DNA of 64,000 bases, taken from Liolophura sinensis (lineage: Eukaryota; Mollusca; Polyplacophora; Chitonida; Chitonidae). The stretch is taken from contig NC_088306.1 in NCBI RefSeq assembly GCF_032854445.1, positions 4,462,373-4,526,372 of the forward strand, given 5' to 3'. The position numbers and the translations under genes are program-made. Positions 1 through 64,000 of the stretch are shown in pieces (positions within the stretch are counted from its first letter, which is position 1; each line of letters begins with the position of its first letter). The notes under the pieces were generated by a model. That model did not search any database. It was given only the letters and a program-made list of their open reading frames with translations, and was not told the DNA's origin.

Positions 1-382
1 CTTCGTGCTGACGTAACCATTCACGGATCCATTTATCGGAAATGAAAACGAAACCAGCATCATGCAACAAACTGTCCGAACAGCGGAGTAGCACTGGGCA
101 GCCGCCATCCATGAGCAGAACGTCCACGAGGAGAACGGACATCCATGAGCAGAACGGAACATGTAACTTGTTCGTTTACGAATAATTGGGCAAGGTACGA
201 GACTATAGGCCTGTATATTTATATAGGCCTATAGCCGAGCAGATAAATTCTCAACACTTTAAACCCCTTATTATCCGATAACACAGACATTACTGTAACC
301 CTGAAGACCTTCTCTAATGTGTCATTGTTAATTAGTAACCTAATAATCCCCCATCACTAACTGGAAAAAAAAAATATTAAAG
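1..382. other. Non-coding flank left of the first minisatellite array
   Basis: No gene is visible. Around 105-150 there are two or three degenerate copies of the 'catccatgag/catccacgagg' core of the neighbouring minisatellite. A small inverted repeat (203-212 with 225-234, ctataggcct) surrounds an AT-rich loop. Confidence 0.5.
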
Positions 383-989
383 ATCCACGAGGAGGGCCTT
401 GCCTAGTTCACCTCCCCATAGGTATAAAGTATAACATCCACGAGGAGGACGGTGGCTAATTTACCTTCCTACTGGTATAAGATACAACATCCACGAGAAG
501 GACAGTGGCTAATTTACCTTCCTCCAGGTAAAAGGTACAACATCCATGAGGAGGACGGTGGCTAATTTACCTTCATATAGGTATAAAGTTCAACATCCAT
601 GAGGAGGACGATGACTAGTTTACCTTCCTATAGGTATAAAGTTCAACATCCACGAGGAGGACGGTGACTAGTTTACCTTTCTATAGGTATAAAGTTCAAC
701 ATCCACGAGGAGGACGGTGACTAGTTTACCTTCCTACTGGTATAAAGTTCAACATCCACGAGGAGGACGGTGGCTAATTTACCTTCCTGCAGGTATAAGG
801 TAGGCTACAACATCCATGAGGAGGACGGTGACCAGTTTACCTTCCTGCAGGTATCAGGTACAACTTCCACGAAAAGGACAGTGGCTAATTTACCTTCCTG
901 CAGGTGTAAAGTACAACATCCACGAGGAGAACGGTGACCAGTTTACTTTCCTGCAGGTATCAGGTACAACATCTACAAAGAAGGCGGAG

Positions 990-2690
990 GCTAATTTACC
1001 TTACTATAGGTATAAAATACAACATCCATGAGGAGGGCGGTGGCCAATTTACCTTCCTGCAGGTATTAGGTACAATATCCACGTGGAGGACGGTGGCTAA
1101 TTTACCTTTCCTCAGGTGTAAAGTACAACATCCACGAGGAGAACGTTGGCTAGTTTACCTTTCTGGAGGTGTCAGGTACAACATCCACGAGAAGGACGGT
1201 GACTAATTTACCTTCCTACTGGTATAAAGTACAACATCCATGAGGAGGACAGTGGCTAATTTACCTCCATGTAGGCATGAGGTACAACATCCACGAGGAG
1301 GACGGTGGCTAATTTGCTTTCCCATAGGTATAATTTAAGGTACAAAATCCACGAGGAAGGCGGTGGCTAATTTACCTTCATATAGTTATAAAGTACAACA
1401 TCCACGAGGAGGACGGTGGCTAATTTACCTTCATATAGGTATAAAGTACAACATCCACGAGGAGGACGGTGACTAATTTACCTTCCTATAGCTATAAAGT
1501 ACAACATCAATGAGGAGGACGGTGACCAGTTTACCTTCCTTTAGCTATAGAGTACAACATCCATGAGGAGGACGATGACTAGTTTACCTTCCTATAGGTG
1601 TAAAGTTCAACATCCACGAGGAGGACGGTGACTAGTTTACCTTCCTACTGGTATAAAGTACAACATCCACGAGGAGGACGGTGGCTAATTTACCTTCCTG
1701 CAGGTATTAGGTACAACATCCATGAGGAGGACGGTGGCTAATTTACCTTCCTGCAGGTGTCAGGTACAATATCCACGAGGAGGACGGTGGCTAAATTACC
1801 TTCCTGCAGGTGTAAAGTACAACATCCACGGGGTGGACGTTGGTTAGTTTACCTTCCTGGAGGTGTCAGGTACCACATCCACGAGGAGGACGATGACTAG
1901 TTTACCTTCCTATAGGTATAAAGTTCAACATCCACGAGGAGGACGGTGACCAGTTTACCTTCCTATAGGTATAGAGTACAACATCCACGAGGAGGACGGT
2001 GGCTAATTTACCTTCTTATAGGTATAAAGTACAGCATCCACGAGGAGGACGGTGGCTGATTTACCTTCCTATAGGTATAAAGTAAAACATCCATGAGGAG
2101 GACGGTGGAAAATTTACCTTCCTACAGGCATAAAATACAACATCTACGAGAAGGACAGTGGCTAGTTTACCTTCCTACATGTATAAAGTTCAACATCCAC
2201 GAGGAGGACGGTGGCCAGTTTACCTTCCTATAGGTATAAAGTTCAACATCCATGAGGAGGACGGTGACTAGTTTACCTTCCTATAGGTATAAAGTTCAAC
2301 ATCCATGAGGAGGACGATGACTAGTTTACCTTCCTATAGGTATAAAGTTCAACATCCACGAGGAGGACGGTGACTAGTTTACCTTTCTATAGGTATAAAG
2401 TTCAACATCCATGAGGAGGACGGTGGCTAACTTACCTCCCTGTAGGCATGAGGTACAACATCCACGAGGAGGACGGTGGCTAATTTGCCTTCCCATAGGT
2501 ATAAGGTACAACATCCACGAGGAGGACGGTGGCTAGTTTACCTTCATATAGTTATAAAGTACAACATCCACGAGAAGGACAGTGGCTGATTTATCGATTT
2601 ATAACTATACAGTGCAACATCCATGAGGAGGACGATGACTAGTTTACCTTCCTATAGGTATAAAGTACAACATCCATGAGGAGGACGGAA
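990..2690 (+). repeat. Left arm of an inverted duplication
   Basis: This part of the array matches the reverse complement of about 14910-16610 unit by unit. Rare variants occur in the same order: 'ataatttaaggta' (about 1331-1343) against its complement near 16256-16272; the pair of units around 2100-2200 against 15400-15500; and 'ttatcgatttataactata' near 2590 against 14995-15015. Only scattered mismatches were seen. Beyond about 2690 (14910 on the other side) the order diverges. Confidence 0.85.
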
Positions 2691-3489
2691 GCTAATTTAC
2701 CTTCCTATAGGTATAAAGTACAACATCCATGAGGAGGACAGTGGCTAATTTACCTTCCTATAGGTATAAAGTACAACATCCATGAGGAGGACAGTGGCTA
2801 ATTTACATTCCTACTGGTATAAAGTACAACATCCATGAGGAGGACGGTGGTTAAGTTGCTTTCCCATACGTATAAGGTACCACATCCACGAGGAGGACGG
2901 TGGAAAATTTATCTTCCTATAGTTATAAAGTACAACATCCATGAGGAGGACGGAAGCTAATTTACCTTCCTATAGGTATAAAGTACAACATCCATGAGGA
3001 GGACGGTGGCTAATTTACCTTCCTATAGGTATAAAGTACAACATCCATGAGGAGGACGACGGCTAATTTACATTCCTACTGGTATAAAGTACAACATCCA
3101 TGAGGAGGACGGTGGTTAAGTTGCTTTCCCATACGCATAAAGTACAACATCCACGAGGAGGACAGTGGCTAATTTACCTTTCTACATGTATAAAGTTCAT
3201 CATCCACGAGGAGGACGGTGTCTAATTTACCTCCCTATAGGTATAAAGTACAACATCCATAAGGAGGACGGAAGCTAATTTACCTTCCTATAGGTATAAA
3301 GTACAACATCCATGAGGAGGACGGAAGCTAATTTACCTTCCTATAGGTATAAAGTACAACATCCATGAGGAGGACAGTGGCTAATTTACCTTCCTATAGG
3401 TATAAAGTACAACATCCATGAGGAGGACAGTGGTTAATTTACATTCCTACTGGTATAAAGTACAACATCCATGAGGAGGACGGTGGTTA

Positions 3490-4050
3490 ATTTACATTCC
3501 TACTGGTATAAAGTACAACATCCACGAGAAGGACAGTGGCTAATTAACCTTCCTACATGTATAAAATTCAACATCCACGAAGAGGACGGTGACCAGTTTA
3601 CCTTCCTATAGTTATAAAGTACAACATCCACGAGAAGGACAGTGGCTAATTAACCTTCCTACATGTATAAAATTCAACATCCACGAGGAGGACGGTGACC
3701 AGTTTACCTTCCTACAGCTATAGAGTACAACATCCATGAGGAGGACAGTGGCTAATTTACATTCCTACTGGTATAAAGTACAACATCCATGAGGAGGACA
3801 GTGGTTAATTTACATTCCTACTGGTATAAAGTACAACATCCACGAGAAGGACAGTGGCTAATTAACCTTCCTACATGTATAAAATTCAACATCCACGAAG
3901 AGGACGGTGACCAGTTTACCTTCCTATAGTTATAAAGTACAACATCCACGAGAAGGACAGTGGCTAATTAACCTTCCTACATGTATAAAATTCAACATCC
4001 ACGAGGAGGACGGTGACCAGTTTACCTTCCTACAGCTATAGAGTACAACA
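3490..4050 (+). repeat. Higher-order repeat of six minisatellite units (318 bp)
   Basis: A block beginning at 'tactggtata' (3501) recurs almost exactly 318 bp later (3819), which is six 53-bp units. The block includes distinctive units with 'ctaattaacc' and 'cgaagaggac'. This indicates recent multi-unit duplication inside the left array. Confidence 0.8.
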
Positions 4051-4430
4051 TCCATGAGGAGGACAGTGGCTAATTTACATTCCTACTGGTATAAAGTACA
4101 ACATCCATGAGGAGGACGGTGGTTAAGTTGCTTTCCCATACGTATAAGGTACCACATCCACGAGGAGGACGGTGGAAAATTTATCTTCCTATAGTTATAA
4201 AGTACAACATCCACGAGAAGGACAGTGGCTAATTAACCTTCCTACATGTATAAAATTCAACATCCACGAGGAGGACGGTGACCAGTTTACCTTCCTACAG
4301 CTATAGAGTACAACATCCATGAGAAGGACGGTGGCTGATTTACCTTCCTATAGGTATAAAGTTCAACTTTTATAGGTATAAAGTTTTCCATCCTTCAGGT
4401 ATGCAGCACAACATTGACGATGACCAAATT

Positions 4431-6692
4431 AACTTCTAATAAAGATTTAACTGATTGATTGACACACACTTATGAGGACAATAGATAAGTTATATGTCGT
4501 TTTGGTACAGCTAAAATCTATATGCGGTGGACTGTTGCCTTGTTTATTTCTGAGAAATATATATAACATATAATGTATAAGTATGTATGTAAGGTGATGG
4601 ATACCAGGGTTTGTTACGTGTTTAGGAAACTTTTTTAAAACTAAGTATTAGCCCGATTTGAATGGAAGCCCTATAAGTTATATAATAGCTCTTCGCTATC
4701 CTGATCACACTTGTGTGGTAATTAACCATAGGTTGTTATTTGTTACTTAGAAATGTTATATGTTTTATGTACATGATTATTATTATTGCTTTATTCTGTG
4801 TACAGTAAACTTCTGAAGCTTAATGTTGTAATCCCTTTTGATCTCTGCCTGTGCATAGCTGTTCACAGCGCTCTTGTTGTCAATTAACGTTCAATGGCCA
4901 TTTAATTAGTATGTAAAAACTTGCAGAGATATAAAGCCTGGCGAATTGTTACGCTCAGTTCCTTGATAAGGACAAACAAGGTCTTTGCTGCTGTTGTATA
5001 GCCTTATTTATAACCCCAAAAATACACATATGTAGCTTGAGACCATAATTTGTAAAGTGCGAAAAACATTGAATATTTAAGAAAGCTTATTTTGCCAAAG
5101 ATATCAAGAAAGTTTTTCAGAGTTTACTTCTTAACACACCCCACACATTATTTCCTCTTATGGCAGAGAAAGGTTCAAGCGTCTAAATTCTGTGTGTCTG
5201 ACCTCTGACTTTCATGCATCACCGAGTTTATTTTGTTATACCGCAGAAGCTTACATCCACATATATCAGATTTCACTGGTGGACAAGTGATCGCCCGCTT
5301 TATTGCTCCGGAATTCCCTAAGTGAAAACATTTAACTTGAAACTAAATTAGGCGTCTCCATCTTATAGGGTTTTCATATGTCGCTCTACCATAAAGTTAC
5401 TTGCTTTATTTATGTATTTATTTATTTGATTATTGTTTAACGCCATACTCTCTTTAGGACACATGGTCTGTTTATTCACAACCTAATGTATATAACATCC
5501 TAGCCCAGCAAACCACGGTGGAATTTTTAGAAAGACAATATAGTCCTCAGACTTAAAAAGGAATTCAGACTTATCTACTTGTCAAGGAAATCTGTCAGCT
5601 ATAACTTTCTCATACCCAGAATTGTTTTCTTTGACCTAAGCAAGATGCATTTATTACTACTATTATTAAGTTTTAAAAAATAAAATGATCAGAATCATAA
5701 AAATCCACACATCACAAAATATTTATTAACAAATATGTGTACAGGCAAAAGAATGCAACAATACAGGTGTATGTAAATATACCGTCAATGTAATTATGTA
5801 ACTCAATTCGCTTTAAAATTTGCCTTTCCCTGCCCGACAACCAAGCAGCGGAAGATCCATGTATAATACAATATGAATTGGGGTCGGGCTTTTTGAAGAG
5901 CGCTTTGATTTTATTCATACAATGAATGAAATCCTTATGAAATGGCTGAAAAGGAAGTATGTCAAGCAAATACCATTTCATTTGTACTACCTAGCACATT
6001 GGGCCTACTATAGTGCTTGAAAGTCATATCTGCAGTGTCGTGATAACTTTTGTTATGGTTGAAGAATTTAAAATGTACTTCGGACCAATATCTTCATCTT
6101 AGAAATTAAGTAGGACTATTTTATTTTGTTCATATGGACATGTTGTCTCACATGAATGATCTTGATGTCTCCTTATCCCAATTTACTTGGAATTCGACGG
6201 TGGAGAGTTATTTCCAAAAAAATTAACGAGTTCTATCATGTACGAGTTTGTTTATGTTTTTCGGACGCCAGAGCAATACAATATTTGGAAAAACTCGATG
6301 TTGATAGAGGTATAAATGATTTTCTAATTCGATTATAAGATAACACATTTTCAGTTAAAGTTAAAAACGTGGAGTTTCTAAGAACATTCAGTATATAGGC
6401 CTGCTCTTTCTACACTTTTATACCTCCGTGCATCACTTGCCACAATGTCTAAACAAAACAAATTTATGGGTAACTTTCGTGTGTCTGGACCGTGGAAAGC
6501 CGAGGTGGCGGTGTGTTTGTAAACACAGTTTCCCATCGCATGTCTGCTGAAGTAATACTATCTCAGGGTGACTTGTTAGCTTTGCAGTTTGGCTAATGTA
6601 GTACATAGCTTTTATAAAAGCTTTCCACTTTTCCGACGAGTTTATTTCTGGACGCTGCAATGTAACAATGACAGCAACCTGTCGTGATTCAG
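4431..6692. other. AT-rich non-coding stretch
   Basis: No convincing exon. Short open frames at 5712-5981 (minus) and 6156-6338 (plus) have no recognisable domain or splice context. A relic of the SINE tail with ttgtttaacgccatactc lies at 5402-5460. Confidence 0.5.
5402..5460 (-). mobile_element. SINE tail relic
   Basis: A (tttat)n tail is followed by 'ttgtttaacgccatactc', matching the 3' end of the tRNA-derived SINE described at 45327-45599. The rest of the element is missing. Confidence 0.6.
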
Positions 6693-6867
6693 TGTGTGGA
6701 TGAATTGTTAAGTTGTGTAAAAAGTTGCAAGGATTGTTGTAAAGGAGAATATATTTCATTCCATTGTCCGTTATGTCCACCGTCAAAGTTCAAGCCAACA
6801 AGGAAGAAGAAAGTAGAGAACCATTTGAGAGCTGTACACTGGAAAGCACGCGTTGAGGGACAAAATG
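6693..6867 (+). CDS. Possible 5' exon with a C2H2-like zinc finger
   Basis: Open frame with Cys-rich start (CVKSCKDCCKGEY) and then FHCPLCPP followed 15 residues later by HLRAVH, a C-x2-C...H-x4-H pattern with a longer than usual spacer. It ends at a good donor, g|gtacgt (6868). The acceptor (gattcag before 6693) has a poor pyrimidine tract and there is an in-frame stop at 6669-6671, so it cannot be extended to a local ATG. An open frame of 117 codons on the opposite strand (6433-6786) overlaps it; I consider the plus strand more likely because of the motif and donor. Confidence 0.45.
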
Positions 6868-9800
6868 GTACGTAAAATTAAGCATCAATACGTTTCATTC
6901 ATCTAAAATACTGTGTACATATATAGTTATCGTCTGCGGCTTTATATGATAGGCGAGCTTTTTGATTAACTTTTCATGTTAAAAAAAATAGATACATTCC
7001 CTGTCAATGAGATGATATCTTCTTAAATTATTTTTCTACATCTTTTTTCGAAATGTATACTCCTAGTGGTCATCCAGACGTATATGCAGATTTATCGGCT
7101 CTGTAGGTGACGCCAATTTAAAATATTCTTCCACTGATGAGGCAGAGTAAAATAGGTATCAAAGCAAATCTAAACTTACAGATCTTATTTTCGTGATTGG
7201 CCCCGGCGATGGATGTAAAACAAAAAGATGCCATCAACTTCCGGTCGGGCAAATGCAAGTGTCTAATTTGCAAGGGAAAAAATAACTAACACAAATAGAT
7301 CAGATCATCTATGCCTGCAATTGAACTTATACTCAATGGCCTAATGTGAATAGTAGTTGTGTAGTGTTTGTGTACATATTCTCTCTATTAGGCCAACAGA
7401 TTAGTCATTTGGCGTGTATGTTTTAATACCACACAATGTAAAGAACGCTCCCGCTGCGCTAACCGTAACTCGAAAGCCAACAGATGTTTTTCTTACATAA
7501 TGCATGAACGGTGGCAAAAATTTTAATGCCAATCACTGGAAAACTATTCATCTGTAATAATTTGATACGAGAGAAGAGCACAATTTGTCCTGCTGACCAA
7601 CTTTCAACATTGCACCATTACTGCTTTTCGCATCGTGTCTCAAAAATCAGAATAAAGTGTGCCTAAAAGCGAAAACTTCTTTAGAACCAAAACAAAGCCA
7701 CATTCGTGGTTAGCTATTTATGCCTAATGCATGAACAGTAGGTAAATTGTGGTCAAACTTTTTAAGCTAGAACAAAGCTAGAACAAAAGCAAAGCTAGAT
7801 TCATAATCTATTTGTCAAATTACACTGTATATATTCACACAAGAAATTGGATCAGCTCTGCACGGGTTTAAACTTCTTTCCAAAGGCTTCACTGTGCGAG
7901 CAATCTAATTAGGCTTTAAGTCTGCGCTATATATTACAGTCCATGCACATATGTCCATAAAATTGACCGCCATCACATGGGCTGTAAATTGAGCTGTTTT
8001 TGAGGCGTAAAACACCATTGAAATAAATAACTAAATTATCACAATGTTCAAAAGACGTGTTTATTTTTGTAGGTAAAAGTGCCGTTCTTTACCATCTAAC
8101 TGAACACAGTTCTTCACGGCATTTCCATTGCACGTCATGTTGAAGGATAATTATTCGCAAAGAGAACACTAATTAAGGAAATGCATTTCAAATCTGAATT
8201 GAATATTATACTCGTGTATATCTGCATTGTGGTGCTTGGGGCGACAAATGCTGGGCATGACTGAACATTGTTGCATGTCTTAGGGTTAAGGTCTTTGTCT
8301 TGAACACATTCTTTCCGATACGTTTTGCTTTAGAATGTGTAACGATGTGGGCGTCGATTTTGATAAGCGTTGCAGTCATTTCTCGTATGTTTTCAAGAAG
8401 ATACAACTTTGTGATGTCTTGATTTCTGTAGGTTTTCGTCAGAAGACTTACAAGTGTCCAGGATTATTCCATTTGCGGACGAGGAACTCAACAATGAGGA
8501 GCAGGATTCCAACATGTTTATTTGTGTATCTGATGTCATTTCACAGGTATGGATAAGGGAGCAGTTGTCATGCAGGTGACATTGATTTGTTTATTTGATT
8601 GGTGTTTTACGCCGTACTCAAGAATATTTCACTTATACGACGGCGGCCAGCATTATGGTGGGAGGAAACCGGGCAGAGCCCGGGAGAAACCCACGACCAT
8701 CCGCAGGTTGCTGGCAGACCTTCCCACGTACGGCCGGAGAGGAAGCCAGCATGAGCTGGACTCACAGCGACCGCATTGGTGAGAGACCCCTAGGTCATTA
8801 CGCTGCGCTAGCGCGCTAACCGACTGAGCCACGGAGGCCACAGGTGACATAGAGGCATATACTCAAAATGTTTAGAAATAACAGGTGGATCTGAGCCTCA
8901 AGTATTCAGCATCAGTAAAAAAAATACCATTAAACTGTGTCTGACAATTTTTGGATTTTTAACCGACATAAACACAATGTTTGGATTGTATATATATATG
9001 CCGCATAATGTTGATATTTCAGGTTGATGTGATAGACCAGTATGTGGAAGGCTTGTTGACAGACAGAGGCTCAAAGTGGTATGTATAGCTTAAATCCTTA
9101 CACTTCATTTATTTTCTTTGGCTTTTACATATTTTTCTATATTTCCTCATATGTGTAGGCGCATTCTAGAGTTTCGCACATGACTGGTGTGAACAACAAT
9201 TAGCTTAGGAATACCTACACATTTTTCTGCGCAATTATAATTTACAGACACAGTGTATTTAATTGACCCTTGTATTTGATTATATACAGTAGTTTTAAAC
9301 ATATGATCATTTCTGTCTTTCCCTATTCTTTTATAGTGGCGTGCAGCACCACTGTACATTCATATCACACAAACTGGAAAGATTTCGCTGCTATTTGAAG
9401 AATAGTTGCTGCGATACAAATAATTAATTTGTTACATGACATATAGTTTAATGTATTGTTTCACATCATACAGCCACACTTGATGGTAGCATGTGATTTC
9501 ATAAAGATCCTCATGCACTTCATCGCCCGGGATATATTATTATGTATCTAAAAAGAGTGTTTTAGAGTGTTTCACTGTGTTATATTGATATCTTCTCCTA
9601 ACCTCTTCCTCGTACAACTGTATACATGATTATGTGTTTATCTAGGTCCGAGAGCTCTGAGCTGGAGATTTTCCTGACAAATCCGAGAAGGGAATTTCTA
9701 AAGGGCTTTGGTTTCGGTTATGTCTTGGACTTGGTACGTAAAAGTGTGATTTCGGTGTATAAATTGTTTATTAATTGATATTGACTTTTTCGCTTAGCTT

Positions 9801-11080
9801 TATTTATATGTACTGAAAATACCCTTTGTATGGAAAAAGCCCTGTTACTATATTTATATATGTTTTACGTACCAAAAACAACGCTGCGGGACTTTGGAAT
9901 TTTGTAAATGTTTTGTGAGTAATTATGGCCATTCTGGGTGTTATTTCGAATGGGTATGCGTATGGTACTTAATAAGATTTTCTCTTTTAGGCTTATACAT
10001 ATCTCGAAGCCTATGTGGAAAAAAAGTTCTTCAAATTGAAGCTTAGGGACAAACGGTACGTATAGGTACATGTAGGTAGGGTGGTTGCCAGTATTCCCGC
10101 TCTGCTCCATGCACGTTTCAAATAATCATGCCTATAAGGGTTTTTTGTTACAGTACAGATCTGGGATGTTCTGTTTGTTTGTTGTCACAACTTATTTTGG
10201 TCCAAAAGTGAAGAAGAAAGTGACGGATTCATTGCTGCTTACATGGAGCGTGATTAAATTATGCGAAACAATCTGCATATGCTTTTGTATACCTTGTCTG
10301 TATATGTGCATTGGAAATAGGCCATGGTTATCTTTCACTGTGTGATTATATTCTTGTGTGAAACATTGCTTCAGGCGCCCCGCCACATCTGGATTTGTAC
10401 ACAAGCTAGTCCAGCTACCAGGAACCGAGCGAATTCAGAAGATTTTAAATGTGGATGGGTTTGTATTTACCTTGTATTTTATCTGTCTGTTTTTATTTTT
10501 TTGGTATAATTAGATATGGCTATTTTGGCTCCAGTTATGCATGGAGTAGTATCGGAATGGCTTTCCAGCTTTCAAGTTATCTATATACAGACAGTTCAAA
10601 TGTGTATAAACATTTGACAAGGCTAAAGCCATAAAAAAGGAGAAAAGTAACTAAGAATATTGCAGTCATCAAGTAGTCATTTACATGTAGATGTGTGTTT
10701 AATTATTTATCATTATATTTTCATAATTTTGTTCCGCGCATGACTTGCTAAAAAGTGTGCAGGCATATATGTTTAATTAGTAGCAATCTATATACATTTC
10801 CAGATTTCAGTCTTTTACAAATGAATAGGAAGCCTTAAACAGGATTGCATTCTGTTCATAATTTTTTCTTTGTAGATACGAAAGGACAGTCAGGAATAGG
10901 AGATGTAAGGAAGCTTTGGTTCGGGATGTAGTCGCACTGCTTGTATCCAACAAACTGCACATATCTTTACCAGAAGCAAGACGAAGATGCTGTCAAACTG
11001 AACATTCATCGTTACACACGGCACTTAAAAAAAGTGAACAATTAAGAGCACACCGCTTAATCAGCAGTACCGAGTCGTAA
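6693..11080 (+). CDS. Unrecognised multi-exon gene between the inverted arrays
   Basis: Coding exons with GT-AG borders and continuous phase are placed at 8432-8546, 9023-9078, 9646-9733, 9991-10055, 10375-10458 and 10876-11080 (stop TAA 11078-11080), giving 203 residues of C-terminal sequence. Two upstream exons (6693-6867, zinc-finger-like; 8073-8133) fit by phase but have weaker splice sites, and no start codon was found, so the 5' end is open. The predicted product begins acidic and becomes basic, with a Lys/Arg-rich C-terminus containing a Cys-Cys pair; no signal peptide or membrane segment is apparent. AATAAA follows at 11283. I do not recognise the family. The gene sits alone between two oppositely oriented minisatellite arrays. 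A SINE lies in the intron at 8583-8840. The six 3' exons are fairly secure because phases agree across five introns; function is unknown. Confidence 0.7.
8073..8133 (+). CDS. Possible small exon of the unrecognised gene
   Basis: Follows acceptor ttttgtag|g and encodes YHLTEHSSSRHFHC in the phase left by the upstream zinc-finger-like exon. It ends in the phase needed by the exon at 8432. The donor (cac|gtcatg) is weak. Joining 6867 directly to 8432 would break phase, so an exon such as this one is needed. Confidence 0.35.
8432..8546 (+). CDS. Exon of the unrecognised gene
   Basis: Bounded by ttctgtag|g and cag|gtatgg. In the frame required by the next exon it is fully open and encodes an acidic segment including IIPFADEELNNEEQDSN. 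A second frame is also open, but it does not join in phase to 9023. Confidence 0.65.
8583..8840 (-). mobile_element. tRNA-derived SINE, full length
   Basis: Minus-strand copy: (AAAT)n-type tail at the low end, then the conserved body (ttttacgccgtactcaag, ccagcattatggtgggagg) and the tRNA-related head ending 'gagccacggaggcc'. Perfect 10-bp target-site duplication caggtgacat at 8573-8582 and 8841-8850. It sits in an intron of the unrecognised gene. Confidence 0.9.
9023..9078 (+). CDS. Exon of the unrecognised gene
   Basis: Bounded by gatatttcag|g and tg|gtatgt. Encodes VDVIDQYVEGLLTDRGSK and two bases of a Trp codon completed by the next exon. Confidence 0.7.
9646..9733 (+). CDS. Exon of the unrecognised gene
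   Basis: Bounded by tttatctag|g and ttg|gtacgt. Encodes SESSELEIFLTNPRREF and then a Gly/Phe-rich KGFGFGYVLDL. Phase agrees with both neighbours. Confidence 0.75.
9991..10055 (+). CDS. Exon of the unrecognised gene
   Basis: Bounded by tctcttttag|g and cg|gtacgt. Encodes AYTYLEAYVEKKFFKLKLRD, which could form an amphipathic helix. Phase agrees with both neighbours. Confidence 0.75.
10375..10458 (+). CDS. Exon of the unrecognised gene
   Basis: Bounded by ttgcttcag|g and gg|gtttgt. Encodes SGFVHKLVQLPGTERIQKIL in frame with both neighbours. Confidence 0.7.
10876..11080 (+). CDS. Terminal exon of the unrecognised gene
   Basis: Follows ttctttgtag|a and ends at TAA 11078-11080. Encodes a basic tail including YERTVRNRRCKEALVRDVVA and LPEARRRCC. 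67 codons stay open in the phase set by the upstream exons. Confidence 0.75.
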
Positions 11081-11282
11081 ATGGCATGCTGTGTGTGTAA
11101 ATAATAGATGACTGATGAGTTGACAATGTGTGTTTTATATCATTGTTATCATTGTATCATGGCTATATGCCTTGTACATATAGCCTACACCTATAATGTA
11201 TTTTCCATTCCACCTCCATACCATTCATTGCTTCACTTACACATGTATAGAATCTTAGAATGTACAAGAGAGTTAATACACT

Positions 11283-11288
11283 AATAAA
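11283..11288 (+). terminator. Poly(A) signal AATAAA
   Basis: Canonical AATAAA about 200 nt after the stop of the unrecognised gene, the first such hexamer seen downstream. Confidence 0.5.
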
Positions 11289-11704
11289 CTTGCCTAGGGT
11301 ACTGCAGCATATGTAATGAAACACAACTTTTATCCGTACATCTCAGTAAAGCGTTCTTCAGTTTATAATAGTTTTTCTGTAAAGGTTTTTGCAAACCGGA
11401 TGAATGCAATGCTGTAACCATTTTTAGGGAAAGGAAATTGTTGAATTAGAGTTTCTGTTGGCAAACTCTCCATGGGCGGTGGGTTATGGCACTGCGACAG
11501 GGCTCCTTAAAATACATATATTTAAACTAGAATGTGGTTGTTGACTTTTTTATTCAACTGTCCGGAATTGGTGGTCACTGGATTTCTCATATTGGATGAT
11601 TCGAAAATTATATTATAAGGCTCTGTGAAAACTTTCTCATCTACGTATATGTAGAGAAAGGCAAACTCGGTTTGTCCTCGTTCGTGTTGGGCTTTTCCCA
11701 TCTG

Positions 11705-14700
11705 CGGAGAAAAAGGATGGTAAATTAGTCACCGTCCTCCTTATGGATGTTGTACTTTACACTTGCAGAATGGTAAATTAGCCACCGTCTTCCTCATGGA
11801 TGTTGTGCTCTACACCTGCAGAAAGGTAAATCAGTCACCGTCCTCCTCGTGGATGTTGTACTTTACACCTGCAGGAAGGTAAATTAGTCACCGTCCTCTT
11901 CGTTGATGTTGTACTTTACACCTGCAGAAAGGTAAATTAGTCACCGTCCTCCTCGTGGATGTTGTTCCTGATACCTGTAGGAAGGTAAATTAGCCACCGT
12001 CCTCCTCGTGGATGTTGTACTTTATACCTATAGGAAAGTAAACTAGCCAACGTCCTCCTCGTGGATGTTGTACTTTACACCTGGAGAAAGGTAAATTAGT
12101 CACCATCCTACTCGTGGATGTTGTACTTTACACCTGCAGAAAGGTAAATTAGTCACCGTCCTCTTCGTGGAAGTTGTACTTTCCACCTGCAGAAAGGTGA
12201 ATTAGCCACCGTCCTCCTCATGGATGTTTTACTTCACACCTGCAGAAAGGTAAATTAGCCACCGTCCTCCTCGTGGATGTTGTACTTTACACCTGCAGGA
12301 AGGTAAATTACCCACCGTCCTCCTCATGGATGTTGTACTTCACACCTGCAGAAAGGTAAATTAGCCACCGTCCTCCTCATGGATGTTGTACTTTACACCT
12401 GCAGAAATGTAAATTAGCCACCGTCCTTCTCGTGGATGTTGTATTTCACACCTGCAGAAAGGTAAATTAGCCACCGTCCTCCTCATGGATGTTGTACTTC
12501 ACACCTGCAGAATAGTAAATTAGCCACCGTCCTCCTCGTGGATGTTGTACTTCACACCTGCAGAAAGGTAAATTAGCCACCGTCTTCCTCATGGATGTTG
12601 TACTTTACACCTCCAGGAAGGTAAACTAGCCACCGTCCTCCTCGTGGATGTTAAACTTTATACCTATAGAAAGGTAAACTAGTCACTGTCCTCCTCGTGG
12701 ATGTTGTACTTTATACCTATAGGAAAGCAAATTAGCCACCGTCCTCCTCATGGATTTTGTACTTTATACCTTCAGGAACATAAATTAGTCACCGTCCGCC
12801 TCGTGGATGTTGTACATGATGCCTATAGGAACTTAAACTAGTCACCGTCCTCCTCGTGGATGTTGTATCTTATACCTATAGGAAGGTAAGTTAGCCACCG
12901 TCCTCCTCGTGGATGTTGTACCTTATACCTACAGGGAGGTAAATCAGCCACCGTCCTCCTCGTGGATGTTGTACCTTATACCTAAGGGAAAGCAAATTAG
13001 CCACCGTCCTCCTCGTGGATGTTGTACCTTATACCTATATGGATGTAAATTAGCCACCGTCCTCCTCGTGGATGTTGTACCTTATACCTATGGGAAAGCA
13101 AATTAGCCACCGTCCTCCTCGTGGATGTTGTACCTTATACCTATGTGGATGTAAATTAGCCACCGTCCTCCTCGTGGATGTTGTACCCTATAGCTATAGG
13201 AAGGCAAAGTAGCCACCGTCCTCCTCGTGGATGTTGTACCTTATACCTATGTGGATGTAAATTAGCCACCGTCCTCCTCGTGGATGTTGTACTTTATAGC
13301 TATAGGAAGGCAAAGTAGCCACCGTCCTCCTCGAGGATGTTGTACTTTATACCTGCAGGAACCTAAATTAGTCACCGTCCGCTTCGTGGTTGTTGTACCT
13401 TATGCCTATAGGGACATAAATTAGTCACCGTCCTCCTCGTGGATGTTATACTATATACCTATAGGAAGGTAAATTAGCCACCGTCCTCCTCGTGGATGTT
13501 GTTCCTGATACCTGGAGAAATGTAAATTAGCCACCGTCCTCCTCGTGGATTTTGTACTTTATACCTGCAGGAAGGTATATTAGCTACCGTCCTCCTCGTG
13601 GATGTTGTACTTTATACATATAGGGATGTAAATTAGCCACCGTCCTCCTCGTGGATGTTGTACTTTATACCTATAGGAAAGTAAACTAGCCACCGTCCTC
13701 CTCGTGGATGTTGTTCCTGATACCTGTAGGAAGGTAAATTAGCCACCGTCCTCCTCGTGGATGTTGTACTTTATACCTATAGGAAAGTAAACTAGCCACC
13801 GTCCTCCTCATGGATGTTGTACTTTACACCTGGAGAAAGGTAAATTAGCCACCGTCCTCCTCGTGGATGTTGTACTTTACACCTGCAGAAAGGTAAATTA
13901 GCCACCGTCCTCCTCATGGATGTTTTACTTCACACATTTAGAAAGGTAAATTAGCCACCGTCCTCCTCGTGGATGTTGTACCTTATACCTATGTGGATGT
14001 AAATTAGCCACTGTCCTCCTCGTGGATGTTGTACTTTATAGCTATAGGAAGGCAAAGTAGCCACCGTCCTCATCTTGGATGTTGTACTTTATACCTGCAG
14101 GAACCTAAATTAGTCACCGTCCGCTTCGTGGTTGTTGTACTTTATACATATAGGGATGTAAATTAGCCACCGTCCTCCTTGTGGATGTTATACTATATAC
14201 CTATAGGAAGGTAAATTAGCCACCGTCCTCCTCGTGGATGTTGTTCCTGATACCTGGAGAAATGTAAATTAGCCAGCGTCCTCCTCGTGGATTTTGTACT
14301 TTATATCTGCAGGAAGGTATATTAGCCACCGTACTCCTCGTGGATGTTGTACTTTATACATATAGGGATGTAAATTAGCCACCGTCCTCCTTGTGGATGT
14401 TGTACTTTATACCTATAGGCAGGTAAATTAGCCACCGTCCTCCTCGTGGATGTTGTTCCTGATACCTGTAGGAAGGTAAATTAGCCACAGTCGTCCTCGT
14501 GGATGTTGTTCCTGATACCTGTAGGAAGGTAAATTAGCCACCGTCCTCCTCGTGGATGTTGTACTTTATACCTATAGGAAAGTAAACTAGCCACCGTCCT
14601 CCTCGTGGATGTTGTACTTTATACCTGCAGGAAGGTAAATTACCCACCGTCCTCCTCGTGGATGTTGTTCCTGATACCTGTAGGAAGGTAAATTAGCCAC

Positions 14701-16615
14701 CGTCCTCCTCGTGGATGTTGTACTTTATACCTATAGGAAAGTAAAACTAGCCAACGTCCTCCTCATGGATGTTGTACTTTACACCTGGAGAAAGGTAAAT
14801 TAGTCACCGTCCTCCTCGTGGATGTTGTACTTTACACCTGGAGAAAGGTAAATTAGTCACCGTCCTCCTCGTGGATGTTGTACTCTATACCTGCAGGAAG
14901 TTAAATTAGCAACCGTCCTCCTCATGGATGTTGTACTTTATACCTATAGGAAGGTAAACTAGTCATCGTCCTCCTCATGGATGTTGCACTGTATAGTTAT
15001 AAATCGATAAATCAGCCACTGTCCTCCTCGTGGATGTTGTACTTTATAACTATATGAAGGTAAACTAGCCACCGTCCTCCTCGTGGATGTTGTACCTTAT
15101 ACCTATGGGAAAGCAAATTAGCCACCGTCCTCCTCGTGGATGTTGTACCTCATGCCTACAGGGAGGTAAGTTAGCCACCGTCCTCCTCATGGATGTTGAA
15201 CTTTATACCTATAGAAAGGTAAACTAGTCACCGTCCTCCTCGTGGATGTTGAACTTTATACCTATAGGAAGGTAAACTAGTCATCGTCCTCCTCATGGAT
15301 GTTGAACTTTATACCTATAGGAAGGTAAACTAGTCACCGTCCTCCTCATGGATGTTGAACTTTATACCTATAGGAAGGTAAACTGGCCACCGTCCTCCTC
15401 GTGGATGTTGAACTTTATACATGTAGGAAGGTAAACTAGCCACTGTCCTTCTCGTAGATGTTGTATTTTATGCCTGTGGGAAGGTAAATTTTCCACCGTC
15501 CTCCTCATGGATGTTTTACTTTATACCTATAGGAAGGTAAATCAGCCACCGTCCTCCTCGTGGATGCTGTACTTTATACCTATAAGAAGGTAAATTAGCC
15601 ACCGTCCTCCTCATGGATGTTGTACTCTATACCTATAGGAAGGTAAACTGGTCACCGTCCTCCTCGTGGATGTTGAACTTTATACCTATAGGAAGGTAAA
15701 CTAGTCATCGTCCTCCTCGTGGATGTGGTACCTGACACCTCCAGGAAGGTAAACAAGCCAACGTCCACCCCGTGGATGTTGTACTTTACACCTGCAGGAA
15801 GGTAATTTAGCCACCGTCCTCCTCGTGGATATTGTACCTGACACCTGCAGGAAGGTAAATTAGCCACCGTCCTCCTCATGGATGTTGTACCTAATACCTG
15901 CAGGAAGGTAAATTAGCCACCGTCCTCCTCGTGGATGTTGTACTTTATACCAGTAGGAAGGTAAACTAGTCACCGTCCTCCTCGTGGATGTTGAACTTTA
16001 CACCTATAGGAAGGTAAACTAGTCATCGTCCTCCTCATGGATGTTGTACTCTATAGCTAAAGGAAGGTAAACTGGTCACCGTCCTCCTCATTGATGTTGT
16101 ACTTTATAGCTATAGGAAGGTAAATTAGTCACCGTCCTCCTCGTGGATGTTGTACTTTATACCTATATGAAGGTAAATTAGCCACCGTCCTCCTCGTGGA
16201 TGTTGTACTTTATAACTATATGAAGGTAAATTAGCCACCGTCTTCCTCGTGGATGTTGTACCTTAAATTATACCTATGGGAAAGCAAATTAGCCACCGTC
16301 CTCCTCGTGGATGTTGTACCTCATGCCTACATGGAGGTAAATTAGCCACTGTCCTCCTCATGGATGTTGTACTTTATACCAGTAGGAAGGTAAATTAGTC
16401 ACCGTCCTTCTCGTGGATGTTGTACCTGACACCTCCAGAAAGGTAAACTAGCCAACGTTCTCCTCGTGGATGTTGTACTTTACACCTGAAGAAAGGTAAA
16501 TTAGCCACCGTCCTCCTCGTGGATATTGTACCTAATACCTGCAGGAAGGTAAATTGGCCACCGTCCTCCTCATGGATGTTGTACTTTATACCTATATGAA
16601 GGTAAATTAGGCACA
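11705..16615 (-). repeat. Giant ~53-bp minisatellite array, right arm
   Basis: About 90 copies of the reverse complement of the left-array unit (core ccgtcctcctcgtggatgtt). The outer third (14910-16610) mirrors 990-2690 of the left array. The inner two thirds have their own variants, such as 'ttgttcctgatacctgtagg' and 'ccgcttcgtggttgttg', and local multi-unit duplications (for example around 13680-13800 and 14440-14580). Confidence 0.95.
14910..16610 (-). repeat. Right arm of the inverted duplication
   Basis: Reverse complement of about 990-2690, with the same order of variant units. Divergence outside these limits is abrupt on both sides. The two arms are separated by about 12.2 kb. Confidence 0.85.
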
Positions 16616-17662
16616 TTTTATATAGATGCCGGGAGAAAACCACCTTCTTGCCAAGTACCTGTATATTGTATAGTCCTACAGGCCTATGAACCCAATATCG
16701 GGACAACGGGCCTGGAGAGGCCGTGGGCTGTTGGGTTATTATGATATAGAATACCTTATCCTATTCATCATCTGTCTTCGATAGTTCGATAATTTATACC
16801 GATTATTTATAAGATACCTTGTCTTATTCATCATCTGTTGTCTATAGTTCGATTATTTGGAGAAGCCCTGTAGTAAATAAAATTTAAGTTAATAGTATGA
16901 GATATACAGTGATATAATCCGTAATCGTCTTTTCAGTGAACACAAATGTTTGACTATATCCCACTACTTTACATTTCGCGCCATATGTGTGGTCATGCGC
17001 ACTACACCGTCCTCCTGATGGATGTCCGTTCTCCTGGTGGATGTATTTCCGTTCCCCTCGTGGATGTAGGCTGACGAGTACTGTTGGAACAGCGTCGCCC
17101 CCAAGCCTGATGCTACGTACGCGCACAACATTCGATCAGAGATAGATCAGAGCGAGTCGAGAAGAAACACCTGGTAAGTGGTGAAATTTGCGGTATGGAG
17201 TGGATGTCGGGACAGAAATATTACTCACAATTTACACCGCTTGCACACTGCTATCTAAACAGATGCCTTGCTGCCTTCATAGGCTCGTATGCTAAGCGCA
17301 CGCTGTCATCATGGTAGGCCTACAACCTAGATTATAGTCTCTCACAATCCCGCCTGATTCGCGTTGTCGGGCAGGGACGGTCTGGTGGCGGAACTAACAA
17401 AGTTTCTAGAACAACAGCAACACAGGCCTACGGAAGACGCGAATGAACCCCGATTGATTTCCTCCATATTATTTGAACTCAGAACTATTTCTCTATTTAG
17501 CCAGTTTTCTTCTCAAGCAATTGTTTACATGTCGAGGATAACGGATTTATGAAGAAAATTTCGTTTCGTCAGTTACACGTAATACCACAAGCTCTACAAA
17601 TCGAAAAGATAGTCGGCCGATATTACAGCAAAGAAAATGCAATTAGAATATCTTTCCTAGTG

Positions 17663-17935
17663 TTTGTTTATTCATTTATTTGATTGGTGCTTTACACCGC
17701 ACTCAAATATATTTCACATACACGACGACGGCCAGCATTACATATATGGTGGGAGGAAACCAGGCAAAGCCCGGATGATATTCACGACCATCCGCAGGTT
17801 GCTGGGATACCTCCGTACATTCCCACGTACGGCCAGAGAGGAAGCCAGTATGAGCTGGACTTGAACTCACAGGGAGTGGGAGTCTGATGGGTCATTGCGT
17901 TATATGTGATAACCCCCCTACGGCCACGGAGGCTC
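17663..17935 (-). mobile_element. tRNA-derived SINE, diverged full-length copy
   Basis: Tail at the low end, body with ccagcattacatatatggtg (small insertion), and a degraded head ending 'acggccacggaggctcc'. No clear target-site duplication, consistent with an older insertion. Confidence 0.8.
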
Positions 17936-18050
17936 CTTTGTCCTAATGTATAATGCCATCTCCATTAACTCGTTTTCTAGACGAAGATGTCATTGTCTCG
18001 GGTCAAGCCATAAATATTAAAAAAAAAAAAACAAAACATGGAAATTTATT

Positions 18051-18223
18051 TATTTATTTATTTGATTGGTGTTATACGCCGTGCTCAAGAATATTTCACT
18101 TATACGACCACGGCCAGCATTATGGTGGGAGGAAACCGTGCTCAGTCCGGGGGAAACCCACGACCATCCGCATGTTAATGGCAGACCTTCCCACTTACGG
18201 CCGGAGGGGAAACCAACATGAGC
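18051..18223 (-). mobile_element. 5'-truncated SINE copy with 16-bp TSD
   Basis: Tail and body are present, but the element stops after 'aaaccaacatgagc', lacking the tRNA-like head. It is flanked by a perfect 16-bp duplication aacatggaaatttatt (18035-18050 and 18224-18239), which shows that it inserted in this truncated state. Confidence 0.9.
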
Positions 18224-18401
18224 AACATGGAAATTTATTCAATATGTAAATTTTAAAGAAAACTGACATCTATTATGGAAAAAGGAAGAGTTTTGAAGCC
18301 CCGTCTCTTACAATGATATATTTGGTATTTATTCAAGTTTTGGTATAGTAAATAGAATACATTTTACATCTACAGGCCATTTTAAGAGATTATGTTACAG
18401 T

Positions 18402-18500
18402 GTAGTGAGTGCTTGGGGTTTAACGTCGTACTTAACAATTTTTCAGTCATATGAGGACGAAGGAAGGATGCATGTGATGTGCCTCCTTGTTACCATACAG
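18402..18500 (-). mobile_element. Fragment of a second short interspersed repeat family
   Basis: Shares 'gtttaacgtcgtacttaaca' and 'tttttcagtcatatga' with the longer copy at 39515-39810. Only the tail-proximal part is present. Confidence 0.6.
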
Positions 18501-18530
18501 CTATACGACAATCTGATATATCTGATGTCG

Positions 18531-18533
<3 letters not shown>

Positions 18534-18579
<46 letters not shown>
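18534..18579. repeat. (AT)n microsatellite
   Basis: Uninterrupted run of about 22 AT dinucleotides just upstream of the acceptor of the cGAS-like coding exon. Confidence 0.95.
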
Positions 18580-18581
<2 letters not shown>

Positions 18582-18630
18582 CTGATTTTTTTTCAGGACG
18601 TAAATTGACTTAAAACGTACAAGGTGGATA

Positions 18631-20252
18631 ATGGCTCAAAAGACATGGACAAACCGCGAGACTGAAACTGAGGCTTTTGAGGATGATTTATGGGTGAGGC
18701 CCCGTGAACCGTGGGGGGACTGGAGGCGAGATACTGGGTCACTTCAGGTTGATGAATCACGTGATTCAGTGGGGCATTACGGAGACGAGGATCAACTGCT
18801 GAATTCCATACCAGTTTCTCCGGAATTCGACGCCTTTTTGATGGAGCTTCAGAACAAGCACATGGACGGCCACACAGAGAACTTTAACAGGAAGATACTA
18901 AATGACGTTCCCACCATGATTGTCTCCACCTTTAAGCGTTTAGAGACAATATACCCGGATACTTTCCTGGGTGCCGTCGTCCACACGGTGGGCAGCGTTG
19001 GGGAGCAGACCAAGGTCGGATTGTATGAGGAATTCGACTTTATGGTTGAGTTACATGCCCTTGAGCAGGTGCTTCTCCGCCTTGCGCGCCCTTTAAAAAG
19101 TAAATCCGAACTAAACACGGTGTATTTAAGCGAGGGTTTCCATTTAGTTCTAGACGACGATCCGAACAGCGAAGAAGTCATCGAGATACCTTTCAAATCC
19201 ACGTCAATAGACGGTGTCATCGCGAAGGAGCTGTTGGCGTCGCTTTTGCCAGGCTGGAAGGTCACATCGCACATGCGACGCAGTCATGGTCAGAAATCCT
19301 TCGTCTTGCAGCAGAGTCTTCGCCATTATCCTGCAAACGGCGACCCGCTTGAAGTCTTCTGCGACATTTCTTTCTGCGTCCCGTTCCAGTGGGCTGAAGA
19401 CAAACGCCACATATACCGGCGAAGTGGAACGCGTGAGGACATGATGTCGCGAGACCAAAATTTCCATTTAGTTATCAACTGGGACTTTTGTCCCGTGACA
19501 CACGTATTTCACCAAAATGACAAGCTCGCCAAGAATGACATGCCTGAGAATGTGAAGTGCGTTTACCGACTGGCAAAGATCCTAACACTAGATCTTCTGC
19601 CCCCGATTTACGACATGAAAAGAGACAAATTCGGCGGCCCCTTGCAATCCTATTGGCTGAAACAGATCATTACGTACATGGTTGACGAGCTTCCAAATCC
19701 TTCGTTCTGGCAGGAGGAATACCTGGATCTGAGAGTAATTCAGCTGATGAGGAAATTACGTAACTGCGTGAAGGACATGACACTGTCAGACTATTTCTGG
19801 CCGGACTTAAATCACTTAGACGACAGCCCAAAAAGCAAGCGTGCTGAGCGCGAAACGGCGCACGACTACGTCCCAGCTCTAGTTGCGCTCCTCAACCGGG
19901 CCGCAGGAGGAGAAAACTCCGCTCTGGCGTCCTTGAAAACGCTGTCCGAAATGACTGCTGAGTTCCGCAGTACCGTCATCACCGATGCCAAAATGATCCG
20001 GTTCGATACAATGATCAGACAGTACGACAAGGTGCTGAAATCTAGACCTTGGGAAGAGGTACCCTTCATGGTTAATCTCTATAGTTCGTCGAACATTTTG
20101 ACCAACATAAAAGAGTTCGTCGTCCTCCATTTGAAAGACGTGGTAGAAGTGAGCGGAGAGGAAGGCAACGTCAAAATCAGGTACAAAAGTGAAGAACTGT
20201 CCCTTGAAGATTATTTCGCCAAGTACATCAGTGATTCTACCATGCATGCCAG
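18631..20252 (+). CDS. cGAS-like gene, coding exon 1
   Basis: 540 codons plus two bases. It contains the whole catalytic core and most of the helical domain. The reading frame meets a TGA four bases beyond the donor, so splicing at cag|gtgagt removes what would otherwise be a stop after residue 541. Confidence 0.9.
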
Positions 20253-20779
20253 GTGAGTATGGATCAATTAGCAGATTACGTTAAAACGACAAGACCTACG
20301 TGGCCGAGGTGGTTAGCGCGCCAGCGCGGCGCAATGACCCAGAAGCCTCTCACCAATGCAGTTGCTGTGAGTTCAAGTCCAGCTCATGCTGGTTTCCTCT
20401 CCTGTGCGAAAGCCTGTCGGTAATCTGTGGACTTGTGATTTCCCTCTGGCACTTGGTTGTCGTCCTCCACGATGCTGGCCCCCGTCATAAAAGTGAAATA
20501 TTCTCCAGTACGGCGTAAAATACCAATCTGATCGAGCATCAGCTATTTTTGTACTGTTTGTGAAAGAGAAGTGTACTTGAGTGTCACATGATCCTTTGCG
20601 AGAGGGTTTCTTATTGCAATAATGCCGCTTTATTAGAGTAAGAGAAACGTTTCTTTCTCCACAGGTTTTTCTTCGGTTTTTTCACGACCGATTGGAATGA
20701 TGCTTACGACAAAATGATGGCAGAGCGCTGTCCCGATCTTGCCAAACAACTGGGAACATCGCAGCCCCAAGCTGTGTAA
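18631..20779 (+). CDS. Mab-21/cGAS-like nucleotidyltransferase (probable cGAS-like receptor)
   Basis: Two coding exons (18631-20252 and 20665-20779) joined at cag|gtgagt and ccacag|g give 578 residues. The start ATG follows an acceptor (ttttcag|, 18597) and an in-frame TAA, so it is well supported. The nucleotidyltransferase core is clear: GS at 121-122, then E134-F-D136 in EEFDFMVEL, and a third acidic residue D245 in EVFCDISFCV, the arrangement of the cGAS/Mab-21 metal-binding triad. A Mab-21-type helical second half follows (about 300-395), including SYWLKQIITYM and LSDYFWPDL. I see no cGAS zinc-thumb His-Cys cluster. Family knowledge: proteins of this kind sense nucleic acid and make cyclic dinucleotides for STING signalling, and they are expanded in molluscs; others are catalytically dead Mab-21 proteins. 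The intact triad favours an active enzyme, but the ligand and product cannot be read from sequence. The coding exon is richer in G+C than its surroundings. Confidence 0.88.
20298..20530 (+). mobile_element. tRNA-derived SINE in the cGAS-like gene intron
   Basis: Plus-strand copy with head (gtggccgaggtggttagcgc), B-box-like gagttcaagtcc, body and 3' end (gtacggcgtaaaataccaat). Diverged, without an obvious target-site duplication or long tail. Confidence 0.8.
20665..20779 (+). CDS. cGAS-like gene, coding exon 2
   Basis: After tttctccacag| the frame continues with FFFGFFTTDWNDAYDKMMAE and ends at TAA 20777-20779. Phase matches exon 1. The acceptor has a strong pyrimidine tract. Confidence 0.8.
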
Positions 20780-20873
20780 ATTGTTACACTTTTCTGTATA
20801 ATCTCTTACGTATATTTTAGTCTGCCGGCCAGTACGACTCTCGTAAAACTTATCCGTATGAAACACCAATCAA

Positions 20874-20879
20874 AATAAA
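20874..20879 (+). terminator. Poly(A) signal AATAAA in a SINE-tail-like relic
   Basis: AATAAA about 95 nt after the stop of the cGAS-like gene, within 'gaaacaccaatcaaaataaa', which resembles the 3' end and tail of the local SINE (acaccaatcaaataaata). Confidence 0.5.
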
Positions 20880-21139
20880 TAAGTAAATATGAATTATATA
20901 TCACCTACAACTGCTTTTACTATAACCTGATATGCATCTAAAATAAGTAAATGCAAAAAATCATCTGGGGTAATTTATTCATTTTCCTTATGTACGAAAT
21001 ACATACAATAAACGTTTCGTCACAAACGCTAATTATTGCAGATCTATCGTTTTTCTTTCATATTTATCGCTCAATACCTGTGAAAACTCAGGTATTATAT
21101 TATACTTATTACATATCACATGTACATTGCGATAACAAC

Positions 21140-21186
21140 ATATTTATTTGATTTGATCGGTGTTATACACGGTACTCAAGAATTGT
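21140..21186 (-). mobile_element. SINE 3'-end relic
   Basis: Tail plus 'tgatcggtgttatacacggtactcaagaatt', the terminal part of the SINE in minus orientation. Confidence 0.6.
21143..21148 (-). terminator. Possible poly(A) signal of VWA8 in a SINE tail relic
   Basis: TTTATT on the plus strand (AATAAA on the gene strand), about 365 nt after the VWA8 stop. It lies in a relic (21140-21186) with 'ggtgttatacacggtactca', the SINE 3' end in minus orientation. Confidence 0.35.
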
Positions 21187-21202
21187 AGAAAGAAAAGTGT
21201 TG

Positions 21203-21246
21203 TGTCAGAAGTGGGATACGAACCCACACTTACATCCGTGGACTCG
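21203..21246 (-). other. tRNA-like 3' half (leucine-type?) remnant
   Basis: On the minus strand there is a perfect T arm, gtggg-ttcgtat-cccac, followed by ttctgaca and preceded by a sequence that could be a long variable arm, as in class II tRNAs. The 5' half is not recognisable, so this is a remnant or part of a tRNA-derived repeat, not a functional tRNA gene. Confidence 0.35.
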
Positions 21247-21512
21247 AAAATAACACATTTTAAACTTTTTCACTGACTTCTACAACGGCGATCCGAGTGC
21301 CAATACGAGTTTTACCTTTTTGGTTAAAATACGACTCTATCGTCTCGCAATCAGGTCACAGCCTGAAACAAGGGTTTTCACCTAAATCGTCTGATCACGT
21401 TTGCTCTGCATAAAAATATTTGCACTGATTATGACTGATCTCTCGTGTTATTTCAACATAATATATATAATTTACAAAACTTTACTGAGGCCCTTTCTAA
21501 AAGTCCGATCGA

Positions 21513-21621
21513 TCATCTCGTGGAGAGCATGGTTGAGGTGAAGATCTGCTGCAAGATCTGAGGGATATTCTTTGTGTCCATACAAACGAAACCTCGGCCA
21601 AGCGGCAACTGCTTGGTTAAT
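21513..21621 (-). CDS. VWA8: VWA8 terminal exon w28
   Basis: Follows gtttcag|a. Encodes [20 protein letters not shown] and then [15 protein letters not shown] with TGA at 21513-21515, matching the conserved VWA8 C-terminus. Confidence 0.95.
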
Positions 21622-24600
21622 CTGAAACCAAGACAGTTAATACACTATTCTAAATTTGTTTTCTTATGTATTTCATTGGCTCTAAATGCTGGACTCAGGT
21701 TTATGGGTTATGGAAACCAGAGTAAACCACCGACCTGCGACAGGTCCCTGACAAGCCTCCTGAGGCAAAGCAGCGAGAACTGGACTCGAGCACGCCACCT
21801 CATTGGTCAAGGTCCTAAGCAGCTCAGTAGCAGTGAGTGGGGTGTGGCTCAAGAATTGTGACATTTCTGTCCGTTATTGAGACTGGACCAACATTTCTGA
21901 AAGTCCAAAGGCAATAATTTCAACCATGAGACCACAACCCTTCCTCAATCCCCTTCACTGAAGAATACATCAGATATTTATTTATTTATTTACCAATTTG
22001 GGGTTTTACTCTATACTCAAGAACATGTATTCCTTTCGTATTCCTTAGTGTTTTAGTAATATCAGTTCTAATTATAAAACGAGACTCGTTCGCGTAAATT
22101 ATCCTTGAGAAATAAATAAACACTTGAATGCTAACAGAATTGCGTAAGCTATTACCCGTGCGTCCTTTACAAACCTGGAAGCTTGGTCCCCAAGGGACCC
22201 TATGAAGATGGCGTAAGAATTCACTTTGTCGTCGGCGGTAAGCAGGTCGCCGAATCGTCGCGGACTGATCCCATATCTGTCAAAGTTAGCGTCGCTTAGA
22301 ACAATGACAAAATGTTCGTCTGCTTCTTCCTTTCCCAGATCCGTTACAGCGTGTTTGGTGGCCTCTACTGTGTTGTCTCCGCTGAGGCAGAACTGCGAGT
22401 GGGCGTGCATCACCTAGAAAGGGTCAATAAAACAGAACAGGAGTTAAAATAGAAAAGAAATGTTTTCTCATCTCGACAAAAGCACTTTGTACACGATTGT
22501 TTTTTTTTTCACGAGTTTTCCTCTCCAGCCGTAAGTGGAAAGGTCCTCCAGCAACCTGCGGATGGTCGTGGGTTTCCCCGGGGTCTGTCAGGTTTCCTCT
22601 CACCATAATGCTGGCCGTCGCCGTATAAGTGACTTATTCTTAAGTATGACGTAAAATACCAAAGGAATAAATAAATAAATTTCACGAGTTCTCTGATGTA
22701 ACCCCTTCCATGGGCAGGTAAGAAGCGAGCTGAATGTGGAAGGAGTTACTTTCAAAGGCTTATGAACTGTAAAACAATCATGTGAAACGTGACTTGTGTG
22801 AAACCTATCCATACCTTTCCACTTACTATGACATTAGGGTGATCACAAAGAAAGTCAGTCAACTGCCTTGGTAAGCTTATCTATCGCCATACTCCAGAAT
22901 TTCTAACTTAACCTAGATGGTTGGGTGGAGGAAACCGTAGTTGACGTTCCAATATGCAAATCATATTGTTGAAAGATAAATGTCCTTTAACGAACGCTAG
23001 TGTCGTGGACCGCTTATATTGTGTCTCAGAAGGCCGCTTCTGAGTGGCAGCTATCTTGCTACATGCGCATTGACCTGCACCAGAGCGTTTTGACAATCTG
23101 ACACCAAGGGATGCACATTCTGCTCTTCACGCGTGAATACTACACCGAACCGTTAGCGGTAGATCGATCTCACGCTGGGCAAGTGCTCTTTTGGTGGACA
23201 TCTTCATGCACACGTATTTGGTGGTAGGCGCATTCAAGGCCCTAAGCTATACAGGTAGATTTAGGCTGCAAAATCGCTACAAAACTGTAGAGCAGGAAAA
23301 ATATTCGCTGGCTGGAAAACATGTAGAGCGTTCTATACTTGGCTATGCTACTTAGTTTTACGTATCAACGAACAGATCAAATGTGAAATTGTATTCGAAT
23401 AGTGAAATATGAAGATTCTTATGTCAACCTATCATGAAGACAGCGTATAAAGTGACATGAAATTGCCATATTAGATTCAGTCTCGCCGAATGAAGTCAAT
23501 AGGATCGATCCTGAACAAGAATGCCTTCTCTTATGAGAGATCCTCGAATTTGCTGTTCATAGAATGGTTGAAAAATGGAAGAAAACGGTCAGGTAAAGCA
23601 ACTAGAACCCATGAATACATAAGCTGTCTGAATCATTCTGAACAAATTCTTATCTTATGATTTCGTCGGTTAAGCGCGACCATTTGTCAACTATCACACT
23701 GTCGTCGCGGTTCTAGTTTTCATCTCCATACTGTAGTCTTTTGTATTAACTACTGACCTTCAGGATGTCCATTCTCTCTTTGTTATTTTTCGGCACCTTG
23801 TCCTGATGAACAAATTCTACCTTGTAGTCCTCACCCGAATGGCCGTACACGTCGTACTGAAATAACAAGGAACGGTCGTTAAACAACCAGGAACGCTAGG
23901 GAAATAACAAATTCTACTTTGTAGTCCTCACCCAAATGGCCGTACACGTCGTACTGAAATGACAAGGAACGGTCGTTAAACAACCAGGAACGCTAGGGAA
24001 ATAACAAATTCTACTTTGTAGTCCTCACCCGAATGGCCATACACGTCGTACTGAAATAACAAGGAACGGTCGTTAAACAACCAGGAACGCTAGGGAAATA
24101 ACAAATTCTACTTTGTAGTCCTCACCCAAATGGCCGTACACGTCGTACTGAAATGACAAGGAACGGTCGTTAAACAACCAGGAACGCTAGGGAAATAACA
24201 AATTCTACCTTGTAGTCCTCACCCGAATGGCCATACACGTCGTACTGAAATAACAAGGAACGGTCGTTAAACAACCAGGAACGCTAGGGAAATAACAAAT
24301 TCTACTTTGTAGTCCTCACCCAAATGGCCGCACACGTCGTACTGAAATAACAAGGAACGGTCGTTAAACAACCAGGAACGCTGGGGAAATAACAAGAAAC
24401 AATCCTCAAAGCACTGTTATAGAGTAATACAGAAAGGTCGTGAAAAAAACAAAAAACAGAAGCTATCGTGAAACAACCATGAATGGTCGCGAAAAAAGCA
24501 AGTTAGTGTCGTAACAACATAAAAAAGGACGGTCGTGAAATATCCACGAACAGGCATGAGCAATATAAGCAGGAATGGTTGTGATTATATTCAACTGTCA

Positions 24601-27600
24601 TGACACAGGAAGAAACGGTCATGAAATATTCTGGAACGGTCGTGAAATAAGAAAGAAAGATTGTAAAATGACAAGAAACAAACCTATTTATTTGATTATT
24701 TGATGGTTGTTTAACGCCATATTTAAGATATTTCACTTACACGACGACGGCCAGTATGATCGTGGGAGGAAAAGGGACAGAGCCTGGAGGTCACCCGGCC
24801 ATCCGTAGGTTGCTGCATGACCTTCCAATGTACGACTGGAGAGAAAACCAGCACGAGCTGGAGCTTGAGCTGGAGCACGAGCTGGAGCACGAGCTGGAGC
24901 TGGAGCACGAGCTCAAGCCACAGCGACCAAATTGGTGAGAGGCTCCTTGGTCATTGCGACGCGCTGTCGTGCTTAACACCTCGGCCACGGAGGCCCCCAG
25001 ACTGAGATATCAAAATGTTGGCAAAATAAAAACCCAGAAAATAGCGACAGGAAACATGACACGAATCATGAAGTTGTCAAACCATGAAATCCACCCCAAC
25101 ATAATCTATCATGGGCCATTTAGATGAAGATAAAAGCCTGACGTCAGAAAAACGTATCACAACTTTACGCACATTTACCAAATAACAGAAAGCCAGATTA
25201 CATTTACAGTCTTTCTTGACAAAAACAAATGGAAGTAAATTAATTCAAACCTTGAATTTCTCCTCGTATCCCTCGAAGGCCTCCATCACCATCAATATGG
25301 CTTCTAGTTGTCGCTCCATGCGGCCGTCGTGACCATTAAACCTGTACATGCTACCTGAGACATCAACCACCAGACGCAGACGCTTTGGTTTCTCCTGAGG
25401 TGAACCCATCTGAAGGTCAAGGTCATGTAAAGGTCAGATCAAGGTAAAAAAAGGGACAACTTGAGATATGACACACAATCGGATGAGTTCAATAAAAACT
25501 GGTCAGTGCTTCTACGAGGTAACTATGCATTTTTGTAGAAATGAATTGAGTACATACTGGTATTTTAAAAATAAATCTGATGCTAGTTTTAAAGGAGAGG
25601 AAAATGTAAATATCAAACAAATACCATTGAAAAGAGTATGCATTTCCTCGCAGGTGCATGCCATAAAAAATTCTAACATGTACCTCAAGTTGATAAATTA
25701 TAAATAAAGTCAGCACCAACATCCGCTGTGGGTGACTCCATTTTGCCTGAGAACTAGTCCTGAAGTCTTCTGTGTTAGAAGGAAAATTGCCGTCGGAAAC
25801 CGCCGAAGTGCGGTTCGTATATTTCCGGTAGAACTCAGTACAGTTCGTTTTCCGCTTAACGATCGGGAAACCGGAATGTTGGACGTAGGTTCCGAGTTTA
25901 CACGAACAAGCCGGCAGTTTTAACGGCTCTCATTGGCTGAGAGGCAATACACCCCCAGCATAAATTACAGGGTGTTAAAGATGGAGGACGCAATGCACTC
26001 AGCGATTTATGCCAGCTTTGCCGTTTTCAGGCTTTACGTGTATGGTGAGGAAAAATCGCAAAATTATGCAGCAGGCACCACCTGATAGAAAAAAATGTGC
26101 TCTTTTCAGCATAAAGTGTCATTTTTTAAGTTTTCTTCTCCTTTAAAGATGAAGAGAAACACTTTCGGAATTTGAATTGTACAAACTGTACCGGCAGTGT
26201 TCTTTCCACACCATGAGTTGGATTGGGTTTTGGACAAATCATTCGTATAATGAGAGCTATTTTGTCCTTGGTTTGCTGAGAACTACAGAAACACATATAT
26301 TGTTCATATATGAACAATACATTTGCTCAAAAGGTTGAAAACAATAGACCAAAGAGTCTAAAACGGCACATTCAGCAAATCAGGCTGTTTGAATGTCCAT
26401 TAGGGTCCTCGCTGGCAATTAGACTTGTCCAACTGGACTGTACTTTGGACTTCAGCCAATTTGTATCCAACTTACTCTGGTTTGACTGCTGTATACTTTA
26501 TATACTTTCTTAGTTCCTCGCTTTGTGTTAAACGACGTTTAAAGAATTGGCCTTGCGATTATTCACCTGGAATGTCCATCTTCACAATAATGACTGACGA
26601 CTAGTATACGAATGTCTGCTTCGACGCATAGATTAGTATCTTTCACGTACCAAAAAAAAAACAGGGGAAATATTCTAGAAATTTTTACAATATGTTTATG
26701 AACACAACTTAAGTAATTCCCCTCCACAGACGATAACGCTCTATACCTTTCCCCTCCACAGATGATAACGTTCCCCTCCACAGATGATAACGTTCTATAA
26801 CGTTCCCCTCCACAGATGATAACGCTCTATAACTTTCCCCTCCACAGATGATAACGTTCCCCTCCACAGATGATAACATTCTATAACGTTCCCCTCCACA
26901 GATGATAACGCTCTATAACTTTCCCCTCCACAGATGATAACGTTCCCCTCCACAGACGATAACGTTCCCCTCCACAGATGATATCTAAATAAATGATTAT
27001 TACACAGTGCAGAGACAGGGAATATTCCACTCAGGTTAATATCTCACCTCGGGATCCTGCTCTCCCCGACGACGATAAATGGACCGTTCCCCAGTGATCC
27101 CTTCAATTAATTTAGCCTCGTCCAAGTCTCCGTAAGTTTGGTTCTTCAGCCACTGGCGTTCTTTTCCTTTAGCCTTAAAACAAAAGGCGAACCAGAATGG
27201 TAAGCAGACATGTTTTCTGGGAAACGACGTGACAATGTATAATTAGCACTTACGCAGTTTGTATTGCAATCCTGCCCCTTAGCAAGTTGAGTTCAAGAAC
27301 GGTATAACCAAAAACAAATTTACCTGTATTTTGGTTGTGAATCAAGACACCCAACAAACTCCAAGAATACATCTTTACGGCATTTTAACAGGTTTGGAAA
27401 TGTTGTTCTTATTGAAAAATAAAAAAAATTACAAGTTTTGTCGTTTCTGTATGCTATGGTTACAGAAACGTTTTGCTGACAAAAGTCCCATGTTAACAAA
27501 TCCGGTCTCTTATGATTTCGTCTACTGAAAATATGGATACATGTACTTGTACGTTTTATAATAAGACTTCCAATTTCTTTCTAAAAATGTTGAGTTTTTA

Positions 27601-30600
27601 CAAGAAATCGGAATGACTGAGACAAAATAACTTCTCACGGATCGGCCAATAACCTCCATAAAACAAAAGATCTGAATGGCTTTGAGCTGACCTGCAAACT
27701 GTCCAGTATCACGCGTAATGATTGGACCTGCTTCCTCACGCTCCTGGAGAACTTTTCGTAAGTATCGGCGTCGTACTCGCTCATCTGAATTTCCCGTAAT
27801 CTATTGAAGAACACGTGTTAGTAATGGTGACAACGGCTACAATGTCACGGTGAGATGAGCTACATATCATGTATCATACCAACATCACCAAATAGCGTGT
27901 AATACACTCAATATCGCTAGGCGATAAAGAACATAAAAGCGTTACAAGTAGTTGCAAACATATAACTCTCTTTCCAGTTCACGTCTACCTTTATTTATTT
28001 TATTTATTTACATATCTGATTTGTATCTGACGCCGCACTCAAGAATATTTCACTTATGCCATGGCCGTAAGCATTATGGTTGGAGGAAACCGGGACGTCT
28101 AACTTTAACACACATGTGGCCTAAGTTTGGTAAAACTGGCAACAAACGTTCAAGAAAAAGAGTGTTCACATGGACAGGGATGAAATGTCTCCTACATGTC
28201 GATTGCGGATAGAATCTGAGAAAGTTACAATAAAAGTGGTCACTCAGGGTTAAAGCCGCTTGCCCTCACCTCTGCTTGAATGCCTTCTGGGCCATTTGCC
28301 TAGCAGCCTCACGTACCTGCACGCACAAATAAAAAAACCCCAAGGGAAACCATAAACACAGAGCAACACTAAATGTAAAATTCATGGATTCATTTCATTT
28401 ATTTCCCCAGTGTATTTTAATGCTATGAAAATAGGGAATGTATAAGTACAGGTGGGGACAGTATATCCAGTTACTGCATAAGGTAAAAACAGGAGTCGAA
28501 ATTTATATTTTGTGTTATCCAAGAAAAACAGGCACACTGCTGGTCGAATGTCCTATAATATTATACAATTTACCCATGCTGTATATTCATGTCGTAAGTT
28601 CCTTTACCCCGTAGTTTTATTCGCAAAGATCACGAGACACAGATAAAGGAAGACATACAGTGAGCTATGGTACATACCTGTAAACGTAGGTGCAATTAGT
28701 ACCAAAGTGGCTGATAATTTGAGTACAGTACAAAGAAATCAAATGCAGTTCATTTTATTCTATAGGGACTGTCTCCAAATGATTGTAAAAGCGAGTATTT
28801 ATTCCATTCCAAATTTAAGTTAGCTTTATGGAAGACGTAATAGATAAGACTGTTTTGTGATACATGCTAAAGTTTAGGTAGATTTGCCAGCTGTTGAGAA
28901 CGAAAATTCTTTTTCTGAAAATAGACCTAGTAACAAAGCTACATGTACCAAAGACCTCGTGTGTAGTGAACTATATATATGTAAATGCAACAAGGGTTCA
29001 ATACATAAAATACTTCTCGAGATATTGCATTCTATTAAACGAAAGAGACCGTTATGAATTTTGTAATTTACGGTAACTGATTGAACACGAGACATAAACG
29101 ATGGATCTTTCCGCATAATTTTGTTGTGCTTTACTTAAATGCTAAATCTGGGCTTATTTCATGCAGTACATTTACTTGTACTTAAACATTGCTTTAACTG
29201 TTATTAATACTGGCACTCCGGTATGACATTAGCTCTCGCTAAACTACATGTAAGCGAAGGGGCCCTAAAATTGAATTTGTGTCACTGTGCTCATGTGTGC
29301 GCCGTTGTTTGTCCAACGTGTACCCCTTTCCCTGTGTGCCCCTCTCAGTGCCTAAAATTACTCACCTCTTCAGGTACAGCGTCCTTGTCCACCTGGGACA
29401 CCTGATGGACATCATGACCAGCGTCCAGTCTGTAAGGGCCGCCTACGCCTCCCAGTCCCGCTGTGTCAGCACCACCTAGTGGGGGATCAACACACTTGTT
29501 AATAACCGCACACTTTTCAGATTTACACATGTACCACAAAGGCAAACTTAACCGACATTTTCCAATCTTCACTTCCACATTTATAATTACAAGGTATTCT
29601 GGAGGGTGCTGACTTTCTCTCCGGTCATAAGCGGGAAGGTCTCCCAGCAACCGGCGGATGATCATGAGTTCCCCCGGGTTCTGCCCGGTTTCCTACCACC
29701 ACAATGCTGGCCAATGTCGTATAAATGAAATATTCTTGAGTACGGTGTAAAGCATAATCAAATAAATAGACAAATATTCTTGAGGGATAATGTTACAGTT
29801 CATGCTGGTTTCCTCTCCGGGCATATTTAGTAAGGCATGCTAATGGATGGCTGTGCGTTTCCCCTGATGCACTTTCAACGTATAAGTGAAATATTCTTGA
29901 GCAGGATGTACGTCACCAATTAAATAATTAATATTCTGATAAACCAGATCCTCGCTGGACCATTCGATCAAAACGCTGCTCGGGCTCTGAAAGAATGAAT
30001 GAATGATTATGGCTTAACGCCACATCAGCAATATTTCAGCCATATTTTGGCGAGGCTCTGAAGAGGTAGACCTATTTCAGTTTCATGCTTTAACTGAACG
30101 TATACATCAATGCCATGCTTAGCAAAGTGTTTTTAGTAAACTTAATTAATATTTATACAATAATTCATTTCATACTCCTTCATATATCATTTAAAGCGTC
30201 CACGATGACTCGTAGGCATAGATCTCGTGGCAGCCAACCAATGATTAATGAGGTTTGGCACAGACTCGATTCCAGTGTTTTGGCTGGAGTCTTTCCGTAA
30301 GGAGGTTTGTCACGTGTTCCCGGAGAAAGGGGATGATGTACTATAATCTCTCTGACGTCCTCTACTCACACACCTGACCACTGTTTTGTACATTAGTTCA
30401 ATAAATAATGTCTCAACTCGGATGTCAGATGTGAAAATCAGCATTTTATTGGCTGACCATAGTTCTGCCTTCTTTGTTTTAGTCTCCAACTTGGAACGCC
30501 CCTCCATAGTTTACCAGACGTGTATGAATTTTATTGGCTGACCATAGTTCTGCCTTCTTTGTTTTAGTCTCCAACTTGGAACGCCCCTCCATAGTTTACC

Positions 30601-33600
30601 AGACGTGTATGAATTTTATTGGCTGACCATAGTTCTGCCTTCTTTGTTTTAGTCTCCAACTTGGAACGCCCCTCCATAGTTTACCAGACGTGTATGAATT
30701 TTATTGGCTGACCATAGTTCTGCCTTCTTTGTTTTAGTCTCCAACTTGGAACGCCAATCCATAGTTTACCAGACGTGTATGAATTTTATTGGCTGACCAT
30801 AGTTCTGCCTTCTTTGTTTTAGTCTCCAACTTGGAACACCCCTCCATAGTTTACCAGATGTGTATGAATTTTACTAGCTGACCATAGTTCTGCCTTCTTT
30901 GTTTTAGTCTCCAACTTGGAACGCCCCTCCATAGTTTACCAGACGTGTATGAATTTTATTGGCTGACCATAGTTCTGCCTTCTTTGTTTTAGTCTCCAAC
31001 TTGGAACGCCCCTCCATAGTTTACCAGACGTGTATGAATTTTAATGGCTGACCATAGTTCTGCCTTCTTTGTTTTAGTCTCCAACTTGGAACGCCCCTCC
31101 ATAGTTTACCAGACGTGTATGAATTTTATTGGGTGACCACAGTTCTGCCTTCTTTGTTTTAGTCTCCAACTTGGAACGCTCCTCCATAGTTTACCAGACG
31201 TGTATGAATTTTATTGGCTGACCATAGTTCTGCCTTCTTTGTTTTAGTCTCCAACTTGGAACGCCCCTCCATAGTTTACCAGACGTGTATGAATTTTATT
31301 GGCTGACCATAGTTCTGCCTTCTTTGTTTTAGTCTCCAACTTGGAACGCCCCTCCATAGTTTACCAGACGTGTATGAATTTTATTGGCTGACCATAGTTC
31401 TGCCTTCTTTGTTTTAGTCTCCAACTTGGAACGCCACTCCATAGTTTACCATACGCTTATGAATATAAAGCTTGAATCTTCATGCTTGTTTGTAAGCTCT
31501 ATCATGATTGTTTGCACAGGTATCTTTACCATAACAGAAACCAAACTATTAACTTGTTGTTCTAATGATGTACTGCAGTACATACATTCATACATAGCTG
31601 CTTTTTTCCTGTAATAATTATCCTCAGGCCGATGGAGGATAAAATGCCAAAATACCGAGTCTCAAAGAACATTCCCTTTTTGGAGTTTTCTACTTGTGTA
31701 TTACATAAAACTACCATGCAATACACTAAAACTCCTCAGACTTGAGCATATCGAACGAATGAACTATGTTCTGTTTTAATGTGTTCAGAAGAACTCAAAG
31801 AAAAAAACAAAGAAGGCTTCCCTTTTTGGAGTTTTCTACTTGTGTATTACATAAAACTACCATGCAATACACTAAAACTCCTCAGACTTGAGCATATCGA
31901 ACGAATGAACTATGTTCTGTTTTAATGTGTTCAGAAGAACTCAAAGAAGAAAACAAAGAAGGCTTCCCTTTTTGGAGTTTTCTACTTGTGTATCACATAA
32001 AACTACCGTGCAATACACTTAAACTCCTCAGACTTGAGGAACGAATGAACTATGTTCTGTTTTAATGTGTTCAGAAGAATTCAAGTGTAATCTTTAAAGC
32101 ATTAAGTCTAAGATAAGTACACAAGTGTTTCCCTGGAGACAAACAGCATCCCAGACAGCCTTGGGGTGGGAAAATTATGTTTCAAGTGCAACTGAATCTG
32201 ATTCTGAATGTTCATGTAGATCTGGTCAATGGTGGAAAAACCTCAGCCTTAGCTAAGACACAACATGTTTAGATCTAATCTGCATAAAATAACCATGATG
32301 ACCTTGAAAAATAGGTCAAGGTCACTGAAAATCAATAATGTTTTTCTCCCATATATGTGACGTAAGTTTCAACAGCTTAGCTCCTTGCCTTTAAAGATAT
32401 CATGTTCACAAGCATTTAACTTTAAGCAAAAATGTTCAACTTGAAAAAAATAGGTCAAGGTCACTGAAAATCAATAACGTTTTTCTCCCATATATGTGAC
32501 GTAAGTTTCAACAGCTTTGCTCCACGCATTCAAAAAATATCATGTTTACAAGCATTACATGTCATTTAACTTTAAGCAGAAATGTTCACCTTGAAAAAAA
32601 ATAAGTTCAGGTTACCGAAAATCAATAAGGTTCTTCTCCATGGCTTTGTACATCTATGAAACAAATTTGGTACATTTCACTTACAGCGTTGTAAAGATAC
32701 AGCATTTATAAGAAGGACAGGCCGCCTGCCCAGGTGTTCCTGCCTACATTAACAGGGTCACCGTGGTAACAGCTAAGGTACAATGTACCCCTTACCTATA
32801 ACCCGTGCCCAGGTGTTCCTCCCACATAGGGCACATTATCAGGGTTACCATGAGGTATACTGTACACCTTCCCTGTACCCCCTGCCCAGGTGTTCCCTCC
32901 CACATGGGGCACGTTATCAGTGTGACTATGATAACAGCTGAGGCACAATGTACACCTTACCTGTACCCCCAGCCCAGGTGTTCCCTCCCACATGGGGCAC
33001 ATTATCAGGGTCCTCTTTGCCGTGTTTTGGAGATGTTGGGTCTCGGCCTTTGCCGTCTTTATCTATGGTCATCTACAAATCAACAAAGATATTACTTACA
33101 AAACTTAAAGATGTCTTACTTACTTAAGATATTACATTTTCCTTGAAACTGTTATTGAAATGTCTCAATTTTATTCTTGATGGAAAAGGGCCCAAGAGAA
33201 CATCAAAAAGCCAACTTACAAAATTCTTGTAAAAAATTTGTAAAAAGGTACAACATTAGAAAAACCTGTCAATAAAAGCTTTTTACAAACATGTCATTAT
33301 TGTAAAACTGAAAATCCTCTTAGAATCCGCAATTATATCAATACAGACATGAAATCTATGTAAAGCTGTTTTTGTCACAGTATGGCTACAATACTGCACC
33401 CAGAGTGGCATTAAAGCAACTATAATAATAATACACCACGCTGTACTTGTAAATGCTTATAATTCCCTTGTCCAATCCACCCCAAACCCACAACACAAGC
33501 ACACCAAGCCCTACCTGTAAATGCTTATCCTCCCCTTGTCCAATCCAACCCAAACCCACAACACAAGCACACCAAGCTGTACCTGTAAATGCTTATCATC

Positions 33601-36154
33601 CCCTTGTCCAATCCACCCCAAACCCACAACACAAGCACACCAAGCTGTACCTGCAAATGCTTATCATCCCCTTGTCCAATCTACCCCAAACCCACAACAC
33701 AAGCACACCAAGCTGTACCTGTAAATGCTTATCATCCCCTTGTCCAATCCACCCCAAACCCACAACACAAGCACACCAAGCTGTACCTGCAAATGCTTAT
33801 CATCCCCATGTCCAATCCACCCCAAACCCACAACACAAGCACACCAAGCTGTACCTGCAAATGCTTATCATCCCCTTGTCCAATCCAACCCAAACCCACA
33901 ACACAAGCACACCAAGCTGTACCTGCAAATGCTTATCATCCCCTTGTCCAATCCAACCCAAACCCACAACACAAGCACACCAAGCTGTACCTGCAAATGC
34001 TTATCATCCCCTTGTCCAATCCAACCCAAACCCACAACACAAGCACACCAAGCTGTACCTGCAAATGCTTATCATCCCCTTGTCCAATCCAACCCAAACC
34101 CACAACACAAGCACACCAAGCTGTACCTGTAAATGCTTATCATCCCCTTGTCCAATCCACCCCAAACCCACAACACAAGCACACCAAGCTGTACCTGCAA
34201 ATGCTTATCATCCCCTTGTCCAATCCAACCCAAACCCACAACACAAGCACACCCAGCTGTACCTGTAAATGCTTATCATCCCCTTGTCCAATCCACCCCA
34301 AACCCACAGCACAAGCAAACCAAGCCAGACCTGTAAATGCTTATCATCCCCTTGTCCAATCATATTTCTCCACTGCTGAAGTGACCGGCCTAAGTTGACA
34401 AGACTGGTCTCCCAGAGTCGAACACACCCTCCTGCATCCACGGTAACCAGCCCGTCGTCACTCATTGGTGCCATGAAAATGTTGACGTCTGTTACGCTGA
34501 GTAACCAGGAAGTGTAAGGGGACTGACGTGATGCTCTGAAACGTTCATGAATAGAGTGACGTGGCAAGAGTGATGCCCTGAAACGTTCATGGATAGAGTG
34601 ACATGTGGCAAGCGTGACGCCCTGAAACGTTCATGAATAGAGTGACATGTGGCAAGTGTGACGCCCTGAATCGTTCATGGATAGAGTGACACATGGCAAG
34701 AGTGACGCCCTGAAACGTTCATGGATAGAGTGACATGTGGCAAGTGTGACGTCCTGAATCGTTCATGGATAGAGTGACACATGGCAAGAGTGACGCCCTG
34801 AAACGTTCATGGATAGAGTGACATGTGGCAAGTGTGATGCCCTGAATCGTTCATGGATAGAGTGACATGTGGCAAGCGTGACGCCCTGAAACGTTCATGG
34901 ATAGAGTGAAAAGTGGCAAGCCTGACGCCCTGAAACATTCATGGATAGAGTGAAATGTGGCAAGCGTGATGCCCTGAAACGTTCATGGATAGAGTGACAA
35001 GTGGCAAGCGTGACGCCCTGAAACGTTCATGGATAGAGTGACATGTAGCAAGTGTGACGCACTGAAATGTTCATGGATAGAGTGACAGGTGGCAAGAGTG
35101 ACGCCCTGAAATGTTCATGGATAGAGTGACATGTGGCAAAAGTGACACCCTGAAACGTTCATGGATAGAGTGAAATGTGGCAAGCGTGACACCCTGAAAC
35201 GTTCATGGATAGAGTGAAATGTGGCAAGCGTGACACCCTGAAACGTTCATGGATACAGTGACATGTGGCAAGCCTGATGCCTTGAAACGTTCATGGATAG
35301 AGTGACATGTGGCAAGCGTGACACCCTGAAACATTCATGGATAGAGCGACATGTGGCAAGCGTGACGCCCTGAAACGTTCACGGACAGAGTGAAATGTGG
35401 CAAGCGTGACGCCCTGAAACGTTCATGGATAGAGTGACATGTGGCAAATGTGACGCCCTGAAATGTTCATGGATAGAGTGACATGTGGCAAGCGTGATGC
35501 CCGGAAACGTTCATGGATAGAGTGAAATGTGGCAAGCGTGACGCCCTGAAACATTCATGGATAGAGTGACATGTGGCAAGAGTGATGCCCTGAAACGTTC
35601 ACGGATAGAGTGACATGTGGCAAGCGTGATGCCCGGAAACGTTCATGGATAGAGTGACATGTAGCAAGCCTGACGCCCTGAAATGTTCATGGATAGAGTG
35701 ACAGGTGGCAAGCGCTTTTTACTTTCGGTGTTTCAGTGCTGCTTTGTTACGCCATTATTTCAGTTCATGTCAGCCCCATTCAGCTAGACATTAAAGCCAT
35801 TTTTGTCAATGCAGAGCACTCTGGTTCCTACATAAGTATTTATTTATTTAATTATTTATTTATTTGTTCAACTGATGTTTTATGCCAGGATTAAGAACAG
35901 TTATACAACGGCAGCCAGCATTATGGTGGGAGGAACCCATGACCATCCGCAGGTTGCTAGCAGAACTTCCCCAAGTATGACTGGAGAGGAAGCTAGCATG
36001 AGCACTGGCCAGATGCTCCAACATCTTGCTGTGCTGGCAGGTTAACTATTCAGCCACTGAGACACCCTCATCCTCTCCATGAATATTGCAGCATTATTGC
36101 CATGCCAAAATCTCTGTCAAACTTTTATTGTCTGGATATAATCATTACATACAT

Positions 36155-36242
<88 letters not shown>

Positions 36243-39200
36243 ATATATATATTTATATATATATACATATAAAATTAAATACCACATGTGTATGTGGTAT
36301 GCGGAGATAGTGGAATGCATATACCCTGACATTGTGACACACTCTCAAAGATTCTAATAAATACCCAACGCACATTTCGACTTTGTAAACTACAGAATAA
36401 TTTCTACGACACAAAGTACATGTACATACCCAGGGACAGGGATGTAACGAAGTTTGTGATTGGCTGCATCAGTCACCTCCAAGTAGCCACTCAGATCTCT
36501 TGGTTTCACACCTGCTCAACAGATGGATCATTAAAATCCAATCAAACACAATAATTTATAGACTTAAATTTGAAAATTCAAAGTGACAATTACATTCAGC
36601 AAAATGCATGAGTTTTTAAAACAGACTTTACAGACAAAATTAGTAGCTTTGGAAACACTGACATAAGTCTTACAATATTCCAACTTTATTTGATACATGT
36701 ACATGTACGTTTATCTATTTTTATAGTTTTACACTGCACTCAAGAAAATTTCACATGAAGGAAGACACTCATGTGTACATGGATGAAATCAAACAGAGCC
36801 TGGGAGCAAAGCTGGCAGACTGTGGGGGAAACCAATAACAAAATAAAGAAACAAGATAGTATCTAGAGAAACTAAGCATGACCTAGGGAAACCAAAAAAA
36901 CAAAAGACCGAAACCCAGCCATGGTTAATAAAACCAAGCAGATTCTGGAAAACTCAGCACAGAAAAGGAAACAAAGTGGAGCCTGTGAAAACTTACACAT
37001 CAGGGAAACTAAGCGCAGATTGGGGAAACCAAGCACAGATCGGGGAAAACAAGCGCAGAAACCAAGCGTACATTGGGATAACCAAACGCACATCTGGGAA
37101 ACCAAACCCAAATCGGGGCAACCAAGCAAAGATCAGGGAAACCAAGCGCATATAGGGGAAACCAAGCCCAGATCAGGGAAACCAAGCGCATATAGGGGAA
37201 ACCAAGCCCAGATCAGGGAAACTGGTGTTGTCGGCCAACGAAAACATGATGAATGTCATAATTACACCAATAAATGCTGGTTTCGCATATAGTCTACATT
37301 TAGAGAGAAATATAATCTAACTGTTCATGTAAAATGGCAACGAAAACATTTCATGACTATTCCGTGACCCTCACCATAAGGATAAGCAGCCTCTGGGACA
37401 TTGCGTGTGTTCAAGGCTCGGATGACCTGGCCTGATTTTGGTAAGTAGGCCAATGTCGCACCCAAATTTGGCGCGGCAGGTTTTATGCTCCCCATCAGCC
37501 CAAACAGCGGGTCAGCCTTGGAGTGCTTGTCATTATCAGGCAGAGGTTCTCGGGGAGAGACGTAAATCTCATGGGGAGGCTAAAAAGCGTCACCGGAAAA
37601 CAGACAGTAGTGATAATAAATATCAGAAAACAGTCAGTAGTGATAACAAATATCAAAAAACACACAGTAATGATAGCAAATATCAGAAAACAGACAGTAG
37701 TGATAACAAGTATCACAAAACAGACAGTAGTGATAACAAGTATCACAAAACAGACAGTAGTGATAACAAGTATCACAAAACAGACAGTAGTGATAGCAAA
37801 TATCAGAAAACAGACAGTAGTGATAACAAGTATCACAAAACAGACAGTAATGATAGCAAATATCACAAAACAGACAGTAATGATAGCAAATATCAGTACA
37901 TCTTGGAGTTGTTGTCACAACACACTTAGTCACGTTATTTATTTATTTAATGGAAATTCACATAAAGAAAAGTGCTAGCATGCCAACCACTAGGTGCCCA
38001 AACCACTACTTTTATAAAGAAATACCTGTTAGACATATCCCTTGGACCTCATAACAATGAGACTGAAGCCAAAGATGCTAGAGATCTGATAAAAGGCTTT
38101 ACATGAATGCATTTAACTTTTAGAGGGAGTCACGAGGTATCTGTTTGGAGAATGAAGAGTCTGATGTTGAAGTGATAAATACACCTTTGGTCAGTGTACT
38201 GCAAAGGTTCAACCTTCTGATCTTCAGTGTAATTTTTGCATACAATTATTATGAAAATAACCCTAGAAATGGTTTGCTTGTTTCACTAAAGATGTAAGCT
38301 TCATCAAACTACGCAGATTATTTCTCTTCACCCCATAATTCTCTTGGAATGTTTCAAAATATTGGCTGCAGAGGTGGCTGAAAAAGTTGAAGAATCTTGT
38401 AGACATCTTACTTGTAGGTCAGGCGACCGAGTGACCACACTGGTGTAGGACTCACAAGTGAGCACAGCTCTCCTAGGAGAACTGACAGTCAGTGTAGACA
38501 TCTCACCTGTAAATCAGGTAACCCATTGACCACACTGGTATAGGACTCACAAGTGCCCACAGCTCTCTTAGGAGAACTGACAGTCAGTGCAGACATCTCA
38601 CCTGTAGATCAAGTAACCCATTGACCACCCTGGTGTAGGACTCAGAAGTGACCACAGATTTCCTATGGAAACTGACAAGCTACCTGTAGGTCAGGTAACC
38701 CAGTGTTCACACTCGTGTAGGACTCAGAAGTGACCACAGCTCTACTAGGAGAACTGACGGTCAGTGTAGACATCTTACCTGCAGATCAGGTAACCCAATG
38801 ACCACATTAGTGAAGGACAGAAGTGACCACAACTCTACTAGGAGAACTGACAGTCAGTGTAGACACCTTACCTGTAGATCAGGTTATCCACTGACCACAA
38901 TGGTGTAGGACTCAGAAGTGAGTCCTAGCAGATTTGCTAGGAGAACTGACAATCAGTGTAGATATCTCACCTGTAGATCAGGTAACCCAATGACCACATT
39001 AGTGAAGGACACAAGTGACCACAACTCTACTAGGAGAACTGACAGTCAGTGTAGACATCTCACCTGTAAATCAGGTAACCCATTGATCACAATGGTATAG
39101 GACTAAGAAGTGACCACAACTCTACTAGGAGAACTGACAGTCAGTGTAGATATCTTACCTGTAGATCAGGTAACCCAATGTCCACACTGGTGTAGAACTG

Positions 39201-42200
39201 AGAAGTGGCCACAGCTCTGTTAGGAGAACTGATGGTCAGTGTAGATATCTCACCTGTAAATCAGGTAATCCAATGACCACACTGGTGTAGGACTCAGAAG
39301 TGACCAGGACTCTGTTTGGAGATGAGATGGTCATTTCCAGGGCTTGACTTAACACATCATCATTCAGAGGAGTTGATGCACCGTAGGTGATTGATGGAAT
39401 GGTGTCTGCAAAAAAAAAAGAAAAAAGGATTTTTGATTACTTTCATTTTAGGGGTGGGGGAGGGATCAAAATTAAAAACACAATCTTAAAGGCAAACTGA
39501 TCGAATTTGTGAGTGAGTACGAGTGATTGAGGTTTAACGTCGTACTTAACAATTTTTCAGTCATATGACGACGAAGGAATCCTTTGAGTGCATGTTATGT
39601 ACCTCCTTTATTGCAGGATGGATTTCCACTGCTCTTTTATCTATTGGTGCTTCAATGAGACGACTTTTCAAGTAAGCCGAGCCATTATACTGATACGGTT
39701 CAACCAGTCGTTTCACTATCCCCTTTATGCTCAATGCCAAGTGAGGGAGTTACTACTTCCTCTTTTAAGGTGTGACTCGAGCCAGGATTGAGCCTGGATC
39801 TACTGCTCCCAGATCAAATTTGTAACAGTCCTCAATACATGTTCAGAATGTATTCTTCATGGATTGATCTGATTCTTTCACAAACACAAAACCTATAAAG
39901 ATCTGTCCCAATACTCATTGGATTCTTTCACAAACACAAAACCTATAAAGATCTGTCCCAATACTCATTGGAATCTTTCACAAACACAAAACCTATAAAG
40001 ATCTGTCCCAATACTCACTTCCTTCATCGTGAATAGCATGCAGGAAGAACTGATCATTCTGCCTCTTCAACATATACTTTCTGCAAAAACAAAATTTTTC
40101 CACCACTTAATACAAAGAAGCCTCAGCCTGAGTCTGGCATTGCATGTATGTCCATCACAAAATGACTACATCTCTATAATAAAGAAACCATGTTATAAAA
40201 CACGTTGAGTCAGTTCTGCCACAGTTTTGTGAAGTACAGGACATCTGTCATGTTGGTATATCACTACTGAAGTCTGGTGGAAGTGCCATTATATTCGTTA
40301 CAATTCAACAACAACAGACCACAGGCTGACAAAACTTTGTTAAATTGCATGTCTTGGATGACGGGGATACTACTTTCAACAACAGGCTTCAAATTTCAAT
40401 CTCAAAATCTCTGTTTAACGTTGGTTGGTTAAAACAAATTAACATTAGCCAAAGGCTACTCATGCCGACGGGACAAACAATGACTAGTACCACAGTAGTA
40501 AATGACAATCGACTTAAACAGAAGCGAATTACATCGGAACAATGCACATATACTGATCCTCTTTTTATAACCTCCATATATCAGAGAGTTCCAAAATCGC
40601 ACTGCTATTGCGCAAATGCTACACCATTACTGGTTCCACCGTGTTATTAAATGCAAATGAATAACAAGGCTTACGTCATGGCAAGCATGTCACATTTTCC
40701 TTTACAACTATTTTGAGGCTCTGTCTGGCTAATGCAAACATTTCAAAAACAATTCATGTATTGTGTAAACTGATGTTTTCCCAAGCGACCATGACTTACT
40801 TTCCCTCATTAGCCTCCACAATGAGCCAATCATCTTTGGCCACCAGGTGGAGTGATTGTATCAAGATTGGCAGCTGGACACAGCTGGTCACACCTTCCAG
40901 CATGTTCATCACTTCCACTGTGTCCCTGACAAAACAAACACATACATCAAGATTGGCAGCTGGACACAGCTGGTCACACCTTCCAGCATGTTCATCACTT
41001 CCACTGTGTCCCTGACAAAACAAACACATGTATCAAGATTGGCAGCTGGGCACAGCTGGTCACACCTTCCAGCATGTTCATCACTTCCACTGTGTCCCTG
41101 ACAAAACAAACACATACATCAAGATTGGCAGCTGGACACAGCTGGTCACACCTTCCAGCATGTTCATCACTTCCACTGTGTCCCTGACAAAACAAACACA
41201 TGTATCAAGATTGGCAGTTGTATTCAGCTGGTCACACCTTCCAGCATGTTCATCACCTCCACTGTGTCCCTGACAAAACAAACACATGTATCAAGATTGG
41301 CAGTTGTACACAGCTGGTCACACCTTTCAGCATGTTCATCACCTCCACTGTGTCCCTGACAAAACAAACACATACGTATCAAGACTGGCAGCTGGACACA
41401 GCTGGTCACACCTTCCAGCATGTTCATCACTTCCACTGTGTCCCTGACAAAACAAAAACATACATATCAAGACTGGCAGCTGGACACAGCTGGTCACACC
41501 TTCCAGCATGTTCATCACCTCCACTGTGTCCCTGACAAAACAAAAACATGTATCAAGACTGAGGGCTGGACACAGTTGGTCACACCTTCCAGCATGTTCA
41601 TCACTTCCACTGTGTCCCTGACAAAACAAAAACATGTATCAAGATTGAGGGCTGGACACAGTTGGTCACACCTTCCAGCATGTTCATCACCTCCACTGTG
41701 TCCCTGACAAAACAAAAACATGTATCAAGACTGAGGGCTGGACACAGTTGGTCACACCTTCCAGCATGTTCATCACTTCCACTGTGTCCCTGACAAAACA
41801 AAAACATGTATCAAGACTGAGGGCTGGACACAGTTGGTCACACCTTCCAGCATGTTCATCACCTCCACTGTGTCCCTGACAAAACAAAAACATGTATCAA
41901 GACTGAGGGCTGGACACAGTTGGTCACACCTTCCAGCATGTTCATCACTTCCACTGTGTCCCTGACAAAACAAACACATGTATCAAGACTGAGGGCTGGA
42001 CACAGTTGGTCACACCTTCCAGCATGTTCATCACTTCAACTGTGTCCCTGACAAAACAAAAACATACACTGGAGAGGATGTGTCAGAAATCTGTCATAGA
42101 CAGGGGAGATAACTCCTCCCGGGATATTCAGCATTCCTCTACTTATAAAACATGCCACCAATGAAGAAATAAAATATTTTGAGGCTCTTGTGCATTAAAC

Positions 42201-45200
42201 ATTAACCAATCCATCAAAAGAAGTCGAAAATAAATTAGTTAATCCACTTACCCATTCACTTTGTAGAAAACCAGCATACCTTCAGCTTCATGAGCAAACT
42301 CACCACACATCCTGTATGTGGGCTGCAAACCAATCGATACCAATCAATATCCAACATATAATAAACACGGATATTAAACTCAGCACAGGTAGTTTAGTTT
42401 TACAATATATCAATGAGATTCATGAAATGAACAAGTAGATGGTCCACATTTTGTACATCTTCAATAAAGTTAAGATCTAAATGGTTTATATATTCCACAT
42501 ATAACTCATGTAGTAAAATTCGTCATTCATGTAAGGACAATTTTAATCCTAATTTCAAAATTCACTTTTTATTACAAGTACCTCGTTTGACTGGAAGCGC
42601 CACCTGTCCTTTGGAGGTTCCGGTAAGAAAGGGGAGATAATCCTCATGATATTCCCACTTTCCACATTGATACTCAGAACAACATTTGTCTGTAAGCGAG
42701 TCAATCAGTATGCACTGTAATTTGTGATACAAGTAACTAATTTACACTTCTTGACACAGAATCATGTAAGTGTAAAAAATTTACCATTTAAGAGGATGAA
42801 TTAAAATATATTTGTCATCAAAGTTTCCCAAACATGAATACCAAGCCCCAAAATCACAAAACAATGTTAGACTTGAATTTAAGTTTATGTATATCCTGTT
42901 CCTCTTATTTCAGCTGAAATTTACTTCACAACAGCTTACCTAGAATTTTTAACACATTGTCAAGTAATAGTCTAACCTTGTTACATGGAAATATTGGTGT
43001 TAAAGTGATTTGAAAATTTGACTTAGGCCTAAGATCACTTCAAACATCCCGGGAATGATGTAAGCGGAAACAAATGTGTTCTCTACTTACAGAAATCACT
43101 GAAGAGGGACTGGTTAAAATTGATAATATGCATGTAACACCGATTACGATTTTCTCCGTGGTCTGTGATTCTGCTAACATTTACTTTGAACTGCGACATC
43201 TCGGTCATACAAACATCAATGAACATTCACGGCTGTGCTTTTTGAATGTTCTGTCGGATACTTTGTCAATGCTTATATACATTTAGTCTAGTGTTGTCTT
43301 TGCTTTTGACTATTCTCCCCACCTACCACTTCTTCATGGAGTACAACTGTATCATAGAGGGAGGCGCCCATGGCAGCGATCTTGACGTGTGGGCGATACG
43401 CGCCCCGGGTGCTGGGGAAGACGTCATACAAATCGATGCCCGTCATACTCCTCTGATCGGGTGACATGGAGTAGACACAAATCGGGTGTGCCGTCGCAAC
43501 GTGAATGACATCTGACACCTTCTGACCTGGTGCTGCCCGAGATGCACTCTCCCCTGTTTGAGGTAAAAAAAAATGGAGAGTGTATTTTTTCATTTCAGGC
43601 AAAGGATTTGTACTGTCATTTTCTTAAATAGCAGATGTCAAATGTAAGTGGATCAAACTGACATATACCAGTACTGAAGAAAATGACGGCAGACATATCC
43701 TACGGTTATGACAGCGATTATTATGAACTTCCATTAAAATAATTCTTTACTATTACATGTACAAAATTCAAAGATTTTAAATTACATGTAATGGTAAATT
43801 ACAGGTAACAGTAAATTACAGGTACATGTAATGGTAAATTAGAAGTAATGGTAAATTACAGGTATATGTAACGGTAAATTGCATATAATGATGAATTGGA
43901 AGTAATGGTAAATTACAAGTAACGGTAAATTACAGGTAACAGTAAATTACAGGTACATGTAAAGGTAAATTAGAAGTAATGGTAAATTACAGGTATATGT
44001 AATGGTAAATTATATGTAACGGTAAATTACATGTAATGGTAAATTGGAAGTAATGGTAAATTGGAAGTAATTGGAAGTAATGGTAAATTACAGGTATATG
44101 TAACGGTAAATTACATGTAATGGTAAACTGGAAGTAACGGTAAATTACAAGTAACAGTAAATTACAGGTAACAGTAAATTACAGGTACATGTAATGGTAA
44201 ATTACAAGAAACGGTAAATTACAGGTAATGGTAAATTACAAATCTGTAATGGCAAAAAATGTCAGAAAATTCTCTGTAACCAATACTGATATTTGAACAC
44301 AAAAACTATTCCCATGTAACAACATAGTGTTGTAAATCACCTAAAATATCCGTCATGACTAAGTCGCAAAGTTTTCTGAGAGTTCTATTTTGAGAAAGGT
44401 CTTCTGAGTTTTGTTTGGAATGTATGATACCCAACTGGAAAAATATATTACAGTTTTATAAGACTCAAAATTAATATTTTTGACTTCATTATGCCTAAAA
44501 TGTGGGGTTTTTTGGGGGGGTTTCTTTTTACAAAATTTTTGGTTATTTACAGTAATTAAGCAAATTATTTTGGAAGCTTGCAAGTTGAGTGAGTAACAGT
44601 GCCTGACATACCATTACAGTTTTAGTTCTGCCAGTTGGGATTAAGATAGTTTATGTCAATCCCAGCCTAAGGATTTTCCTCCATAATTTTTAAAACTTGT
44701 TTGACCTTAATCTCACCTTTACGCACAGCAAGGTCACTGATTATGTTAGTGTCGTGCATAGGGATGGTCCAATAGGATTGCTGCTCTGTGAACAGGGAGG
44801 AGCGTGCTTCTGTTCTGTCCAGTGAGAACTGTTCTACTGTCAGTTGGACTGGACCCTAGAAACATACAGAGCAACAATGAAACATTTGAATAAAACAAGC
44901 CAAAAAAGTGTTAACTGTTTCCACTCAGGTGAGAATTCTCCCACCTACATGTATTTGAGAACTGTTTCCACCCAGCTGGGAATTGTTTCCACTAAGATGA
45001 GAACTGTTTCCACTCAAGTGAGAACTCTTCCACCTACCTGTATGTGAGAACTGTTTCCACTCAGGTGAGAGACGTTTCCACTCAGGTGAGAACTCTTTCA
45101 TCTACATGTATTTGAGAACTGCTTCCTCCCAGATGGGAACTGTTTCCACTCAGGTGAGAGCTGTTTTCACCAAGGTCAGAATTCTTCCCACCCAGGTGAG

Positions 45201-48200
45201 AGCTGTTTCCACCCAGGTGAGAACTCTTCCACCTACATGCATGTGAGAACTGCTTCCACCCAGATGGGAATTGTTTCCACTTAGGTGAGAGCTGTTACCA
45301 CTCATTTGACAACTTTTTCACCTACAGGAGCCTCCGTGGCTCAGTTGGTTAGCGCACTAGCACAGCATAATGACCCAGGAGCCTCTCACCAACGGTCACT
45401 GTGAGTTCAAGTCCAGCTCATGCTGGCTTCCTCTCCGGCCGTATGTGGGAAGGTCTGCCAGCAACCTGTGGATGGTGGATGGTCGTGGGTTTCCCCCGGG
45501 CTCTGCCCAGTTTCCACCCACAATAATGCTGGTCGTATAAGTGAAATATTATTCAGTACGGTGTAAAATACCAATCCAAAAAATAAATAAATAAATAAAT
45601 TTTTCACCTACATATATGTGAAAACTGCTTCCTCCCAGATGAGAACTGCTTCCACCCAGGTGAGAACTCTTCCACCTACATGTATGTGAGAACTGTTTCC
45701 ACCCAGCTGGGGATTGTTTCCACTCAGGTGAGAAATGTTACCACTAAGGTGAGAAGTGTTTCCACTCAGGTGAGATCTCTTCCACCCGCATGTATGTGAG
45801 AACTGTTTCCACCCAGCTGGGGATTGTTTCCACTCAGGTGAGAAATGTTACCACTTAGGTGAGAAGTGTTTCCACTCAGGTGAGAACTCTTCCACCCGCA
45901 TGTATGTGAGAACTGTATCCACTTAGATAAGGTGGAAACCTAACAAAAAAGTTACAGGGGGCCTCCGTGGCTCAGTCGGTTAGCGCGCTAGCGCAGCGGA
46001 ATGACCCAGGAGCCTCTCACCAATGCGGTCGCTGTGAGTTCAAGTCCAGCTCATGCTGGCTTCCTCTCTGGCCGTAAGTGGGAAGGTCTGCCAGCAACCT
46101 GCGGATGGTCGTGGGTTTCCCCCGAGCTGTGCAGTTACAAACTGAAAAAAAGCTAAAATATGGATCACACTAACCAATTCTGTTTCTTGACATTACCTTG
46201 ATGCCAAGTGTTCTGCTCTCAACAGGGCAGCTCATCACGGATGTCTTCTTGCGGCCTTCAGAAGTTGAAACATTCCAAATGCCGGCAAATTCAAACTTCG
46301 GGAGAGGAAATCTGCATGAGGAAAGAAGAAAGGAAACCTGAAGAAAAGCTAGGAGTAAAAATCAGTAGATGAGATGAAAACTCATTTTCCTTTATATCAC
46401 TGAGATGAAACATTAGCTGTGCACGTCCAACAGAATGACAAAAGCCACCAGACTTATAATGTCTCACCAATCACCAATCACAGTACATTGACACCACGTC
46501 CACAAATGATAAAAACGGACATCAATATGATTCTGCAATGGTTTTCTTTCCTACATCCTGTGTTAAAAAGAGCAAATACAGAGGGACTCTGAAAGACGGA
46601 CTGATTGATTGATTGGTTCGTTGGAATTAATGCAACATTTGGCTCCTGTGATGGCAGTTGGTTTCAGGGAATGGAGTAAAGCTCCAAACACTAGCAAATA
46701 AAGGATTAAATTTTGCATAAAATTTCATGTGATGAACGAGATCAACATGAATGCGATATTCCAGGGAAGCCTACTGTATTCCCATGAACTTGATGTACCA
46801 TGACCCGAAGAAGCACCGTCAACAGCTTATAGGGAGACGGAATCAATTTTGATTGGTTGGTGTAGGAGATAGGAAAGCCCAGGCAACATGTATGTCTAGC
46901 TTAAACTGACTTTTAGGTAGGTATTGCTGAATTTTTCAAGTGTGACCAAGGCTGTGAGGCATAAACCAGGAAACTATATGTATCTCTGCTCTCAACCAAT
47001 CAGTATAGACTCTGTATCCCTTTAATGGCGGAAGGACATCATGAAAGATTGTCATCCCTCAGTGAAGAGCTGTGATATTACAAGACAGGTAAGCAGCAAA
47101 GAACAGTATTCTGTTCTAGCAGCAGACAGGTTATTAACATTTTTTTTGTTTATTAATCATACTCTTTATGCATGTATATGTGTTTGTTCTCATTTCTTAA
47201 AATCGAGGTCAGGTTAGAAGGTGGAGGAAACTGTGTAGGGGGTGGAGAAACCTGTGCGGGGGGTGGAGGAGACTGTGCAGACTGGGGGAAACTGTAGGGA
47301 TTAGAGGAAACTGTGTGGGCAGTGGCGGAGACTGTGCAGACTGGGGGAAACTGTAGGGATTAGAGGAAACTGTGTGGGCAGTGGAGGAAATTGTGTGGAA
47401 AGTGGAGAAATGGTGTGGGCAGTGGAGGAAACTGTGTGGGCAGTGGAGGAAATTGTGTGGAAAGTGGAGAAATGGTGTGGGCAGTGGAGGAAACTGTGTG
47501 GGCAGTGGAGGAAATTGTGTGGAAAGTGGAGAAATGGTGTGGGCAGTGGAGAAAGCTGTGTGGGCAGTGGAGGAAATTGTGTGGAAAGTGGAGAAATGGT
47601 GTGGGCAGTGGAGGAAACTGTGTGGGCAGTGGAGGAAATTGTGTGGAAAGTGGAGAAATGGTGTGGGCAGTGGAGAAACCTGTGTGGGCAGTGGAGGAAA
47701 CTGTGTGGAAAGTGGAGAAATGGTGTGGGCAGTGGAGGAAACTGTGCAGGTCTCACAGCTCCAGGCTAGGTAATTGTACTTGACATACTATCAGACATAA
47801 TGCTACACCTATTAAAACCATCATTAGCATCAAAGGCAACTCGATAGTGCTACATATGCAGTTGTCTGTAAGTATACGACTCATGTGTAACAGGAAGATG
47901 AAAAATATTTCACTTAAATACATGTAAGAATGTGATCCTGATTGTGGGACAAGAAAACTGGAATGTAAGCCATCACCCTTCTCCAAATCCAATACACTGA
48001 CAAAACCTCTCGAACGTGAAGCCAAAACAGCAAGACTTGGATCTGAACCTGTGACACACTGGTCAAGGGCACTATAGTCAGACTAAGCCAGTGCTTTAAG
48101 CTATGCTGTCATGTCACACCAACAGATGGCCTTGTATCAGGAGGTTTGTGAGGTACTTGGTCAAGGGCAGCATCTTACCCTGGGCACCATTATTACCTCC

Positions 48201-51200
48201 ACCCATGAAACAGACAATGTACTGTCGTCATGGTTATATACATGACAGATAAACATTCTTGCGAACTCTTTTAAACACCGATCAAATGAATAAATTAAAT
48301 AAATAAATTAAATCAAATAAATAGAAAGTTTGAAATGTGTACCACGGGATGAATATCACATCTAGAAACATATCAGCTCAGTCAAATTTTGCTCAATTAA
48401 ACATGATGCTAGATAATGCCTGAAAAACAAATGGAAAAACAAGAGAAAAAAAGAGAGGTAAAAGATTCATCTCATACAAGTTTATTCACGTTTTTCATTA
48501 AATATTCATCATTGGGTACACATTTCAAATTCTTTACAATATTTGGTGAAATAAATTGAACAATAATTAATATCAATGATGATTTGATATTTTTTTGCTG
48601 ACTTGCCCCGACGCTTCTCAGACTGCACACAAACATTCTTATATTGATACCATGCCACATTTTATAATACATGTATCTCCACTAGGATTACTGAACAGAA
48701 TTATCTGAAACTGATAATTCCATAAAAAAAGCATTAAAACGTTTACAGCCTGCTTTAAATATGTGAATACATCATCACCATTGAAATTGCATCTACAAGT
48801 AACAGAACATTTGTCAGGACTTGCAGTTAGACTACATGTATCCTGCGTGAATTAGACATTATTTTTCACAGGCAGACTCTATGCATTAATTAATTATCAA
48901 TGAAAAGTCTGATGGACACCATGACACCCTCCAACTATGTAATTCAATTTTAGTCACCCTGATCATTTCCCTGCACAGATTCATTGTAAAAAGACATGAT
49001 TAAATGCACGTATTAAACACCTGTAAATTCCCTGAGATAGCCTACAACCTGAATGAATAAATAAGCATGTACATATTTATTTGTTTATTTCATTGGTGTT
49101 TTACGCCATACTCAAGAATATTTCACTTTTACGACGGCGGCCAGCATTATGGTGGGAAGAAACCGGGCACATGGCGAAACCAACTACCATCCGCGCATTG
49201 CTGCAGACCTTCCCACTTACAGCCAGCATGTACATAGAATCAAGTAATACACCCTTCTGTTGTGAATTAGTCCATGGATTTTTAAACCAGGCTTCATGGA
49301 ATTGAGATATCCTAGTTCATGAAACATGATTTTATAAAGTATTCTGAGGCTGGAGTATGGAGTATTTTGCAACACATTTAGCAATTACTGTATTACATGC
49401 TGGCCGTAAGTGGGAAAGTCTTCTGCCCCCCCCCCCCCCCCTCCCCCCATTTTGATGTACTGGACACCACACACCATTATACAAAAAAATAAAAAAATTC
49501 CTGGTTACTATTCAGATCTGATACATTTTTCACAAACATCCTTTATAGTTTGCATTTCTAAAATGTCGCCAATTTACAAAAAATCTATAATGATATAGAA
49601 CACCTGTACTGGCCAATGATCTAAAGAGGCTCTGACATGTGAATGATCACCATCACCATGGCAACCAGGTCATACCAAGAATCATAGTTCGATGATGTTA
49701 TCATACATAAAAGTTTTACCCTTTGACACTCTCAAGTTTCAGTTAACATTTTACTTCAAATAACCACATATTCCATGTGCATGTATTTACACAGATGCAC
49801 TCTCTATTCTCATTATTGCTTGCCATGATGAACCACACATGTACATTTAAACAATCATCAATTTAAAAGAATTAGTTTTCATTTTATACCCTAAAATGTT
49901 TAGGCACACATGCAGTCATCAAAACACCCATCTCATCATGCATCAGCCATTTTTTCGTTTTGCGCTTATATTACATGATGCTGTGTGGGAGATTTTCTTG
50001 TTATAGTGGTTGGCATACTAGCAGGGTGCAATGGCCCAGGAGCCTGGTTTAACTCCTTCCAGTCACTATGAGTTTATGTCCACTCTGGTTTCCTCTTCAG
50101 CTGTACAAGGTTAGGTCTGTCAGCAACCTGCGGATGGTCGTGGTTTCCCCCAAGCTGTTCCCCGTTTGCTCCCACGATAATGCTGGCTGAGTGAAATATT
50201 CTTGAGTGTGCCGTAAAACACAAATAAAATAAATAAATAAATAAATATAAGGCAGCGATAATAATCACTCTGTATTATTTTTAACGCAGTTTCTTCTTTA
50301 TGACATAAGTTTTCTCAATAAATCGACCCTAATCTGAAAAACTCATTAATCACAAAGATATTTTTCGTTAACTAATCTTTAATGTCACATGTTTCTCAAT
50401 CACTAACCCTCCCTCTCTCCCTGCAGATCAGATAGAGGCCACTAACTCCCTCCCTCCCTCTCTCCCTGCAGATCAGACAGAGGCCACTAACTCCCTCCCT
50501 CCCTCTCTCCCTGCAGATCAGACAGAGGCCAATTACTCCCTCCCTCCCTGCAGATCAGACAGTGCCTTACTCTTTGGCCAGGTTCACATTAGCTGACGTC
50601 GCCCCCAGGGGTATCCCATGTTTCTCCATTGTCTGTACAATCATCTCCTGAAGCTCCTTGTTGTAGGAATCAAAATCAAACACGTTCTTTACAACATTGG
50701 TTAGACCTTCCTCTGGGAATTTCTGGAGAATGAAAAAATAAAAAAGAACTCACTTTTACCCCAATTCTTCACTTGTTGATATGTAATATACATGTATACA
50801 TTGTTTGCCTCCTTTCATATTTAAGACTACTGTTATGCATGCACATAAATCTTTCAAAATAAGAGCATTACTACAGTTGACTATTGTAGGTATCCAGGAT
50901 TCTCTGTAACACTAAACCTTAGGTGTGTTTCTGGAAGCTAATCATGTCCATTTAACACCTCGCATCAATACTTTAAGGGCAAAGAAAACACTAAAATAAA
51001 GTATTTATCAGATAAAAGATCATTGATCCATGTCCAGGAAAATTGTTTGATTTATTTTTTCAGAAACTTAAATGCATTTAAAATATTAGTCTGTTGGGAC
51101 CCAGAGGGTATCAGTGAGGTCACTGCAATATTTCTGGACCTTGAAACGAACTATTTCTGAAACAGTTCGTTTCAAGGTCCGTTTGCTGAATACATTCATA

Positions 51201-54200
51201 CATGTAGTTCTAAATGAAGATGCATTCTACATGATGTAATATAGAAATCTGTGTGAGTCAAGTGGCAAAAAGCTCAATTGACATCACCTGTCCCAATATG
51301 GTAAGAAAACTCCAAAGTACAATCCAAAGTTTTAAATGCATTTTACTAGCTCAAAAAATATTCCAAAAAAATAAATCAAACTATTTTCCTGGACAATATT
51401 TGACATGCAATTCATGCTAGTATGTTCTTTGTCTCTAAAGTGATCTAGTCTATCAAAAGTTTTATACTGCATACACTTGTAAATCTGCGAAGGAAGTTCC
51501 ATACATAATGGCGTGTGGCGCAGACAGAGACGAGGTACCTACGTGTACATCTAATGACAGTAACCACCATTCACAGGCCGCCTTGTACACACAAGGAGTC
51601 TCTGTACAATGACTTGAGAGCTTCACACCAATGAGGTCCCTGTGAATTCAAATCCAGCTCATCCTCACTTCCTCTCAGGTCGTGTTTGTCTGGCAGCAAC
51701 CTACGGATTGTTGTGGGTAGAGTTTTCTCCACCATAATGCTGGCCACCATCACAGAAGTAAAGCATTCTTTAGAACGGTGTCAAAACACCCATCAAAACA
51801 AACAAGCAAGCGTGTACATGATTTTTCAATGTGAAAATGTCGAAAGTCCTCACCTCAAGATGTTTGACCATATTGACGACCTCTCTCGTGGAGTATGGGT
51901 AAGATATCAGACCCTGATCCGCCAAGTCCCGTAACTCTCCAAACGCCACTACTAGCTTCTCCAGGACATGCTCGGGAACATGTGGGCCGTACTGTCTCAG
52001 CATGGACATCTCAGACTCCATGTTCGGGTTGTCAATAGCATGGCAGCTGAAAATGTCTCCTGTAGACAAACCGTTTGAAATGAAAAGACAGATCGAAAAT
52101 CATTGCCATTTTTTCATAACCTTTGAGAAAGGAGTATATGTAAAATGCATACATATTTTCAGACTGGAAACTGATCAATTCAGTATAAATTTTGGGACTT
52201 TCTCAAATCATACAGAATGGATCTGTGACAACAAGAACAATACCAGATGAGATATTTCTGAAAGCCTGCTATATATTCACCAAAAGGTATTCACAGAGTG
52301 CTTTCTCACTGAAACATCGTGTCACAGACATCAAATACATGTATGACATCTCTTACAGATATACTATACTGACAACTACGTGTACATGTAGTCTACCAGT
52401 GCTTGCTCTTGCGCTTCAAAATATAAAGTCTGAGCTGTACTTGACAGCAGTTCAGCTGTGTTTAACAGCAGTTCAGCTGTTCAATCACTGACTAACCATT
52501 CAGCCATTAAGTGTGGCTATGGACTGGCTGGACACTTCACGGACTAACCATTCAGCCACCAAAGTGTGGCTATGGACAGGCTGGACACTTCACTGACTAA
52601 CCATTCAGCCACCAAAGTGTGGCTATGGACAGGCTGGACACTTCACGGGCTAACCATTCAGCCACCAAAGTGTGGCTATGGACATGCTGGACACTTCACA
52701 GACTAACCATTCAGCCACAAAAGTGTGTCTATGGACAGGCTGGACACTTCACTGACTAACATACAGCACCAAAGTGTTGTTACGGACAGGCTGGACACAT
52801 CACGGACTAAACATTCAGCATGGCTATACACCAGCTGGACACTTCACTGACTAATCATTCAGCCATCAAAGTGTGGCTATGGACTGCTGGACACTTCACG
52901 GACTCACCATTCAGCCACCAAAGTGTGGCTATGGACAGGTTGGACACTTCACGGACTAACCATTCAGCCACCAAAGTGTGGTTATGCACCAGCTGGACAC
53001 TTCACAGACTAACCATTCAGCCACAAAGTGTGGCTATTGACCGGATGGACACTTCACTGACTAACCATTCAGCCACCAAAGTGTGGCTATGGACAGGCTG
53101 GACACTTCACTGACTAACCATTCAGCCACCAAAGTGTGGCTATGGACAGGCTGGACACTTCACGGGCTAACCATTCAGCCACCAAAGTGTGGCTATGGAT
53201 CGGCTGGACACTTCACAGACTAACCATTCAGCCACCAAAGTATGGCTATGGACAGGCTGGACACTTCACGGGCTAACCATTCAGCCACCAAAGTGTGGCT
53301 ATGGATCGGCTGGACACTTCACAGACTAACCATTCAGCCACCAAAGTATGGCTATGGACAGGCTGGACACTTCATGGACTAACCATTCAGCCACCAAAGT
53401 GTGGCTATGGACAGGCTGGACACATCACAGACTAAACATTCAGCATTGCTATGCACCAGCTGGACACTTCACAGACTAACCATTCAGCCACCAAAGTGTA
53501 GCTATGGACAGGCTGGACACTTCACTGACTAACCATTCAGCCACCAAAGTGTGGTTATGGACAGGCTGGGACACTTCACGGTCTAAACATTCAGCATGGC
53601 TATGCACCAGCTGGACACTTCACGGACTAACCATTCTGCCACCAAAGTGTGGCTATGGACAGGCTGGACACTTCACGAACTAACCATTCAGCCACCAAAG
53701 CGTGGCTATGGACTGGCTGGACACTTCACTGACTAACCATTCAGCCACCAAAGCGTGGCTATGGACTGGCTGGACACTTCACTGACTAACCATTCAGCCA
53801 CCAAAGTGTGGTTATGGACAGGCTGGACACTTCACATACTAACCATGCTCAATGGTTAGTATGTGAAGGTTAGAGACAAAAAATCAACCGCATATGACTT
53901 CATGTCACCTTGCGCTTAACCTCTTTGTAAATTTGACCATATGTGGGAAGGTCTGCCAGTAAGCTGTGGGTGGTCGTGGTTTCCCTGTGCTCCCTTCTTC
54001 TGTCATGCTGGCGACCATCGCATAAAGTGAAATATTCTTCAATACTGCATAAAACACCAATCAAATAAATAAACCTTTGTTAACAGAATAACACATGTTA
54101 AGAATTAGGAACTTATTTGACCCGCACTGACCCACAAGAAGCCACAGTTACTTTATAGAAAGCCTCAGCTAAACTTCAGGCCTCAGCTAAAACTTCATAC

Positions 54201-57200
54201 ATTTACATCCAACTTTACCCATAGCTCCAAAAAAGTCGTTTCCGAGAAAAGGAAATCCTGGTCTGTTGGCCAGAACCATCATTCTGAAATCTGGGTGGGT
54301 AACGATGACATTCTCTGAGCTCGGCAAACCAGACGAGGCTGACAACAACAACCAAATAAACAAAACATCGACATTTTTTGTCAGACTAATGTTTCCATGT
54401 AAAAAAGGAAAACCCCTGGCAATAATTTAAATATTACGATGAATAACCAACCATCGAATACATTTAGTTTTGTTTGATTGCCACTAAACACCATACTTTA
54501 ATGAGAATGTCTGACTGTAATACATGTACATGGACACACAGAAAGCAGATTAAGAAGATCAATGTGTGTATGATGTGCACACCTTATAATACAAAAAACG
54601 CTGGCTCTAAAATAGCTTGAAAAATAGTATTGAAATAATGAGATAGCTAGATCTCGTGACAATTCTACAGCCTTCATAAACAATGACACTAAATACATCA
54701 GTTGACGCAATCACACAATCTCTTCTTTATTTTAATACCTGTAACAATTCTTCGTCCATCAGCCAGGTGCATTTCTCCACACTCCACCTGCATTTTCACA
54801 CAGTCATGCTAGGAGGTGTTTACTGTCTTACCTGTAGCAATTCAGCGTCCCTCAGCCAGGTGCATCTCTCCACACTCCACCTGTGTTTCCAGTCATGCTG
54901 GGAGGTGTTTACTGTCTTACCTGTAACAATTCTGCGTCCCTCAGCAAAGTGCATCTCTCCACACTCCACCTGTGTTTCCACAGTCATGCTGGGAGAAGTT
55001 TACTGTCTTACCTGTAACAATTCTTCGTCCCTCAGCCAGGTGAATCTCTCCACACTCCACTTGTGTTTTCACACAGTCATGCTGGGAGAAGTTTACTGTC
55101 TTACCTGTAACAATTCTGCGTCCATCAGCCAGGTGCATCTCTCCATACTACACTTGTGTTTTCACACAGTCATGCTGGGAGAAGTTTACTGTCTTACCTG
55201 TAACAATTCTTCGTCCATCAGCCAGGTGCATCTCTCCACACTCCACCTGTGTTTTCACATAGTTATGCTGGGAGAAGTTTACTGTCTTACCTGTAACAAT
55301 TCTCCGTCCAACAGCCAGGTGCATCTCTCCAGACTCCACCAGTATTTCCAGTCATGCTGGGAGAAGTTTACTGTCTTACCTGTAACAATTCTCCGTCCAT
55401 CAGCCAGGTGCATCTCTCCAGACTCCACCAGGGTTTTCAGTATACAGGTGACATGCGTGGAGGCCTTGTCTGCCTCATCCACTACCAGGATGTGACCCAT
55501 CTTCACCGCTCTTACCTGCACACAACAACAGCTTGAGTTACCCTACAAACTTCTACACATATTCCACTATTTCCATGGTATATATCTTGGCTTGCTAATT
55601 AGGGGGATGTTATCTGAAGTGGATAAGTTATCTGATTATTGCTATGAAAATCATATATAAGGTAAAACTAAAAATATAGTTTATTGGTAAAATCTGTTGA
55701 GGATTTAAACTATTCAAGCAAAGCTCGAGCAAGCCAGGTGACGTTCTCGTGTTAATAAAACCAGAAACAATTTTAGAATGCGTAAAGTCCATTTGAATAT
55801 CTTATTCCATGGTCATCCGACAACAATGGGGCCACTGACATCACATGAGGTTTTTGCTATTCAACATTACACTGCTACATTTTATCATTCAAAAAGCACA
55901 CACATATAGATCTATGAATGTATTTGCTGATTTGACCTTGAAAGTTTTTCAGATGTGAAGTAAGTGATACACTCTGAGTCATGACAGAACATGGTAGAAT
56001 CTGATATTTTAACACATTTTTACCCAGTTAGGAAAAAAACAACAATAAAATCACACCAATTTTCCTGTAGAGCCTTTAATGGTTTTTCATGTGATATATA
56101 CTTCATTTTAGAGTGGTCTTTGCCTTTTATAAACATCTCCATAAGCAGATGAAGAATTAGAGGCCAGGTCTATTCAATCTGATGTCATGTTGTATCATGA
56201 TATTTTACAAAACTTCACATTTCCTGGATTCCAACAACTTTCCATCATAAACTTGCTGACAGAGCCATTTTAATTTCTGTTTTAAGATAGTTACTTTGCT
56301 GATCAATATAAATGCCGAAAGATTGAAGTATAGTGAAATACAAGCAACCTTTGGATAGTTGAAGGTTTCCTCCGTGTTCTGACCGGTTTCCTCCCACCAT
56401 AGTGATGGGTGCTGTCATATATTAAGTTAAATATTTTTGAGTACCCGATAAAAACACCAAACAAACAAACAAATAAATCAATAAATAGTGAAATACATGC
56501 AGTCATGTGAATAATATCATAAAGCTTAATGTGGTACAGTGCTTGGTCTCCTGTAAGTCAGACCGAGCTAATGCCAGCAGAATTATCTCCCTTTGCGGGA
56601 ACATACCAACAGTGAGTCCTTGTATATGATGATCCCATCCTGTACAGTCAGCTGTAAGTCAGACCAAGCTAATACCAGTATGATTATCTCCCTTTACGGG
56701 AACATACCAACGGTGAGTTCTTGTATATGATGATCCCACCCTGTACAGTCGGCTATAAGTCAGACCGAGCTAATGCCAGTAGGATTATCTCCCTTTACGG
56801 GAACATACCAACGGTGAGTCCTCGTATGTGATGATCCCACCCTGTACAGTCGGCTGCAAGTCAGACCGAGCTAACGCCAGCAGGATTATCTCCCTTTACG
56901 GGAACATACCAAGGGTGAGTCCTCGTATATGATGATCCCATCCTGTACAGTCGGCTGTAAGTCGGACCAAGCTAACACCAGTAGAATTATCTCCCTTTAT
57001 GGGACATACCACCGTGAGTCCTCGTATATGATGATCCCACCCTGTACAGTCGGCTGTAAGTCAGACCGAGCTAACGCCAGTAGGATTATCTCCCTTTACG
57101 GAACATACCAACAGTGAGTTCTCGTATATGATGATCCCATCCTGTACAGTCGGCTGTAAGTCAGACCGAGCTAACGCCAGTAGGATTATCTCCCTTTACG

Positions 57201-60200
57201 GGATCATACCAACGGTGATTTCTCGTATATGATGATCCATCCTGTACAGTCGGCTGTAAGTCAGACCAAGCTAACGCCAGTAGGATTATCTCCCTTTACG
57301 GGAACATACCAACGGTGAGTTCTCGTATATGATGATCCATCCTGTACAGTCAGCTGTAAGTCAGACCGAGCTAACGCCAGTAGGATTATCTCCCTTTACG
57401 GGAACATACCAACCGTGAGTCCTCGTACATGATGATCCCACCCTGTACAGTCGACTGTAAGTCAGACCGAGCTAACGCCAGTAGGATTATCTCCCTTTAC
57501 GGGAACATACCAACGGTGAGTCCTCGTATATGATGATCCCATCCTGTACAGTCGGCTGTAAGTTAGGACCGAGCTAACGCAGTACGATTATCTCCCTTTA
57601 CGGGAACATACCAACGGTGAGTTCTCGTATATGATGATCCCATTCTGTACAGTCAGCTGTAAGTCAGACCAAGCTATCACCAGTAGGATTATCTCCCTTT
57701 ACGGCAAACATACCAACCGTGAGTTTTCGTATATGATGATCCCACCCTGTACAGTCGGTGTAAGTCAGACCGAGCTAATGCCAGCAGGATTATCTCCCTT
57801 TACGGAACATACCAACGGTGAGTCCTCGTATATGATGATCCCACCCTGTACAGTCGACTGTAAGTCAGACCGAGCTAACGCCAGTACGATTATCTCCCTT
57901 TACGGGAACATACCAACGGTGAGTTCTCGTATATGATGATCCCATTCTGTACAGTCAGCTGTAAGTCAGACCAAGCTAGCACCAGTAGGATTATCTCCCT
58001 TTACGGCAAACATACCAACCGTGAGTTTTCGTATATGATGATCCCACCCTGTACAGTCGGTGTAAGTCAGACCGAGCTAATGCCAGTAGGATTATCTCCC
58101 TTTACGGAACATACCAACGGTGAGTCCTCGTATATGATGATCCCACCCTGTACAGTTGGCTGTAAGTCAGACCGAGCTAATGCCAGTAGAATTATCTCCC
58201 TTTACGGGAACATACCAACGGTGAGTCCTCGTATATGATGATCCCACCCTGTACAGTCGGCTGTAAGTCAGACCGAGCTAATGCCAGTAGAATTATCTCC
58301 CTTTACGGGAACATACCAACGGTGAGTCCTCGTATATGATGATCCCATCCTGTACAGTCGGCTGTAAGGTAAGCGTCTGAACAGTTGTGTCTCTGAAAAG
58401 ACAAGACAAAAACTGATTTGAAAAGCTGATTGCTGTTTCAATTAATTTTCATCATATGATACTGTAAATTTACATATCACCAAAGCATACAAATGGATAA
58501 ATGTTAACACTGAAATGTCATGACTCAAGAATTACATGTGTAATGTATGAAATCCAGCACCTTGTAGTTACTTGTAAAAAATTTTCAGTGGACTTTCACA
58601 AGAAAAATATTTATAGTATTCAACCTTCACTGCAGTATTCTATTTATTATTTATATTTTGACAATGTCAGGTGTTTGAACAAGTCTAATCAATACTTTTC
58701 GCTGTAGGCCTTCACCGACTTGTGTATGTATGTGACAGCGTAAACGATGTCTTTAATGACGTTGTCTCTTGTTGCTGACATGCGAATGTTAAAGTTGACA
58801 AAACCTGAATTGTGACATCATCTTATCGCAATGACAAGCTTCCTTTCTGAAGTCATGGCATTTATGTGTGAAATGTCAAAATGTATAAACAAAAAAAAAG
58901 TGATATCTAACTGAGTGAAATATCACTTTTATCAATGAAGGAAATCCTGACATTTCATCACTGCATAAATAATAACATTCTTTAATAACATTTCCTGCAC
59001 ATTTGTTTTTGAATTGGTTTTATTTGTTGTCTTCCATGTGTAGTGGTTTTTTTTTGAGCATCGCATTACTAACAGTTGCCACAAAACCACTCCCGTATTC
59101 ACCACTGATTACTAGCAAATTGTTTATTTTAAAGTAGTCACCTAGATTATTTCAAAACCAGTCGATTTTTTATTCAAAAAGTGAAACTTTTTTTAAAATT
59201 GTTCAAGGTAATTTTTGTTTCCAAAAATGGCAATTAATTCAAATTAGTTTCTACAGTGCCTGTTTGGAGTTCGAAATAAATAAATTATATATTAACATTC
59301 CCACATACATGTACTGTATGTAGCGATATACTTTTTCTGTAATTATATTATAGGTGTTGATAAACTTCTTACTATCTGATGAAAGACATTCAATACTTAT
59401 ACATGTATTAGCAGTGGCTCAGTTTTAAACAATATTCCCTACTTCTTTTTTGGAACTGGTATCAAGTTCCATAATTACATCTCTGTGTCCCCATGACAAG
59501 CACACGCCTGTGACAATGCAATGATATTCCCGTGGGCAATTCAGCAAGTCAAGGAATCTGTAGATGATTTTGTTCTAGCCCACAACCTGATTGCCCAACA
59601 GCAGTAGATGTTCCTCTAACCAGATCTTTGTTCATTTCATTCTTGCCCACAACCTGATTGCCCACCAGCAGTAGATGCTCCACTAACTAGATCTTTGTTT
59701 ATTTCATTCCTGCCCACAACCTGATTGCCCACCAGCAGCAAATGTTCCCCTAACCAGATCTTTGTTTATTTCTTTCTTGCCCACAACCTGATTGCCCACC
59801 AGCAGTAGATGTTCCTCTAATCAGATCCTTGTTTATTTCATTCTTGCCCACAACCTGATTGCCACCAGCAGTAAATGTTCCTCTAACCAGATCTTTGTTT
59901 ATATCTTTCTTGCGCGCAACCTGATTGTCCAACAGCAGTAGATGTTCCTCTAATCAGATCCTTGTTTATTTCATTCCTGCCCACAACCTGATTGCCCACC
60001 AGCAGCAGATGTTCCTCTAACCAGATCTTTGTTTATTTCTTTCTTGCCCACAACCTGATTGCCCACCAGCAGTAGATGTTCCCCTAATCAGATCCTTGTT
60101 TATTTCATTCTTGCCCACAACCTGATTGCCCACCAGCAGTAAATGTTCCTCTAACCAGATCTTTGTTTATATCTCTCTTGCCCACAACCTGATTGCCCAA

Positions 60201-62596
60201 CAGCAGTAGATGTTCATCTAACCAGATCTTTGTTTATTTCATTCCTGCCCACAACCTGATTGCCCACCAGCAGTAGATGCTCCCCTAACCAGATCTTTGT
60301 TTATTTCATTCTTGCCCACAACCTGAATGCCCACCAGCAGCAGATGCTCCACTAACTAGATCTTTGTTTATTTCATTCCTGCCCACAACCTGACTGCCCA
60401 CCAGCAGTAGATGTTCCTCTAACCAGATCTTTGTTTATTTCATTCTTGCCCACAACCTGATTGCCCACCAGCAGTAGATGCTCCCCTAACCAGATCTTTG
60501 TTTATTTCATTCTTGCCCACAACCTGATTGCCCACCAGCAGCAGATGCTCCACTAACCAGATCTTTGTTTATTTCATTCCTGCCCACAACCTGATTGCCC
60601 ACCAGCAGTAGATGCTCCCCAATTTCCCCAATTTAGACCCACCTATATACAAGCACATACCTGTGAAGCTGTAGATACTCTCGAGGGCGATTCAGCAGAT
60701 ACAGGAATCTGTCGATGATTTTGTTCTTGCCCACGCCCTGATTACCCACCAGCAATAAATGCTCCCCCAGCAGATAGTCTTTGAGCATGTCCTCCATCAC
60801 AGATAAATGCTGAAAGTATTAAGAGAAAACGTCAGTTCAAGTCAATGAAATGATTGGACAAATTCCATTAATTTATAAATCAAAACATTCTTTCCAAATT
60901 TCACTTCGATAGAAATTATGGTATGTGACTTGAAATGCTAAATTATACTTCATTCCTAAAACATTTATTAAAGTAAGTAATTCAGACGTGTGATACAAAT
61001 AACACCAGCCTGGAAGTTAACAAAGCTTGTAACACAAAAAAAAATGATAACAAACCCAGAAAACTTGAGAGTAGCAAACTTGAAAAGAATACAAACTCAT
61101 AGATATGTAAATCCAAATGTTGGCACAGAAAGAATACAAACTCACAGACATGTAAAACCTAAATGTTAGCACAGAAAAAGATTACAAACTCACAAACATG
61201 TAAATCTAAATGTTGGCACAAACATTATACTCTCCATATTGCTGAACTGATCCCAAATAGAGGCACAAGTCATTACTAGCGATCAAGAAAACACAGGCTC
61301 TGTAAGAGGTACAAGTAATTTACTCTGTCCACACACACATATACATGTATTATAACATAAAGTCGGGAGACCTGGGGTCAAACCTGGGTCTGGCCATACC
61401 AAAGAATTTGAAAATGGTATTTGCTGCTACTTCGCATGGCACTGAGAGGTAAGAGCAAAGAAATAGGAATGGTTGGTTCAATGTAATCATAATGTGATTG
61501 GGTGGGGTGTCATGTCTGGTGTTTTTGGCACAATATTTCAGTGGCAGCAGCACTTTGGTGACATGGGCTCGTCCTTCCAGAAGACAACACAATATATGTA
61601 CACACACCTAATGACTCCTTGTCATCATATAACTGAAAAATTGTTAATTGTGATGTAAAACCCAATCATACATACATCTATATAACTAATATAACATACC
61701 TGTGGATTCTCATAGAAGAGAATGTCCGGCACCTTCATCCTGTTCTCTGGGTTATAAACGGACACCTCAGTGTTCCCGATTCTCAGAATGTTGTCTTTGA
61801 CTTCACCTGAAGTCAGATTGTGCTTAATGTTCAATTCTCAGATTGTTGTCTTTGACTTCACCTGACGTCAGACTGTACTGAATGTTCAATTCTCAGGATG
61901 TTGTCTTTGACTTCACCTGAAGTCAGACTGTACTGAATGTTCAATTCTGTCAGCAACCTGCAGATGGTCGTGGGTTTCCCCCAGGCTCTGCCCGGTTTCC
62001 TCCCACCATAATGCTGGCCGCCGTCATATAAGTGAAATATTCTTGAGTACGGCGTAAAACACCAATCAAATAAATAAATAAATAAATGTTCAATTCTCAG
62101 AATGTTGTCTTTGACTTCACCTGAAATCAGATTGTACTGAATGTTCAATTCTCAGAATGTTGTCTTTGACTTCACTTGAAGTCAGACTTTAGTGAATGTT
62201 CAATTCTCAGAATGTTGAATTTGACTTCACCTGAAGTCAGACTGTACTGAATGTTCAATTCTCAGAATGTTGTCTTTGACTTCAACTGAAGTCAGACTGT
62301 ACTGAATTCTGTGTACATTGTTGAAATTATACTTTTTTTGTAAAACCCTGAAATTGGCCAACCTAACCATCATAGTTTTGTCTTAAACATTGAATAAACT
62401 GGTGTATAAGTCACACTGAAAAGTGTTCTTTCATATGTGAAAGACGACCTTGGGGCTATAAACCAGGATATGCGTACGGTACTAACATGTCACAGATCGC
62501 TCCACTGCTTCCATGGTAACCTGTTGTTGGGGTTTAAGAATATCTGCTTCTTCCAGGGACTGCTCCAGAGCAGTGCGAGCCAATCGTGGTAAAAAC
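21513..62596 (-). CDS. VWA8: VWA8, C-terminal ~1218 residues (28 exons; 5' end outside window)
   Basis: Twenty-eight exons with AG/GT borders and continuous phase were placed from 62596 down to the TGA at 21513-21515. In the visible 1218 residues there is an AAA+ module with Walker A GNQGVGKN (about 94-101), Walker [12 protein letters not shown] (about 155-165) and a sensor-like MMVLANRPG; a long middle region; and a C-terminal von Willebrand A domain with MIDAS motif DVSGSM (from about 1033) and [13 protein letters not shown]. Segments such as [34 protein letters not shown] and [11 protein letters not shown] match vertebrate VWA8 as I remember it. Human VWA8 is about 1900 residues, so roughly the first 690 lie to the right of the window. 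Mammalian VWA8 is a mitochondrial ATPase; the targeting peptide would be in the missing part. The coding sequence occupies under 10% of 41 kb; introns are packed with minisatellites, ten of which repeat pieces of its own exons. Confidence 0.95.
21970..22032 (-). mobile_element. SINE 3'-end relic
   Basis: (tttat)n tail followed by a degraded 'ggttttactctatactcaag'. Located in the last VWA8 intron. Confidence 0.5.
22175..22413 (-). CDS. VWA8: VWA8 exon w27
   Basis: Follows ctttctag|g and ends at ccag|gtttgt. Encodes [40 protein letters not shown] and [12 protein letters not shown]. Reading through the donor gives a longer open frame, but splicing at 22175 restores the conserved C-terminus. Confidence 0.96.
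22518..22679 (+). mobile_element. 5'-truncated SINE with 11-bp TSD
   Basis: Begins inside the body (cctctccagccgtaagtgg), ends with (aaat)n, and is flanked by tttcacgagtt at 22507-22517 and 22680-22690. Confidence 0.9.
22691..23757. other. VWA8 intron without recognised elements
   Basis: No exon, array or clear SINE was seen. Short open frames here lack support. Confidence 0.5.
23758..23856 (-). CDS. VWA8: VWA8 exon w26
   Basis: Follows gttatttcag|t and ends at aag|gtcagt. Encodes [20 protein letters not shown] and [12 protein letters not shown]. Acceptor and first ~48 nt are repeated five times upstream (23857-24395). Confidence 0.95.
23857..24395 (-). repeat. 97-bp array repeating the acceptor of VWA8 exon w26
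   Basis: Five extra 97-bp copies. Each contains the intron end (gttatttcag or gtcatttcag), ~48 nt of exon ([15 protein letters not shown]), and then jumps back to intron sequence (ttatttccctagcgttcctg). Period measured from gaaata starts at 23998, 24095, 24192, 24289 and 24386. Confidence 0.95.
24685..24996 (-). mobile_element. tRNA-derived SINE with an internal expansion
   Basis: Full-length minus copy whose body contains an expanded run of gagctggagcac repeats (about 24852-24915), grown from the normal 'cagcatgagctggact' segment. The expansion makes open frames on both strands that are not genes. Confidence 0.85.
25251..25409 (-). CDS. VWA8: VWA8 exon w25 with the MIDAS motif
   Basis: Follows gaccttcag|a and ends at aag|gtttga. 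Encodes [20 protein letters not shown] (DxSxS metal-binding motif of the VWA domain) and [17 protein letters not shown]. Confidence 0.96.
25410..26700. other. VWA8 intron without recognised elements
   Basis: No exon seen. The segment at about 25780-25980 is relatively G+C rich and could be part of an interspersed repeat, but there is no second copy in the window. Confidence 0.4.
26715..26980. repeat. Minisatellite of 'ttcccctccacagatgataacg'
   Basis: About 11 copies of a core unit alternating with 'ctctataac' to give a mixed 22/31-bp periodicity. No exon sequence is included. Confidence 0.85.
27048..27173 (-). CDS. VWA8: VWA8 exon w24
   Basis: Follows tgttttaag|g and ends at gag|gtgaga. Encodes [20 protein letters not shown] and [18 protein letters not shown]. 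Confidence 0.95.
27692..27800 (-). CDS. VWA8: VWA8 exon w23
   Basis: Follows ttcaatag|a and ends at cag|gtcagc. Encodes [20 protein letters not shown] and LRVILDSLQ. Confidence 0.95.
27990..28100 (-). mobile_element. 5'-truncated SINE
   Basis: Tail, 'ctgacgccgcactcaagaat' and 'gcattatggttggaggaaac', then stops. Head absent. Confidence 0.75.
28270..28316 (-). CDS. VWA8: VWA8 exon w22 (47 nt)
   Basis: Follows cgtgcag|g and ends at agag|gtgagg. Encodes [15 protein letters not shown]. Very short, but phase and sequence fit both neighbours. Confidence 0.93.
29366..29475 (-). CDS. VWA8: VWA8 exon w21
   Basis: Follows cccactag|g and ends at gag|gtgagt. Encodes [20 protein letters not shown] and [10 protein letters not shown]. 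Confidence 0.95.
29607..29772 (+). mobile_element. 5'-truncated SINE
   Basis: Starts in the body (ctctccggtcataagcggg) and ends at caaataaata. A second, more degraded partial copy follows at 29800-29930. Confidence 0.75.
29800..29930 (+). mobile_element. Degraded SINE fragment
   Basis: Recognisable by 'catgctggtttcctctccgg' and 'tataagtgaaatattcttga'. Internal deletions. Confidence 0.6.
29995..30062 (-). mobile_element. Fragment of a third short repeat family
   Basis: 'gaatgaatgaatgattatgg' leading into 'cttaacgccacatcagcaat', a structure parallel to the repeats at 18402 and 39515 (tail, then ttaacg, then a cag...catat motif). Confidence 0.45.
30440..31455. repeat. 85-bp minisatellite, about 12 copies
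   Basis: Highly homogeneous 85-bp units starting 'ggctgaccatagttctgcct'. Most differ at only one to three positions, indicating recent expansion. No VWA8 exon sequence is included. Confidence 0.95.
31655..32095. repeat. ~148-bp repeat, three copies
   Basis: Three near-identical blocks beginning 'ccctttttggagttttctac'. The last has a short deletion. Confidence 0.9.
32305..32640. repeat. ~130-bp repeat, about three copies
   Basis: Blocks sharing 'aggtcaaggtcactgaaaat' and 'cccatatatgtgacgtaag'. The third copy is diverged. Confidence 0.8.
32735..32960 (-). repeat. Repeat copying the donor end of VWA8 exon w20
   Basis: Two to three copies, ~85-130 bp apart, of the last ~50 nt of exon w20 ([15 protein letters not shown]) plus donor-like sequence. 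Open frames on both strands here come from this duplication. Confidence 0.85.
32961..33072 (-). CDS. VWA8: VWA8 exon w20
   Basis: Follows gatttgtag|a and ends at acag|gtaagg. Encodes [20 protein letters not shown] followed by AGGT, a highly recognisable VWA8 segment. Its 3' part is repeated at 32735-32960. Confidence 0.95.
33445..34330 (-). repeat. 68-bp array repeating the donor of VWA8 exon w19
   Basis: Thirteen 68-bp units, each with ~28 nt of exon end (GQGDDKHLQ) followed by cag|gtacagctt or tacag|gtacag and ~40 nt of intron. Units are nearly identical. The unit leaves remainder two on division by three, which produces a set of long but spurious plus-strand open frames. Confidence 0.97.
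34331..34535 (-). CDS. VWA8: VWA8 exon w19, arrays on both sides
   Basis: Follows aacgtttcag|a and ends at cag|gtctgg, a weaker donor than the gtacag of most repeat copies. Encodes [38 protein letters not shown] and [16 protein letters not shown]. The acceptor is repeated at 34536-35715 and the donor at 33445-34330. Confidence 0.95.
34536..35715 (-). repeat. 44-bp array repeating the acceptor of VWA8 exon w19
   Basis: About 27 copies of a 44-bp unit (cctgaaacgttcatggatag on the plus strand). On the gene strand each reads ...gaacgtttcag|ggcatcac or ggcgtcac, the native acceptor with about 8 nt of exon. Confidence 0.95.
35838..36068 (-). mobile_element. tRNA-derived SINE, diverged
   Basis: Tail, 'atgttttatgccaggattaa', 'cagcattatggtgggagg' and a degraded head ending 'ccactgagacac'. 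Confidence 0.75.
36155..36262. repeat. (AT)n microsatellite
   Basis: Around 100 nt of almost pure TA repeats with a few tttata interruptions. The open frames of repeated Ile-Tyr are artefacts. Confidence 0.97.
36430..36511 (-). CDS. VWA8: VWA8 exon w18
   Basis: Follows gttgagcag|g and ends at ctgg|gtatgt. Encodes [20 protein letters not shown]. Confidence 0.93.
36710..36800 (-). mobile_element. SINE 3'-end relic
   Basis: 'agttttacactgcactcaag' and 'aatttcac' match the SINE 3' part. Strongly degraded. Confidence 0.4.
36845..37215. repeat. ~19-bp minisatellite 'gggaaaccaagcgcagatc'
   Basis: About 18 variable copies in the intron before exon w18 in plus-strand order. No exon sequence is recognised. 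Confidence 0.85.
37375..37579 (-). CDS. VWA8: VWA8 exon w17
   Basis: Follows gctttttag|c and ends at atg|gtgagg. Encodes [40 protein letters not shown] and [17 protein letters not shown]. Confidence 0.9.
37595..37900. repeat. 30-bp minisatellite
   Basis: About 10 copies of 'acagtagtgataacaagtat' plus cacaaaacag, immediately upstream (in gene orientation) of exon w17. Because 30 is a multiple of three it keeps frames open on both strands, giving spurious open frames. Confidence 0.93.
38395..39253 (-). repeat. ~93-bp array repeating the donor end of VWA8 exon w16
   Basis: About nine irregular copies of the last ~75 nt of exon w16 ([16 protein letters not shown]) with donor (cag|gtgaga/gtaaga types). 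Decoy donors lie near 38402, 38510, 38600, 38684, 38776, 38871, 38969, 39062 and 39158, ahead of the native site at 39253. More diverged than the other exon-derived arrays. Confidence 0.9.
39254..39405 (-). CDS. VWA8: VWA8 exon w16
   Basis: Follows tttttttgcag|a and ends at cag|gtgaga. Encodes [34 protein letters not shown] and VVIGLPDLQ. Its last ~75 nt plus donor are repeated about nine times downstream. Confidence 0.93.
39515..39810 (-). mobile_element. Short interspersed repeat, second family (tRNA-like head?)
   Basis: ~300-bp element from 'gtgagtacgagtgattgagg' through 'ttaacgtcgtacttaaca' to 'ggattgagcctggatctact'. On the minus strand the last part resembles a tRNA B box (ggctcaatcc). 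A fragment of the same family is at 18402-18500. Confidence 0.65.
39868..40018. repeat. 50-bp repeat, three copies, abutting the donor of exon w15
   Basis: Units begin 'gattctttcacaaacacaaa' at 39871, 39921 and 39971. Each ends in a copy of the intron start of w15 in which the donor GT reads AT, so no intact decoy donor is present. Confidence 0.9.
40019..40080 (-). CDS. VWA8: VWA8 exon w15
   Basis: Follows gtttttgcag|a and ends at gaa|gtgagt. Encodes [20 protein letters not shown]. Confidence 0.88.
40800..40925 (-). CDS. VWA8: VWA8 exon w14
   Basis: Follows gttttgtcag|g and ends at aa|gtaagt. Encodes [20 protein letters not shown] and [15 protein letters not shown]. Its acceptor and first half are repeated 13 times upstream (40926-42062); only the copy here carries the complete exon with a donor. 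Confidence 0.93.
40926..42062 (-). repeat. 86-bp array repeating the acceptor of VWA8 exon w14
   Basis: Thirteen extra 86-bp units, each with gttttgtcag|g plus the first ~65 nt of exon w14 ([15 protein letters not shown]). Acceptors recur about every 86 bp from 41011 to 42048. Two subfamilies are visible: cagctgg...ttggcagctg on the left and cagttgg...gagggctgg on the right. Confidence 0.97.
42252..42322 (-). CDS. VWA8: VWA8 exon w13
   Basis: Follows gtttgcag|c and ends at atgg|gtaagt. Encodes [20 protein letters not shown]. Confidence 0.9.
42582..42689 (-). CDS. VWA8: VWA8 exon w12
   Basis: Follows cgcttacag|a and ends at gag|gtactt. Encodes [20 protein letters not shown] and [13 protein letters not shown]. 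Conservation is lower here, but phase and borders agree. Confidence 0.88.
43327..43553 (-). CDS. VWA8: VWA8 exon w11
   Basis: Follows cctcaaacag|g and ends at gtg|gtaggt. Encodes [38 protein letters not shown] and VVLHEEV. It is the longest open exon of this part of the gene and G+C rich. Confidence 0.95.
43765..44250. repeat. Short degenerate repeat of 'atggtaaattacaggta'
   Basis: About 30 copies of a 16-20-bp unit with variants acaggtacatgta, ggaagta and acaagta. Intronic, no exon sequence. Confidence 0.9.
44717..44855 (-). CDS. VWA8: VWA8 exon w10
   Basis: Follows gtttctag|g and ends at aaag|gtgaga. Encodes [20 protein letters not shown] and [16 protein letters not shown]. Confidence 0.9.
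44925..45935. repeat. Minisatellite of 'gagaactgtttccac', interrupted by a SINE
   Basis: Many copies of 'gtgagaactgtttccactca' alternating with 'cttccacctacatgtatgtg', at 44925-45313 and 45600-45935, split by the SINE at 45327-45599. The unit resembles exon w10 sequence at 44820-44845 (gtgagaactgttctactgtc), so an exonic seed is possible but not certain. Confidence 0.85.
45327..45599 (+). mobile_element. tRNA-derived SINE, full length, 13-bp TSD
   Basis: Complete element: head 'gcctccgtggctcagttgg' (tRNA A-box-like), 'gtgagttcaagtccagctc' (B-box-like), conserved body, 3' end 'gtacggtgtaaaataccaat' and an (aaat)n tail. Flanked by tttttcacctaca at 45314-45326 and 45600-45612. It inserted into the surrounding minisatellite. 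Confidence 0.95.
45957..46132 (+). mobile_element. SINE copy lacking its 3' part
   Basis: Well-preserved head with A box tggctcagtcgg (45968-45979) and B box agttcaagtcc (46037-46047). The element stops at 'gtgggtttcccccgagct' without tail. A short agttaca flanks both sides (45950-45956, 46133-46139), which is weak evidence of a duplication. Confidence 0.85.
46197..46311 (-). CDS. VWA8: VWA8 exon w9
   Basis: Follows tcatgcag|a and ends at aag|gtaatg. Encodes [20 protein letters not shown] and [13 protein letters not shown]. Confidence 0.9.
47215..47755. repeat. ~63-bp minisatellite rich in 'gtgggcagtggagg'
   Basis: Compound units made of 'gaaactgtgtgggcagtgg', 'gaaattgtgtggaaagtgg' and 'agaaatggtgtgggcagtgg'. 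Because the sub-units are 21 nt, all frames stay open, giving several 130-150-codon artefacts on both strands. Confidence 0.95.
47770..49063. other. VWA8 intron without recognised elements
   Basis: AT-rich, no exon or array seen. Confidence 0.45.
49076..49224 (-). mobile_element. 5'-truncated SINE with 12-bp TSD
   Basis: Tail and body only, ending at 'cttcccacttacagcc'. Flanked by agcatgtacata at 49064-49075 and 49225-49236. Confidence 0.9.
49995..50246 (+). mobile_element. tRNA-derived SINE, diverged
   Basis: Degraded head (ggttggcatactagcaggg), 'cagcaacctgcggatggtcg', 3' end and (aaat)n tail. Confidence 0.8.
50405..50565. repeat. ~56-bp repeat next to exon w8
   Basis: Three to four copies of a unit containing 'ccctgcagatcagacagagg' and cactaactccctccctccct. 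Ends just before the donor of exon w8 and does not copy its exon. Confidence 0.85.
50571..50722 (-). CDS. VWA8: VWA8 exon w8
   Basis: Follows attctccag|a and ends at aga|gtaagg. Encodes [20 protein letters not shown] and [17 protein letters not shown]. Confidence 0.95.
51136..51180. repeat. Perfect 17-bp inverted repeat (hairpin)
   Basis: ggaccttgaaacgaact (51136-51152) and its exact reverse complement (51164-51180), separated by 11 nt. Intronic. Confidence 0.9.
51570..51795 (+). mobile_element. tRNA-derived SINE, old copy
   Basis: Diverged head and body ('gtgaattcaaatccagctca', 'ccataatgctggccaccatc') and 3' end 'aacggtgtcaaaacacccat'. No clear TSD. Confidence 0.7.
51854..52059 (-). CDS. 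VWA8: VWA8 exon w7
   Basis: Follows gtctacag|g and ends at gag|gtgagg. Encodes [20 protein letters not shown] and [16 protein letters not shown]. Confidence 0.95.
52485..53850. repeat. ~53-bp minisatellite, about 25 copies
   Basis: Units contain 'ccattcagccaccaaagtgt' and ggctatggacaggctggacacttcac. No VWA8 exon sequence. The right end runs into the hairpin at 53830-53868. It has the same length as, but no similarity to, the giant array at the left of the window. Confidence 0.95.
53830..53868. repeat. Perfect 17-bp hairpin closing the 53-bp array
   Basis: cttcacatactaaccat (53830-53846) and its exact complement (53852-53868) with a 5-nt loop. The left arm is the array's own unit, so the last unit is followed by an inverted fragment of itself. 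Confidence 0.92.
53925..54076 (+). mobile_element. 5'-truncated SINE
   Basis: Body from 'catatgtgggaaggtctgcc' to 'aaaacaccaatcaaataaat'. Head missing or unrecognisable. Confidence 0.75.
54219..54338 (-). CDS. VWA8: VWA8 exon w6
   Basis: Follows gttgtcag|c and ends at atgg|gtaaag. Encodes [19 protein letters not shown] and [11 protein letters not shown] (sensor region of the AAA module). Confidence 0.95.
54725..55379 (-). repeat. ~92-bp array repeating the donor end of VWA8 exon w5
   Basis: Seven extra copies, each with the exon end ([14 protein letters not shown]), the donor (acag|gtaagacagtaaa) and ~45 nt of intron. Decoy donors lie near 54735, 54828, 54916, 55009, 55100, 55194 and 55288. 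Copies keep intact GTAAGA donors except the farthest. Confidence 0.96.
55380..55515 (-). CDS. VWA8: VWA8 exon w5 with Walker B
   Basis: Follows gtgtgcag|g and ends at acag|gtaaga. Encodes [11 protein letters not shown] and [20 protein letters not shown]. Its 3' end and donor are repeated at 54725-55379. Confidence 0.95.
56343..56485 (+). mobile_element. 5'-truncated SINE with 12-bp TSD
   Basis: Body from 'agcaacctttggatagttga' to a mixed (aaac)n/(aaat)n tail. Flanked by tagtgaaataca at 56331-56342 and 56486-56497. Confidence 0.88.
56540..58316 (-). repeat. ~100-bp array repeating the donor end of VWA8 exon w4
   Basis: About 17 extra copies of the last ~45 nt of exon w4 ([16 protein letters not shown]) with donor (ttg|gtatgttcc) and ~55 nt of intron. 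Copy-specific point changes and one-base deletions are present, but the donor GTATGT is kept in nearly all units. Confidence 0.96.
58317..58392 (-). CDS. VWA8: VWA8 exon w4
   Basis: Follows cttttcag|a and ends at ttg|gtatgt. Encodes [20 protein letters not shown] and EDSPL. Its 3' half and donor are repeated about 17 times downstream. Confidence 0.95.
58393..59495. other. VWA8 intron without recognised elements
   Basis: AT-rich; no exon or repeat seen before the Walker A-derived array. Confidence 0.45.
59500..60620 (-). repeat. ~67-bp array built from the Walker A segment of exon w3
   Basis: About 16 copies of a unit whose gene-strand sequence resembles the exon w3 region coding [13 protein letters not shown] (gcccacaacctgattgccca on the plus strand). 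The outermost copy (59520-59625) is longer and also matches the exon part for NKIIDRFL, which looks like an initial partial exon duplication. None has an open frame with both splice sites. Confidence 0.92.
60661..60809 (-). CDS. VWA8: VWA8 exon w3 with Walker A
   Basis: Follows tactttcag|c and ends at cag|gtatgt. Encodes [19 protein letters not shown] and the P-loop GNQGVGKNK. An internal segment is amplified in the downstream intron (59500-60620). Confidence 0.95.
61700..61806 (-). CDS. VWA8: VWA8 exon w2
   Basis: Follows gacttcag|g and ends at cag|gtatgt. Encodes [20 protein letters not shown] and then [13 protein letters not shown]. Its acceptor and first ~30 nt are repeated in the array at 61807-62310. 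Confidence 0.9.
61807..62310 (-). repeat. ~57-bp array repeating the acceptor of VWA8 exon w2, split by a SINE
   Basis: About seven copies with acceptor (tgacttcag|gtgaagtc), ~30 nt of exon (EVKDNILRI) and ~25 nt of intron (gaacattcagtacagtctga on the gene strand). Confidence 0.93.
61949..62084 (+). mobile_element. 5'-truncated SINE inserted inside the exon w2 array
   Basis: Body from 'gtcagcaacctgcagatggt' to an (aaat)n tail. Flanked by aatgttcaattct at 61936-61948 and 62085-62097, which is part of the tandem unit itself. Young in appearance: nearly consensus sequence. Confidence 0.93.
62487..62596 (-). CDS. VWA8: VWA8 exon w1 (first in window)
   Basis: Follows ccatgtag|g and ends at gac at|gttagt. 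Encodes [20 protein letters not shown]. The Cys codon shared with the next exon gives the expected CEV junction. Confidence 0.8.
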
Positions 62597-62834
62597 CTAC
62601 ATGGAATCAAATACAACTGAATATACATAGACATCTAGCACAAAATAACAATTACTTGCGCTTTCACCTCAACTGATCAAATAGACAAGTGAGACACCTT
62701 TATTAATCACATAAGTGCCAGTGAAAGGTTACAAGCCAGTTCAAGGTTTGTTCATGGTAGGCATGCTTGTACTCAGCTAGTCTCTTGTTTTTGGTCAGCC
62801 TGAGGACTGGCTGTACACAGTTGGCTGCTCACTG

Positions 62835-63330
62835 GGGGATATACTGCCTCCCTGAGGCATTGATAGGATAATACTGCCTCTCTGAGGCACTGATTGGATG
62901 ACACTGCCTCCCTGAGGCACTGATTGGATAATACTGCCTCCCTGAGGCACTGATTGGATAATACCGCCTCTCTGTGGCACTGATTGGATAATACCGCCTC
63001 CCTGAGGCACTGATTGGATAATACCGCCTCCCTGAGTCACTGATTGGATAATACTGCCTCTCTGAGGCACTGATTGGATAATGCTGCCTCCCTGAGGCAC
63101 TGATTGGATAATACCGCCTCCCTGAGGCACTGATTGGATAATACCGCCTCTCTGTGGCACTGACTGGATAATACTGCCTCCCTGAGTAACTGATTGGATA
63201 ATACTGCCCCTCTGAGGCACTGATTGGATAATACTGCCTCCCTGAGGCACTGATTGGATAATGCTGCCTCCCTAAGGCACTGATTGGATAATACTGCCTC
63301 CCTGAGGCACTGATTGGGTAATACTGCCTC
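62835..63330. repeat. 30-bp minisatellite, about 16 copies
   Basis: Units 'ctccctgaggcactgattgg' plus ataatactgc. Being a multiple of three it leaves 150-170-codon open frames on the minus strand that are not genes. Upstream of exon w1. Confidence 0.95.
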
Positions 63331-63342
63331 ACAGACATTATA

Positions 63343-63608
63343 TTTATTTATTTATTTGATGGTGTTTTATGCCGTACTCAAGAATATTTCACTTATGCGA
63401 CGGCGGCCAACATTAGCGTGGGAGGAAACCGAGCAGAGCCCGGAGGAAACCCACGACCATCTGCTGGTTGCTGGCAGACCTTCCCACTTACGGCCAGGGA
63501 GGAAGCCAGCACGAGCTGGACTTGAACCCACAGCGACCGCATTGGTGAGAGGCTCCGAAGTCATTACGCTGCGCTAGCACACTAACCATCTGAGCCACGG
63601 AGGCCCCA
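63343..63608 (-). mobile_element. tRNA-derived SINE, full length, 13-bp TSD
   Basis: Complete minus-strand copy (tail at low end, head ending 'gagccacggaggccc') flanked by cacagacattata at 63330-63342 and 63609-63621. Inserted at the edge of the 30-bp array. Confidence 0.95.
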
Positions 63609-63621
63609 CACAGACATTATA

Positions 63622-64000
63622 GGTTGTTGACACACTATAAATTTCTGCATTGTTATTTTCACTGCACTGAGTTAAGATGTAGAAGAATTGTGTCTGTTTT
63701 TACTTGAACTAATAACTTTTTACCCCGTGGCACAATGCACTCCATAGAGGTTACACCAAGATGACATAATGCTTTGACCATTGCCTACAACAACTGCTCA
63801 TGTTAGGTTGATTTTTTGATATGCATCACAGAAAAGTGCAATCTGCATGTGCTGTTGGGCATGGCACAAAGCAAAAAGTAGGGGTAATATATTTTAGGAG
63901 ATATTTGAAGCTGACAACTATGTTCCGAAACTTGTGTGGTTGAAACACGTTTAAGTGGTTCCTACAGCAGCCTACAGCATATCATTGGTCAAGCTTCATT
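63622..64000. other. VWA8 intron at the right edge
   Basis: No exon of the preceding VWA8 segment was found between 62597 and 64000, so this is taken as intron. Nothing else is recognised. Confidence 0.5.

Follow-up and report, generated by a model that had tools for sequence, protein, structure and literature searches.

Tandem arrays built from exon pieces at splice junctions of the chiton VWA8 gene, and their likeness to the mirages of lancelets

What produces tandem arrays that lie in the introns of a gene and are made from pieces of that gene's own exons? The question arises from VWA8 in a chiton (Liolophura), most of which lies on the minus strand inside the window analysed here, a stretch of 64,000 nucleotides at positions 4,462,373-4,526,372 of its contig, in an assembly of 609,464,459 bases in 632 contigs. 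A first-pass annotation of the window described ten such arrays and suggested either a mechanism that favours splice junctions or some form of selection. The arrays themselves, the placement of arrays in this and other genes, and the state of the splice sites within the copies all bear on these suggestions.

VWA8 and its exon-derived arrays

The gene was followed for 60 kb further upstream of the window, and 43 exons are listed between 21.5 and 81 kb, a list that is probably incomplete and approximate at some ends. Their joined translations gave three AAA_5 matches in Pfam (E 5.1e-26, 1.5e-26 and 3.8e-14) and a weak VWA_2 match below the cut-off (E 1.2e-4). This combination fits VWA8, the name used here for the gene. 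A useful relative of VWA8 was sought in the PDB and none was found, so exons were called by a scorer of codon usage and splice matrices trained on the window, picked by hand in view of what is known of VWA8, with continuity of frame and Pfam matches as checks. The first dynamic-programming gene model was dropped because it mistook array copies for exons. With phases worked out by hand, the reading frame is continuous over all of the junctions that bear arrays. For four exons the start is approximate and is not preceded by AG (54337, 46259, 29436 and 21622), and the ends are rough for three others that were placed by motif (64133, 80866 and 80105); all seven were kept in the VWA8 edge-density counts given below. 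Incorrect ends, since put right, were used for w5 (55401) and w19 (34496) in the exon self-BLAST, and for w5 (55401) in the placement permutation. The ten arrays are as follows, in window coordinates.

61779..62307, minus strand: w2 acceptor array, 55-bp unit with 28 nt of exon (exon w2, 61700-61806)
59496..60618, minus strand: w3 array, 67-bp unit from the interior of the exon (exon w3, 60661-60809)
56551..58368, minus strand: w4 donor array, 101-bp unit in 18 copies with 52 nt of exon (exon w4, 58317-58392)
54736..55439, minus strand: w5 donor array, 93-bp unit with 60 nt of exon (exon w5, 55380-55515)
40857..42065, minus strand: w14 acceptor array, 86-bp unit in 14 copies with 69 nt of exon (exon w14, 40800-40925)
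38398..39333, minus strand: w16 donor array, unit of about 95 bp with 80 nt of exon by BLAST, or 53 nt if the Tandem Repeats Finder limit of 39306 is used (exon w16, 39254-39405)
34527..35714, minus strand: w19 acceptor array, 44-bp unit in 27 copies with 9 nt of exon, found by reading
33433..34361, minus strand: w19 donor array, 68-bp unit in 13.7 copies with 31 nt of exon (exon w19, 34331-34535)
32767..33011, minus strand: w20 donor array, 77-bp unit in 3.2 copies with 51 nt of exon (exon w20, 32961-33072)
23809..24395, minus strand: w26 acceptor array, 97-bp unit in 6 copies with 48 nt of exon (exon w26, 23758-23856)

Tandem Repeats Finder (TRF) places the arrays where the first-pass annotation had put them, apart from the w20 array, which it misses on the plus strand and finds on the minus strand. 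Considered as sequence, the arrays are more than chance. For the self-BLAST, 39 exons with 100-bp flanks were compared with their surroundings, and plus-strand matches no more than 6 kb away were accepted at E <=0.01 with an exon overlap of at least 8 nt. Nine of the 39 have local copies (w2, w3, w4, w5, w14, w16, w19, w20 and w26), and in eight of these nine the copies cross the native junction, the exception being w3, where only 1 of 16 copies does so. Together with the acceptor array of w19, this bears out the claim of nine arrays across a native donor or acceptor: five donors and four acceptors are straddled, each by an array containing 9-80 nt of exon, with unit lengths of 44-101 bp, copy numbers of about 3-27 and a greatest array length of 1,818 bp. 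At the 15 VWA8 exons upstream of w1, searched by BLAST for 12 and by TRF only for three, no junction array was found.

The tenth array was said to repeat an internal part of w3, and its unit is indeed internal, but its outermost copy (59496-59614) matches native positions 60649-60765, which take in the 3' part of the exon and continue past the donor, the GT of the donor being GC in the copy. The founding duplication at w3 therefore probably crossed the donor. The w2 array is divided into two blocks (61779-61948 and 62085-62307) by a SINE-like insertion, and so predates it. The insertion itself occupies 61949-62084, and the window shows similar copies at other places.

Several neighbouring features were recorded along the way. 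An array with a 50-bp unit at 39871-40017 begins 2 bp past the w15 donor and copies no exon. Two long arrays at 383-4367 and 11714-16614, about 7 kb apart and in opposite orientation, seem by eye to share one 53-bp unit. On the plus strand, a long open frame at 18604-20253 encodes a Mab-21_C domain (E 5.2e-12) and seems to be joined by splicing to a short 3' exon at about 20665-20779. Upstream of VWA8, in the extended coordinates, a long minus-strand open frame at 83506-84306, which spans the end of L010 and the start of L011, has a translation that by eye resembles a protein kinase.

Placement of arrays in VWA8 and in other genes

The proportion of VWA8 arrays that touch an exon had been put at about half and is in fact lower, 9 of 25 TRF arrays between 21500 and 62600 and 9 of 32 between 21500 and 80900. 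Against uniform seeding an excess nevertheless holds for this gene: with one unit per array and the gene collapsed, 8 of 33 plus-strand TRF arrays fall on junctions where permutation gives 2.9 (P 0.007). VWA8 is the discovery gene, however, picked because of the pattern, and the permutation tests the very gene that raised the question.

Other genes of the chiton were reached through Pfam family searches, from the best-scoring 30 of 81 myosin head matches and 30 of 50 CCT chaperonin matches. The 60 loci merged to 41 stretches (164 kb), L045 being dropped for want of a scorable exon, and at most 59 of the 121 exons in these genes rest on a Pfam match, the remainder being predicted. A CCT gene (L062) has a donor array in which exon makes up 97 nt of the 109-bp unit, a second CCT gene has two donor arrays (L051 and L059), and a myosin gene (L032) has a donor array of the same build. 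Two further donor arrays stand at exons that are merely predicted, and an acceptor array at L060 overlaps its exon by about one base. Three kinesin stretches (12.5 kb, from 15 of 132 Pfam matches and chosen for compactness) contained no arrays. Junction arrays are thus not special to VWA8, occurring also in CCT and myosin genes.

Placement was compared across genes by walking outward from each of 322 junctions and counting the array edges met per base in three zones, the junction (-60 to -5), the first 200 bp of intron (near) and the intron beyond (far). By this definition the L062 array (edge at -96) is not counted at its junction, and the acceptor array of L060, with its edge at 0, is scored as near; the L060 donor was taken as 1627 rather than 1911, and the pooled counts leave out the three kinesin stretches and L075. 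In the other genes the junction zone has 5 edges in 12.96 kb (0.39/kb), the near zone 21 in 43.0 kb (0.49/kb) and the far zone 13 in 68.6 kb (0.19/kb). The corresponding counts in VWA8 are 8 in 4.28 kb (1.87/kb), 12 in 13.7 kb (0.88/kb) and 18 in 17.1 kb (1.05/kb), and the pooled densities are 0.75, 0.58 and 0.36 per kb.

Junction and near zones do not separate (P 0.49 pooled, 0.82 in other genes, 0.11 in VWA8). Three other array definitions give 0.12-0.28, 0.58-1.0 and 0.048-0.11 respectively, the value of 0.048 for VWA8 arising at a TRF score of 200 and 3 copies. Pooled junctions do exceed deep intron (P 0.04, and 0.017 to 0.0055 under the other three definitions, lowest for strict arrays), and the near zone exceeds the far zone in other genes (P 0.007) but not in VWA8 (P 0.71), the pool giving P 0.057. 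What stands of the suggested junction-favouring mechanism is thus the excess over uniform seeding in VWA8 and a pooled contrast with deep intron; in the 41 stretches of other genes, and in the pool, the junction is no denser than the 200 bp of intron beside it. Since near-intron and junction densities are much alike, the arrays can be explained without a mechanism that targets the junction.

A division into donor and acceptor sides, made after the data had been seen, adds a further pattern. On the donor side of other genes there are 16 edges in the 27.2 kb from the junction to +200 bp and 3 in the 31.7 kb beyond (post hoc P 0.0009), as against 10 in 28.7 kb and 10 in 36.9 kb on the acceptor side (P 0.65); pooled with VWA8, near against far gives P 0.001 for donors and 1.0 for acceptors. 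Compared directly, the two sides differ with P 0.24 in other genes and 0.055 in the pool. Arrays in other genes, on this post hoc division, crowd near exons on the donor side, and preference for the junction itself is not demonstrated.

The copies as splice sites and the origin of the arrays

If selection maintained the copies as splice sites, their splice dinucleotides should be over-kept, and in VWA8 they outlast other dinucleotides, being kept in 81 of 85 aligned copies against 66.5 expected (P 0.008; three further controls gave P 0.025, P 0.044 and 0 of 20,000 draws). The tiling aligned 85 copies, where TRF copy numbers would lead one to expect roughly 97. Four arrays of other genes, by contrast, keep the dinucleotides in 27 of 35 copies against 26.1 expected (P 0.48), 35 of 36 aligned copies having been retained and L032 tiled at 75 bp (TRF unit 25). 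Divergence of VWA8 copies from their native unit ranges from about 2 to 26 percent. Of 13 arrays, 7 have the exon-derived part of the unit better preserved than the intron-derived part and 6 have it less well preserved, a split that gives no consistent indication of coding constraint on the copies. By a generic matrix, the median copy scores at least as high as the native splice site in 8 of 9 junction arrays; the w20 copies score below it, on one intact copy. The first-pass suggestion of selection therefore survives as a possible maintenance of copies in VWA8 and finds no replicated sign elsewhere.

The VWA8 arrays are probably mirage-type minisatellites, that is, tolerated duplications that grew in place with no junction-aimed mechanism. 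Such an array would start when a short piece of about 40-110 bp, close to an exon edge or spanning it, was duplicated in tandem, and slippage or unequal exchange would then lengthen and homogenise it where it stands. A duplication wholly inside an exon would be expected to harm the protein. One that crosses a junction would be tolerated because a single outermost copy keeps the exon whole and its native splice site in place, and the other copies become part of the intron. The layout agrees, the native site lying in the first copy at donors and in the last copy at acceptors, and this outermost site is presumably the one that is used. Several findings pull the other way: junction density in VWA8 is twice that of nearby intron and its permutation departs from chance, pooled junctions exceed deep intron, splice dinucleotides in VWA8 are over-kept, and uniform seeding leaves the donor-side crowding unexplained.

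That crowding is the main ground for supposing that the 5' end of an intron favours duplication, for example through trouble in replication or transcription at the passage from exon to intron, so that new arrays originate at donors or immediately behind them. We think this rather unlikely: the donor-side excess comes from the post hoc split, the direct comparison of the two sides is indistinct, the three compact kinesin stretches have no array at all, and the same picture could come from counter-selection of arrays that interfere with the branch point and pyrimidine tract, or from dilution of mid-intron sequence by mobile elements. A junction that is itself the preferred seed, through a mechanism linked to splicing or to sequence, would account for the VWA8 permutation and for the pooled excess over deep intron, which holds under four array definitions, but it is improbable given that junctions are no denser than adjacent intron in other genes or in the pool, that the permutation comes from the discovery gene, and that 0 of 15 upstream exons are affected. 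The over-kept dinucleotides and the high copy scores are what arrays kept by selection as reserve or decoy splice sites would display, a reading made very improbable by the four arrays of other genes, by the indifferent conservation of the exon part, and by the lengths of several units, which are not divisible by 3. An assembly error, with copies invented or wrongly counted, is the least credible source. Assemblies tend to fail in repeats of 1-2 kb, and coverage is only 14X according to the accessible part of the Liolophura japonica assembly paper, but the HiFi reads average 8,347 bp in the same paper, longer than the longest junction array, and the copies diverge from the native unit.

Comparison with mirages and related repeats

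The first-pass annotation knew of no named system of this kind, and yet the mirages of lancelets (amphioxus) have the same structure. As far as the accessible parts of the papers cited here go, mirages were named for Adh3 and later reported in globin genes, with tandem units of 10-72 bp in Adh3 and 150-160 bp in globins (PMC3087553), and PGBD5 is another mirage gene, in a paper that names troponin C (TnC) and Adh as further cases (PMC3902484). In both animals the unit joins part of an exon, a splice site and part of an intron, donors and acceptors alike are affected, and AG or GT is present in many copies. The VWA8 units lie within the overall range of 10-160 bp, six of the nine falling between the two published ranges, and w3 joins the boundary class by its outermost copy only. 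Judged by their sequence, then, the chiton arrays have the structure that characterises mirages. They differ in belonging to a mollusc, in numbering nine in one gene and in reaching 14-27 copies in some cases. Length differences between haplotypes and normal splicing, the latter suggested to the authors by Adh3 data and RT-PCR (PMC3087553), are reported from lancelets, as is somatic instability, whereas the chiton arrays are known from a single assembly.

Human genes have internal tandem repeats of minisatellite scale at exon-intron boundaries, which alter exon/intron structure in recent paralogs with transcripts to document it (PMC2812944); for the chiton the evidence is DNA sequence only. 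Tandem genomic duplication carrying splice signals has been proposed as a route to intron gain (PMC4974935), discussed also for mirages (PMC3087553). The chiton data give no example of a new intron; those of VWA8 lie between exons that read on in frame. An abalone gene has an intronic 27-bp minisatellite that, in the accessible text, is not described as crossing a junction. No molluscan or chiton report of junction-crossing arrays was among the matches listed by searches that left most subscription journals outside, and searches on 'mirage' returned no mollusc paper. As far as these searches reach, the VWA8 arrays represent a structure already named in another phylum and new as a molluscan occurrence.

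With junction-spanning minisatellites in VWA8 and also in CCT and myosin genes, the chiton shows that such arrays are not confined to lancelets, and its chromosome-scale genome would allow their origins to be counted. Gene models and RNA-seq have been published for L. japonica (PMC11068029). The donor-side crowding, if real, would point to where in genes these repeats are born. It is conceivable, though we hold it unlikely, that in chitons and lancelets alike tandem duplications arise time and again at the donor end of introns, which would give rise to minisatellites at exon edges, to longer introns and to ready splice sites for intron gain.
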